A stretch of 64,000 nucleotides of DNA from Macrocystis pyrifera (Eukaryota > Sar > Phaeophyceae > Laminariales > Laminariaceae): assembly GCA_031763025.1 (NCBI GenBank), contig JASSKH010000006.1, positions 9,545,691 through 9,609,690 of the forward strand. Direction: 5' to 3'. The notes under the pieces are model-generated. The model had not been told where the DNA came from. It saw nothing but the letters and a program-made list of their open reading frames with translations, and ran no database searches. Shown here in pieces: positions 1-64,000 of this stretch. The position numbers were made by a program, and so were the translations under genes. Each line of letters begins with the position of its first letter. Position 1 is the first letter of the stretch.

Positions 1-1418
1 CGCAGGTGCTGCAGCGGTCCATGATCGTAATATCCGCTGGGCACCGTCGCTCATATGCGCCGGTCTGGGGGGGTGTCCGAGAAGGAAAGCGCACACGCTG
101 TCGCCGGACTAGCACCGGGGCGCCGGCTTTGTGCCGACAATGGTTATGTGTCGGGCAGGGGGGGGGTGTTACAGCGGGTGGCGCCAGGGAGGGAGGTTCA
201 TAGCGCTGTGACTGTCGTGACCAGCGCTACGGGGAGGATAATACGGCGCGAGACCAGTCCTGATCAGGGTGACGCGTCGGGTCTATTCGATAGGCAGAGG
301 GCCAGCTTTGGTTAGCATCCTCTGGGCGGATCTTATAGGGGCAGGGAGGATACCTGGTATGGGAACCCCTTCGGTCTCGGGTACAGAGCCAGTAACGAGG
401 ATCCGGGACCACCCGTTGTTTACAAAACACCACCAAGGGTGAAGAAAGAAAGTCAAAGCCAAGTGATCTGTGATACCTGTCCTATCGACCCCCAGCCCCT
501 TGGGCCCTGCCGTGCCCGTCGTGCCCGTCATCGTGTCTGTGGTGCCTCGTTGAGTGTTCACGCTGACTGCTTGCAACTAGCGCTTGCATCGATCCACGTT
601 CTGCGTGACCCGATCATCACTGCTTGAAGGCACTTCCTCGAACTCCCAAACAACATGTGAGCCGGCCTCAGAGATCTACCGAGCGCAGGTCCTTGTTACG
701 GTCTGAGAGCTGTACCCTGCTGTAACACTGTTGTGGCATGCTCACGGGCTGCAGAATGAGTCCGGGCCGCAGGCGACGAAGGCGATGCACGGCTGGAGGT
801 TTCGTCAACCACAATAAATGAAGAAATTAAGCGAACCCGAGTTGAAGAGAAGCACACCTCAGTGGGATCAGGACTAGAGCGTTCGACGCCAGCCCTTAAG
901 AAGGGAGGACAATGAACGATTTACCACGGCAAAGCCCTGATGAGCTCTTTATTCCAATTGGGACTTCGGAGGGAGACGGCGATGAATATTCTGAATGTCA
1001 CCTCTTGTTGGGTTTGCAACGGGAATCGAGTTCGATTCGATACCGATTCGTCAAGAATTAAACCATTCGACACGATGTCCATACTTCGATATATTGAGGT
1101 TTTCGTTCAACATCTTCATAAACAACGCGGACATGCCAGGGGATGCGGGGCAAAACAGGCTCTACACGACGTGTCGAGAGTTCGACATTTCGATATATCT
1201 AAACGTTTAATCCGAAATATCTGTCCTCTACATCATGACCGCTGCATCGACCACGCTTTGGATGATGGTAGTTTCAGTATCCGAATAATGCATTCTACAA
1301 GGTAGACGTGGTTCATTCTGTTTTCTGGGGATCCTCAGTGGAAGCGGAATGTTTCGTCACCCAACGACCGACGAAACAAACCAAAACCAATGTAAACAAC
1401 CAAATGGCCTATAGTGCC
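1..1418. other. No gene seen
   Basis: Only short overlapping ORFs in several frames, none with a recognisable domain. This would be downstream of copy C and could hold its lost 3' exons, but I cannot align any. Confidence 0.4.
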
Positions 1419-1743
1419 GGCGTCCCCGGTGGCTTGGGAGATGGTCCGCGAGCCTATCAAGACCAATTTCGTGAATTCGAGTCTCACCGAGTGCATGATC
1501 GTAGGGACTTTTTCTTGCATAAAATTGATTAGCGGAAAGCGCGAGAGCGTGAGTTAGCTGTCCATTCTATAAAAATCGACGAGCAGTGGGAATGCTGAAC
1601 CCTATGCGCGATAAAAACTAAAGGCACGTACCGGGGGGGAGAAAGGACGACACTTGTGACCACGGCTTGTCCAGAAGATCGCTGAGGGTAAATCCTCCTA
1701 CAAATTAGGCTAGAAAGTAAAAGTGATGATTAAAAAAAAAAAA
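1419..1743 (+). mobile_element. tRNA-derived SINE, copy 1
   Basis: About 325 bp with a tRNA-like head (A box near TGGCTTGGGAGATGG, B box near TTCGAGTCTCACC), an unrelated body and a 3' A run. Three further copies at 9564-9896, 50784-51112 and 63192-63530 share the whole length. Confidence 0.75.
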
Positions 1744-2354
1744 CACCAACAGTAGTTTAGCACGAAAAAATAAACGGTATGAAAGTCTCAACGATATCCT
1801 AAAACCGTTGGGTAGTTATTGAGTCAACGGTTAGAACTGCAACCTTTGGGGCAATACCTCTCGAATATAATTAACTTGTGTCAAAGCCAGGAATGCGGAC
1901 CAAGGAGCCCCGTCAGTCACAAATGAGTGAATTCCTTGATCAAACAATACCAAGTATATCGTCCAATGTTGTCTTTATGCACGGACTAAAGTCAGACGCG
2001 ACGAATCGTGTTCAACTCGAGCAGGATGGCATCGCTGGTTTCCCTCCGCGTTCGCACTTGAGTCAATTGACACACCTCTTCGGGAAATAGAGTCGATGGC
2101 TCTTGTTACCAGAAGGGTCGCTGAAAATTAAACGCATCTACTCCTCCCGATATACATTTCTCATTCAGCCTGCGGCCCCCACGACGAGAGAACACATTGT
2201 CGTTGGCGGGATGACATGCTTTCGGAATCGGCCCTCTCGTGGACTAAAATTCTCTCAAACTTCAGGTTGTCATAAAAGGATTGTGGCCTCCTCTAGAATA
2301 GTTTGAGAATGTCGAATCCACACCTGGTGAAATATCAAAATGTCAGCATCTACT

Positions 2355-2492
2355 TGGCCTGGATGTTCTCGGAAATCAGCGCGCCACAATCCTCTGGAGG
2401 CGAGAGAGAAGCCTCTGCACCATTGGAAGTTGCGCCCCCAGCGTAGGCCTAATTGTCGTTGAAGGTGTTATCGCTACCGAACCTGAGGGTGA
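2355..2492 (-). pseudogene. Copy C exon 7 remnant
   Basis: Matches gene A exon 7 (GCGCCCCCAGCGTAGGCC, GTCGTTGAAGGTGTT) but lacks the long C run seen in A and B. Confidence 0.5.
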
Positions 2493-2681
2493 GAGCGAGA
2501 ACGAGAGAGCACGCCACAAGTACTAGCCGGTGGAACCAAACCGTTGTGGCATTAAATGGTTGCATTCCAGTTGGGATCGGCATATACAAACGCGAGGAAC
2601 ACCCCAAAACGTAGAGCGACATTGTAACGGTTATGTTTCCATCAACGGAACGACATTGAAGCTGCGGTTGTTCTTCCTCAC

Positions 2682-2826
2682 GATAAGGGTCTTCTTCGTC
2701 CTATGCAGATCTCACCACCGGACCCGCCGTCGCCCGAGCTGGAAGAAATGTTCCTCTGGCACAAGTGCCCGCTCATCAGATGAAGTGATCCATACCCAAA
2801 CAGTTACCCCACCCCCTCCTTCGTTC
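2682..2826 (-). pseudogene. Copy C exon 6 remnant
   Basis: Plus-strand text from TCACGATAAGG to CCTCCTTCGTTCT tracks gene A exon 6, including CCGAGCTGGAAG and GCCCGCTCATCAGAT. The frame is disrupted. Confidence 0.55.
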
Positions 2827-3064
2827 TGTGCCATATTACAAGCAAGGTCGACAAGACCATCAAACATGGCAGAAACCCCCCAACCCGATAGAGGTTTCAA
2901 AACACAACGTCAACGGCCGCAAAATCAGGATTACAGAGTAGCGTACTGATCTAGGGCGAGCTTCTACCGATAACACTGGGGCAGATAACAGTTAAGAGCG
3001 CTCACAGAGGCGCCAGTATGGAGCGTACGGAAATCACACGTACACAATAGAGTGCCGTCACCCT

Positions 3065-3150
3065 TTGAAGCACAATTTTCAGTTCAAGTAGCAAAACTCG
3101 TTGATAGTCATGGGGCCAGGTCGATGGATGTAAACAACGCCACCATCCTG
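3065..3150 (-). pseudogene. Copy C exon 5 remnant
   Basis: Minus-strand translation keeps DGGVVYIHRPGPMTINEF, against DGGAVFIHPTGSMTFNGF in gene A, and then decays. Confidence 0.55.
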
Positions 3151-4074
3151 ACGTACACGTGTGAAAGCGGTAACAGCGGCAATAACCAAAAGCACGCTAT
3201 AAGGAGCAGACGCTGTCGTCATCAAACATATCAGATGTATGATGTTCAGTTGCTTCGTGCGTGTGGATAAAGTCCAACGCTGGGTTATGTTCGATTCTGC
3301 GCGCATTCAAGCGAATCGAGCTCTACGAAGCCAGATACTTCGAGGAATATGCAGCGTTAGGGTACCTTGCTGCGAAGGCTGTATTCGAGGTACGACCCGT
3401 CCAAGAATAAGCACTCCATAAAATCACTTGGCACACTTCAGCAAAGCAGTGCTAGCGAAATGTCCGCACGTGACACTGTGGTGGGCACCCTGGTCGAGAG
3501 GCTTGGTGGGAGCCGATGTCAGTCGAGCTGGTGCGCTGCACTCAGATTAAACGTATGATACTGATACACAGCGTTGCTGAAATAAGAGTACTATATAGGG
3601 CCAAGATGGAAGCACAAGAAATAAAACGCAAATACAAGAGGCCGCAGGATTGGGTCTGGGCTTGGTTGGCGTAACAACGGTCCTGAACCATCTTGGTCCT
3701 ACGGAAATGTTTGAATCTCGGCTACCAAAGGTGTCAGGACACATGTGAGTATAAAGCACCCTATGTTTCTGTCGAAACTACTTTTGAAGAAACGTTCATA
3801 TGTCCCATATGTCTAGGCATGTGCCCTCATTTTGGTACTGTACTAGCCCCTTCAAAATATTGGTATTTGCCAGGCCAATACACCGGTATTACCGTGGGCC
3901 CAGAATCATTCCGCAGACCGCCAGGTTAATCCCGTATGTGCCAAGCGATTCCACCGGCATTATATATGACACCGGCAACATTAGGTCGGTATCATAGAGG
4001 GACCCCTACTGTGTTCACCAAATTGTGAACCTTCAGGAAGACTGAGTGGAAGCAAAGCAGTTTGTTCGCATAGG

Positions 4075-4166
4075 CCTTACCGCGGCTGTGCCGCCCGTGA
4101 ACGACGACGTGTTCTCGAGGATAATCTCACCACCCTCTCCCTTTCGCCAAGAACCCCTTGTCAAAC
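4075..4166 (-). pseudogene. Copy C exon 4 remnant
   Basis: Minus-strand translation keeps GEGGEIILENTSSFTGG followed by a GTAAGG donor-like site, aligning with GEGGAIFNAGEI and TSSFTDN of gene A with a short internal deletion. Confidence 0.5.
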
Positions 4167-4199
4167 CATCGGTAGGCGGTGCGGGAAGAATGGACGTAA

Positions 4200-5257
4200 C
4201 TAAGGTTTTATTGCATATTTCACAAAAATACATATACTGTTAGGTACACCGGCGGTGATCGCTAACGGTCGACAGAGATTTAGGGGTTGCGTTAGGTGAA
4301 AGGGCATTGTTTCTCTTGGCGACCTGCTGACGCGTTTTATGATAAAGGTAGCACATTTCCGCTTAACTGTTTCCTGGATGACGGGGCTCCCTAACCCAAA
4401 CTCGTCGGAATGTCAATCATGTTTAAAAAATGACGTAATTCTACACTTCGGCCATGGACTTATTCATCGGGATTTAATTTTATTTATGCTGCAGTCAGTT
4501 TTCGGGTGATGTGTGGAGCTCCTTTCAGGTCATATGAAGAGCCTCAGAAAAAAAGGTGAACCTCTATCATAGAATGCCTCTGTCCCTAAAGGCCGCACCA
4601 ACCGGGTGGTGACTCGCCTGGCGAGGTATGCCGGTGATATAATAGTAGGTGATTCGTGCGTGTTGATGGGGTGTGTGATATACTATCACGACCCCTCCAT
4701 GTCAGGAGCAGTGATTACAACGATACGGCTTGTGCTAAGAATGACCGGTAACCGTGTTGAGAACGATCCAGCTCATGCATGTGTGTAAGGAGTACTCGTA
4801 ATGGTCTGGAAGTTTGCTACGCAAGGCTTCTGCTCGACCCTTTCTTAACGTATGTTGCTACCCACAACGCCGCAGTCCTGTGGCGTGTTAGGCGGATACA
4901 ACTCCCAACAAACACACCAATACCCGAAAGGCATGCACCGGCCACAGAAATGAATCAACAAACATTTACCGTTTCCAAATACACACTTTCGTTCACAAAC
5001 CCGTAGACGCACTCCAGAAGAACACAAAACAATACGGTGCCGTCGGGTTTCGGTTGAAAGGTTACCGTCACCATCACTCCATCTCCGAAGCGCGACGAAG
5101 AACTGCAAGACAGCCTCATTGATTGGACAATCGAAGTCCTGCTAATAATATAGTAGGCTACGCTGACTATGTTCCAACGGTATTGACGTGTGGAATGGTT
5201 TCGCTCGGGGTGAGCCGTCCGTTACCCGTGATAATTCCGATTGTGGCGTTTCAGATA
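4200..5257. other. Decayed intron sequence of copy C
   Basis: Between the exon 4 remnant and the nested MITEs. Only chance ORFs; nothing further recognised. The same holds for 5472-6990. Confidence 0.35.
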
Positions 5258-5469
5258 TTACGGGGGACCATAGTAAATAGGACCAAACATTGTTATTACG
5301 GGGGTCCATAGTTAACGGGACCAAAATTTGTTAGTAAGAATAGTCAAATATATATGTTTTTTATGTACATTATAGGTCCTGTTAACTATGGACCCCGTAA
5401 TAGTAAAAATATGCAAATATATTGTATTTTGAGGGTACCCTAGATCCTATTTACCATGGTCCCCTGTAA
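5258..5469. mobile_element. MITE (GGACC variant), interrupted by a second MITE
   Basis: Outer element with termini TTACGGGGGACCATAGTAAA and its inverted counterpart, flanked by TA. Total 212 bp; removing the inner 105 bp element and the 2 bp TA duplication leaves 105 bp, the usual family length. Lies inside copy C. Confidence 0.75.
5296..5400. mobile_element. MITE (GGTCC variant), nested copy
   Basis: 105 bp with inverted termini TTACGGGGGTCCATAGTTAA, flanked by TA on both sides inside the outer MITE. TA target and termini suggest a Tc1/mariner-type (Stowaway-like) family. Confidence 0.8.
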
Positions 5470-6994
5470 TAGCACTCTCTCACCCATCCTTGGTCGAGTC
5501 TATGGTGACGGCCTCATTTTACGCACAACAATCCCGGCAGCTTACAAGACTACCATACCCGGGTTTCTAACGTAGAGGTACACGCAGTTGGGGAGAGAGA
5601 AGATACGTGACGACGGCAGCTTCGACTGTCTTTCGTACTCAAAGTCGTACGCAAATACGAGGAATCGCAATAAATTAATAGTTTTGTGTACCTGCAGTGT
5701 ACCACATAAAGGCATACTTGTTGCCCCTCTCCGACTAACGGCCGCCAAAGACTCGCTCGCTCGTTGCAGGCGTAGCTAATACCATGGTCGAGACAAAAGG
5801 CAAACGAATGAACCCCACCACCACCAAAGACTCGTGCTACGTACTGTAGGGTCAACGCCAACCGTTTATGTGGCTCCTCGCTTGAGAATATCTCCACTTT
5901 ACCCAAAAACGGAGAACAGAAGCATTCAACTTGAACAATCCGTGGTCCTAGGTATGCAACGAATAATATAGAAAACATTTCTGTAACGTCGGCATCCCAA
6001 CGATATTGAGTAGCTCTTCGGCTGAGTAGAGCCCTTCGTCAATCAGAATAAGTTTGGCTAAAATATTCTGCTTCTGGAGTAGCACGGGTCCGAACACACG
6101 GGTCGTGTCTAATAAGTGGTCACAGACGCTGTACGAGTACACATGGATGATTCGATCATTGAGTTGTTGCAAACCCTTGTCAAGTATTATCGTGTCGCGT
6201 ACCCGAGTCGCACTATTCCATATCAACCACTCATTGCTTTGAAGGACATATTAACCCATCTGAAGTACCATCCAGGACGGTCAAAAGTCCTTCCTCCAAC
6301 ATACTAGCCGCTTCACCTCCATGAACCGGTATCCAACACTTGCAGTACCAGACTCTATCACCTTGTTGTATATGGCTCCCGCTTAACGGTAAACGAGCGT
6401 TTCTGAAGCCCCTAAAACCTGCCGAGAAGATGCGAGGCGATTAACCCCTGCCTTAAGGGCACATCTGAAGCGATGAATGAATAGCCGTGCTTTAACGTCC
6501 TTGTCATGTACATCTTGTCTATATTTCGTCAGGCGACGGAAGGCATGTCGAAACGACGTGTCAGGCACTCGAAATTAACTCCGTTGGACGGGAGCTCCCA
6601 AACTCAGAGAATGGAGGGTACGTATGACACAGCCTCTGCTGTGGTTTGGCTTTTGCCTTGGAGGTATGCCTGGAATAGTACATGAATGACATGTCCTGAA
6701 AGAACGTGCCTGGACGTCCTTTGATTGCCAATCTTGAAGATATTCCATACAACACCGACTGGCACGCGGAAATACGTACATGCACTTGTAACTAACGCTG
6801 TTTGTCTGGAACTCCCAGAATCATAGACAAGCGGGTATATCGCATAGTATTTACAGGATAGGCGTTCACCCCTTGGAACATGACTAGTATACGATGTGTG
6901 ACGGAGAGCTCGACAGGTTTTACAGATGCTATAGGCATGGTTCAGGCGCGTTTCGTCCTTTCGAGCATCAACGATATGTTGTGCCTACTCAATG

Positions 6995-7155
6995 TTTTCT
7001 TGTTCGTGCCTGAAAGCCCCCGCAGCGCACCTTGAATTCATCGGCGTTGGGGACGGTAGATATGATACTGTTGCCGGTCCAACGAGCCGTTCCTATTAAG
7101 TTAGCCGACGTTACTCTCTTCCACGTACAGCGAACCGCTGTTGGTATCCTCGCAA
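6995..7155 (-). pseudogene. Copy C exon 2 remnant
   Basis: Matches exon 2 of gene A at blocks such as GATACTGTTGCCGGTCCAAC, TTAGCCGACGTTACTCTC and CCACGTACAGCG. The frame is not maintained. Confidence 0.5.
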
Positions 7156-7159
7156 CACT

Positions 7160-8640
7160 AGAAGAAGAATGCATCAGACCTAGGAACTTGTACGCCGTCA
7201 AGCAATACAATACTCATGGCGGCGCAACCTTGTGCATACAACAAGACAAGATAAAGGTGGTGTCCAGCTACTTGCGCTGTTGTCCCGTTCCGCTACTGAC
7301 GTTCCAATATGCCTAACGGCTCTTAATACAGTAGGCTGCAAAAAAGATGACGGGTATGCCTTTCATAGACAGGAGGAACAAATTTGTAGCCGTTGACTAC
7401 CTGGCCTGTAGGTATGTCCGTCCATACTTGCACATTGTACGGGTTTGAAAGTCGCGCTCGTGCTCACTTGTCAATTTTGAGTGTTTCTTCTAGATTGTAA
7501 ACAGTGTGTTTCGTTCCGTTCCAAGATGTTTTCGGAACCGGAACGCCATCCTCACCGGCCAGCAATAAAACCATAGTCGGAAATCAGTTTGTGTGTTTCA
7601 CCGAGGTCTACAATTGACCCCACGTGTTAACTCATAGCTTTTGATCTAGACTTGTGTATACTATTGTGAATGTTGTCAGGGTAATTCCACTCCGATGCAT
7701 ATTTTGGGATTGGGAGTGTTCTAAGTTATAATGTGTAGTTTGGGCAAGTGACTGGCCCACCCTCTGCCCGTAGCCCAACATACCAATTGTTATAGTGTCA
7801 TCAGCAGGAAACAGGTTTGGGCTGGAAGTTTGAACTTCCTGAATAACCGTATATTAGAAAAACCGTGTCAAACCCCAACCATCTGGCTTGCATACTTCCA
7901 CGTGTACATCGGGGTTTGGATCGAAGTATCCCGCCATTCAGGGGGGGGCGGGGGGGGGGTTATGTGGCGTAGTACGGTTAGGTGACTGGTAAGCATTTTA
8001 CTAGCAGTCTAACATTAGCCCAACAGACCAGCCACCATATGCTGGTTGTGCGATGTTTTTGCTGTCATGTCTAACGTCGTCGTAAGCGTAGCAGAGTATC
8101 CGGTAGATAATAGTGGCGAGATACCAGCACATCAGCACCACAGCAGGAGTAGTACCGTGGTGCATTGACTCTTGTGACCATCATAGTTTTTCAGGGTAGC
8201 ATCATAAACGGTACCGGTGCGAAAATGCGTGCATGCTTGAGGCTTGTACAGAAGAAGCACTTCTCTACGATGTGCTGTATGGATCGAGAGTCTGGTATGA
8301 TGAGGCGTGATTTTTTCGGGCCTACTAAATGTAGTTTGTTGCCTACAGTCTGCGGTATCGATTGTGTCCTTCTCGTGCACCAGCATATGCCAGGCAACGT
8401 GTTTACGGACCGCGCAATCCATAGCACACATCACCATGTATGCCCGCCGCACAATCGTTAATCCGCCTTAAGAGGTTTCGATACGGTAACGATGTCTGCC
8501 ATTGTCGTCATCGTCGTCGTGTTTTAATACGCGTATCGTAGCAAACGTTTTTCGTTTCGACCGCCAACCCTACAGAAATATCTCGATTGAGGACCAACGC
8601 CCCAACGGGTAGGGTGGGCCGTAACTGGACCAAGTCCGGC
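7160..8640. other. No gene seen; G-rich tract at 7941-7959
   Basis: Intron-like sequence of copy C. A run of 8 G, one C and 10 G stands out and could form a quadruplex. Overlapping ORFs near 8132-8461 in three frames are not convincing. Confidence 0.35.
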
Positions 8641-8886
8641 GGGAAGGCCTCATAGCCTCGGTTTTTGTTAGTGGGTGAGCTCGCGAACGTCCCACACTAC
8701 CCGGGAGAGATGACTCTCCCGGGTGGCTATCTCCACCTCACCTGCTCCTCTCGGGGGTCGGGTCGGGTCAACGTGCCCAACTGGGCTAAATGGACACACG
8801 ACACGAAATTGGAACGTGGAAGTGTGGTGAGCTTAAGCTTTATGTTTACCAATCCGCCGGAGGATAAAAATAATAATAATAATAAC
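8640..8886 (+). mobile_element. Retroposon-like sequence with TAA-repeat tail
   Basis: Ends in GGAGGATAAAAATAATAATA. The last 100 bp recur on the minus strand at 60063-60155 with a long T run at the equivalent end, the pattern of 3'-anchored retroposition (SINE, or LINE 3' end). The 5' limit is uncertain. Confidence 0.45.
8699..8724. repeat. Perfect 11-bp hairpin
   Basis: ACCCGGGAGAG and its complement around the loop ATGA, within the retroposon-like stretch that ends in an AT-rich tail near 8885. Confidence 0.6.
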
Positions 8887-9062
8887 CGAGGAAGCCCGAG
8901 AACGGTTTACTGACTGCATATCAGAAGCTACTCGTAGAGCTTTACAGACTGAATCGTTGTCATAGTCTGAAAACAGAGGAAGCCCGAGAACGGTTTACTG
9001 GCTGTATTTCAGAAGCTACTCGTTTAGCTTTACAGACTGAATCGTGGTCATAGTCTCAATCG
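8887..9062 (+). repeat. Tandem duplication of about 88 bp, two copies
   Basis: Units at 8887-8974 and 8975-9062 both contain GAGGAAGCCCGAGAACGGTT and TTTACAGACTGAATCG. It directly follows the TAA-rich tail. Confidence 0.8.
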
Positions 9063-9563
9063 TGTGATCGATGATGCCTTTTTAGGTTTTGGAGACATGC
9101 CATGTTGTCGTTCACCGTGCACTAGCAGCCTATTGTTTTGCTACGCTGTTGTTGTTACAACCACAACATCGTCAAGTCATGCAGACTACCAGGTAACTCG
9201 TTGCATTGGGTACTTGGTATTTCCAATGAACAATCGTGTTCATTTGAGTGCAAATACTGCATACCAGGTACACCATTTCCTGGCGAAACCGTCCGTGAAC
9301 TACTCGCCTTGCAAGCAACCAAGCTACACACATGTTGTATAATGGTCATGAATGGACTGACTGTTGCCAAAAGTACTATCATTCATGAACCGTTCCATAT
9401 ACCATCGTTAAGATAATATGTTTAGTAAAGAATCGTTACTTATATATAGGGTCAATACGCCATCGATAACAATACCAAGGTTTCGCATAACATCGATATT
9501 TATAACAGGGTTTCGTGCACCGCCGTTCGCTAAAAACTTGGTTTTGGTCATGTGTATGGCCCC

Positions 9564-9896
9564 GTTTTTTTCTTTGATCCTCACCTTCACCTTCCAGTTT
9601 AACTCGGAGGAGGTTGTATCTTCAGCGGTCTTAATCTGGACAAGCCGTGGTTAAAGGTGCCGTACCTTCTCGCCCCCGGTACGTGCCTTCATGTTTATCG
9701 CCCATAGAGTTCAGTATTCTCACTGCTCGTCGATTGTCATCGAATGTAGCTTACTCACGCTTTCGCGCTTTTCTGCTGATCAATTTGTATGCAAGAAACA
9801 GTGCTTACGAGTATAAAATATGCACTCGGCGAGACTTGAACCCTCGAAATTGATTTTAGCAGGCATGCAGACCACCTACCAAGCCACCGGGGACGC
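9564..9896 (-). mobile_element. tRNA-derived SINE, copy 2
   Basis: Full-length, minus strand, in former intron 1 of copy C. Head near 9896 with the GGCGTCCCCGGTGGCTTGG consensus, tail as a T run at 9564. Confidence 0.7.
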
Positions 9897-11286
9897 CCGC
9901 ATCATACAATCGTGCATGTGAAGCACAAGTATATATCCCACTATTAATATTCGTTGACACTTCGTAGTATCAGACTGAGAGACTCCGCTCGTGGTCGAAA
10001 CTTCATAGTATAGGATTGAGACTCACAAATTATATCATAATCATACAAATCCGTGATATTTCAGAGGTGACGGGACTAGATGAATACGTGGGAAGTCGAT
10101 ACGTAACCTATTGCTGTACAATGCCCAGCAGGCTATCTTCCTTCTAAACGTCCGGAAGGTGTGCTGGGTTCCCCTGTGCTTCACGTTTAAACATGGGGGG
10201 GCGATGTAGGTGCCAGTTCCTTGACCCAACCGTCGCATGGGTATATCCAGCGTTGGTTTCACCAATAGTCGAGGTCATAGATATATGTATGGTATAATAC
10301 GACTGTGGTAGTTCGCATTCCGAGCCTAACAGCCGTGATCGTCAGCTCCATGCGTAGTCCCGTCCACAATTACGGACTGGCGACAACGAAGACCATTGAA
10401 TGCGAGGCAACGGCATCTCCCTAGATACATTTTTCGTACCCTTTATCCGCCTTGCCTTCAAGCCTTGGATGCAACCTTGCGTCTCTTTGACGTTAGCTAG
10501 TCTCAAAAGGATAGTACAACAGACTCAAGCTGAACCTGGACCCGGGCTCATATCAGGCGCGAGTATAAATCTTGATGAAAGGCTAATGTCGATGCAGAAC
10601 AAACAACATATTGAAACACAATGTACACGAAAAAACTGTCCCGTACAAACGTGACGGGTGCCAATCAATAGCAGAGGGAGCCTCTCGTTCGGTGAGGGGC
10701 TCCGCTTTGCAGTCACGTCTCTCTTATATACGTCTCCCCTCCCCAAGCAGCGCATATTGCGATGGATTTCTGATGATGTGTTATGAGCCATGTTTGTGTA
10801 CAGTATAAAGCTTGTCAATATCCAGGCCTGGCGGCTCCTTCTGCTGAGAAAGCTGTACTGCCTTTAGATCCCGGCCCAGCCTCAGCGAACGCAGACATGC
10901 GATATGTATGTCTGATTGAATCTAAACGTTCGCACAGCCTGCTTGTATGTCTGTCCGCTAACGATTTGCGCTGTATACACGTCAACGTTGGAAGCGATTT
11001 GAGACCAGATTTGACGAGGATTGGAGTTTCCTGGTGACAGATAAGACAGACAGATTTGCATTTTCCAAAACAGAGCACTCGGTTTTACAAACGGAGAACA
11101 TCTGACCCAAACCAATGATCTGGGACGTAGAGCAAAGTTATTGCTCTACCAAATATAACTGGCTCAACAAACAACCAACAAACGAGCACGCGACTGGTTT
11201 ACGAAACATTATCGGCTGTTTTCGCAATTCGCGCCACGTACCGCATTCAATGACGTCGCGGAGTGTCACGTGGAGATCCACGACGA
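9897..11286. other. No gene seen
   Basis: Between SINE copy 2 and the exon 1 remnant of copy C. Overlapping short ORFs only (for example around 10400-11110), with no domain or splice support. Confidence 0.35.
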
Positions 11287-11505
11287 GATTACCCACAGTG
11301 GTTAGAGCGCGAACTTCGGAAATTCTACAATCGAATCGGACTTGAGGATCACGTCGTTGCGTATCAGGAAGCTCGTATACGAGCCACTATGGAATGGGTT
11401 GCTGAAAATGGCGGGAGAGGTAACGGTGGTGTCACATCGGCGCACGACACGACATCGTAAGTCATACCGCTCAACGAGGCTGCAGCTAGCGCGAGTCCGA
11501 GCCTA
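11287..11505 (-). pseudogene. Copy C exon 1 remnant
   Basis: Plus-strand sequence from CAGTGGTTAGAGCGC to GCGCGAGTCCGAGCC follows gene A exon 1 from its LTVEP region back to the signal-peptide GLGL region, with many substitutions and length changes. No open frame of useful length. Confidence 0.55.
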
Positions 11506-12967
11506 AATAATACAGACTTCATTATGACTCCGCCGGGTAGAGCTTGCGTGGTACCTCGCCGGAGAATTATAGACCGTCAAGTAGATTTGAAGAATGGCTG
11601 CGACGCGATGTGGGGGGAGGGTGAGTCGCCCTTGAAGATGGGTAACAAATGAGAGCGGAATCCTTCGCGTAAGAGGACCCGGCACGAGTACGCTGCCTGT
11701 ACGTATCAAAATAATATGCCAAGAGCACGTGGGTGCCTAAAGATAACATGTACAGTAGCAACTGCAGCAGAAATATAGCAGGACCTCTAAGAACGAGCGA
11801 CGAATCACAAGGAAGACGGAGATAAAGCATGATACATCAGCAGGGAAATTGGGCAAATACGAAAAAATTACAATAGGAGCTGAAAGTATCGGGACACTAT
11901 ACCTGATACGAAGTATATAGTCGGCAGTAAATAGGATTCGGTCTCTGCTGCGCAGTAGTGGAGGAAACGTTGCCAAAAGAGCAGCCATATCAATCCTCCT
12001 CTTGTCGACAGCCGTGTTAATCGTCCGTATGGCCGCTGTAACGCCCCTCTCCTAGAAACACACGTATTGCACCCGCGCCACACTGGTTTTAAGCCACACA
12101 CTACTTCCAAGACTACAGCGATATTTTTGAGCAGTAGTGGCACAGCTGAAACAATTAAGACGACCAGGCACCTTGATCCACGATCTCCCATTTCGCTTGT
12201 GCGATACTTCGACGTATTATACTGTGCTTTCCATCCCTCCGGCTGGTCGTCACCCTCGGCCTAGTTCGCTCCGTGGCGTAGTCAGCTCCACGCCGCCTCG
12301 TCCTTCTGCTACCTCGATATGATACATTCAGCTCTGTCGACGGGCCCCCCCCCCATACCACTTCCTACCTTTCACGGGTTCCAACACTTGCCCTTACTCT
12401 CTATAGCAAAGGATGCGTTTTGTTGAGGACTTGATCCCTACTAAACCCAGGGAACACAATTCATCTGCTATGACAATACTCTACTGCCGCCAGCGGTTAG
12501 TACCCCATACAACAAGGTGGCCCTAATTTCAGTATCACAAGGCAGGTGCGAACCAAAAACCAGAGAACCGATACGTAGTTTCGGGTCATTCAAACCTAGC
12601 GTAGACTTCACTTTTTGTCGGCATCTGCTGAGCATTAATAACCGGCCGTCCACACCAGCAATATCTGCAATAATAATACCAGACGATACAACACCGAGCG
12701 TACACGAAACACAATACCAAGGCCACGCTGCTTAGGCACTACACGTACAACACATCAGCTTGCGATCTGCCAACCAACAGGAATACACCTCCTTCCGTGG
12801 AAACGCTACCATAGTCCTGGGCAGTGGGGATAAAGAGATCCCTCAATCTACTCCCACGTTTTTCCAAAACCGGTGCGACTCGCCCAATTTTGTTCAGGTT
12901 TCCCGTTGTCGATAGCATCCTCGATACTGTACGGTTCCTCCCCGGGTATTATACGAACTTGCCTCAC
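11506..12967 (-). other. Probable 3' part of the gene A locus
   Basis: Stretches at 12160-12330 and 12590-12660 align with the gene B locus at 51970-52140 and 52720-52790, so the duplication extends this far. No further exon could be fixed; 3' UTR or undetected exons are possible. Confidence 0.35.
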
Positions 12968-13014
12968 GGACTGCATCTTGGGTCGGCGTCCCTGGTGTAG
13001 ATGTCGGGGCACGA
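12968..13014 (-). CDS. Gene A putative 47-nt microexon (CPDI motif)
   Basis: Between a TAG acceptor and a GTGAGG donor; codes SCPDIYTRDADPRCS plus two bases. Same length, phase and cysteines as the gene B counterpart. Confidence 0.3.
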
Positions 13015-13639
13015 CTAGTGGTTTGGTCGGGAACGGCAAACATAGACGAGGTCGTGAAAGAAAGTACAAAACAGCGTTGTTAGGTAAACCCGATTGAAAT
13101 CAAAGCGTACCAAGAGCAACCGACGGAAGGGCGACACAAGAGGTTTATTTCGGCGACAAGACATGGACCTGGAAAGGAATCGGTGACAGTGTATCACAAC
13201 TACAGCAACGACGCACGTACAGGAGAGATTTACCGCGGTACTCGGGTAGTAGTGGCTTAACGTTCATTGTACCGTCCCGTATTGATTGTAAAGCCGACCT
13301 ACAGTACGATGCAGGTATTTTCATGCATGTCGCACAGCATGAAGGCACTTTTTCGGCCTGGGGCTCGCACAGTAGGCGGTCGACGCACACGGTTGGTTAT
13401 GCACATGCTACGATGGGAGTGCACCCGAAACTTGGCTGATGAGGCTCCTCGCTTGACGAGAGTATGTTTATCACCCTAAGCGTAGCTTTAACACAACCAG
13501 TACGCCCAACCCGATGACGGGATCACATACTAGGTTCTGACCGAACCGTACTGAACAATTTCACGATACTGGGTGGTTGCTCGCTTGAGAAGCCTTATCA
13601 CTCAGAAACTGTTTAGGTTCGAAAATGCTACAACAATTG

Positions 13640-13740
13640 TGGTCCCTCTGTCTGTAGCGTCGGTATGCACCAGCCAACAACGCCGGCACTATGAAGGCAA
13701 CCGACACCATGGCGCACACTGTCACAATGCTGAATCTCAT
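13640..13740 (-). CDS. Gene A putative membrane-anchor exon
   Basis: Starts after TTGTCACAG at ATG (MRFSIVTVCAM), then a hydrophobic helix of about 22 residues, then AYRRYRQRD, a basic tail. Position, phase and motif match gene B. The 3' end is uncertain. Confidence 0.5.
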
Positions 13741-16700
13741 CTGTGACAATCGATCCCACAGGCTCTATAGCGGATAACAGGCAGTACTCAACTGGTACTA
13801 TTGAAGGAACACCTATCGTAGCACCCTTCGTAAAACAAAACGATCGTGATATCCCCGAAAAGGCATAGACATACTACATCCACAGGCATGGGAAATACGT
13901 CCCCGTAAGGTCAATAACGGATCTGGAGAGCTCGAAGGAGTAGGTTCGGAGTTCGCCGACCGTTGCCACCGTTTCTGTCGTGAGCTTTCCTTCGTTCAGT
14001 ACAGCGGACTGCATCTCCAGATAATTAAATACAATGCCTCTTGCGTCTTGTAGAATTCTTCTGCACGAAACCACCACTGTAAATTTAGCACTCACTTCTG
14101 CCAGGTTGTTCTGGAAAATCAGCTCGCCGCCGTCCTGGGGGGGGTGAGAAGGAGCTCCCTTCGTCATTGTAGATGGAGCCCCCAGCGTAGGCCCGGTTGT
14201 TATTGAAGGTGTTGACGCCACCCAACCTGACGGCGATAGAGGGCATGCCGCACACATTTATGGACGGAACCAGATGGCCATGACGTTGAGCGGTGGCATA
14301 TTAGCTGAGATCAAACAGCACAACTGCTGTACAATAACGACCCACGGGCGTGTTGGACACAGCCGTACCAATGATTGTCTCTGATAGGTTTTGACGAGCG
14401 AAACGGCATGTGATCTACTGAAACTGCGGCGAATCTTTAGTGCCCCCAAAAGAAACACTTAATAGGTTTCTAACATTGGCTTAATTAGGAGGGCGAGCTA
14501 CCTTCCCTCTCACGTCTACTTCCTTCACTCGACACTTGATACCTTGGTTCGACTCTTGCTCTTTCTGAAACATGTCAACCATAACCTCGGTCCACTATTT
14601 TTCGTGACCGAGGCAACGCTGTCGGCAACGTCGCCGATGTTAACTCATGCCGACAGTTAGTCGGATACTGTTTCATGAGGCTGGCCTGTCCTGCGACGTT
14701 GGAGCCTCACATCGGGGCGCGCCCTTAAAAGCGATGAACCCAAAACAAAAACACGCTGATCGTTTGGGGTAGGACATTTTTCCGTGATCGGAACGACGTC
14801 TACCACTGCTGCCAATTCTTCCTCACGATAAGGTACCCATTTCTCCGTTGTAGATCGCACCACCGTCCCCGCCATCGCCGGAGCTGGAAGCGATGTTGCT
14901 CTGGAACAAGCTGCCGCCCATCAGATTTAGGGATCCGGTGCTGTAGATGGCTCCTCCTTTGTTCTACGAAGCAATATAGGCAACGTTGGGCAACGTCATT
15001 GACCGGAATGGTAAACGCCGAGATGTGATTAGAAAATAAATACACAACCAGGACGGCCGCATTCGAGTTTGAGGCAAAACGCCGCACCAGGTGGCAAATG
15101 TCCCAATATCAGTAGAGGAGAGTGTACATAAAGGCGGTAACACGAAGGGCACAGAAATCGCACGGCAGCAGGGAACTTACCTCGGAGCAGCTGTTTTCAG
15201 TGAAATTCGCAAAACCGTTGAACGTCATGGAGCCCGTTGGGTGAATGAAAACGGCACCTCCGTCCTGCCATGCGTGTGATAGCGAAAACGGCAGCACCAA
15301 GCGAAACCATCAAAAGGAGCAGACGATGGTGATGAGGTAAACGTTGCCCAACGTATTTTTTCCAACACCCCGTTCGTGTAGATAAAATCAAGCATTTGCC
15401 ACAGCCGCAACGTGCCTTAACACCCATCCTGCGATACGGAAGCGGAACTTCAAGGGAAAATATGTATCCATTAGCCGTGCCTACGAATAATAGAAGGCTC
15501 TAGGTCGGTATTGCACAACGTCATATTAGGTGCAAACGTACGCGTGTAACATCATGTGTTTGCGTCTGTACCAGGTGGCCTTCGCCGTGGCGGACTGATG
15601 CCAGGCGCTGCTCCGCGTATGCCAGCAAAAAAAAAAAAAAAAACATGTGGAGAAGTAGGTCAAGTATCAACATATTTAAAGCGACATTACTGCCAAGGGT
15701 TTGCACGTAAGAGTTGTAACTCGTGATTTACTGAACTGCTGTGTTGTCATTTCCGACAAGATGCCAAACAATGCATAGTATGCTCAACGCACAGCCAACG
15801 ACGTGTTCTCAATAAACAGCTTCGCTTCGAATGAACATTTTCAATGTGATACTTTATATTGCTGCTGTATATCGATGTGGCGACAGTGACATCGACATCC
15901 CCCTGTGACCGATGTATTTTGTACTCGACACGAATGTAGGTGGTTTGCGACTGGCCATCGTCTTCGACGCGCGCGTATCGTGCATGGCTGGGAGACATAT
16001 TATTGCACGAAAACACACGATGGAGAGATCCACGCCCCGGTGGTCTAATTGATAGTGGTTACCCTCGGATACTATTACTTACAGTGCTAGTGTCGAGGGT
16101 CCGCTTTTCCGCGTGGAACATTTAATTGTCAAATGACACCTATTGTTGGGATCCCTCACAATAACGTGGGCAGGCACAATTTGACGCGAGTCGACGAGGG
16201 GAAAAAGCGCTTAGCCCTTCACGCGAAAACAGTGCAAGGCACGTACCACAGTGGGGAGGGGGGACAGGAGCCTATATTGTGACCCCGGATCTGAGTTACG
16301 ACTGGGACGGAGAAGGAGCGAAAAGGGCTTTTAGATAATGAATGGGATGGGAAAAACATAGAAAATACCTGTTCAGAACCACAAGCCATGCGTCACTGCC
16401 ATTTAACCGTGAAACACTGTAGGTAAATTGGTGACGAGTTCGATTTTGCGCTCGTTATCTCCGTCAGGTAGTACGTCGACTGGACCATTCGCTGTCACTA
16501 TCCTCTAGTCCAGGGTGAATAACTACAGCTTTTTTGCTTGTCTTCAATGGAAGCACGTTACTCTTGGGTTGAGAGTTACGTGGACCTAGGCCATATCGCG
16601 CTGGTTTTGTGCAAAACAAAACAATGAGAGCAATATTTGCCTCCGACGGAGCCTTCAGCGAGACCCACCGCAGGCGGATCTAACTAGACCTCCGGAGTCG

Positions 16701-19700
16701 CCTCCAGGGGGCGCCTTTCCGCCAGGCGGAGGGATTATTGGGTCGCTTTGCTCTCCTGGCTTTCACGAAGCCTGCTTGCCGCCTTGGGGCTAGCTATTTG
16801 TCGTGAAATTATGCCGACCCATAGCCCGACCGTTTTCGTTTCTCGTAAATATCGAACATTCACGATAAACTGGAATATAGTACAGGTCGTTACCAGGGTA
16901 AATGGAAAATAAAAAAAATGGAGCGAAAGTCGCCACCATGTCCGAATCGAAAACAGACCATGTGCAAGCAGTTTGATATATTGGTAAAAACAATCTGTAT
17001 GGAACACGTTTTTTGTTTTTTTGTTCACTTCGTTTGGGTATACCGCGCCCCCTGCCTGGAGCTCAACCATAACGGCGGGGTGTCGACATGTGTTTTGTTT
17101 CGTGGAAACCCTTGGTCGCTAGCATTAGCCCTCACCGACGAGTCGTTGTCGGTGAACGACGAAGTGCCTTCAACGGCAATCTCGCCGGCGTTGAAGATGG
17201 CGCCGCCCTCCCCCTCGTCGTATCCCTGTCAAAAATTAGCAGCAGGTTACCACAGCATGCGAAAAATGCGACGCGCTTCATGGCGGTACTCTAATGCAGT
17301 ACAAGATGATACGTCCAAGGGGTTGCTTGGTCATGCCGACGACTCGGCGCAGTGTAAGGTTGCCATGCAACGGTGCAGTATCAATCCGGTTTAGAGGTGT
17401 GGGCGAAGTGACGAAAGGGGGCATACTAGGGGGCCTCCCGTTGACCAATGGAAACCTAGACATCTCTGCTGCCGTTCGGGAATCGTATTCGGCGAAAAAA
17501 CATCCTACTCTCCCGCAGATCACGTATAATGGTGTATATGTATCAGACCTTGCCACGACATCATCCAACAGGGCACATGTGCGTAGAGCGCCAATACCGA
17601 GTCAGGGCCAGCCGCCTTGTTCGCAGAGAAAGGAATCTATCGTCGGCGCCCGTTACCCTCTGCGCACGTAGGGCAGAGTCATAAACAGTGTCGATCATCA
17701 ATACCAACAAACTCATGACGTTTTGGTAAACGCTGTCTTACGGCTTTCCGGGGAAATAACAATACGCGTATGTATGCTATAAACATTTCAACAGGGAAAC
17801 ACTAAATAATTGAGTGGTTTGTCCCCAAAACCTAAGGGTTGAAGCCACGGACTATCTTATCCTCCCCCCATCTACAATTTTTTAGCATCTCTGTAATTTT
17901 TCAATGTTTTTTTAGTGGATCAAACCCCTCTGCCATTTTTTACCCACTGTGTTTGGACCCTCATCTGGTTCGCGGCTTAGAGTAGCGGGTGTCCGAGCTT
18001 GTGGTTTCATGCACGGCAGCTTGTGATTCTCTTTTCATTGGCCGTGCGCGTTTTCTCAAGACAGACCTACACGCCTGCTTTGAGATGCTGTGGTGGTCGC
18101 CAGTGGTCATAATTTGGGGTGCACTTAGTAAGACGTAAAAACAACCCCGCAGCTGAAGGTTCACGCTTCCCTTGCGGACAGCCGCGGTCTCCACAAGCAA
18201 TCACACATCGCGAAGTCAAGAAGTGCACCTGATGTGGCGTGTGATGACGGCGAGTGCATCAAGCACAGGTGATGACGGCGAGTGCATCAAGCACAGGCCG
18301 TAGACAGGTCAGAAATGAACCATGAGATGTTTTCGTTACTACGAAGTTGCGACCCAGTAGGACCAAAGTACTCGAAAGATCGCATAAATATCACTTGACG
18401 CGCGGGAACCTAGTACCATGAACACGCCGCCAATCAAACCGCGGCTTTCACCAGACGTTTGCTTGTCTCCTGGCGGATCGTTTGAACAAGTTACCAGGCG
18501 TGCCCATGTGGTTGCTTAGAAGAATATTTCGCACTTGTGAGAGGTAGGATTTTTTTGGGTCTGACAAAGACGAAACAAAACGTCAAAATGACACTGGAGA
18601 GCTGGAGTAATGTTAGTGTGCATGTTGTTCGTGAAATACTATAATCGCATAGAATTTTCAGGATTGTGGTTTCAACTCTCGTACAGTACGTACCTACTCT
18701 GTATCCGAGCCGTTCATCGTAGAATGTATTGACAGAAAACACTGCGCTAGTCTACTCGACAACAGACTCCTGAGAGGAGGGTTCTGTTGTCGAGCAGGCG
18801 CTGGCAGGAGTTTTGGCCGACATATGAAAACAACTAACGATAAAGAAAATAGACAACAGATTTGCAAACAATATCCGTACTTCAAAAATATGAATTTAGC
18901 GGAGAACGTGCCGCAAAACAATAATCCAGAGCTATCTCGCCCTTTTTGCCCCTGTTAGGCTCAGATAACTTACTCAGTCTCACGGGAAATATATGTTCGT
19001 GTCTCCGATTTGTTTCCGGACGCAACGACACTATTAATAGTACGCGTGTGATATAAGCCGGTTTCCTCGATGATCTAGTTCTGGTACTACAGTAAGCTCC
19101 CGCCCAGGAAATTTATTTTCTGACGCTATGAGCGTTAGTGTCGCAAGCTCGCAACTTCGTGTCCAAGAAAAACCTGTCGAGTAATTTTAGGCTGACTACG
19201 ACTGCTCTACAGAATACCCGATGCCCCCGCATACCCAATCCGGAGCGTTCATGTCGTTTTCGCCCTGAGATTGGTTCTGAAGTGCATACGTCAGATAGCG
19301 CTCGAATTGTACCTCATTGTATGCACCCCGAAAAGCTCCCAAATTCGACCATTGTAGCACCTCGAAGCCTAGATCGTCGGCCTTTGCTGACAACGCGCAG
19401 GCAACCAATCTGAACAACCGCACACTGGTGTGGACGAAACACTAAGCTCCTGTACCTGCTCTCTTCGAAGGCACGAACTACCCTCAGGCCCAGACGCAAC
19501 GTTCTAATATCGGCACAATTTCCACTCCTGATAAAACGTCAAATTCTGTTTGATACAGGGAATCCGGGGATTGGCGGTAGATACAATAACTCTTCGTGGC
19601 CTTACGTTGTCACTAACTCCAGCAATCCTTCCCCGAGGCCCGAAGAGGAGTGGCAATAGGGCTCCAATACAAACTATGTTGGATCAGTACGTACATCGGA

Positions 19701-22700
19701 TCTGTTCTTGGTCGCAGTGAGCTGTCCTTTGAACGTGATGGTCCCGACCCTGGCGTTGTAAATAGCACCACCACGCCCCTTGTTGTTGTCGTCTGTGGTG
19801 ACTGCGCGGTTTTCCGCAAATAGTACGTCGCCTTCGAAAACTAGTTCACCCTGGCAGGAAAGGGACAGCACGTTACCGACAGCGATGGGACGCAATGGCG
19901 CAATAATTCGTGACCTTCCACACGCGAAGCAGTAGCGCGTACAGGCTGGTACAGGCACCTGCACGAGGAGCCAATTATAAATCATGCGTCTTACCTTGTT
20001 GAAGACGGCTCCGCCGTCTCGCGGGATATAATTGTTTCTGAGGCCGCCGGTGTCTCCTACCATGATGGGGGGGAGGTCGGTAGAGATTACGCTGTTGCCG
20101 ATGAAGCTAGCCGAGCCCAAGAAGGTTGCCGACGAGCCTTTCTCCACGTACAACGCACCGCCCTTCGTCTCCTGCCATCCGAAGAGTAATAGGCGGTCGT
20201 GTTAGGTGTTGCCTCTCAACCTCGAACACTGTCCAACCGCGATGTCACCACAAACAACCCCAATCTTCCCCACAATGGTTCGTACATCGCCTATTTATCG
20301 TGCGAAGAGCTTAGATATTTTTCCCGTGGTCCATTCGTGACGAATGCGCCTACCCACGCCACGCGCTCTGAGCATTCGATTTGAATTATTATTGCCATAT
20401 TTTTAAAAGCTCACCATTGCGATTATTGTTCACGACTCAACTGCTAGTAGCATTGGAGGGTTACACAACTGCTTCCGGGGCAACCATAGGCACACATCGT
20501 GGAGGGTAACTGCATTCTACACCGTGACCAGTGGGGCTCCCTAGGATCACGGTGGTTGCTGCGGAGGGCTGAACATTTATTCTGGACCCTTGTGGGCACG
20601 AGGAGGGTGTTAAACAAGAAGGGCACATTGCGAAGTGGCCTGCACGGTATTCCCTCCGGCATCTGCAAGTATGTGGTTCTTGCAATTGGGGCGACCGGCT
20701 GGAATAGGATTTTTTGGTGCTGCAGTGCGTTTCTGGACAGTTTGTCTGGGTGTTTCTGTAGTTCACATGCACATACATTGTGGCAATCGAGTGTCGCACA
20801 AAATCACAACGACATCACAGTGCAGAGCAGCACAAACTGCTAACACAGCCGAACACAATTCACCAAAGCTCTCAACGCCCTACCCAACTAGAGTAGGCTG
20901 CTTGGTCGGTGTACGGTAGTGTACGCACGAGCTACGAGACCTACACCTGCAACACCCCCTCCCCCCCACCCTCAACTAGAGCAGGCTGCTTGGTCGGTGT
21001 ACGGTAGTGTACGCACGAGCTACGCGACCTACAGCTGCAACACCCCTCCCCCCCACCCCCCCCGAGAGCGGAGAACTCCTGGGTCTTGGTCTTGTTTCGG
21101 GGTTGAAGGTGGCGTTCTGTATGTCGTCTTGATTCAAGTCAATCGTCAGCAAAAAAATAATGCTTTCCGTGGAGTAGTTAGGGCCGCCAAGCACAACGTG
21201 TCTTTTGCTTGTGGGGCACTGTTCAAACCCCTCCCGTTCCAGCGGTCTTGCCGCCGTCAAGCAAAAGCAACCGGCTTCTGTCCCCCCTTCCAGGGTCAAG
21301 GGCTCGGCCCACGCTGCGCGCGGGGTGGGATGGTTGTCGGCTCGCCGCCCGTGGAGCCGCACCGGTCAAGCCCGCGGAGTCTCGATTTCTAGCGGCATAT
21401 TTCGCGCGGATGCCTGACATTTCGGCTCGGTTGTAGAGTGAGCAAATACTCAGACCACTGATATACACGTAGTTTGTGCCGACTATTCTGCACTTACTTA
21501 TCGAAAGCCGTTGCCCTTGGGTATTCGTTGACGCTTGTTGGTTCTTCGTTTTTTTCAGCAAACACGCTCATTCCCCGATGGGACCCAATGTCATGTTTTG
21601 CACGAAATTCTACTCAAATCCAATAGAGCTCATTTTTTGCTATTGAATTACAAAAAACAAAACTGCTCACCCTGGTAGGGCCCATCTTATCGAGGATTTA
21701 TTTTATTCATTCTGAATTTCATTTAATTTGCACTTGATTGGCCGAAGAGTGAAATACCATGCAGGCATCCTCAAGGCATATTATAAAATTTAAATTTCGG
21801 TGAACAGCCCTTTGGGATTTTTTTCGTGTGATTTTAGTTTCAATTTGGAATTTGGGAGTTGATCCGCCTTGATTTTGGCATGATCACGGTGGGGCAACGC
21901 CCCCGATGGAGTCTGGGGTGAGTATTGGCCGATTCGGTGACCACGTTCAAGGAAATAAGACGCGAACCTCAACGAGGGGCGACCAGAGCAAATACGCCGG
22001 CCCAAAAACACAGACTATACCACATCGTACCGCCTCAAAACAATCACGGCGGCCGTAAGCCCAGTTTTTCTGCTTGCTCGATCGACCAACAATCACGAAG
22101 AACGAGCAAACGAAAAATAAAAAACTGAGGATACGCTCGAGACCTCGATGGTTAAATCATCATCGTTGCTGTTCCGCGCGTGGCATTTTAGGGCTCGCTC
22201 TGCCCACCCAAGGCACCCTGAGAGCAATAGCTTCCTACTTTGCGCCACCAACAAGAAAAAGAGGCTGGCGGCGGCGCGCACACGACAACGCAAGCTTTCG
22301 CTCTCGTCTGCGCTCGTCGTTGTTTGTCGGCTGATCGTTGTGTGACTTGGTGCGATTTTCGGGTTATTCCGATTTCTTTCTTGTTTGACAATCTTTACAC
22401 CGTTTTCCGATCGGACAGAAACACCGTTTTTTGCGAAATCAAAATATAATTCTTTTTAAACCGTTTTCCGATAGGACACAAACACGTTTTTTTTTTTTTT
22501 TGCGAAATCAAATTAAAAAACGTGTTTGTGTCCTATCGGAAAACGGTGTAGATATTGTCAAACAAAAAAGACAAAATATATTTTGAGAATTTTAATTGGA
22601 TTTCGCAAAAATAAACGTGTTTGTGTCCTATCGGAAAACGGTGTAAAGATTGTCAAATAAAAAAGAATTCGGGATTACCTGGAATTAAAATCCATTGAAA

Positions 22701-23793
22701 TTTTAATTTGATTCCGCAAATAAAAACGTGTTTGTGTCCCATCAGAAAACGGTCTAAAGATTGACAAACAAAAAAGAAATCGGAATAACCTTGAAAATCG
22801 CACTACGTCACGCAACGACCAGCCGACAAACAAACCACGAGCGTAGACTAGAGCGAAGGCTTGCGTTGTCGCGCGTGTGCAGCCGACAGCTTCTTTTCTT
22901 TATGGTGGCGCGACATAGGAACCTACTACTCTTAGGGTGCCTTGGGTGGGCGGAGAAAGCCCTCAAACGCCACGCAGGGAACGCGGTGATTTAGGTATCG
23001 AGGTCTTGCAGGCGTATCCTCAGTTGTTTTTTGCTCGTTTGATCGTTGTTTGCGATTGTTGGCCGATCGAGCAGGCGGAAAAAATGGGCTTGCGGCCGCC
23101 GTGTTGTTTTTTGAGGCGCCAAAGGCGGGGTACGACGTGCAATGGTCTGTGGGCTTGGGCGCGGCGTATTTACTCCGGTCGCCTCTCGTCGAGGTTCGCG
23201 TTTGATCTCCACCAACTTGGTCACCGAAGCGGCTAAGAATCACCCCAGACTCCACCGCTCAAAGCTAATCAACTCCCAAAATCCAAATTGATATGAAACA
23301 AATCACACAAAAAAAGTGCAAAAAGACTTTTCGCTCAAATTACAAAAAAATAATTCGCCTTGAGAATACCTGCTTGATGATTCACTCTTAGGCAATAAAC
23401 AAAGCATAACTAAAATCAAATAGAAAAAAAAAAAAGCCCACGATTAAGATGGGCCCTATTCGTGCCAAGGGCGTTTCCTATGCAGTTCGATTTTTGAGCT
23501 TCAGATTTTGACCCGATGGCATTTTCAGATATGAACTTGGCAAATCGAAAGGGTCTTCCTGTGCGGAAAAAATCAGATTTATTGTGCCTGTAGAGATTCG
23601 AGCAAACGCCGAGACCACAACTGCTGTTATTGTGGTCTGGCGCCGCTAAGAGATGCGCTGGATGCACTGCCCTGCGCGTAGGACCCAAGCGTCCGAGCCC
23701 ACGCTGACTGCCTCTGGTTTCGCGGCGAAGAGACGTGACGAATGCGCGCCAGAGTCAACCTGTCTTGGTATTTTGTGTTTCATTTTGTGACTG

Positions 23794-23828
<35 letters not shown>

Positions 23829-24817
23829 ACAGCAGTGTAGTCTACGAGTACGTCTCCACGCAGAGGCGCGTACCGAGTGCGCTTCTCTTGGTCTCTAGGC
23901 CCGAGCCCGCGCCAGTCGACTCTAGTCTGGCCACGGAGGGACGCGCCGTCCGCGCGTCGGGCGCGAAGCAACGTCGCTATACAGCAGCTGTATCACCATC
24001 CAACTCATCGATCGTTCTGCTGGTGTTTGCTGTCGTGGATACCATCTTGAATTTAAAGAGCATGCCATTTTTCGATTTGAAAATCTGATGACCCAGGTCG
24101 TCGGATTTTGACGTGAAAATCCGACGACTTGGGTCATCGGATTCTCAAATCGAAACAATTCCGGTCGGATTTTGCATATTTGGACTCCATAATTATTAAG
24201 CAGGGTCATTCATTTTTGAGATCGAAAAATACAATTCCGAAATCTGAAGCTCGAAATCGAACCGCATAGGAAACGGCCTAAAGCCAAATATGTCAAAATC
24301 CGACGACCTGGGTCATCAGATTTTCAAGTCGAAACAATTCCGGTCGGATTTTGCATATTTGGACTGCATAATTATTAAGCAGGGTCACTCATTTTTGAGA
24401 TCGAAAAATACAATTCTGAAATCTGAAGCTCGAAATCGAACCGCATAGGAAACGGCATAAAGCCAAATATAATCTGAATGCTAATAAATACGACGTATAT
24501 ATTCGTGCGACTTCTTGCTGGCTGACCTGTTCCATGACGTCCTTGAATGTCACGGCGGGCTCAACGGTGAGGGTACCCAGAACTTTCAAAGCGAAGTTGG
24601 AAAACTCCACAGCCGCGTCAGACTTGAGGACCATGTTGTTGCGCACCCGGAAGCGAGTGTACGAGTTGCACTCGAAAGGGGTGCTGGTGATGGTGAGGGA
24701 AGTAACCGTGGTGTCGTCGATGTCCGCAAGCTCGGCGCACGACGCCACGTTGTAGTCGATGGCGTTGACTGAGGCCGCGACGATCACCAGCCCGAGCCCG
24801 ACGAAGGAAGTCTTCAT
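13640..24817 (-). CDS. Gene A: Pmp-like repeat cell-surface protein (multi-exon, frame break in exon 7)
   Basis: Paralogue of gene B with the same design. Exons: 24817-24527, 20171-19995, 19850-19695, 17225-17136, 15264-15181, 14963-14827, 14226-14096, then a membrane-anchor exon from 13740. All junctions are GT-AG and phases match gene B. Exons 1-6 are open. Exon 7 is 131 nt against 130 in gene B, with the extra base at a run of eight C, so frame is lost there unless the run is miscalled or variable. Intron 1 is 4.35 kb because it holds an 88-bp tandem duplication, a 1.8 kb foldback element and a 1 kb TIR repeat; in gene B it is 2.4 kb. It may be a recent pseudogene, a phase-variable gene or a sequencing error. 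Confidence 0.68.
14096..14226 (-). CDS. Gene A exon 7, Pmp-like repeats, +1 at poly-C
   Basis: 131 nt. In the phase set by exon 6 it reads LGGVNTFNNNRAYAGGSIYN and EGSSF, then leaves frame at the C8 run; GELIFQNNLAE lies in the next frame. Acceptor CCGTCAG, donor GTGAGT. Gene B exon 7 is 130 nt and open throughout. Confidence 0.7.
14827..14963 (-). CDS. Gene A exon 6, Pmp-like repeats
   Basis: 137 nt, ending in phase 2: KGGAIYSTGSLNLMGG, LFQSNIA, a Ser/Gly/Asp stretch and DGGAIYNGEMGTL. Acceptor TTCGTAG, donor GTGAGG. Confidence 0.75.
15181..15264 (-). CDS. Gene A exon 5, Pmp-like repeat
   Basis: 28 codons: DGGAVFIHPTGSMTFNGF then ANFTENSCSE. Acceptor CATGGCAG, donor GTAAGT. Confidence 0.76.
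17136..17225 (-). CDS. Gene A exon 4, Pmp-like repeat
   Basis: 30 codons: GEGGAIFNAGEIAVEG then SSFTDNDSS. Acceptor TTGACAG, donor GTGAGG. The 158-codon plus-strand ORF over this site is an antisense shadow. Confidence 0.76.
17226..19694 (-). other. Gene A intron 3
   Basis: GTACGT donor to TTTTTGACAG acceptor, 2.47 kb. Patchily alignable with gene B intron 3. Holds two direct 28-bp copies of GTGATGACGGCGAGTGCATC-type sequence at 18241-18296. Confidence 0.45.
18241..18296. repeat. 28-bp perfect tandem duplication
   Basis: Two identical units starting GTGATGACGGCGAG. Confidence 0.85.
19695..19850 (-). CDS. Gene A exon 3, Pmp-like repeats
   Basis: 52 codons, phase 0: GELVFEGDVLFAENRA, GRGGAIYNARVGTITF, LTATKNRSD. 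Acceptor CCTGCCAG, donor GTACGT. Nearly the same protein as gene B exon 3. Confidence 0.8.
19995..20171 (-). CDS. Gene A exon 2, Pmp-like repeats
   Basis: 59 codons, phase 0: KGGALYVEKGSSATF, FIGNSVIS, and DGGAVFNK at the end. Acceptor GATGGCAG, donor GTAAGA. Confidence 0.8.
20885..21060. repeat. 88-bp tandem duplication
   Basis: Two units beginning CAACTAGAG(T/C)AGGCTGC and ending in a C-rich tract, nearly identical, in gene A intron 1. Confidence 0.85.
21678..23456. mobile_element. 1.8 kb foldback element
   Basis: Inverted arms of about 700 bp (21678-22420 and 22740-23456) ending in GGGCCCATCTTA and its complement, flanked by TA on each side. The centre (22400-22760) has several copies, in both orientations, of CGTGTTTGTGTCCTATCGG. 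No transposase ORF. It sits in gene A intron 1 and is absent from gene B. Arms are diverged, so it is not recent. Confidence 0.65.
23470..24460. mobile_element. 1 kb TIR repeat R, copy 1
   Basis: Ends are inverted copies of CGTTTCCTATGC(A/G)GTTCGATTT. Homologous in opposite orientation to 47674-48667. Contains (CTG)11 at 23795-23827, a hairpin at about 24069-24150 and a 179-bp tandem duplication. No coding capacity. Lies in gene A intron 1, directly against the foldback element. Confidence 0.55.
23795..23827. repeat. (CTG)11 microsatellite
   Basis: Eleven perfect CTG units. The matching place in the other copy of repeat R (near 48340) has only two, so the tract expanded after the copies separated. 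Confidence 0.9.
24117..24470. repeat. 179-bp tandem duplication inside repeat R
   Basis: Units at 24117-24295 and 24296-24470 share AAAATCCGACGAC, CAATTCCGGTCGGATTTTGC and AACCGCATAGGAAACGGC with few differences. Confidence 0.8.
24527..24817 (-). CDS. Gene A exon 1, signal peptide and N-terminal domain
   Basis: 97 codons starting MKTSFVGLGLVIVAA, a clear signal peptide with likely cleavage after SVNA. The mature part has VASCAEL, FECNSYTRFRVRNN and VLGTLTVEP, all conserved in gene B. It ends at CAG|GTCAGC, the same donor as gene B. The exon is one codon shorter than in gene B. The plus-strand ORFs across it are antisense shadows. Confidence 0.8.
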
Positions 24818-25042
24818 GCTGGAAGCGTGATGAAAGCGATTTCTTCCCAGGGTAAAACGACGACGCCGTAGGCGGTTAGGTGGAAGCGAACACTGCTGCT
24901 GCCGTCTGTGCCGTGCTGTGTGTGTGGGGGGGTGAATTTGTGTGCGGGGTGGGATGTGGGAGGGGTATCTCTAGCACAACATAACAATACGACACAAGGG
25001 TCCGGCTTTGTGCTGGAATGGGAAGTCGTGGGCGACGGGCAC
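24818..25042 (-). promoter_or_regulatory. Conserved 5' flank of gene A (putative promoter and 5' UTR)
   Basis: About 220 bp upstream of the exon 1 start remain clearly alignable with 62266-62482 upstream of gene B, ending at a shared GTGGGCGACGGGCAC beyond which the loci diverge. This marks the edge of the duplicated segment and probably holds the promoter. No TATA box is evident. Confidence 0.4.
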
Positions 25043-25234
25043 TACAATTTTGCCCCAAATAGCTACCAGGTAAGAACTACAGCAAGCAGTTGTACGAAAT
25101 TGAGATCTTTGACAAGGGTCTACGAATATTTGCAGTCAATATATTATTATTATTTGCAGTCAATATTATTTTGCACGAAGACGAACAATGAATGGATGGT
25201 GATGAAATGTTGCGACCTGTTTCTGGTCTGTATA

Positions 25235-25339
25235 TTACGGGGGTCCATAGTTATTAGGACCTACGGTTCAGACAAAAACCTATATATTTACCTACTTTTA
25301 CTAACAATATTTGGTCCTGTTTACTATGGACCCCCGTAA
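25235..25339. mobile_element. MITE (GGTCC variant)
   Basis: 105 bp, TIRs TTACGGGGGTCCATAG and inverse, flanked by TA. Confidence 0.8.
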
Positions 25340-25620
25340 TAGTAAAAATGCCGACTGTGAGATAAGGTATCACCCAATGGATATTTTTTCTGCCGGGGTA
25401 TTTATTTCGACGCCTCAAGATATGGATGGTATATACATTTTTCTACATATATTTATTTCGAGACCACCTGTGCAACAATGCTTTTTATATACTACCTATT
25501 AGACACATATAAAACTCGAGAATATCGCGATATTTGACCTTTAGAGCCAAATTATGTGCCTGACGAGTTTTACACGGACGTCGGGTGTAGGCGATATTTT
25601 CGCTATACGTGGTCCGCAAC

Positions 25621-25668
25621 ACACAAATATATGCTTGGGGTATTTTTACCCCAAGCATATATTTGTGT
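25621..25668. repeat. Perfect 22-bp hairpin, 4-nt loop
   Basis: ACACAAATATATGCTTGGGG plus TA, loop TTTT, then the exact complement. Confidence 0.9.
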
Positions 25669-25977
25669 TCTCTTTTTTGTTGGTAGAGCCGAATTTTGTA
25701 GACAAGATTGGACACACCTCAGACATAGCCTGTCTCCTGTACTCGGTCATCCGATCATCACGACGCCGCCATGAGCAACAACAGCGGCGGTGGACGCGAC
25801 GACTTGGTTGAATGCATAGGGCAGACAGGTTCTCCCGTGGTCGGGGACGGGCGGATGCCCGGGATGCCCGGGTTTAGCGACACCAGTCCAGAATCCAGTG
25901 TTCCGGCTAGGCGTCTCGACGATGGAGTCGCCCCAAATCCATGCCCCCAACAAGCCGTGCCACCCACCCTAGGGGCC

Positions 25978-26241
25978 ATGTACATTATTGTCATTTTTCG
26001 CGACATGCCGTGGCATGCCGTGGCACGACCTGCGGCAAAACTTCCACGGCATACCACGGAATCTTCCACGGCATACCACGGAATCTTCCACGGACCCCCA
26101 CGGCATACCATGGGACCCTAACTCTAACCCTAACCCTAACCCCAACCCTAATGCCGTGGAAGGTTTTGCCGCAGGTCGTGCCACGGCTTGCCGCAGGTCG
26201 TGCCACGGCATGCCGCGCGAAAAAAGACAAATAATGTACAT
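25978..26241. mobile_element. Palindromic element with telomeric repeats at its centre
   Basis: Inverted arms start ATGTACATTATT and carry CGTGCCACGGC and TTGCCGCAGG motifs. The loop holds six CCCTAA-type hexamers. The left arm also has three copies of a CTTCCACGGCATACCACGGA unit. Confidence 0.7.
26116..26151. repeat. Interstitial telomeric repeat (CCCTAA)6
   Basis: Six hexamers, four of them exact CCCTAA, between the arms of the palindromic element. Confidence 0.85.
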
Positions 26242-26631
26242 CCCTGCCTATCCGGCAACACGCGGGTAGCGGTCGGCGCGCCGGATGCCCGGACAGGAGG
26301 AGGAGCCGCTTGGCGGCCACTTCATGTCGGCGCCATCGCCGTAACATGGGTTCTGGTGTGAACTCTACCTACCACAGCAGCAGCAGCAGCAGCCACGTCC
26401 TCTAGCCCATGTGATGTACATACGTGCTTGACTTGCTGGAGGATGACGTGGACTGTCACCTAATTAATCAGACTCTTCATAATACACCCGAGTTTTATAT
26501 CTCAGGTGCTTCTGGCAAAAGGCGATATTGAGTTTTATATCGAGGGATTTGCCAATACGGAAATCGCGATATTGAATTTGACGTAAAAAATCGAAATATC
26601 GCCCTCTCTTGAGTTTTATATGTGTCTATTA

Positions 26632-27330
26632 ATAGTACAAAGAGTTACGAAACTAAACCCGTACGGATTAAATCTATTATATATAACATCACGTATTGTT
26701 TTTTTGTTTTTTGTAGTCCCAGGACTAATAGAACCAGGAACGCATAAATAAGACGTACAGCAGTAGTGGGCATGTTGTCCTCGCCACACGCCACCATCTA
26801 TAAGATACATCTGATTGTTAGATTTTTTCCCATCTTGGGCAAATTCTATATCAGGTATCTGTCTTGGTATTATTATTATAAATAGAGTGTCTGTGCATAG
26901 TGTGTGCGTTCTTCACATTAATTTTACTGTTTTTTTGTTTTTTTTTTTTTTTTTTTTTTTTTTTCGTGTGTGTTCTTCATGTAGTATTTTCGTGTATCAG
27001 GGATTTCCGTCCAAAGATATCCATAAACGGAGGCCTTCCGGCATGCGCGTAAATCGGAGACGAAAATTATATTCTTCTGTTGGAAAAAAAAAACGCTTGC
27101 AGCAGCGGCAGCACTTTTTTTGCAGGACCAAACGAGTCGAACAGAAAGAATTCGTGCAAGCAGCAGCAGCAGTAGTTACAGTAGTAGTTGTACCCACCTG
27201 CAGCAGCAGCAGCAGAAGCACCGCAGCAGCAGCAGCAAGCTGCAGGAGCAGTAAGCATAAGCAGAAAGCACCAATAGGTAGAAGTTTAATCTATCTTGCG
27301 CTCCTCGACACTCGTTGTGTGCTATTAATA
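26632..27330. repeat. Low-complexity stretch: poly-T and CAG-rich tracts
   Basis: A T run of about 25 at 26940-26964 and CAG clusters at 27157-27240. The 190-codon plus-strand ORF across it is a homopolymer and CAG artefact. Confidence 0.6.
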
Positions 27331-27434
27331 TTACGGGGGTCTATAGTTAACAGGACCTATGGCATACATAAAAACCTATATATTTAGGTATTTTTACTAA
27401 CAATTATGGTCCTGTTAACTATGGACCCCCGTAA
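27331..27434. mobile_element. MITE (GGTCC variant)
   Basis: 104 bp, TA-flanked, same termini as the other copies. Confidence 0.8.
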
Positions 27435-27539
27435 TAGCAACTCAGCAACGACGAAAATATCGCCCTCTCCTTCGTTGTCCTCTCTGCCCGAAAATGGATC
27501 ATAGCGGCGAAGATCAGGAGGAGCGTGACGGCAAGGGTG

Positions 27540-27771
27540 CACGCGCTCGCAGCAGCAGCCTCCTCAAGCAGCAGTAGCGCCTGCAACAGTGCTTGCACCG
27601 GCGCATGCTTGCAGCAGCAGCGCTTGCTTGCAGCAAAGCTTGCTCTTGCAGTCGCGCTCATCGCTTGGAGCCGCGCTCTACAGCAGGGGGGGGGCTGCTC
27701 ACCGCAGTGCTCCCTGGCCGCAGCGCTTGCAGCAACAACAGACAGCACTGCAGCGAGCAGCACACTTACTT

Positions 27772-27802
<31 letters not shown>

Positions 27803-27860
27803 CAGCACACTACATGCAGCAGCAAGCAGCAGAGGCATGCAGCACCAGCGCCAGCAATAA
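27540..27860. repeat. CAG/GCA-rich microsatellite region
   Basis: Dense imperfect CAG runs, with an uninterrupted block near 27771-27800. ORFs in several frames here give Ser-, Ala- or Gln-rich (or Leu-rich on the other strand) translations and are not genes. Confidence 0.7.
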
Positions 27861-28115
27861 TTTTTCTCGCAAAACCCCGCCGGTAGCAGACACGGTCCGA
27901 GGCCTCTCTCGGGGCAAGCTTGGCCAATCCAAAGCGTCCGGAAAGTTTTCGGCGCACAGAATGCAGCGATCGAATCTCAAGTCACACCAATATGGCTCTA
28001 TTAATAGTAACGTTATCCAAAAATGCGTAACTTCGTCATTTTTATGCGAGTTGATTAGTTAGGCGTTTTGATTAGACGTCGTACGGGCGGGGAGGGAACA
28101 GATATAATAATACTA

Positions 28116-28220
28116 TTACGGGGGTCCATAGTTAATAGGACCTATAGCATACATAAAAACCTTTATATTTAACCAATTTTACTAACAAAATTTGGTCCCG
28201 TTAACTGTGGACCCCTATAA
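28116..28220. mobile_element. MITE (GGTCC variant)
   Basis: 105 bp, TA-flanked; the right terminus is slightly diverged. Confidence 0.75.
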
Positions 28221-28599
28221 TAAGCAAAATTCGTAATATTTTTTCTTTTGCGCACTCTTTTGTTCTTCAGAACGATCTACCTGTGATAATGGATATGAAA
28301 GATCCGCAAAGTGTATCGTTTGCTATATATCTTGGATCACCTTCTGCTATTATTTTACAGGTGTGTCCTTGCTGTCTGTGTTTTTAATATATCAAGAGCA
28401 GTAGAGGCCAAGAACATGTACGATAGTGAGATTCACCAAAAACACGAACTTGTACGTCAAGACCTGCTGCAACATTTACAGAGGGAGATTATTCAAAATT
28501 TCCAGTGTCTTTTGGTGTGTATGTCACGTGTGAACTGTTGTTGTTCTAAACCAACTTTCGACTGTCTTGTGTACCCCCGCCCTCACGTGTCGATCTGAG

Positions 28600-28850
28600 G
28601 TTTCAGTGCTCGAAATTGTACTGGCCGAAATCAATTGGAAATCGAACCAGCTGTAAGTATTATCGTCTCGTCGACCCTGGTGGCATCAAGGGGAGTCTCT
28701 GGCCAGTAGTCAATCGCGAGGGAAATAATGGAAAACGCGCGCGGTTCACGCAGCTTGCAAAGCTGAGTATCGACCGATCTGCCGATCGGTTGAACTCACA
28801 GCTGACGTGCATTCCTAGTTTTTTTATAAAATTTCGCACACTACGTACCT
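28600..28850 (+). repeat. Dispersed repeat S, partial copy
   Basis: Matches 40110-40350 at GACCC(G/T)GG(C/T)(A/G)(G/T)CATC, ACGCAGCTTGCAAAG and GAACTCACAGCTGACGT blocks. Same family as the copies flanking the 6.9 kb block. Confidence 0.55.
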
Positions 28851-28966
28851 ACCAGAGTGCCCAAATCACTAAGCTTGGAAGATTCAATATCATCAGCACG
28901 TGACCACTCTGAAGATTATGTACAGATTGGGTTCTCTCGTTCTCTCATCGTGGACATCGTATTTTA

Positions 28967-29868
28967 CAGGGCTTTTCGCGGGTCAGGTCAAATCTCACGG
29001 GTCGGGTCGGGTCGGGTCGGGTCAGCTGACCCGACCCGACCCGCGAGATTTTGAAAGCCTCTTGACCTGACCCGACCCGACCCGCGAGATTAAAAAAGTT
29101 GTTGACCCGACCCGACCCGACCAGTGAGATTTGAAAATATCCTGACCCGACCCGACCCGACCCGCGAGATTTCAAAACCTCTCCTGACCCCACCCGACCC
29201 GCCACCTTCGGATTGACCCGTGAGACACGGGTTTCATGCGGGTCGGGTTAACTTGACCCGCGAGACTATTTATCTTGACCCGCAGCTCCGACCTGCTGAT
29301 CCGGCCCGTGGGTCGACACTTCAAAAACAATTGAATACTCATTTTTGTGCCCACAAGCGATATGTGGCCTGGCTGTAGTGGGTACAAATGGATGCGGGCA
29401 TGCGTATAAGGATTTGGCAGTGTTTTAATGTTTGAAAAAAAGATACCAAAGGAATACTATTGAGTATGTATTCATACACACGGGAAAACACTTTGGGTAA
29501 GAGAGCGGAAAGTGTTTTGAGCGTCGGATCCGCGGGCCGAATGCGCGGGTCCGACCTGCGGGTCAGCAGAAAAGAACTCGCGGGTCACGCTGACCCGACC
29601 CGCGAGTGACCCGTTTCTCGGGGGTCATGACCTGACCCGACCCGTGAGCTTTTCATCACCTCTTGACCCGGCCCGACCCGACCCGTGAGATTTGAAAAAC
29701 TCTTGACCCGACCCGACCCGACCCGTGAGATTTGAAAACCTCTTGACCCGACCCGACCCAACCCGTGAGATTTTGAACACTTCCTGACCCGACCCGACCC
29801 GACCCGTGACATTTTGAACACCCCGTGACCCGACCCGCGGGTCGGGTCATGACCCGCGAAAAGCCCTG
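28967..29868. mobile_element. hAT-like non-autonomous element filled with GACCC minisatellite
   Basis: 902 bp with termini CAGGGCTTTTCGCGGGTC and inverse, flanked by 8-bp repeats GTATTTTA and GTATTATA (7 of 8 identical). TIRs starting CAGGG and an 8-bp duplication are hAT hallmarks. The interior is tandem units of about 35 bp, TTGACCCGACCCGACCCG(T/C)G plus AGATTT, in both halves. No transposase. Confidence 0.75.
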
Positions 29869-29925
29869 GTATTATATAAATTTATGAAACGTATTTCATT
29901 TTTTTTTAATCTATGAAAATCATGG

Positions 29926-32270
29926 GCATAGTATTATGGAGGCACGAGAAAATGCGAGTTTTATGCGTGCGGAAGAAGTTTGGGCAACCAATCAGATCAA
30001 CGCTGGTTAATTGTACGTAACAATAGGATAGCCTTGAGACACACCTTGCATAGTTCGTAGTTGCTGACCAGCGAGCTAAGCACGTTGACAAGCAGAGTCA
30101 GTGCTACAAGAGTAAAGGTGTGATACAGATTACTGTAGTTTAAGTTCCCACCCACCCGCCCGTGCCTATGAGGGAGTCAGTGCAGGGGAAGTTGATTTTT
30201 TTCCCAGGTGGTTTTCTGTTTTTTCACATGGTTACTTTTTCCCCGTGGGTGATGCGAATTGGGCTGTTTATCCCGTCCATGTGCGACGGACTGATGTTGA
30301 CCTCAATCGCGGAACCGTTCAACTTGCAGCGCAGTGCAGCCCGCGTTGAGGTGCCGTTTCGTGAGTTGAAATATGACCTGCTTGAGAAAGGGGCGGTTTC
30401 TACGTGTGTTTGGGTGTGGGTTCGTTGCGTCGGTGCCGATGCCACCTTCGCAAATTCGCGTGTGTGTCTTGTTTCTATGCAGTACCTTTGTTTTGTTTTT
30501 CCTCGCCGGACCCCTCGTGGCGTGCTGTGTCGGCAGCGGCGGATGCTCTATGTGGACTTCGCTTCAACGACCGATAACCCAGCGACGAATGGTTGCGTTG
30601 GCGGGAGTGGGCGCACGGAGGAGTACGCTCGGCACTCCCTCAGGATTGGAGGCGCAACGAACTCGTCGAAAGGGGGAGCTATACCAGAGGGGTTGCAGCC
30701 CGGCGGCCGATGAACATGTTTCGCCACGGGGCAGGACGCCAGCTGGGTAGCAAACGGAATGGCCTAGGAGGGTCTTGACAATGGGATCCCGACGGACCTA
30801 GGTGGGAGCGGGTTGACCCACCTAGTGATTTGGACTGGCAGACGTAGCCAAATGTATATTCCGGTCATGCAGCGTGTCCGCGTGTGCCGAGTGAAAAGAT
30901 TATGGAGGAGTTGGGTTATCATTCATGCGCGTTCCCTATGGCATTGCAACAGGGGGGCGAGGGCGCTAGCATGGGTTCGTAAATCGGGTCAATCCCAGTT
31001 GTTGAAGGCTGGCGTCGAGCGTTAGACATTGCCAGTTGGCATGGAAGTTGACTCGAGTTTACGGATGCTAGCGTGGGGTTGCTGTTGGAGCAGCCTGAGG
31101 GGCTTGTGCCCTTCTCTCCGCCCGCCGTGTCTCCGAGCGGGGGGGTGCGCAACAATATGATACAACTTCGAAAGCAAAGTGCAAAGCATAGCATTATCGA
31201 GGCACGAGAAAAAGCGAGTTTTACACGTACGGAAGAAGTTTTGGCAACCAATCAGATCAACGCGGGTTAATTGTACGTAACAATTGGATAGCCTTGAGAC
31301 ACACCTTGCCTAGTTCGTGGTTGCTGACCAGCGAGCTAAACACGTCGTCAAGCAGAGTAAGAGCTACAAGAGTAAAGGTGTGATACAGATTGGTTTCAGT
31401 TCCCACCCACCCGCCCGTGCTTATGAGGGAGGGACTCAGTGGAGCGGAAGTTGAACGGTCGCAGCAACGTTGTGGTGTGTTTGTTGTCGTTTGTTTGACG
31501 TACCTAGTGGGCGCTGTGTACGCGTCCGGGTGTCGTAGATTGCGCAGGTTTGCGGTGGTGGCTACCGCGTTTGGTATTCTGGTTATGATGCACGGCATGC
31601 CGCTTCATTGTGTCATAGACAATGGATACGTATATCCCTCCTTGGTTTGGGGGCGCGTTTGAAATTTTTGTTATACGCTTAGGACTGAACGCGGTAGTTC
31701 ATCAGCTAGCTGACTGGATGATGCAGCGGGGCGTTGCATTAATTCCTTTGATCTGGACACTTTGTATGTATGTCGCCAGGCTGGGAGTACGTGTTTCCTT
31801 GTCGGGGAACTGCGTTGTTGTAGCGCAGAATTCAGTGTGATTTGGTTTTAAAGCGGACGCAATGGTGCTGATTCATCAGCTGCTCGGAATTTGGGCGCAT
31901 TCTAAAACCCAGGGAGAGAGGTGGTGTATCCGTAGTTGTAAGTCGGCCGTGAAGTGCGTCTATCTGGTATGATATAGTGTATGTATCTATACTCGTTTTT
32001 CGCATATACACGCCTGTGTAGTTGCCAGGTGTATGCGTGTGTTGATGTTGGCCTTTGTATTGCACGTGTTCACGAGTTTTGAGACAGGCTGGCGTCGAGC
32101 GTTAGACGTTGCCAGTTGGGATGGAAATTGACTCGAGCTTACGGATGCTATAGCGTTGGGTTGCTGTTGGAGCAGGCTGAGGGAGTTGCCCTTCTCTCCG
32201 CCCCCCTTGTCTCCGAGCGGGGGGGGTGCGCAGTAATATGATACAACTTCGAAAGCAAAGTGCAAATCCG
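29926..32270 (+). mobile_element. DIRS/Ngaro-like tyrosine-recombinase retroelement fossil
   Basis: Direct repeats in a split order: A1 29926-30195, B1 31007-31185, A2 31186-31455, B2 32087-32266, with B1 abutting A2. Split direct repeats are characteristic of DIRS-order elements of the PAT/Ngaro kind. Between A1 and B1 is a tyrosine-recombinase C-terminal signature, HSLRIGGAT. No reverse transcriptase was recognised, so the copy is internally reduced and broken. A Crypton is an alternative for the recombinase alone but would not explain the repeats. Confidence 0.5.
30162..30713 (+). pseudogene. Tyrosine recombinase remnant
   Basis: Fossil within the DIRS/Ngaro-like element. The only firm motif is the HxxR box (HSLR at 30633-30644) followed by IGGAT and a KGG..PEGLQ stretch, as in retroelement and Crypton recombinases. 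Broken. Confidence 0.45.
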
Positions 32271-32279
32271 TACTTTTAA

Positions 32280-32690
32280 TCGGTTTGACTGGTCATTGGA
32301 AACGAGATCATTCGGCTTTGGCCATTACACTTTTCACAACAAGCCGTGTGTAGTGTAAAGCAGTGATGTACAAAACGGAATAAACGTAATTACCAGTAAG
32401 TAACCATTATTGGGACGCCGTCACCTGTGTTGCACTGCCCACAAAACACACAGAAGTCCCTATAACAAAGCCAGTAGAACCACGTCTGCCGACGTTTTTT
32501 TTTTACGAGGACTTTTCGTTTTTCTGCTCCAGCTCCGAAGGTTTCCATCGAGTTAACTGGCAGGGCAGATCTGAGCTCCTTGGTGTAGTCCCGTGAGTGT
32601 ACCAAAGCGACAGCACTTATTTTTAGTGTCCTCCTTCTGGGTGGGCTTCGTCGCTAAGTATAAAAATATGGTTCCAGGCGAATTAATTTC
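32280..32690 (-). repeat. Dispersed repeat S, inverted copy with unknown coding remnant
   Basis: Minus-strand translation keeps VHSRDYTKEL and FGAGAEKRKV, shared with the plus-strand copy at 39775-40150 (VHSREYTNEL, FGAGEEKRKV). No known family recognised; both look decayed. The two copies face each other across the 6.9 kb block. Confidence 0.5.
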
Positions 32691-33049
32691 CAGTTTCTAT
32701 TAACAGTACTATTACGGGGGACCATAGAAAAAAAGATCAAATATTGTTCGTAAAAATAGGTAAATACAAGGCTTTCCTTCGGAGTGGGTATTCCGTCGTT
32801 TCGTGTACATATAACTGCAATTAATTGGCGACATAGCCCAAAGCCAACCAAACTAAACGTATTTGTGTAAGAAACGGTGAAGGATGTAATAATCGCGTTT
32901 ATTTATGAACGTAATGTGAAACGTAAGATCGGGTGACGCAAGAGTAAGAATGACATTCGTCTAATAATAAGAATAACATATTTCATCAGTGTGGGGAGAG
33001 AGTGGAGTAGTGCTTGGCATGTGGATGATATACAACATACAGGCTGTTG

Positions 33050-33420
33050 TTTAAAGGAAGGTTTGGGACTGTCCAGGAGAGAAAGCAGCAGTGCCGGCAA
33101 CGACAACGGTTATGGAAATGTTGTATAGTTGCTGGGCGGCCGCGATTTCGATGTAGCCAGCATAGGAGTTTGGATGAGACATGATATGTAAATAGTCTTC
33201 CAGGATGCTGTAGTAACGAGGCGGGACGAGGCCCAGAATGTGGATCTGTTCGCTGTTGAACCCGTTGGATAATTGTAGGAAGAAATAATCGTGATTTTGG
33301 GAAATGTGGGAAACAATTTGTTTCCTTTCGTTCGTCCTGGATGGCGACAATCTGCTTGGCGTACTGCTTCGGAATTCCGCGAAGCCCTGGAGCAGGCGAA
33401 ATGGAAGGGAGTCTTATTGC
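33050..33420 (-). pseudogene. OTU-like cysteine protease remnant (unit P1)
   Basis: Minus-strand reading shows RKQIVSHISQNHDYFF, then YYSILEDYLHIMSHPNSYAG and YIEIAAAQQLYNISITVV. This is the layout of the C-terminal half of an OTU domain (R..I...I..N.D.F, then YL..M..P..WGG..EL.ALA..Y...I.VV). The catalytic Cys region is not seen. OTU domains cleave ubiquitin chains and also occur in some eukaryotic transposons. Confidence 0.45.
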
Positions 33421-33639
33421 GCTTGATAATGATGTCTCCGTCTTTGATGGTGGAGTCCGTCAGGCGGCAGTTGTAGCACTTGCCACGGACCTGGTCGAAG
33501 TAAACATATAGGGTGCGCGGGGCGGGAGTGGCGTGCAGGGAATGGTGGGGGAGGGGGAAGGGGGGGGGGGGGGGCAGAGTTCATTTTTTGTACTACTCTA
33601 CAGCGGCACAACAGCAGTACGTAATCGCTTGCTATACGA

Positions 33640-34651
33640 CGGCAGCAGCAGCAGCAGAAGCAGCAAGTACGTAATTTCATTGACGATACAGAAATATGTA
33701 CACACACAAGTGTAGTACAGCAGTACACACACAAATCACGTCCAGCATGATGTACGGCAACAACGCAGCAGCACCACAAAAAAAATCATGGACGATACAG
33801 AAATATGTACACACGCACAAGTTTAAGTGTAATAGACACACAAATCATGTCCAGCATGATGTACGGCAACAACGCAGCAGCGCCACAAAACGACCAGGAA
33901 ACACAATTATCCGAGTACATACAAACATTCAGTGAATATTGCGGCAGCACTAAAAGCAGAGCAGCAGCAGCGGCAGCAGCAGAAGCAGCAACGGATCGCC
34001 ACAGCGTTGGCAGCAGCAGCATAGCAACGATATGAAAAGAAGAGAGAAAGAAAGTATGTACCCCGAGGCCGTCCGAAAAGTATTTATGGTACGTCACTAT
34101 AGACCCACCTCCGCATGCTGTACGGCAACAACGCAGCAGCAGCATAGAAACAATAATACGAAATACCTGGTACGTATAAAAAAAAACATTTGGGTACAAA
34201 AATGGCCAATAAAAACACTAATCCGCGTTGGCAGCAGCAGCAGCATATCAACGATATGAAAATAAGGAAGAAAAAAAGTATGCACCCTGGTATGTCGCAA
34301 TCGCAAAACCTACGGAATTTCATTGACGATTCCGAAATATGTACACACACAAGTGCAGCATGATGTACGGCAACAACGCAGCAGCACCATAGCAACGATA
34401 TATATGAAAATAACCAAGCCAAAAACGAGAAATTGCAGTACGTACGCAAAATGCAGGAGCAAAACGACAAAAATATTTTTTCACGTATCAAAAGGAACCA
34501 TTTGGGTACAAAAACGACCAAGAAAAACAGTAATCCGAGTACATACGAACATTCAGTGGATATTGCGGCAGCATTACCAGCAGCAGCAGCAGCAGAAGCA
34601 GCTACAGCATTAGCAGCAGCAGAAGCTGCAACGAATCGCCGCAGCGTTGGC

Positions 34652-34682
<31 letters not shown>

Positions 34683-34990
34683 TAGCAACGATATGAAAAT
34701 AAGGAAGAAAAAAAGCATGTACCCTGGTATGCCGCCATCGCAAAAACCTACGGAATTGACGATCCGAAAATATGTACGCTTCCAGCATGATGCACGGCAA
34801 CAACGAAGCAGCACTACATACAGCAGCAGCAATTTCACGGGAGCATCAGGTGCACAGCACGGCAACAACGCAGCAGCACTACAGCAGCAGCGAGTGCACA
34901 GGAGAAGCAGGTGCACAGCAGCAGCAGCACTCATGGCGTGGCGCCGACAGCAGCAGCAGCAGCAGCGGCAGCCGAAAACGAGCAAAAGGA
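33640..34990. repeat. CAG-rich complex tandem repeat in unit P1
   Basis: Imperfect copies of a several-hundred-bp unit marked by TACGGAATTTCATTGACGAT, TATGTACACAC, GCATGATGTACGGCAACAAC and GCAGCAGCATAGCAACGATA, with embedded CAG runs. Translations in any frame are low complexity. Confidence 0.7.
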
Positions 34991-35071
34991 GTACGTGGGG
35001 TCACCAAAACATGTACATACAGAAATCGTGTGCATGCACCGAAAATGCACCACAGTAGCAGCAGCACTCAC

Positions 35072-35163
35072 GTCGTTCGGTGCAGCGGTGACGGCAACAG
35101 CTGAATCCTCCGTTCCTTCGTTCACGTCCCGCAAACAGTTGTGCATGTGCGCGTTCGCGTGCA
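35072..35163 (-). pseudogene. 92-nt exon of unit P1
   Basis: Between ACACACAG and GTGAGT. Codes HANAHMHNCLRDVNEGTED and AVAVTAAPND in the phase set by the Cys-rich exon. Identical length in P2. Confidence 0.4.
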
Positions 35164-35332
35164 CTGTGTGTAAGAGGAGCCGACGCAACGCACGAAGGGG
35201 AAAGAACGAGCATGGATGAGTCAAAAAAAAAATAAACGCTTTGACGTAGGTTTGTATGCAAAAAGGCAATTGAAAACCCCAAAAAAACGTACTGGCAACA
35301 TACAGCATGCACAATAGACATAAGACACTCAC

Positions 35333-35702
35333 CACTGTCAGCAGTCTCGACGGAGTACGAGACAGTCCCTTCCTTGATCGGGCGAGCACAGAGCTCGCAG
35401 TCGGTTGCCCTGTCAGGATGATCCCGCCACCACGCACGTGAGATCCTTGCAGGTGGCGAAGGTCTCGTTTTTGCCACCAGGCGCGGAGTTCTTGACCAAG
35501 TGCTGGTCCGTGCAATGGTCGCAAACAACAGCCGGTACCAGGTCGGTCTTTGTCGTTGCCGCTCTCTTGCCAGAGGGCGAGGACCACGCGCCTCTCGACG
35601 ATGGGGAGGTGAGCTTAGGGGGCGTGGAGAAGGGAGAGGCGGGGGTTGCAGCACCAGCAGGTTCGCCACCGACAGCAGCAGCTTGGCCACCGACAGCTGC
35701 AC
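35333..35702 (-). pseudogene. Cys-rich zinc-binding-like exon (unit P1)
   Basis: A Pro/Ala/Ser-rich lead followed by VVCDHC, FATCKDLTC and, in another frame, CELCARPIKEG; three closely spaced cysteine pairs suggest a zinc-binding module. Donor GTGAGT. Looks broken. Confidence 0.4.
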
Positions 35703-35945
35703 CTATCTATGCCGTTCGTTGAAGGCGAGACGCCGCTTTTAGGCGCCGTGCGAAGAGCTGGCAGTTTGCGGAAGAAGAAAGAAGAAAGGTTATTTGGCTG
35801 TTCGGCTGTTTCAAAGAAGAAGGGCTGTTTGCGAAGAGCTGTCTATCAGTCGGTCTGTCTGCCAAGAGCTAGCAAGTGACAACGACCTCAAAAATCGTAA
35901 TTATAGTTGTATTTACAAGGCTTTCCTTCGGAGTGGGTATTCCGT

Positions 35946-36056
35946 CGTTTCTTGTACAAATACATTCAGTTTGGTTGGCTTTGGGCTATGACGCCATTGT
36001 GCAATTGGGGTAATAGCCCAAAGCTAGCCAAACTAAATGTATTTTTGTAAGAAACG
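35946..36056. repeat. Long imperfect hairpin at the start of unit P2
   Basis: Arms of about 44 bp (TTGGTTGGCTTTGGGCTAT against ATAGCCCAAAGCTAGCCAAA), loop about 24 nt. Unit P1 has lost most of the left arm. Confidence 0.75.
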
Positions 36057-36159
36057 GTGAAGGATGTAATAATCGCGTTTATTTATGAATGTAATGTGAA
36101 ACGTAAGATCGGGTGACGCAAGAGAATGACATTCGTCTAATAGTAAGAATAACATCTTT

Positions 36160-36700
36160 CATCAGTGCGGGGAGAGCGTGGAGAAGTGCATGGCATGTGG
36201 ATGATTTACAACATACAGGCTGTTGTTTAAAGGAAGGTTGGGGACAGGAGGGAAAGCAGCAGTGCCGGCAACGACAACGGCTGTGGAAATGTTGTATATA
36301 GTTGCTGGGCGGCCACGATTTCGATGTAGCCAGCATAGGAGTTCGGATGAGACCTGATATGTACATAGTCTTCCAGGCTGCTGTAGTAACGAGGCGGGAG
36401 GCCCAGAATGTGGATCTGTTCGCTGTTGAACCCGTTGGATATGTGTAGGAAGAATTAATCGTGATTTTTGGGAAATGTGGGAAACAATTTGTTGCCTTTC
36501 GTTCGTGCTGGATGGCGACAATCTGCTTGGCGTACTGCTTCGGAATTCCGCGAAGCCCTGGAGCAGGCGAAATGGAAGGGAGTCTTCTTGCGCTTGATGA
36601 TGATGTCTCCGCCTTTGGTGGTGGAGTCCGTCAGGCGGCAGTTGTAGCGCTTGCCACCGACCTGGTCGAAGTAAACATAGGGTGCGCGGGGCGGGAGTGG
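36160..36700 (-). pseudogene. OTU-like protease remnant (unit P2)
   Basis: Second copy of the same region, nucleotide-similar throughout. It also shows an upstream stretch VYFDQVGGKRYNCRLTD and TKGGDIIIKRKK that is partly lost in copy 1. Broken. Confidence 0.4.
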
Positions 36701-36799
36701 CGTGCAGGGAATGGCGGGGGAGGGGGAAGACGAGGGGGGGGGGGGAGAGTTCATTTTTTGTACTGATCTACAGCGACACAACAGCAGTACGTAATCGCT

Positions 36800-38571
36800 G
36801 ACTATACGACGGCAGCAGCAGCAGCAGAAGCAGCAAGTACGTGCGTAAAACGCAGCAGGAAAACGGCCAAATATTTTTTTAACGTACCAAAACGACCATT
36901 TGGGTGGAAAAACGACCCAAGAAAAACAGTAATCCGAATACATACGAACAATCAGTGGATATTGAGGCAGCACTAGCAGTAACAGCAGCAGCAGCAACGG
37001 CTTCGAGCAGTGGTTGAGATATCAATAGCAACGTTAGCAGCAGCAGAAGCAGCAATGGATCGCCGCAGCGTTGGCAGCAGTAGCAGCATAGCAACGATAT
37101 GAAAAAAAGAAGAAAAAAAGTATGTACCCTGGAATGCCGCGACCGCAAAAACTACGGAATTTCGTTGGCGAAACAAAAGTATGTACACACAAATGACCAG
37201 GATAATGTACGCCAACAACGCAGCAGCAGCACCACAGCAGCAGCATAGCAGCGATATGAAAAGAACGAAGCCCAAAACGAGAAAAAGCAGTGCGTACGCA
37301 AAATGCAGCAGCAAAAGGACCAAAATATTTTTTCCAGGTACCAAAATAACCATTTAGGTACTAAAACGATCAAGAAAAACAATGATCCGAGTACGTACGA
37401 ACATTCAGTGAACATTGCAGCAGCATTAGCAGCAGCAGCAGCAGCAGAAGCAGCAACGGATCGCCGCAACGTTTGCTGCAGCAGCAGCAGCATAGCAACG
37501 ATATGAAAAGAAGGAATAAAAAAACTATGTACCCTGGTCTGCCGCAATCGCAAAACCTACGGAATTTCATTCACGATACAGAAATATGTACACACGCACA
37601 AGTGTAATAGACACACAAATCATGGCCAGCATGATGTACGGCAACAACGCAGCAGCGCCACAAAACGACCAAGAAACACAATTATTATCCGAGTACATAC
37701 GAACATTCAGTGAATATTGCGGCAGCACTAGCAGCAGCAGCAGCAACGGATCGCCGCAGTGTTGGCAGCAGCAGCATAGCAACGATATGAAAAGAAGAAA
37801 GGACAAAAAATATGTACCCCGAGGCCGTCCGAAAAATATTTTTGGTACCTCACTATACGTATAGACCCACCCCCGCATGCTGTACGGCAACAAAGCAGCT
37901 GCAGCACAGCAACAATACGAAAAAGACCAAGCTAAACACGAGAAAAGTAGTACGTACGCAAAATGCAGGAGCAAAACGACCAAAATATTTTTTGCACGTA
38001 TCAAAAGAACCATTTGGGTACAAAAACGGCCATTAAAAACAATAATCCGCGTTGGCAGCAGCAGCATAGCAACGATATGAAAATAAGTAAGAAAAAAACT
38101 ATGTACCCTGGTATGCCGCAATCGCAAAAACTACGGAATTTTATTGACGATACAGAAACATGTACTCACACAAGTGCAGCATGACGTACGGCAACAACGA
38201 AGCAGCACCACAGCAGCAGCAGCAGCATAGCAACGATATGAAAAGAACCAAGCCAAAAACGAGAAAAAGCAGTACGTACGAAAAATGCAGGAGCAAAACG
38301 ACACAATACACGTATCAAAAGAACCATTTGGGTACAAAAACGACCAACAAAAACAGTAATCCGAGTACATACGAACATTCAGTGGATATTGCGGCAGCAT
38401 TAGCAGCAGCAGCAGCTACAGCATTAGCAGCAGCAGAAGCTGCAACGAATCGTCGCAGCGTTGGCAGCAGCAGCAGCATAGCAATGGTATGAAAACGCAG
38501 CAGCACTACAGCAGCAGCAAGTGCACAAGAGCAGCAGGTGCACAGCAGCAGCACCCATGGCGTGGCGCTGA

Positions 38572-38606
<35 letters not shown>

Positions 38607-38640
38607 GCAGCCGAAAACGAGCTAAAGGAGTACGTAGGGT
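36800..38640. repeat. CAG-rich complex tandem repeat in unit P2
   Basis: Same repeat as in P1, with markers near 37155, 37557 and 38132, giving a period of about 400-570 bp. Confidence 0.7.
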
Positions 38641-38710
38641 CACCAAAACATGTACACACAGAAATCGTGTGCATGCACCGAAAATGCACCACAGTAGCAG
38701 CAGCACTCAC

Positions 38711-38802
38711 GTCGTTCGGTGCAGCGGTGACGGCGACAGCTGAATCCTCCGTTCCTTCGTTCACGTCCCGCAAACAGTTGTGCATATGCGCGTTCGCGTG
38801 CA
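38711..38802 (-). pseudogene. 92-nt exon of unit P2
   Basis: Between TTACACAG and GTGAGT, with the same translation as in P1. Confidence 0.4.
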
Positions 38803-38969
38803 CTGTGTAAAAGAGGAGCCGACGCAACGCACGAAGGGGAAAGAACGAGCATGGATGAGTCAAAAAAATAAACGCTTTGAGGTAGGTTTGTATGCAAAAA
38901 GGCAATTGAAAACCCCAAACAAACGTACTGGCAACAGACAGCATGTAACAATAGACCTAAGACACTCAC

Positions 38970-39351
38970 CACCTTCAGCAGTCTCGAGGGAGTACGAGGC
39001 AGTCCCTTCCTTGATCCGGCGAGCACAGAACTCGCATTCGATTGCCCTGTACAGGATGATCCCGCCACCAACGCACGTGAGATCCTTGCACGTGGCGAAG
39101 GCCACGTTTTTGGCACCAGGCGCGGAGTTCTTGACCAAGAAAGTGCTGGTGCGTGCACCGGTCGCAAACAACAGCCGGCACCAGGTCGGCCTTTGTCGTT
39201 GCCGCTCTCTCGCTAGAGGGCGAGGACCACGAGCCTCTCGACGAGGGGGGGGGGGGGGTGAGCTTAGGGGGCGTGGAGAAGGAAGAGGCGGGGGTTGCAG
39301 CACCAGCAGGTTCGCCACCGACAGCAGCAGCTTGGCCGCCGACAGCTGCAC
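38970..39351 (-). pseudogene. Cys-rich zinc-binding-like exon (unit P2)
   Basis: Counterpart with VVCDRC, FATCKDLTCVGGG and CEFCARRIKEG. Same donor as copy 1. Looks broken. Confidence 0.4.
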
Positions 39352-39646
39352 CTATGCCGTTCGTCGAAGGCGAGACGCCTCTGTCAGGCGCCGCACGAAG
39401 AGCTGTCTATTGGTTAGCAGTTTGCGAATAAGAAAGAAGAAAGTAAAGGTTGTTTGGCTGTTCGGCTGTTTCAAAGAAGAAGCCTTAAGGGCTGTTTGCG
39501 AAGGGCTGTCTATCAGTTGGTCTGTTTGCCAAGAGCTAGCAAGTGACACCGACCCCAAAAATCGTAATAATAGTTGTATTTATATATATATAGGCTTTTG
39601 TGTTGACCGCAGGTCCTATTTACTATGGTCCCGCGTAATAACTGAT

Positions 39647-39764
39647 GTAGCCAAGTATTTTTATTTTAGCGTAGAACGACCAGGAGGATAACCCAGAAGC
39701 TACGAGTACGTTTCAGTACGTTCTGCTGGTCGTTCTACACCGGAAGAAAAAAAAAGTTGGCTAC
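39647..39764. mobile_element. 118-bp foldback MITE
   Basis: Ends GTAGCCAA and TTGGCTAC, with inner perfect 13-bp arms GTAGAACGACCAG at 39671-39683 and 39726-39738. Confidence 0.6.
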
Positions 39765-39765
39765 T

Positions 39766-40385
39766 GCTGTACAAGAAACCGGAAATTCAAGCACCTGGAA
39801 CCACATTGGAAGACTATAGCTATGAGGTCCACCCCGAAGGAGGACACTAAAAGTGCTGTCGCTCTGGTACACTCACGGGAGTACACCAACGAGCTCATAG
39901 CTGCCGTGCTAAATTTTGTCTCGATGGGAACATTCGGAGCCGGAGAGGAAAAACGAAAAGTCTTCATGAAAAAAAACTGCGGCAGGCATAATTCCATTGG
40001 CTTTGTTGTCAGGACATTTGGCAACATCAGTTTTTTTTTGTGGGGCGTTCAACACAGGTGCCGTACCCTTCTCGCCGCAAATACGTTTGCCCCCGTGGCC
40101 CTTGCGCAGAAACGCCTATTGCACAGATGGAAGCACCTTGAATACAAATAATCGTCCTGTTGACCCGGGCAGCATCCAGGGGAGCCGCTGGTCTATGTCT
40201 TTGACAAGGAATCACATATAGAATACGCGCGCTCGGTTTATCACAATACTTGTAAAATTCGGTAAAAATGGAATATAGACGAGGCGTATTACGCAGCTTG
40301 CAAAGTTGGGTATCAACTATTTAATCAGTCGAACTCACAGCTGACGTATTTCAAAATTTATAAAAAAAAAATAATCACAAAATCA
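39766..40385 (+). repeat. Dispersed repeat S, longest copy, unknown coding remnant
   Basis: Plus-strand ORF of 109 codons at 39822-40151 with VHSREYTNEL and FGAGEEKRKV, shared with the inverted copy at 32280-32690; its 3' half matches 28600-28850. Probably an old mobile-element gene. No family recognised. Confidence 0.45.
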
Positions 40386-40523
40386 CAAAACAGTCGCACG
40401 GCAGCACACAGCACATTATTATTGCTACTACTGTAGCACACAGGCCAGCAGCGGTAGCAGCATAGACTGCAACATCACCGCAGCTCACCCTCTTTTTTTG
40501 CTCAGGTATTACAATTTTGTCCT

Positions 40524-40823
40524 GTGATGCACACGTCAGGCACAACGTACACGTCGGTGTGCGTCGAGACCACTGTAACCTACAGCAGTACATACAGTAT
40601 GAACACGACCCGATGTACAACGCACAGTGACGGCATGCGGCCCTGTCCCTTCAATGCACCGCCTTGCACGTCTGGCACTGCTGGGGGCTGGGAAAATCAG
40701 CACCGCAGTTCTGGAGAAGGATACAAAACATACGGTGTCTTGAAAATAGTGGTATATAGCATAGAGTCCAACGAGGCGTGGATATCCCTGCTGATATTAC
40801 GGGGAAATATACACAGGAGATAG
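40524..40823 (+). other. 99-codon ORF, unknown
   Basis: Ser/Thr-rich with five spaced cysteines, then a tail running into a MITE. No signal peptide at its ATG, no domain, no paralogue in the window. Probably chance. Confidence 0.15.
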
Positions 40824-40911
40824 GACCTACGGTAAATACAAATACCTAAATATTTCCCTATTTTCAGTGAAAATATTGTTTGGTCCTATTATTTACTATG
40901 GTCCCCCGTAA
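40797..40911. mobile_element. MITE (GGACC variant)
   Basis: About 115 bp, left flank TA, left end partly rearranged, right end CTATGGTCCCCCGTAA. Confidence 0.65.
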
Positions 40912-41656
40912 AAGTATTATACCAGGTATCGTCGCGATGACCACACGTCACCATCTCGAAGAGGATGTCGCGATTCAAACTTCAGCTTAGGGGTCGACAG
41001 GAATCGTGAAGGAGTAGGGAGGGGGAGGATGACAGACCCAAACCGATGGCGTGGGGATGGAGCTTGGATGCGGCTTAGGTTTTAAGAATGTAACGTGAAG
41101 AGTACATATTGAGATAGAGGATGGAGCAAAGGCAGCGAACAGAGTATCGTAGATAAAAGGGGGAAGTAAACACAGAAGGCAGATAGACCTTGTGCGTGAT
41201 AGGTTTCCTTTGTTTCCGGAGAACTCCTCTTCGAGGAATGTTTTGAATGATCAATGCTCAAGATCATGCTGCACATTGTCGGATGTCAAGCATAGTAATA
41301 CTAATACCATGGTATCGTATTTTTTGTTCTTCGGTTTTACCGTTTGGTAATTTTTTTCTCATTCGTTCTCCTTGGCTTATTTCGATATTTTCTCTCCTTC
41401 ATTGGATGCGGGTTTCATGCTCGTCATATACAATACGATGACAAGGCATAGCGTTGTCTAGTCTGATTAGTGCCTACCAACAATAACGTATCTCTTTGTC
41501 GTAGTTTTGTGACCACAGATTGAAGACTCGGTACGAACACCAGACAGTGGATATTCTGGATGTCGACGGGCGAAATGCGAAGGACACACCCTAAACACTG
41601 TGATATGCACCGGCACCCTGGGTATTTAGTCAAAAACAACACTTACTGTAGTACAC
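40912..41656. other. No gene seen
   Basis: Short ORFs in both directions only. It ends in TACAC at 41652-41656, which is the left target duplication of the Copia element. Confidence 0.35.
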
Positions 41657-41935
41657 TATTGATTGTGCTCAGAAACACGACGGAGATGTTCCTTCTAACG
41701 TTAGGGAAGTCTGTGTATTGAATTGGGATTATAGGAGAGGAATGTTTGGACGGAAATTCTGCGGGATAAACGGGAGGTTTATTCCCGCAACCTGCTGGAT
41801 AATAACCTGCACACGTTGCATGAGCTGTCACTCGACAGCTCGGATATACTATAAGAGGAGTTCCGTTTTACTATCTGGAGCCAACCACGCGTTCCCGTGC
41901 CAGCTGCGTCTGTACCTTTAAGAGATCAATCAACA
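41657..41935 (+). repeat. Copia 5' LTR
   Basis: About 279 bp with short inverted ends TTGATTG and CAATCAAC. Shares GTGCTCAGAAACACGACGG and GGTTTATTCCCGCAACCTGC with the 3' LTR. Confidence 0.8.
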
Positions 41936-42416
41936 CACGAGTGAACCGGTGATCTTCTATTGACAAGCGTAGCCAAGGCCAACCTAGAGAGGTGGGAACC
42001 TGCTTCCGGAATGCCTAGTTCAGAAGATGTGCCTAGCAAAGAAGCCAGCGTGGCAAATAAAGTGAAGATGATATAGATGAAGAAGAAGACCGAGGTCCTG
42101 GAAAGGACGATGGAGGAGCAGAGGCTGCGCGCCGAGACGGACGGGCAGCGAGCAGGAACGGAGGGGGGTGGGCGGTGGGGGGACGAGAGAAGAAGCAGCT
42201 GCTAGACGACAGGCAACGTCGACTGTGCCGACACCTGGGGTGGAGGCCCAATCAGGCATGTCATTGCCTTTTTCACATTGCCCAAGTTTAATCCAGGCGA
42301 GACCCCCATAGTTTGATAATATAGAGGCCTACTTTAGTGAGTGGCGTAGTAAGTTTTTAGCCTGCCTATCATCGCTCGGGTGCCTGCATGTACTCAGCAA
42401 CACATCGAACCCAGTT

Positions 42417-42809
42417 ATGGTCGGCGATATGAGGGTATCGCCGGAGGAACTAGCCTCCAGGTATTCCCCTCAAGAGACAAGAGATAAGAGATTGGTATAC
42501 GGATTGATGATGGAGTCAATGATGGGGTACGATCTGGCTGAATTTCGGATGCAGAAGGCAATGTCTCCGAGTGGTGCTTGGAAAGAGTTGAAGGACCATT
42601 GTATGCCAAAGACGGTAGCGATAAATGCGACACATAGGATGAGGAGAGAGTGTGATACCGTCCGGATGGCCGAGGACGAGAACCACCTGCTGTTTCTAGG
42701 AAGGGTAGGCAAGGCAGCAGATGAGTTGGCAATGCTGGAATGTGTTACGAGTGTAGAGGAAGTGAATCGCCACATAGTTACCAACCCCTCGTATTTGTAC
42801 ACCATATAA
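42417..42809 (+). pseudogene. Copia gag-like region
   Basis: Helical, charged 130-codon stretch in the position expected for Gag (capsid) of a Copia element; no zinc knuckle was noticed. Fossil. Confidence 0.5.
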
Positions 42810-43196
42810 AGCAAGTCAATTATTTCCCGCCCTTCCATCCCCCGTTCCGAGATCGACGAGATTATCCGTGACGCGTATGCTAATGACAAGGTAGAGGAGG
42901 AGATGGTTTCTAAGGTCTTGGGCGTGCACGGAGTGGTAGATCAGCATGCCTCGTACGCGGGAGGTGCGCAGCCTGCCGTGCGGGTCCAGGAGGGGGAAGG
43001 AGGGCAGTGGTGGATAAACCTCGGCCGGAGCTTCCCCTTCACAACAACCCTCGTCGAGCACTTCCTCCTCCCCTGGTCCAGCGAACAACGGCAACCCTAC
43101 GCCTATGTTCGATCCGCATCTCCTGACCGCGCAGTTTGCTCACCAAGACAAGGCGATTGATGATTTGTTTGGGTTCGTGAGAGAGAAGAGTGGGTA

Positions 43197-43571
43197 GCGG
43201 ATTCGGGGGCAACCTTTCATGTGACTGGTAACCCCTTTGGTATAGTAGACTGTACTTCCCCTCCCCCCGATGAGAGAAGTTTGGTGGTCGGTGACATGAG
43301 GTCACTGAAAATAGTGTATTTCGGCCAGATTCCAATGGTGATGCACAGCTCTCAGTGTGACGTTCAAGTTAGGCTGTTGGACGTAGCATACGTACCCTGT
43401 GTTCGCTTCAACCTGTTTTCGCTTACTGCAGTAATGTTGAAAAGCCCGGTGACACTTGATGCTCAGGGAGCTCACATGTTGAATGGGCAATTGTCTTTCA
43501 TGCTTAGGGACGCGGGTTCACACGTGGACGCCACGCGGATTGTAGAGACCCCGATTGCTGTTGCCGTTTAG
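43197..43571 (+). pseudogene. Copia aspartic protease region
   Basis: Shows the DSGAT active-site motif near 43200 followed by the FHVTGN and LLDVAYVP stretches typical of Copia proteases. Fossil. Confidence 0.6.
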
Positions 43572-43727
43572 CCCCTGGAAAATGCGGAGAATTGGTATTA
43601 ACGACCTTCACGTTTCCCTTGCCCACCCCCATGCTGACACTCCCCATGAGACGGCACGCCAGACGGGTATTTAGGTTTTTGGGGAGTTGGTTCCGTGTGC
43701 TGGGTGTTCTGAGGCGAAGGGAGTAGG

Positions 43728-44500
43728 ATGGCGGTGCCGTGGACGACCGAGTGGTGTTCCACCAGGCCTCTGAAGCGTCTGTTCGTGGATCTGTCGGGAC
43801 AGCAGCCTACGTCTGCTGGCGGTGCGCAGTACTCGATGATGATCGTCGACGACTGCTCGATACTGGGGTGGCCGTACTTCTTGAAGCGGAAGTCCGACGT
43901 CCCGGAGGTCTTCGCTGGTTTTCTGGCCGACATCAACGCAAAGGGTGCGCCGTCCATCGTGGAGTGCCTTCGCTTGGACAACGGCACCGAGTTCACCAAG
44001 GAGGAGTTCGTGGAAATGCTCAACCATCATGGCATCCGCCGCGAGCACACGTTTGTCGATTCTCCGAAGCATGACGGCGTGGTCGAGCGACGGATCGCTA
44101 TGACGCTGGAGCTTGCAATGGCGTCCCGCCTGAAGGCCATGCGCCTGTTCGGCGATGCCAGGATGCCAGCTACGCAGCCACTCTGGGCTGAGTCATGCGT
44201 GTACGCGAGCGATGTGATCAACGTGACGGCGAGGGTAAGGGACAAGCCGGAAATGCACTCGCCGTACCGTAAGTTCTACGGCAGACCACCGTTTGCGCGG
44301 TTGCTCCCGTTTCTGAAACCCGGCTTTCACCACGTCAACAGAATCCTGAAGACCGACCCGAAGGCGGAGGTAATCTTCTACCTCAACGGAGACAACCACC
44401 ACGCAGCTGACTGCAGGAAGATCCTGCTGGTGTCTGGCCTGAGGTCGTTCTCCCGCGACGTCACTTGGGAACACCCGAGTAAACTGTTTGTGGGGTTACT
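43728..44500 (+). pseudogene. Copia integrase core
   Basis: Integrase core with FVDLSG, LRLDNGTEF and HDGVVERRIA, the usual D, D and E contexts. Fossil. Confidence 0.75.
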
Positions 44501-44514
44501 GCCTTCAGAGGAGG

Positions 44515-44840
44515 AGAGCTCCCCGCCGCCGCCGTCGCCGTCGCCACCGCCGCCGGGTGCGCCAGAGCCTCTGAGGGGCCCCGACGTATGGCCCGAGCCA
44601 CCGTCGCCATCCCCCACAGCTGCAGCCGCAACCGCCGTCATCACCGCCGCTACTGCCGCCGCCGCCGCTGTCGCCGTCGCCGCCACCGTCACCGTCGCCG
44701 TCGCTGCAGCAGTTATCGTCACCGCCGCGGCTACAGCCACCGTCACCGCCGCCGCCGTTGCCACCGCCGCCGCCCCCGCCGCTGCCGTCACCGCCGTTAT
44801 CCCCGCCTTCGCCGCCGCAGCGGTCACCGCAGCCATAGCG
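44515..44840 (+). repeat. CCG/GCC-rich low-complexity linker
   Basis: Imperfect GCCGCC trinucleotide tract between integrase and reverse transcriptase. Translates to Pro-rich then Ala/Val/Thr-rich sequence. Confidence 0.7.
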
Positions 44841-44889
44841 TTTGCAGCATGCTGCCCTGGAACTGGGTTCTTATATCCCGGACCCGGAG

Positions 44890-45110
44890 TATAGCGATGT
44901 GCTGAGGGGGCGGACAAGGCGGGAGACTGCACGACACCAGGAGAGTGGTGGCGCTGTGCAGAAAGGGCGGACAAGGGGGGAGACCGCACGGCACCAGGAG
45001 GGTGGTGACGATGTGCAGGGTGGTCGGGCCAGGGGGGAAGCTGTGCGGCACCCAGAAGATGGAGATGTGCTGAGGGGGCGGACAAGAGGGGAGATTGCGC
45101 GGAACCGCGA
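44890..45110 (+). repeat. 60-bp minisatellite, about 4 units, inside the Copia element
   Basis: Units with GGGCGGACAAG(G)GGGGAGA and CACCAGGAG, giving a 20-residue repeat (GRTRGETARHQEGGD type). Confidence 0.75.
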
Positions 45111-45239
45111 GGCTATGGGGCATCGGCTGCTGTCGTTGATGGCAGCGCGCAAAGGTATAGGCCATGTACTTTTCCACCAATCCCCACCGCGTGAGAACCC
45201 TCCCCATGCCACACGCCCGGCCAGCGAGCTTTCGACGCC

Positions 45240-46020
45240 GAACTCGTATGCTGAAGCGTGCGCGGACAAGTATTCGGCCATCTGGAGGCAGGCGATAGAC
45301 AAGGAATATCATGGGTTGACGGACACGAGGACGTTTGGAGCGGCATAGCAACCAGAGGGGCTCAACGTCATCTCGGCGAAATGGGTGTTCGCCTGGGAGT
45401 CCAGCTAGCGTGGTGATGTTGTGCGGGCGAAAGCAAGGCCGGTGGCACGAGGTTTCAAGCAGCGTGAGGGTATTGATTGCTTTGATACTTTGCTCCGACG
45501 CCTGCAGCGTCTTGTTTTCGTTTGTTGGGTGCTTTGCGTGCGAGTTGGGTTTGGATTTGTGTCATTTTGATGCAGAGAAGGCGTCAGTGCAGTCGAGTTT
45601 GGGTGAAGATGTATTCCTGCGACTGTCCCCTGGCTGCGGCCAATTGTCTGGTAAGGTAGCCTGGTAGAATCACAGTCTCTACGGCTTGAAGCAAGCGTCG
45701 AGGTCGTGGCACAACCACATTCTCACTCTCATGAAGAGTCTAGGATTTGCGCAGAGCCCTGCTGATGGGCGTATCATGGGGTTGGTCGAGTCGGGCTCTG
45801 TCTCCATTGTAACGGTAGTTCATGTGGATGATTTGTTTGCTGTAGGGCTTAAGGCTAGATGCGATCAGTTCTGTGAAGATCTGAACAACCGTCTTCGTAT
45901 CAACAATCTGGGCGAGTTGCGATGGTACGCTGGTTGTTGTTTTACGAGGGATTGGGATGCTGGTACTTAAACTATTTCGCAGCAGGCGTTCGCTGAAAAA
46001 ACCGCGGCGAGGTTTGGTGT
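45240..46020 (+). pseudogene. Copia reverse transcriptase
   Basis: Contains YGLKQASRSWH and VVHVDDLFAVG, the Copia forms of conserved reverse transcriptase blocks. Fossil, broken. Confidence 0.75.
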
Positions 46021-46054
46021 TTGTTCTGGGAGGAATTTCCCGCTTTCGACTGGT

Positions 46055-46804
46055 GTGAAGCTCGAGGAGTTTGACGAGAATGAACCCGTGGGTGATTGGC
46101 CTTTCCGAGAGTTAGTGGGGTGCTTGATGTGGCTTGCGAACCAAACACGACCGGATATAGCGAACGCGGCGAGGGCGATAGCGGGGTACACGATTAGGCC
46201 GAGGGAAGTACACTGGAGGACAGCAGTCGGTATTTTATAATATGTATTTTCTACGAGTGATTTCGGCGTTACGTTCCAGAAGGGTAGCAGGCTTGAGCTG
46301 GTAGCGTTTGCAGATGCATACTATGCCAGCACAGCCACTGACAGAAGGTCAGTTTCCGGCGGGGCTATCATGTGTGCTGGGGGGTTCGTGTTCTGGTTTT
46401 CTAGGACGCAGAAAGGCGTCACACTCTCGACCACTGACGCCGAGTATGTAGCACTGGCAGAGACTATTGAGGAGCAATGTCCATGCGCTATGTATGGAGT
46501 TTTATTTTCGCGGGGTGTGGGGAGAGATGCCTTGCGGTTTTCGAGGATAACGAGGAGACAAGGCACCCGGCATAAAAGCCAGTGTCAACGTCAAATTCGA
46601 AGCACATCGATGTACGACACCACTTTTTGCGGGAACTTAGTTTTAAAGGAAAGTTGTCATTATCCATGTAGAGTCGGAGGAGCAGCACGCAGACTTCTTG
46701 ACAAAGCCGCTCAACAACACGGTGTTTCGTTGCCACCAGGATTTTCTGATGAATCTTTGACGTGGTTTTTCCGAGGTAGAATGTTTTATGTTATTCTTTT
46801 TTGA
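46055..46804 (+). pseudogene. Copia RNase H
   Basis: Contains FADAYYAS and LSTTDAEYVALAE, the standard Copia RNase H blocks, following a GCLMWLANQTRPDIANAA stretch. Fossil. Confidence 0.75.
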
Positions 46805-47397
46805 GCGAAGGATTTGTCTGAACTACGTATAAATCCGAAGATGTTACCATTTTTCCCTGGCTAATTCCGAAGATGATACCATTTTGTTCCTGGTGATGGA
46901 TTTCCATAGTTTTTGGTGTTTTCGTGTAGTTTCAACGTCAAATTAAATTCAAGCGGAGGAATGTATGATATCTCGCATTACCGTCGCGATCTGTGTATAT
47001 ATGGCGGGAGTAGGGGACAAGGGGGTTCCTTGCGATCTCTAGTATCAAATTTCTGACCTTAATTTTTATTTTGATGAACATGACCAATACTATGATATTT
47101 TCCATTATTCGCATTAATTTCTCATGAAATAGAGGGAGAGGTTTAGGAAAAGGCTGAAGAGAGGCTATGAAGCGCCTGGGGGCGTGTGCGGCCTGTATTA
47201 AATGTTTTTTTACTTGGAAGGTTTGGGTAGTATTTTGGAAACTGAGAGTTTGATTTTGGTTCTTGAAAATTTGTGTTTCTGAATTTCATATGAGTTGGTC
47301 ATAGTATTGAGATGTTTCAACCCAGCGGAGTCGTAAATTGTTGTGTACAGAGCTGGGGGGATATTGAAGTATAGTCGTGTATAATGAGCAGGGGGGG

Positions 47398-47661
47398 TGT
47401 TGATTGTGCTCAGAAACACGACGGAGATGTTCCATCTAACATTAGGGAGTTCCGTATATTGATATGATATTATAGGAGAAGGATATTTAGATGGATATTG
47501 CAGCTTACACGGGAGGTTTATTCCCGCAACCTGCTGGACAATAGCCTGCATACATTGCATGACGGCTCCGATATAATATTCGACGAGTTCCGTGTTATTG
47601 TCTGGAGTCGACCACGCGTCCCCCTGCCAGCTGCGTCTATACCTTTAGATATCAATCAACG
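47398..47661 (+). repeat. Copia 3' LTR
   Basis: About 264 bp, preceded by a G-rich polypurine tract at 47386-47397 and followed by TACAC. Confidence 0.8.
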
Positions 47662-47673
47662 TACACTATACAG

Positions 47674-48667
47674 TAGGCTGTTTCGTATTAAGTTCGGTTT
47701 CGGGGTTGAGATTCGTGTTTTTGGATCCCAAAAATGAAGGCACCTGCTTAAATAATGCAGTCAAAATAATGCAAAATCCGACTATAAATATTTTTTTTTG
47801 TTTGTGCGGTTCGATTCCGAGCTTCATATTTGATTTTTTCGATGCCTAAAACGTACGCATCTGCTTATGTACTCTAAACGAGCAAAATCCGACCGTCTAT
47901 TTTCTGCTAGCTTTGTAACCTGTGAGCTAGCGTCTTTAGGGGTGTTTTTGACTTGAAAATTGCGTAGAGCGGTCTACACTTCGGAATCGTCGTCCGCAAT
48001 TGAGAAATTTCCCTGGTTACAGATGCAAACGTGACGCAGCCGCGTTTATGGCCAGTTTTGGCCCGTTTAATCTGCGGTTTGGAGCCAGGGTTAGGGTTAG
48101 GGTTAGGGTTAGGGTTAAGGTTTGGGGTTGGGTTGGGTCTTCGACCGTACCTTGATCCCAACAGCAACCCAAATACCTGAACACGCTACCAACCTAAAGA
48201 TACGCGCTGTCGGCGGGCGGGGCATCTTTCCGTCGCCAAACCTCAGTCGGCTGGCGCGGGCGCGGACCAAGAGACGAAGAGAATCGCAGTCGGCGCGCAC
48301 CTCTCCGTGTGTACGTACTACTAATACTGTGGTGGACTACAGCAGCAGGCACATTATCAAATACCACGACAGGATGTGACCCTATTAACAATGCACTCGA
48401 GACGTCTCTTCGCCGTCAGACCAAAAACAGTCAGCGTTGGCTCGGACGCTTGCGTCGTGCGTGCAGTGCATCGCACCCAGCGCGTCTCTTCGCGGCGCCA
48501 GACCATAAGAGCGGCGGTTTATCTTGGTGTTTGCCCTAATCTTTATTCGCAGAATAAATCCGATTTTTCCCTATAGCATAACTATTTCGATTTGCGAAGT
48601 TCACAGCTGAAAATGCGATCGGGTCAATATCTGTGGATGAAAATCTGAACCGCATAAAAAAAGCCTG
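47674..48667. mobile_element. 1 kb TIR repeat R, copy 2
   Basis: Inverted relative to 23470-24460 and homologous along most of its length (for example GACGTCTCTTCGCCG, CGCGCACCTCT). It carries a telomeric tract and about 250 bp that copy 1 lacks. Confidence 0.5.
48088..48120. repeat. Interstitial telomeric repeat (TTAGGG)n
   Basis: Four exact TTAGGG units, then degenerate TTAAGG and TTGGGG forms. Confidence 0.85.
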
Positions 48668-48689
48668 ACTCCGGTTGTTGTGCCAGTCT

Positions 48690-48920
48690 TCCAAAAGTTA
48701 CAGAAGGTCCAGGTACGGATTTGGAGGTCATACCAAAATTACACAAGTTCCGGGTCAGGGCGTGAAAGTCTTACATTCAACCCACAGAAGTGCCGAGTAG
48801 GTATCCAAATGATGTACCCGTATATCCGGACACTGCTGTCTTACGGGCGTACATAACTTACAGCAGTTCTGGGCGCGGGTATGAATGTCGTACATAGCTC
48901 ACAGAAGTCATTTACAGGGT
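48690..48920. repeat. Diverged minisatellite of about 50-60 bp
   Basis: Recurring ACAGAAG(G)TCC, GGGTA(C)GG and GTCGTACAT(A) motifs at roughly regular spacing; about four degenerate units. Confidence 0.45.
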
Positions 48921-50783
48921 AATTGACGAGGCCGTTTTTGAGGGATTAAATTCAATTCAACTATGTTGGAGTAGTTGCAATAGAGGAGCAGGAGCGTGTG
49001 AAGGGCTGTATTCGGCACGCCCACAGTATCACCGGTGTTGTTTTTGAGTAGGGGTTCGATTGAAATTATGAGCAACCGACGCTGAACAGGCTAAAGTCGA
49101 AAGAACCCAACTGATGTTTGCGGTGGGGCCACGCTGGTTGACTCTGAAGGGCAGGGGTACCGTCATGGGAGAAGCGAGTGCTTTCGGCACTGAGGTTAGC
49201 TTCGCACGCAACTAAAATGTATGGCATGCCGTGCAGCAGGAGCCATTAAAATGGCAACCTCGGGCGGTATCCACTAAACGGTATGATATCACCGTCAAGG
49301 CTCAGCGAGGACTGTTAAGGTTTTCTGGACATCGGTTCGGCATTTTTCGCTTGAAAACGTTCGCCAGCGAGACGCGTTGGATGCCCTGGTTTTCCCATGG
49401 CAAGCCTCCTGGTCAAGCCATGGACATAGCGCGTGGGTCCTGTTCCACGTTAGCCCGGCGGTATGTACACGTGCTTCAAGGGGTGCTCTAATATACCTCC
49501 ATACCCTCGTGTGCCTCCCGGCAAGTACTGCCCCACCCCTATCATCAATCACTGGAACTCATCTCGTTTTTTGGGTTCGTTCGGTCGACCTCTACAGCGT
49601 TATCTGTTTTGTTTTTGTGTACAAAAATATTCCTTCTTCAAAGCAACACGTACGAATAGGGTGGGAAGCCTTGGAATGTACTCAATTTGAAACAGTTACA
49701 AAACAGATAGTAGCAGCCATTGCGGGGACCATCATGTTCCATTCCAACCGTTCTGGTGTTCCGATGCTATTTTTAGGAGGTCAAGGCCATAGAAAATCTG
49801 AGCCCCCTCCCTTCCCCGGGTTGCTGTCTGACTCTATGCTGTATGTAATCATCTTGTTGTTTTGTCTTTCGAATTGGGGTTTTGCGTATTTTTTTCGTCC
49901 GAGACGTGCAACGGTTGTCATTGGATATTCATGCAACCGACGGCATTGACCTGTCCACATGTGTATACCGACCTTGCTATTACTCCGTGTGACAGCTCGA
50001 TTAGTTACTGCAACTATCTTCAACTCGCTTCAGTGGCCCCTTTGACCAACGCGTACTCTGGATATTAAGAAACCCAAACGGTGGTGGGTCATTCAAACTG
50101 CTTCGAATCCGTGATCCTTCCAATGTTTCTCTTACAGTTTTCTGCCAAATAACAGGCGATCTTCGAGAGATCGACTATGTAGGCACCGATATCACACTGT
50201 AGATACTATTGTCTAACTATTTATTAGGCCGTCGTACTTCAGCAGATATATCTGTGTGTGTTGGGTACGAAGATTACGCCATCGTTCTTTTACAAGAAGA
50301 TCTAGAAGATCTCGGCGTGTGTTAGGTATAATATGCAGAATGTTGACTTCCTGTCGTACGAAGGTGAACCAGGATCCTTCGGAACGACATTTCGCCGAGT
50401 GACGTGTTGACTCAGGTAATAATGTGCGTACAAACGTAGGTTATCGCACCTGTGACTACGGTGAAGCGCGTACGAGTGTAGTATACCCTACCAGACGGAT
50501 ATTACCGTGTGTAATAGAAGCAGAGCAGGAGCGACCTCTCTGCTCACTCCTCACGCACGGATCTCGACCCTCCGCATGCGGCAGTTCATTGTACCAAAAC
50601 CCTTTGAATGGCGAAACTGGTGCTCTTTCAGTAGATTCACTATCATCTACATTTTCGTCGGCGCTGCTCGAGCTACGTCGCACAACGACTCTGTGTTAAT
50701 CTCTGAAGGCCGTCATTCATCAACCGTTTGTAATCTCATCGTAATACATCAGGTTTTGAGCCCTGTTGGTGTGGCGCACACAA
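48921..50783. other. No gene seen
   Basis: The longest ORF (190 codons, 49377-49949, plus) has no domain, paralogue or splice context and is not called. Confidence 0.35.
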
Positions 50784-51112
50784 TCGCCGGTGGCTTCGTA
50801 GGTGGTCCGCTTGCCTATCAAGATCAATTTCGTGGGTTCAAATCTCACCGAGTGCATGCTCGTAGGGACTTTTTCTTGCATGAAAACCTGATTAGCGGAA
50901 AGCACGAGAGCGTGACACAGCTACATTCGATGAAAATCGACGAGCAGTGGAAATGCTGAACCCTACGCGAGACAAAATATAAAGGCACGTGCCGGGGGGG
51001 AGAAGCGACGACACCTTTGACCACGACTTGTCCAGAAGATCGTCGAGGGTATAACCTCCTACGAATGGGCTGGAAAATGAAAGTGATGATGGAAAAAAAA
51101 AAAAAAAAAAAA
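50784..51112 (+). mobile_element. tRNA-derived SINE, copy 3
   Basis: Head with GGTGGCTTCGTAGGTGG (A box) and GGGTTCAAATCTCACC (B box, the best preserved of the four), ending in a run of about 20 A. Confidence 0.75.
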
Positions 51113-51497
51113 CACAGCGCTGAGGGATCCCCTGCGGTGGATCTACAGGTTGATGATCATATTGCAGCAACACGCAACAACCTAGGAACTCAACGTGAGT
51201 CGAGTCGAGCAACACACTCAGGAGATCTGCGCATCTGATCTAGACAAACGAGTCAGACGAACCTGAGCGAGAACAAACCGGCACACGTCAGACAATTGCG
51301 CACAAGATTGAACGGGACGAAGAAAGGACGCCTGGCGAGAACAAGCCAGGACACGTCAGTGATCGCGCCGGAGATTGAGCTCAACTAAAAACGGACTCCC
51401 AGCGAGAAGGTCAGCGCAATCCAGGCGGTCTGAGAACATGACAGAGATGACCGGAAGAACTAAGCGAACTTAAACAGGTCGACACAATCAAAGCTTC

Positions 51498-51830
51498 ATG
51501 AAAAGACATGGCGGGACCCGTGAGCACCGCAACGTCCAACAGCAGGAATTTTACCGAGTTTGATGAGACCAAACCAGAGAACTATCGAGGCTAGTACTCG
51601 AAGCCCCGTGTAGCATTGAATTGGTACAACCTAAACGTACTTGGTGCCATGAACGGCTCGACCGAGCCGTTACCGAATTTCACAGATATTGGCACTTCGG
51701 CCGTCCCAACCAACTTTGCAGAAATTGGTCGCTGAAAGCAAGCATACGAGAACTTTTTTGCACGACTGTTCCTCATACTCGAGCAGAAAATCTCGCTACC
51801 CTCCACCTTCAACTTCCTATTATCGGGAGT
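51498..51830 (+). mobile_element. Possible Copia gag fragment
   Basis: The plus strand reads MAGPVSTATSNSRNFTEFDE and further on NLNVLGAMNGSTEPLPNF, a composition and layout like the start of a Copia Gag. No LTR or pol nearby. Fossil fragment, broken; weak call. Confidence 0.3.
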
Positions 51831-53151
51831 GGCGTTGAGTGTCAGTGCGGCCGCTGTCAGACCGCCCCCCTAGATGCACACGTATGCCGCCCCCACCATA
51901 TTGGAGTTCCCCAAGACTGCTGCGATCGTTCGGGGCAGTAGTAAGTTTCACAGGCTCAAGGTGTTTATCGAGTAGGCGCCTTGACCCACGATCACCCATT
52001 TTGTGTGAGCAAATCGTTCGACGTATTATTCTGTATCATCAGTATGGTTTTCATCCCTCTTGCTAGTCGTCATTCTTGACCTCGCCGGCTGCTTGGCGCA
52101 GTCATCCTTTTTTTCGTCTCGTCGTGTACCACTTCGTTATGAAATATTCCGCCTCATCGACGACCCCATGGTACCACTTCCTAACCTCCTTAATCGTCGT
52201 GGGTCACACAACGATATTCACTCTGGACAACAAAACATCAGTTTTCGTGGATCCCTCATTGCCCCCAAACATATTGAACTCGCCTGCTAGACAATGGGTC
52301 AGGCCATTTTGTGGGCAGCCTAGACCTGCATTATCCTCACCAGGTATAATCAATGACACCAATTGCACACGTACGGCCCTCGCAAAGAGAGGTCGGGCAA
52401 TACGGACGGTCGTGTCGAAGAATGTGCGTTCATGGGATCGTTGACACTCAAAGTGGTCGGTGTATTGTCAGCGCTTGACGCCAATGAGATATGGCTGTTC
52501 ATAGAACATCGACTACTACTTCAGTAGTCATATTACATGCATCGTCGAGATACCTCTTGATGTTATATGTACTCCTTGATGGGGACCCGGTGCCTGCTAT
52601 TATACGTGTATCAATTAACAAAAACAAATGGTACCTGATGTATATCAAAGCCGCCGTCATCTCAGCATCACGCGGCATGTACAAACGAAAAAAAAAACGA
52701 GAACTATGATGGTGTTTGGGGCCATTCAAACCTGGCCTTTACTTCACTTCGTGTATACATCTACTGAGCCACAAACAAGGTGCATCAACTGGCGTTGCCG
52801 ACGTTTCGAAAGCCGGTCCCTCACTTAAGCTCTATCGGTAATGAGCGCCCTAGTCATTGCAACACAGCGTATACTTGAAAGCATACTTGAAACGCTGTAC
52901 TGTACTGAGCCCCCCCTACGTCGCCAGGACACCAGCAGCACATCCACCTCCGATCCACCCCATCAACTGGAACACGCCCCATGCGGGAGTCTGCTCCCAG
53001 CGTGCTGAGCAAGAAACATGTCTCATGGTCCGCCGGCATTCGTCGAAAACAAGGAAAAACAACCCGCCTAAATTTCTTGGTTGTTGCCGTCGTCGTAGGA
53101 ACCTCCGTTAATACACGGTTCATGCCCGTCCAATATCATAGCGTTCTTCAC
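51831..53151 (-). other. Probable 3' part of the gene B locus
   Basis: Alignable in patches with 12160-12960 downstream of gene A. No exon fixed apart from the CPDI microexon. Confidence 0.35.
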
Positions 53152-53198
53152 GGGCTGCACCTTGGGTCCGCGTCGCTTGTGAAGATGTCGGGGCACCA
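53152..53198 (-). CDS. Gene B putative 47-nt microexon (CPDI motif)
   Basis: Lies between an AG acceptor and a GTGAAG donor and codes WCPDIFTSDADPRCS plus two bases. Gene A has a 47-nt counterpart with the same cysteines and the same phase. If real it belongs to the part of the protein after the membrane anchor. It could also be chance conservation inside a young duplication. Confidence 0.3.
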
Positions 53199-53799
53199 CT
53201 GGTGGTTTGTCAGAGAACAGCAAGCAGAGACGACGTCGTGAAAACAAACAAGACGTTGTTAAGTGAACCCGTACAATGAAAGCGTTCGAACAGAACACGT
53301 CTGAAGGATGGCACACAAGAGATTCATCACAGGCGGCCAAAACATGGACTTAGGTGAGCAACGGCGAAACTATACGACGATTACGGAATCGCCACAAGAA
53401 ATAGCCAGGTCTACGGAGGTTCTCGGGTGGTAATCGATCGAAGTTTTTAATACCCGAATGGGATTGGTGCAGCCGAGTTACATGTACGATGGAAGAAATA
53501 GCATGAAATTCACGAGGAATGAAGGCACTTGTTCCGCTGCACGCTCGCACCATAGACAATCGACACAGGGGGTTGGTCATATAGACTCATGCTACTCTAG
53601 AGGTGCACCAGGTCTTTGGATGATGGGGCTCTTCACTTGAAGAAACTATGTTCATCACCCTTAGTGTGGCTTCAACAAAGCGCGTACGCCTAAGCCGACA
53701 TAACAAATCCCTCGCCTAGGTTAAGAACTTGTAACAACAAACGATTTTGAGACGCCCCACCAGTCAGATAATGGTTTGGATCAACAGTACTACGGTGGT

Positions 53800-53898
53800 G
53801 GTCTCCCTAGAGTGGTGTCGGTATGCGCTTGACACAATTACCGGGACTATTGCGGCAACAGGCACTACCCCGGACGCTACCACACCGGTTAAACCCAT
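53800..53898 (-). CDS. Gene B putative membrane-anchor exon
   Basis: Starts after TTGGCACAG with MGLTGVVASG and a hydrophobic segment of about 22 residues rich in Val/Ala/Ile, followed by AYRHHSRE, a basic stop-transfer-like tail. The phase continues from exon 7. Gene A has an equivalent exon at the same distance (about 360 nt). The 3' end is uncertain; a GTAGTA donor soon after the basic residues is possible. Inferred to be a single transmembrane helix. Confidence 0.5.
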
Positions 53899-56800
53899 CT
53901 GTGCCAAGAGGTTCCGCAGGTACCACAGCGACCAACCGGTGTTACTCAATCGGCACTTTGTAGGGAGCACCTAATGCAGCACCCCTCGTAAGAATAGGTC
54001 TGACCCACCCCTAAACGGTTTAATACATAGATCATATCCCGAAGCATGGGAACGACACACCCGGTCACGTCAATTGTAGATCTTGCAGATTCCAGTTTAC
54101 AGCGAAAAGGTTCGGCCTGCTGACGGGATGCTCATGGTTCTGCCGACAGCTTCCGTTGAGCAAAGAAATACCAATCTATAGTACACGTTTGGGCTTGTTG
54201 CCTCCAGTAGCGTATTTCATTAGAAAGCGGAACCATCACTCTAAACATCCGGGCACCCACATCAGCCTCGTTATCCTGGAAAATGAGCTCGCCATCGCCT
54301 TGGGGGGGGGAGAACGAGCTCCCTTCCTCATTGTAGATGGCGCCCCCAGATTCAGCCAGGTTGCGATCGAAGGTGTTTGTGCCACGCAACCTGATGGAGA
54401 GAGGGCATGCCGAATATATTTTGTAGACAGCAGCAGACGACTATGACGTTAAACGGTGGCATAATAGTCGCGACCGAACAGTACCACTACCCTACCAAAC
54501 GGTGACATACCTGTTGCGATTGAATGGTACAACTACTCTACGGCTAACAACCCCGTGCTATTACGGGGGTCCATAGTTAATGGGACAGATTTTGTGAGTA
54601 AAAATAGGTAAATATATAGTTTTTATGTATACCATAGGTCCTATTAACTATGGACCCCCGTAATAGTATGATGTAACCGTACAAAATGTCCGTCACTGGT
54701 GGGTTTTGGAAATCGAAACAGCGTGGGATCTACCTAGACTGCGGCGGATCTGTAGGGCCCTTAATAGGAGCATCGAAAGGGTTTCGCATTGGTTAAGAAT
54801 GGAGAGCGGGCTGCCTTCCGTCTAAAGTCTGCTTCTCTTCCTCATAAGTAGATGCCCTAGTTCGAGTCTTGTTCCTCATGAAACGTGGCAACCCTGGCCT
54901 CGACCCACTGTTTCTCGTGATCGAGGCAACCCCGTCGGCGACATCGAATAAAAAACTCGTGCCGACGCTTGATTGGGTTCTGTTTCGCGAGGTTGGCGTG
55001 AGCTGCGGTGATTGGGCCCCCTATTGGCGCGCACCCCTGAAGTAAATGACCGAACAACACGCTGACCAGATACAATGGGAAAGTTTTCCGTGACCGGAAC
55101 AAAGTCTACCCCTGCTGCTGCCCATTATTCCTCACGTTAAGGTACCACGTGCTGCGTTGTAGATCCCACCGCCATCCCCACCACCGTCGGAGCCGGAAGC
55201 GTTGTTGATCTTGAACAAGCTACCGCCCATCAGATTCACTGATCCAATGGTGTGGATTGCTCCTCCTCTTCGCTGCCATACAATGAAAAGTAAACAATTA
55301 AATGGAACGGCAAACGCCACAGCCTCAGGACGGGGCAACTCGGGTATGCGGGCGACTAGTACAGATCACCAGTAGCTCAATACCGGAACGTACAGGATGT
55401 CTAAACAGGCGGTAACGTCGAGGGCACAGAAACCGCTCACATGCTAGATAAAACTTACATCGTTGCAGAGGTTGTCATCGAAATTCGCAAAATCGTTGAA
55501 CGTTATTGTGCCCCTTCGTGCAACGAAAATGGCACCTCCGTTCTGCCGTGCGCGTCAAAGAGGAAGCATCAGCACGAACGAAAAAGAAGTAGACAACGAA
55601 CAGACGGTTTTGTGTTAAACAGTGCACAATATTCTTCCGGCAACTTGGTCGTGTGAATGGCAACCAACGTTCGTCAAAGTCTCGACGTGACTCCAAAGGA
55701 GGCGTGTGGTACGGAAGCACTAAAATCCAATGTATACACGGTTTCCGGTTACCGCGCCTACATGTAACGTATCGTTTAAGGTATCATAACGCTATGTCTG
55801 GTTACGGCAGTAGGTGCGAACAAACACAACAATGAAGGTTTCGTTTATATAGCACATCAAAGCCCAATGTCCCAGAACCTCGGGAAATCCAATCAGTGAA
55901 AGAGGTGACTACAAGTTCACCACACAGTCACGGTCAAAACTGAAGGTCATAATGTGACATGGTTTGAGGATATTGCGACCTCTAGTCACACCCCTAACCC
56001 CGGATGTACTGTACACCTGGCGTGCGCCGTATCCTGCATCGCTCCTTGTCAGCCTAGCAACCGTAATGAATGTGAAAACGGCAATATTGATATCATTTCA
56101 TGGTTGGATCATCGTGATCTCGTTTCTTTTTGTACTTTGCCCATCTCACAGTTTGTACTGCCTCGCTTGTTCGGGGAGATCTATAATCGAAACAAAAACC
56201 GGGATACTTCGCATTGAGAATGCCTATTTACGTTGGCCGTTCTTTGTTACGGAAGCTGGGATTGTCATTTTACATTGTGTTTAGGATAGAACATGAGATA
56301 CGTTCTCTATATCATACCAGCTATACCCTCCTCGTGTATAATAGCCTCACGTCGCTGCGGTGGGTTCAAACACAACCGATAGACAGATAGGTCGTGTTGG
56401 AACGTCGACCCCGACGCACAAGCACCGCATCTATATATATAATCCCACCCGTAAAAAACCAGCCTAGCATCGTCGTGTCGAAGAAAACCCCCAATGGGGT
56501 TTTGAGAAAATACTGAAGCCTCACGAAAAACCGAAACGTGCTACAATCGTTTCAAACATGGGTAAGTCAGAAATGGTTTGGCGAAACAAATGCAACCTCA
56601 AATCGAAAAGAAGCGGAAACGGATCGACACTAGCCACCATGTCGTAAGTCAAAACAAACTAGCTGGTTGGGTGCTTTGTCAGGAAGTGAAGAACTAACCA
56701 TCCAATGGACTAAATATATTTACACGTTTTCAGTATACCCCCATTCTTCCTGTCATGGGGTTGAAACACACGTAGGGATTCGAAACTGTTGCAGCCTCGG

Positions 56801-59800
56801 TCGATAAAAGCGGTCCTCACCGAAGCCCTGTTGTCGAAGAATGACGACGTCCCATCCACGACAATTTCGCCGGCGTTGAAGATGCTGCCGCCCTCCCCGC
56901 TGTCGTGCCCCTGTCATATATCAGCATGAAATGTAGGTAAGTGGAACGCGACTCAGGGCGGTATGCGAGGAGAGCTCGTGCAAGGGGGGAAACCAGCCAG
57001 CGGCACGCCTCAAACCCCGCTCTCAAACCCTGTTGCGCAGTTATGAGGCAAGCTCGCGGTGGAGGGTAGGAGTTTTTTCAGTACACTCTTTACACACATC
57101 ATAGAGGCCAATCGTATCGGAGGCCTCTTCTCCTGCTGGAAACATTTCTCTTCATCGTGAAATCAATCAGGAAAGTCAAGGAAAAATAGGGGAACCTGAA
57201 ATTTTCCTTTTGCCTGCGCGTTTCCGGAGTGTAGAGCTGCGTTGCGAGGGAGTCTGATGAATGAGAGGGTGCGGCCTAGGAACTTGAAATGATGGTAGGC
57301 GACAAAGACCTGTGACAACACAAGGATCGACTCGTACACGTGAGTGAGTGTAGCCGGTGAGAATACTGGTGCGGCTTACTCCTGCGTGGTCTATTTTAGT
57401 GGAGTCTCTGACAATTAGGTGCTGGCTCCACTTCTTCTATGTGTGCCAAAGGCCTGTCGCTCTTCCTCAACAATCATGGTATAGGGCGCGCGTGCAACAC
57501 GCTGACGCGTTCGACAGGTGGCGTATAAGCAAACAAGTCCCGCCCATCACTTGCTGTAGTTTCAAGTAGAAGCGAAGGCGAAGTGACGGAGGGCATTCGG
57601 TGGTCTGCCGCAGACCACTGCGACCCTAAACGTCTCTGCCGCGTTTTGGCAATAGTATTATCGGAAGTCACCCATTTTCCGCAGATAACTTGCCGGTATA
57701 TATACCAGTATAATATCAGACCTTACCAGAGAACATCCAACATGGTAGGTAGATGTGCCTGGAGAACGATGTGTTACCAACTGCCTCGTTCACCAAGAAA
57801 ATAAGCTATCGTCGAGATTCGTAATCTTCGCATCCAGGGCAGTTTCACGAATAGTGTCGACCATCAATTAGTTAATAAACTCGTGACCTTTTGGCAAAAG
57901 GCTATCTCTCAGCTGTGATGCGAAAACAAAAACCAGTATGGGCATTTCAACAGGGAAAGGTCTGCATTGCTTGGCAGGAGCATACAGTAGTTGTATCATA
58001 TGGCTACCTCAACGATAATCCCACTGGTACACCTATCGATTGCTAGTCTCCTGCTTGGTGGGTGTTTATTGCAAGCAAACCAGGGAAACATCACAAACAC
58101 ACAAGGTTAGGAAACAAACCTGGATTATTTTTCATTGCCGCATGGTTACTGAAAGTTTGAAATACGAGTACGAATCTTGTTTGCAAACCTCTCACGTACT
58201 CTGTTCCCCAATCGTAGGCACAATTTGTCAAAAATACTACTCTCCTCGCGTCTCGACAAATATTCATGAGAAATCCACAGTATTAGTAACACCCTCGGGT
58301 GTATGATATCGAGTAAGCGCAAGTAGGCCTTCATCCAAATTTGCGAACAATTTGGAAATAGATATGGACGACTTTTGAAGCAATATCCATATTTCGAACG
58401 CCAGAAACTGTGCCTCAAACTACAAGTATCAAGACTACAGAGGTTGTTTCGCCACGTCTAAGTGCCAAAAGCTTGCTTGAGTACCTCCCGAGTAAGATAA
58501 ACAATGTAATAGATTGACACCAAACGTTTGCTCAATGACGTTTTGACATGTGATGTAGACCGACATCCGGGGCGCACCTCTATTTTCGGACTGTGATGGC
58601 GTGTGAGGAGCTACAGCTATATACGCAAGTAGTCGAGTGCAAACATTCAGTTAGCGGTTGCGCTGAGCAAAATTTTGATTTGAACACCAAGGTTCTTCTA
58701 GTCGCTACCACCGAAGCATCTCAACGTCGAGGTGTACAGTAGGTCTCTATGGACAAGGCTGCAGAAATCCAATTTGAAGATATACACAAGTTGCTGTGGA
58801 AGAAATGCTAGACTCCGACACCCGCCTTGTTTTAAGGCAAGAACTAGTCGAGGGTCTAAACGCAACGTGTCTAAATACCGGCAGAATGTTACTGTTTCGG
58901 TCAAGTGACTGGACATCTTAGCTACTCGGATCCCGTGGGTGAGGAGGATGGGGGGTATATTTAATTATCTGTTGCCTTGAGATCTCGCGAGAATCACACG
59001 TTGCCTCTCGGCGGGGCGATGAGGAGTTGCAACGCATCGTAGTGGATGTGACAATCGGGGTCCAGCATAAAGTACGTTGCATCAGTACATACTTGTGCAA
59101 AGTTGTCGTTCGCGGTGAGCTGTCCATTGAACGTGATGGTTCCGGTCCTTGAGTTGTAGATAGCACCACCTCGCCCCCTGTTGTCATCGTTTGTGGTCCG
59201 TGCCCGGTTTCCCTCGAATAGCGCGTCGCCTTCGAACACCAGCTCACCCTGGCAAGAGAGGCATCGCATGTTGCAGACAGAGACGATATGCCATGGTGCA
59301 TGACTTCGTGACCTTGCTCAAGCCACGCAGCAAAGTGTACACTGTTTCGGGCACTCCCAGTAATGTTTACAGCAAAGTGTACAGACACTGATTCGGGCAC
59401 TCCCAATAATGTTAAAGGATTCATCTCACCCTGTTGAAAACGACTCCTCCGTGGCGCGGGATGTAGTTGTTTCTGGAGCCGCCGGTGTTTTCATCAACAA
59501 TGGGAGGGAGTTCGGTTACGATGACGCTATTGTCGATGAAGGTAGCCGTGCCCAAGAAGGTTGCCGACGAGTCCCTCCTCACGTTCAATACACCGCCGCT
59601 TACTTCCTGCCAACAGAAGAGATATAAACGCTCGTGTCAAAGGTGTTGGCTCCCGACCTGTAACATCGTCCCGCCGCGGTATTGAGGCGTCATTTTACCA
59701 AACCCCGTACAATATATGGTTGACCGGGAACCCACGGCAGGCACTCTCGATTCGGACATATTAAGAGACCCTTCGGGTTCCTGGCTTGTACAAACTCGCA

Positions 59801-62265
59801 GGTTAGAAGGGCGCCCTCGTGTCTTGCAGTTGGTGTGTGCTGCCTCCGCATCAAACACAGCATTAGTTCTTCTGGCTGCTGGAAAACTCGTGGTCCTGGA
59901 AATGCAACTCGGGAGCGGGATAATTTCGGTTCAGCACCATTCAGTCGACGATCGTCCTTGTTGCTTTGGAATGATATTCCGTTCATATCGTTTCGAAGAC
60001 GACCCGACGTGGTAGCCTGAGTAATCCGATACATCCATGTGATTGAGAATGGCCCACGTTAGTTTTTTTTTTTTTTTATCCTCCGGCGGATTGGTAAAAA
60101 TAAAGCTTAAGCTCACCACACTTCCACGTTCCCAATTTCGTGTCGTGTGTCAATTGCCCACGTTAGTGTTCTTCTCCCTTTGACCATGTCGGCTCTTGCA
60201 GATGTAGAACCACCCAGGCAGGAATCTCTATTACCATCATACCTGTTTTTAAGTTCGCTAGTCCCGCCCCCCTGCCTTCTCGCGAGTCTACAAGTCTACG
60301 AGTATGTATTCTGTGTTTTGGCATGTTCGTGCGTACTCTCGCGCAAAATCGCTTTTCAGTTTAAACACGTTTTAATCGAATGGCACCTTAGTCTAAAAAA
60401 TGGCGATCTTTTCAATGCAATTCATCCCGATCTTCATCACTGGCTTGAACTCTCTAAACGATAAGAAGCAATCGAAGAGGCACATGTACGCACGATCAAG
60501 TCGCAATTAAACAGTGATCAGGGTGACTGCTGTGCCTCGAACGGATACCAAACCACTGCTGTTACAACCGTGCATCTGAAACATATTGGACCGGTTGTAA
60601 GACTCTTGAACCAAGTGACGGAACTTGTGATATCAGCCGGCGACCTTTCAAGAGGAGTTCAAACAGCTCCAACTATACACACGTGCATATATTTTCACTC
60701 GCTTCAACATGCAGCAACTTTCCCGGTGGAGGACTTCACCGCTCAGTCGTAACGGGTGGAAGGCGTGAACCCGCTCCCGCCTATGTGCTAATATACGCGG
60801 GGCAATCGCACGCCATGCCCGTGGAATACTTTGATCCCACAAACCTCATCGGCCTCATAACTTCGAGACTAGGACATAATATCCAGGGCATTCCTCCGGA
60901 CTCTGTTGCGACTCCTCGACCATTCCGATAGATTCAGGTACGCCGGGATTTGACGGTACTGTTTCCATGGGACTTGGTCATTGCGGGACTCCCGGGAACG
61001 GGCTTGAGCCGCCACGCCATTAAGAATCGATGTTGCAGCTGGCTGCGTACGTTTCTGATGTATAAAAACCGTCCAAGAAAAACATTCCCAATTTTTCTAT
61101 TACGGGGGTCCATAGTTAATAGGACCTTTGGTAAACATAAAAACCTATATATTTACATATTTTTACAACCAAACTTTGGTCCCGTTAACTATGGACCCCC
61201 GTAATATTAGGTTTTCGTTTCCTACAGCCAAAGCGCGAGTACACGTGGGTTGAAGCTTGCGTTAGCTGCATACAGCACGGATGCAACCAAGACGGTGAGT
61301 GTGCGGGTCTCACTATTATAACAGAAGAAACGAGGAATAATCGGCTGGGGGTAGAGAGCTCTGCATCCATTGGCGTGTGTACCACAACGGCTGCAAATGA
61401 TTGCGCTCAGATAGGGAGGGGGGAAAATCCCCAAGACCTTGCAAAAGTAAGAAAGAGAAATTTAACTGCAGTCGCGTGCCGTGGTGGCTACAGTAGGAAT
61501 GAGACGGGCCGACGAGCGCCACAATCGAACTCGGGAACTGGTGCGTGTAAATACGTACCCTGGTCACAGTCCTTCATTCTACGAAGAGCGTATTTATTTG
61601 CATCTATTTCCGTTTGTGCGGTATTCAACCGTTCTCTATTCACGGGATTCCGGATATATATACCCTGAATTGTGCGGGACATGCTTAGTTTGTGTAGGAT
61701 ATTTTTAGGTTGTGGGACCCGTTTATTATGCGGAAAAAGGAAATTACAATTTTTAAGGGCGCCCGGGAAAGGGGCATTTAAGAATTTGCGCGGGATGCAG
61801 TTGTGCGTGAGCAAGATTTTCCAGTCATCACGGGACCACGGGAGCATGTCGCGGGAGAAATTCCAAGGATTGCCCAGATGATGCAACAACTCGCGCAGCC
61901 CAATTCGACTAGCTAAACGTCTTTCTGACAACAGAAATACATTCACTATTATAGTTCGGCGTCTGGCTGACCTGGTCTGTGACGTCCTGGAATGTGACGT
62001 CCGGCTCCACGGTGAGGGTACCCAGCACCCTCAGTGCGAGGTTGGAAAACACCACAGGCGAGTCGGACTTGATAACCAGGTCGTTGCGAACCCGGAAGCG
62101 CGTGTACGAGTCGCACACGAACGGACTGCTGGTAATTGTGATGGAGGTAACAGAGGAATCGTCGATATCCCTAAGCTCTGTGCACGAGGCGACATCGTAC
62201 TCGACGCCATTCACGGCTGTGGCCGCGACCAGCGCTACTCCGATCCCTAAGAAGGCTGCTTTCAT
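53800..62265 (-). CDS. Gene B: Pmp-like repeat cell-surface protein (multi-exon)
   Basis: Spliced minus-strand gene model. Exons run 62265-61972, 59606-59430, 59248-59093, 56910-56821, 55542-55459, 55272-55136, 54390-54261, then a membrane-anchor exon starting at 53898. Every junction is GT-AG and the phases agree (0,0,0,0,0,2,0), giving about 356 residues before the anchor. Exon 1 codes a signal peptide; exons 2-7 carry repeated GGA(I/V)(Y/F) and FxxN motifs typical of the chlamydial Pmp repeat, which is predicted to form a parallel beta-helix. Exon lengths match gene A almost perfectly, which is the main support. No stop or frame break was seen in exons 1-7, so this is the best candidate for a working copy. 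Likely role is extracellular or surface-anchored; no ligand or reaction can be inferred. Exons 3' of the anchor and additional small exons may be missing from the model. Confidence 0.72.
54261..54390 (-). CDS. Gene B exon 7, Pmp-like repeats with poly-C tract
   Basis: 130 nt, entering in phase 2 and leaving in phase 0. Motifs: NTFDRNLAESGGAIYNEEGS, a run of nine C coding SPPQ, then GELIFQDNEAD. Acceptor TCCATCAG, donor GTGGGT (weaker than the GTGAGT in gene A). The C run is where gene A differs by one base. Confidence 0.75.
54561..54663. mobile_element. MITE (GGTCC variant) in gene B intron 6
   Basis: 103 bp, TA-flanked, full TIRs. Absent from the same intron of gene A, so it inserted after the duplication. 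Confidence 0.8.
55136..55272 (-). CDS. Gene B exon 6, Pmp-like repeats with Gly-rich stretch
   Basis: 137 nt, ending in phase 2. Contains RRGGAIHTIGSVNLMGG, FKINNAS, a Ser/Gly/Asp-rich stretch, then GGGIYNAARGTL. Acceptor ATGGCAG, donor GTGAGG. Same length and same phase as gene A exon 6. Confidence 0.76.
55459..55542 (-). CDS. Gene B exon 5, Pmp-like repeat
   Basis: 28 codons, phase 0: NGGAIFVARRGTITFNDF followed by ANFDDN and a cysteine. Acceptor CACGGCAG, donor GTAAGT. Same length as gene A exon 5. Confidence 0.75.
56821..56910 (-). CDS. Gene B exon 4, Pmp-like repeat
   Basis: 30 codons, phase 0, one repeat: GEGGSIFNAGEIVVDG followed by SSFFDNRAS. Acceptor ATGACAG, donor GTGAGG. Same length as gene A exon 4. 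Confidence 0.75.
59093..59248 (-). CDS. Gene B exon 3, Pmp-like repeats
   Basis: 52 codons, phase 0. Contains GELVFEGDALFEGNRA, then GRGGAIYNSRTGTITF and a closing LTANDNFAQ. Acceptor CTTGCCAG, donor GTATGT. Same 156 nt length as gene A exon 3, and the two proteins align without a gap. Confidence 0.8.
59430..59606 (-). CDS. Gene B exon 2, Pmp-like repeats
   Basis: 59 codons, phase 0 on both sides. Motifs in order: SGGVLNV, ATFIDNS, and HGGVVFNR at the end. Acceptor TTGGCAG, donor GTGAGA. Length is identical to gene A exon 2. Confidence 0.78.
60063..60155 (-). mobile_element. 3' fragment of the TAA-tailed retroposon
   Basis: Inverse of 8779-8876 with a T run of about 15 at the tail end, in gene B intron 1. 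5' truncated, as expected for retroposition. Confidence 0.6.
61100..61204. mobile_element. MITE (GGTCC variant) in gene B intron 1
   Basis: 105 bp, TA-flanked, well preserved termini. Confidence 0.8.
61972..62265 (-). CDS. Gene B exon 1, signal peptide and N-terminal domain
   Basis: Codes 98 residues from MKAAFLGIGV, a short basic start followed by a hydrophobic core ending near AVNG: a secretory signal peptide. The mature part has two cysteines (VASC and FVCDSYTRF) and ends at a CAG|GTCAGC donor. An in-frame ATG further upstream (62487) is rejected because it would bury the signal peptide and because gene A starts at the matching MK. Confidence 0.8.
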
Positions 62266-62482
62266 GCTGGCTGCTACAGAGAAGCAACCCGTTTCGAGGT
62301 AAAACGACGAAGCTGTAGACGTCAAGTGGAAGCGAACACCGCTGTTTGTGTCGTGCTGTGGGAGGGGGAGTTTCTGTGAAGAGTTGGGGGTGAAGTGTGG
62401 AAGGGGTATCTCTCGCACAAGATACCCCGGCCCGACAGCCGAGCTTTCTGCGGGCAAGTGAATCGTGGGCGACGGGCACTCA
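62266..62482 (-). promoter_or_regulatory. Conserved 5' flank of gene B (putative promoter and 5' UTR)
   Basis: Counterpart of the gene A flank. Shared blocks include GGTAAAACGACGA, GTGGAAGCGAACAC and GGGGTATCTCTCGCACAA. Similarity stops at the same GGGCGACGGGCAC motif. Confidence 0.4.
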
Positions 62483-62484
62483 AA

Positions 62485-63191
62485 CAACGTCTACCTACCG
62501 GAATATTGAGGTGCCATTTGACAACTTTGACGGGCGTCAACGAATATTATTTCTGGCATCTCACAAGGTCGAGTTGATATCATTTACGGGAAATATATTT
62601 ATGGGCTCTAAGAACTGCTGTGTTGTTGTTGTTTTCTTCGCATTAAACCGTTCTTTCTACCCCTCGACATCCAGCCAATCAGTGTCCGTGCCGATTCTTC
62701 AATCCCAGAGAGCTGTAAGTTCTGTGGTCACAAAGCTACGCCACAGCAGAGATACTACGTTGCCACGTATGCAATGCAATGCCATGTCATCATACTGCAT
62801 ACAACAGGCAAGACATACACATTCCATGACCTAGAGAAACGAAGCGAAACAAAGAGAGAAAAAAAGGAAAAACAAAGAAGACAATTCGAAAGAGAAAGAG
62901 AAACAAGAACGAAAAAATATATATATACCTGGTATATATGACGTATTTAAAAATTAAAAAAAAATATATATATATATAAGAAACAAACCATCGTGCCCCC
63001 GCAGGGGATCTGGCAGACACTTGAAAAGAACGAACTGGAAAGTTCGTTCGGGGCGATCGATAACGCGAACAAACTTCTCACTCAGGGTGGTCCCGTTGGT
63101 TTTGCGAGAGCTCTCTCGGACAGTGTTTCTTTTTTCCAGAGTAGTGGTGGTGATTTCACGGTCCGTCCATTTTTTCCAGTTCTGAGGGCAT
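62485..63191. other. No gene seen upstream of gene B
   Basis: Contains A-rich and (TA)n tracts near 62830-62990. No exon evidence. Confidence 0.35.
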
Positions 63192-63530
63192 ATTTTTTTT
63201 TTATTTATATATTTTTTATCATCACTTTTACTTTCCAGCCCAACTCGTAGGAGGTTTTACCCTCGACGATCTTCTGGACAAGCCGTGGTCACAGGTGTCG
63301 TCCCTTCTCCCCCCCGGTACGTGCCTTTATTTTTGTCGCGCATAATGTTCAGCATTCCCACTGCTCGTCGATTTTCATCGAATGTAGCTAACTCACGCTC
63401 TCGCGCTTTCCGCTTATCAATTTTTTATGCAAGAAAAAGTCCCTACGGGCATGCACTCGGTGAGATTTGAACCCACGAAATTGATCTTGATGGGCACGCG
63501 GACCATCTACCAAGCCACCGGGGACGCCGG
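63192..63530 (-). mobile_element. tRNA-derived SINE, copy 4
   Basis: Full-length on the minus strand, head at 63530 with GGTGGCTTGGTAGATGGTCC and a B box TTCAAATCTCACC, tail as a T run near 63192. Confidence 0.75.
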
Positions 63531-63774
63531 TATCCATATATCCATACATAATGACTGATCATCGAAACGTCTTCTCAGATCCGATTTTTGTGGCCTCAGT
63601 TCTGACTTCTGTGACATTTTGCTTTATGGAGAAACAAACCTATTTGACAACAATCGAACAATGAATCTGGCGAACGGAAAACTGTTCAAGCACAAGTCCT
63701 ACGACAAAATTAGGGGGGGAATCTACCGCCGAGGGATTAAGACGCGTGAATTCTCTTAGTTGATTTTACGTGTA

Positions 63775-63894
63775 AGCGCGTCTTGCATTTATTATTTGTC
63801 TTGGTGCTTATCACATTCATTCGTCTTCAACAGTTTTATGTCAATTAAAAGCACGCATGTAAGACATGCGAAAACAAAAAATGCAAGACGCGCT
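63775..63894. mobile_element. 120-bp foldback MITE
   Basis: Termini AGCGCGTCTTGCATTT and exact inverse. No coding capacity. Confidence 0.6.
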
Positions 63895-64000
63895 ACCTAG
63901 ACGTCAAAGGTGAGACAAATCTAGGACGTGCTGAGACAAACATATCAGAATAATACGATTGATCACTCATCTTATGTAACAGCTGTGGTTATGTGTGTGT

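Follow-up and report, generated by a model that had tools for sequence, protein, structure and literature searches.

The window analyzed, a 64,000-nucleotide stretch of the Macrocystis pyrifera genome, contains two colinear minus-strand paralogues, gene A (24817-12964) and gene B (62265-53148), each made of eight exons. All 14 introns of the two genes have GT-AG borders. Exons 2 to 6 measure 177, 156, 90, 84 and 137 nt in both genes, and identity of length between A and B is limited to these exons and exon 8. The intron phases are the same in spite of large differences in intron size (4355 nt in A versus 2365 nt in B for intron 1). A preliminary description of this DNA had recognized the duplication, the internal exon lengths, the agreement in phase and the signal peptides, all of which we recovered, both genes opening with a hydrophobic, signal-peptide-like segment. 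It had also counted six exons per gene; the multi-exon organization holds and the number does not, exons 7 and 8 having been missed or misassigned.

In gene B, exon 1 (61972..62265; donor GTCAGC) specifies the putative signal peptide and an N-terminal domain with a cysteine pair (C28/C51). The repeats that follow comprise presumptive rungs, each extending from a GGAI motif to an FxxN motif, and loops connecting FxxN to the next GGAI. Exon 2 (59430..59606, phase 0) includes the first rung, a long loop and the start of the second rung. Exons 3 (59093..59248), 4 (56821..56910) and 5 (55459..55542) are also in phase 0, the last two containing one whole in-phase repeat each, while exon 6 (55136..55272) ends in phase 2. 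Exon 7 (54261..54390) is 130 nt long and exon 8 (53148..53198) has 51 nt, encoding WCPDIFTSDADPRCSP followed by a stop codon and providing the C-terminal Cys pair. The reading frame is intact and the product, 372 amino acids long, contains 8 GGxx tetrapeptides, 7 FxxN motifs and one variant, with 19 residues separating the last FxxN from the C-terminal end.

The corresponding segments of gene A are exon 1 (24527..24817; signal peptide and N-terminal domain), exon 2 (19995..20171), exon 3 (19695..19850), exon 4 (17136..17225), exon 5 (15181..15264), exon 6 (14827..14963), exon 7 (14096..14226) and exon 8 (12964..13014), whose 51 nt, read in their own frame, give SCPDIYTRDADPRCSP and a stop codon. 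Since exon 7 has 131 nt, one more than its counterpart in B, the reading frame of gene A is lost at a run of Cs.

An array of gene copies

The preliminary description had proposed counting the paralogues. Eight complete eight-exon copies, A and B among them, were found within a 255-kb region, a figure that represents a lower bound for the size of the family. A tblastn search of this region with 15 exon peptides from A and B (a set without exon 7 of A) yielded 190 matches at E<=0.01, those to A and B themselves included, as compared to 0, 0 and 1 with three shuffles. The copies occur in both orientations. In the complete set, 55 of 56 donors are GT and 56 of 56 acceptors are AG. A single open frame runs through all eight exons in five copies, whose products range from 370 to 383 amino acids; the remaining three (A, c7 and c11) are frameshifted. 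Exon lengths vary across the wider family; in the intact copies the differences are divisible by three. B and c9 share 90% identity. The last exon carries a similar Cys pair in all eight copies, that of c2 and c13 having been located by means of a pattern for the C-terminal Cys motif.

A third, degenerate copy is found in the window itself (2356..11433, minus strand). Pieces resembling exons 1 (11433-11305, E 1e-14), 2 (7111-7055, E 0.023), 5 (3147-3070, E 6e-4), 6 (2809-2699, E 2e-9) and 7 (2469-2356, E 2e-5) follow one another in the family order, the last three with internal stops; a weak match to exon 4 lies at 4143-4096 on the same strand (E 0.074). Further fragments were detected at C220 positions 9625692-9626190, 9648382, 9682433 and 9715144. 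With frameshifts in three of the eight complete copies and several others reduced to fragments, a large part of the array may be inactive, although shifts of one or two bases may also be sequence errors in the PacBio-based assembly.

Repeat family and its known relatives

The preliminary description had likened the repeats to those of Chlamydia Pmp proteins and suggested an HMM search, which placed both genes above the curated cut-off of the Pfam family Chlam_PMP (PF02415; 20.6 bits), with 45.6 bits for B and 60 bits for A read up to its frameshift. Gene B, the one compared with the cut-offs of both libraries (A with that of Pfam), also exceeded the threshold of the NCBIfam model POMP_repeat (TIGR01376; 26.3 bits for a cut-off of 15). 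Each model matched all five intact copies at E<=0.1. Other names returned by the two libraries, all below threshold, were a DUF, an HU-like domain and rhombotarget A; none was an enzyme family. A 19-column PF02415 profile applied to the alga's own genome gave no match among the 150 of 355 candidates scored. Scans of viral and prokaryotic sequences retrieved 6 and 2 stretches, respectively, and no confirmed relative; as they relied on two short patterns taken from that part of the protein which precedes the repeats, the N-terminal domain, these scans are silent on Pmp repeats in general. At the sequence level, the sole PDB matches were entries for Scone-E (E 0.0086) and Scone-R (E 0.099), which we took as chance.

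The order of motifs and loops in the kelp repeats is that of the rung model in PMC10715098, where the geometry of Pmp rungs and loops is presented. By analogy with such published predictions, we infer that the rung region folds as a beta-helix; a caution on models of this type comes from PMC11795689, according to which AlphaFold2 overpredicts beta-solenoids. Exon 1 modeled alone is mostly beta (mean pLDDT 73.5), and none of its 45 matches in the PDB was significant (best E 1.4). Unlike their chlamydial counterparts, the kelp genes combine a signal peptide, seven introns and Cys-pair ends, and the 372-residue product of B has no match to the autotransporter barrel or to any other Pmp domain; for the C-terminal transmembrane beta-barrel, no barrel family was found in Pfam or NCBIfam.

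A eukaryotic parallel is offered by Trichomonas, an organism with an expanded family of Pmp-like proteins that traffic through the ER (PMC6701047). As described there, these proteins commonly, if not universally, have endocytic motifs together with a single C-terminal transmembrane domain, whereas the kelp genes have seven introns and show no C-terminal transmembrane segment. The preliminary description had suggested that an intron-rich eukaryotic family of this kind deserved description, which is partly right. No account of the array itself was found among the literature matches listed, and the term "polymorphic outer membrane" was absent from the best 25 of 2,550 and the best 5 of 3,383; a search on brown-algal Pmp proteins yielded one paper. 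Eukaryotic Pmp repeats, however, are already in print, including a kelp transcript whose expression was measured and which shares the Pmp annotation name. The array thus adds to the known eukaryotic Pmp-repeat proteins a defined family in which gene structures are complete, end caps clean and paralogues numerous, devoid of the chlamydial barrel.

The hydrophobic stretch of intron 7

A likely membrane anchor had been placed in the preliminary description at about 13740 in A and 53898 in B. Both sites fall in intron 7, within hydrophobic stretches (13651..13740 in A, probably the segment originally meant, and 53809..53898 in B; minus strand) that we judged not to be exons. In favor of an anchor, the stretch is in frame in all four copies compared (A, B, c7 and c9). 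It is immediately preceded by CAG in A and B, by CGG in c7 and by CAT in c9; an AG is therefore present in two of these four copies, out of the eight complete ones. Moreover, differences between A and B are spread over the three codon positions in the stretch (12/10/12), as opposed to 61/55/95 in exons 1-6. On these two grounds the anchor exon was rejected, and the supposed anchor looks like intron sequence. No hydrophobic segment common to the copies was found after the signal peptide, and none is present in the C-terminal region of the five intact copies. Around residue 68, c1 and c2 are fairly hydrophobic (Kyte-Doolittle 1.68 and 1.91), a feature absent in the other four proteins tested. 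As the genes end in a conserved Cys-pair exon, the encoded proteins are probably secreted. The Trichomonas data count against such a model: the Pmp protein tested in PMC6701047 was mainly in the ER and Golgi and not at the surface.

Divergence among copies and a candidate role

Across 15 pairs of six copies (A being represented by exons 1-6), dN/dS ranges from 0.25 to 0.52, values in which purifying selection between copies is visible. Loops diverge faster than rungs: mean pairwise identity is 0.383 over 71 loop columns and 0.577 over 117 rung columns, motif residues excluded (permutation p 1.5e-4), and loop lengths change between copies. The difference in dN/dS, 0.65 for loops versus 0.37 for whole rungs, is marginal (bootstrap P(loop<=rung) 0.03, from 95 usable of 120 resamplings). 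Loop dN/dS exceeds 1 in a single pair of the 15 (c9-c13, 1.14); since the mean is below 1, positive selection in the loops is not supported in this set.

We think it probable that the array encodes secreted right-handed beta-helix proteins whose loops bind partners and diverge among whole-gene copies. Splicing of the eight exons would yield a protein with a signal peptide, a mostly-beta N-terminal cap with its Cys pair, about eight GGAI...FxxN rungs and a Cys-pair tail, with no evident membrane anchor. The rungs would form a rigid scaffold, projecting the loops on one face; these probably bind something, with polymers of the cell wall, microbes and other cells of the kelp as candidate partners in this putative function. 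The array would grow by duplication, with copies lying both ways round, and lose members through frameshifts. New specificities would arise as whole-gene copies accumulate mutations and indels in their loops, without exchange of exons.

The last point departs from the preliminary description, which had invoked exon shuffling. Brown-algal genes provide a precedent for modular receptors built in this manner (LRR-ROCO, NB-ARC-TPR), in which each exon is a repeat and exons are duplicated, lost or alternatively spliced; PMC11378527 describes LRR-ROCO repeat units on separate exons of 72 bp, in phase 2 and reshuffled, in contrast to the kelp genes, where exon order is fixed and all intron phases but one are 0. 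The kelp genes share with them the placing of repeat units on separate exons, exons 4 and 5 each being one repeat, and five of the seven introns (1, 3, 4, 5 and 7) fall in loops in phase 0. Against shuffling, the number and order of exons are constant in all eight complete copies and 153 of 160 comparisons pair a repeat with its counterpart at the same position, which contradicts germline shuffling in the copies read. Furthermore, introns 2 and 6 interrupt rungs, and the loop placement of introns (4 of the 6 internal ones) is not a significant pattern (p 0.069). An origin as exon-shuffled receptors is thus very improbable. So is a function as enzymes acting on wall polysaccharides such as alginate or a pectin-like polymer, to which the exon-1 model would point through its four top query TM-scores (0.44-0.47, none significant), all belonging to chains of PL6 alginate lyase or pectate lyase; the lack of any enzyme family among the Pfam and NCBIfam matches speaks against it.

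Less easily dismissed, if still rather unlikely, is that the proteins are structural components of the kelp extracellular matrix with no recognition role, loop divergence reflecting relaxed constraint. The lack of an evident anchor and a loop dN/dS below 1 would fit this idea; however, large tandem expansion accompanied by loop length change is commoner among families that serve recognition or adhesion. We also deem it unlikely, to a slightly greater degree, that most of the array consists of pseudogenes, only one or a few members being active and none having a diversifying role. The frameshifted copies, the degenerate copy of the window and the fragments at four C220 sites argue for this, whereas the five open frames, the purifying selection between copies and the chance that the small shifts are assembly errors argue against it.

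Exons 4 and 5 being whole in-phase rungs and introns 1, 3, 4, 5 and 7 lying in loops, skipping of exon 4 or exon 5 would remove one rung and leave the helix unbroken. One gene could therefore give rise to helices differing in length and loop content; that such skipping adds to the germline array a repertoire for recognition or adhesion that varies somatically seems improbable.

With this family, the role of an FxxN/GGAI scaffold in a multicellular alga becomes a question that can be asked. The array also suggests that brown algae harbor repeat exons in a constant order beside the reshuffled ones of ROCO genes. Finally, the same kelp genome contains an array of single-exon homologues; with seven-intron and intronless forms in one genome, intron gain or retroposition could be dated.

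Gene models and copies of the family

Blast comparison of one half of the window with the other revealed colinear blocks, and alignment guided by splice sites resolved these into two paralogous genes on the minus strand, A (24817-12964) and B (62265-53148), each composed of eight exons. Exons 2 to 6 measure 177, 156, 90, 84 and 137 nt in both genes, as given in the preliminary description, but the total of six exons claimed there must be raised to eight: exon 1 is 291 nt long in A and 294 nt in B, exon 7 is 131 nt in A and 130 nt in B, and exon 8 is 51 nt in both. All introns are in phase 0 except intron 6, which is in phase 2. The exons of B form an open frame of 372 amino acids. In A, one extra base at a C-run in exon 7 leads to loss of the frame; since the assembly is PacBio-based, this frameshift may not be real. 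The genome searched comprises 537,376,219 bases in 223 contigs; excerpts of PMC10498591 describe a giant-kelp assembly of 537 Mb in 223 contigs, obtained from a haploid female gametophyte with PacBio and Hi-C data. Over exons 1-6, A and B differ at 61, 55 and 95 first, second and third codon positions (dN 0.216, dS 0.466). Intron 2 of A (19851-19994, minus strand) is 144 nt long, a multiple of three, and has no in-frame stop; its retention would preserve the frame. Intron 2 of c1, a further copy, is likewise stop-free but 154 nt long.

When 15 exon peptides from A and B were used as tblastn queries against 255 kb including the window, 190 hits were obtained at E≤0.01 (self-hits counted), as opposed to 0, 0 and 1 with three shuffled controls. 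All eight exons are present in eight copies: A, B and six others named c1, c2, c7, c9, c11 and c13, with exon 8 of c2 and c13 located through a Cys-motif pattern (one hit each). A degenerate further copy extends from 11433 to 2356 of the window. GT begins 55 of the 56 introns, intron 6 of c7 being the sole exception, and AG ends all 56, an agreement partly due to exon boundaries having been picked at homologous positions; lengths and frames were not picked in this way. A single open frame runs across all exons in c1, c2, B, c9 and c13, and is lacking in A, c7 and c11. Values of dN/dS ranged from 0.25 to 0.52 over the 15 pairs from six copies (A being represented by exons 1-6 only). Intron 1 of c11 carries a dispersed repeat, 200 bp long or more (9698-9900 of L047, the locus holding c11), found with 96-98% identity at no fewer than 37 other places (40 of 3062 candidates scored). 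Insertions of this kind may explain the variable intron lengths.

The identity of exon number and order in all eight complete copies argues against the exon shuffling suggested earlier. The five intact copies contain eight repeats apiece; when a repeat was compared with those of another copy, its positional counterpart was the best match 153 times out of 160. Thus, the repeats diverged earlier than the gene copies, with no sign of later exchange. This fixed exon order differs from the situation in brown-algal ROCO genes, whose LRR exons, according to excerpts of PMC11378527, are reshuffled and alternatively spliced.

Other features were noted in the window. Gene B lies between inverted repeats (50784-51082 and 63227-63524), which are 194 and 108 nt long and 87-90% complementary, and the segment 9573-9903 is 81% like 63214-63534. 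Between A and B, 41659-47499 (plus strand) is a likely retroelement, bounded by 100-nt direct repeats that are 84% alike and containing an integrase-core match (43713-44891) with a score of 28.4 bits, under the cut-off of 32.6. The segment 32823-39582, which has a strong AT skew, contains direct repeats that recur about 3.17 and 3.65 kb apart and are 85-97% alike, as would result from a tandem duplication. No Rfam family at gathering score and no tRNA gene (ARAGORN, bacterial code) was detected within the window. A CCCGA-rich unit of 40-41 nt forms tandem arrays at 29026-29837.

Repeats, loops and the C-terminal end

The proposal that the GGAI...FxxN repeats are chlamydial-Pmp-like was borne out by profile searches with Chlam_PMP, B scoring 45.6 bits and A, up to the frameshift, 60 bits against a cut-off of 20.6. 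Both Chlam_PMP and POMP_repeat were matched at E≤0.1 by all five intact copies; the POMP_repeat score was compared with the cut-off for B only (26.3 bits versus 15). In the published model, as excerpted from PMC10715098, each rung has a protruding loop flanked by FxxN and GGAI. Introns 1, 3, 4, 5 and 7 of B fall between FxxN, or a variant of it, and the next GGAI, or past the last FxxN, and introns 2 and 6 interrupt rungs; the preference for loops (four of six internal introns, p 0.069) is not significant. Mean pairwise identity among the five intact copies was 0.727 for motif residues, 0.577 for other rung columns and 0.383 for loops, the difference between the latter two having a permutation p of 1.5e-4. 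Similarly, dN/dS was higher in loops (0.65) than in rungs (0.37); of 120 bootstraps 95 were usable, and in 3% of these the loops did not surpass the rungs. The contrast is consistent with a conserved scaffold bearing exposed loops; the loop dN/dS of 0.65 in these five copies does not show positive selection.

The hydrophobic stretch taken for a likely membrane anchor (at 13740 in A and 53898 in B) lies in intron 7. Its frame is shared by the four copies examined (A, B, c7 and c9). The lack in c7 and c9 of the AG that precedes it in A and B and the 12/10/12 distribution of A-B differences by codon position both speak against that assignment. All eight complete copies, by contrast, end in a short exon that encodes a Cys pair followed by a stop, and no hydrophobic segment past the signal peptide is common to the copies (around residue 68 one is present in c1 and c2). 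Because of these two features, the proteins are probably secreted, as judged from sequence.

Relatives elsewhere in the genome

When the genome was searched with B, 110 of 267 candidates were scored and at least 104 matches reached E≤0.001, some belonging to other Pmp-like families. Exon 1 of c2 matched 20 places, 13 of them at E≤1.2e-29: twelve at 9.10-9.80 Mb of the contig of the window (C220, with the window at 9545691-9609690) and one on contig C196. With a 1900-bp query, the region of the C196 copy (C196:7322659-7324551) and C220:9703001-9704900 were 99% identical, so that either the segment was duplicated recently or the assembly is redundant there. Divergent relatives of exon 1 occur on contigs C212 (two) and C216 (one), and each of the three has its GT donor in the corresponding position, 18 nt past a shared Phe codon.

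An array of homologues with one open frame each lies at 11.14-11.86 Mb of contig C203. A piece of one of these yielded 39 matches, 11 of which, on C203, span at least 290 of 305 residues free of stops. Three loci were read (L027, L028 and L030). A profile of the five intact copies matched them with E-values of 7.1e-27 to 5.5e-28 (in a database of just these three sequences), over positions 84-288, 11-289 and 67-288, respectively, of 375. The likeness extended further in global alignment, where the N-terminal Cys pair was common to L028 and L030 and the C-terminal Cys tail to L027 and L030; the register was less clear in the last rungs, and one rung was seemingly absent. With B as query, the matches on C203 included one over residues 26-364 and one over residues 178-372. 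The genome therefore has both seven-intron and intronless homologues. Most of the length of the eight-exon family can be aligned with the single-exon array, and one of the two would have gained introns or arisen by retroposition. Alone, the L027 and L030 pieces scored 16.9 and 17.8 bits with Chlam_PMP, just under the cut-off of 20.6, and the L028 piece gave no match. Open frames of 743-1204 amino acids at 2.91-3.25 Mb of contig C126 match B more weakly; to judge from these, longer single-exon relatives probably exist there.

Predicted fold and possible role

Structure prediction on exon 1 of B together with that of A yielded a mostly beta model with nine strands and a mean pLDDT of 73.5. In a Foldseek comparison with the PDB this model had no significant match, the best E being 1.4; the top query TM-scores (0.44-0.47, none significant) went to chains of PL6 alginate lyase and pectate lyase. 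These chains are beta-helices; the scores are no more than a weak hint. We postulate that the signal peptide would direct export of the protein from the cell, that a Cys pair at either end probably serves to cap the helix, and that the rungs would act as scaffold and the loops as a variable face. Excerpts of PMC6701047 indicate that Pmp-type repeat proteins help adhesion in chlamydiae and trichomonads, although the trichomonad protein tested was mainly in the ER and Golgi. Adhesion or recognition at the kelp wall or surface would be the most likely role, the main rival being a purely structural role in the wall.

Pmp repeats beyond Chlamydia are recorded, in the excerpts of PMC10715098, in Pfam (over 100 species), Trichomonas, archaea and other bacteria, and one kelp unigene bears a Pmp annotation name (excerpt of PMC10573767). 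No published account of the present array was found among the literature matches listed. Pmp repeats being already known in eukaryotes, this kelp array is an additional member of the family.
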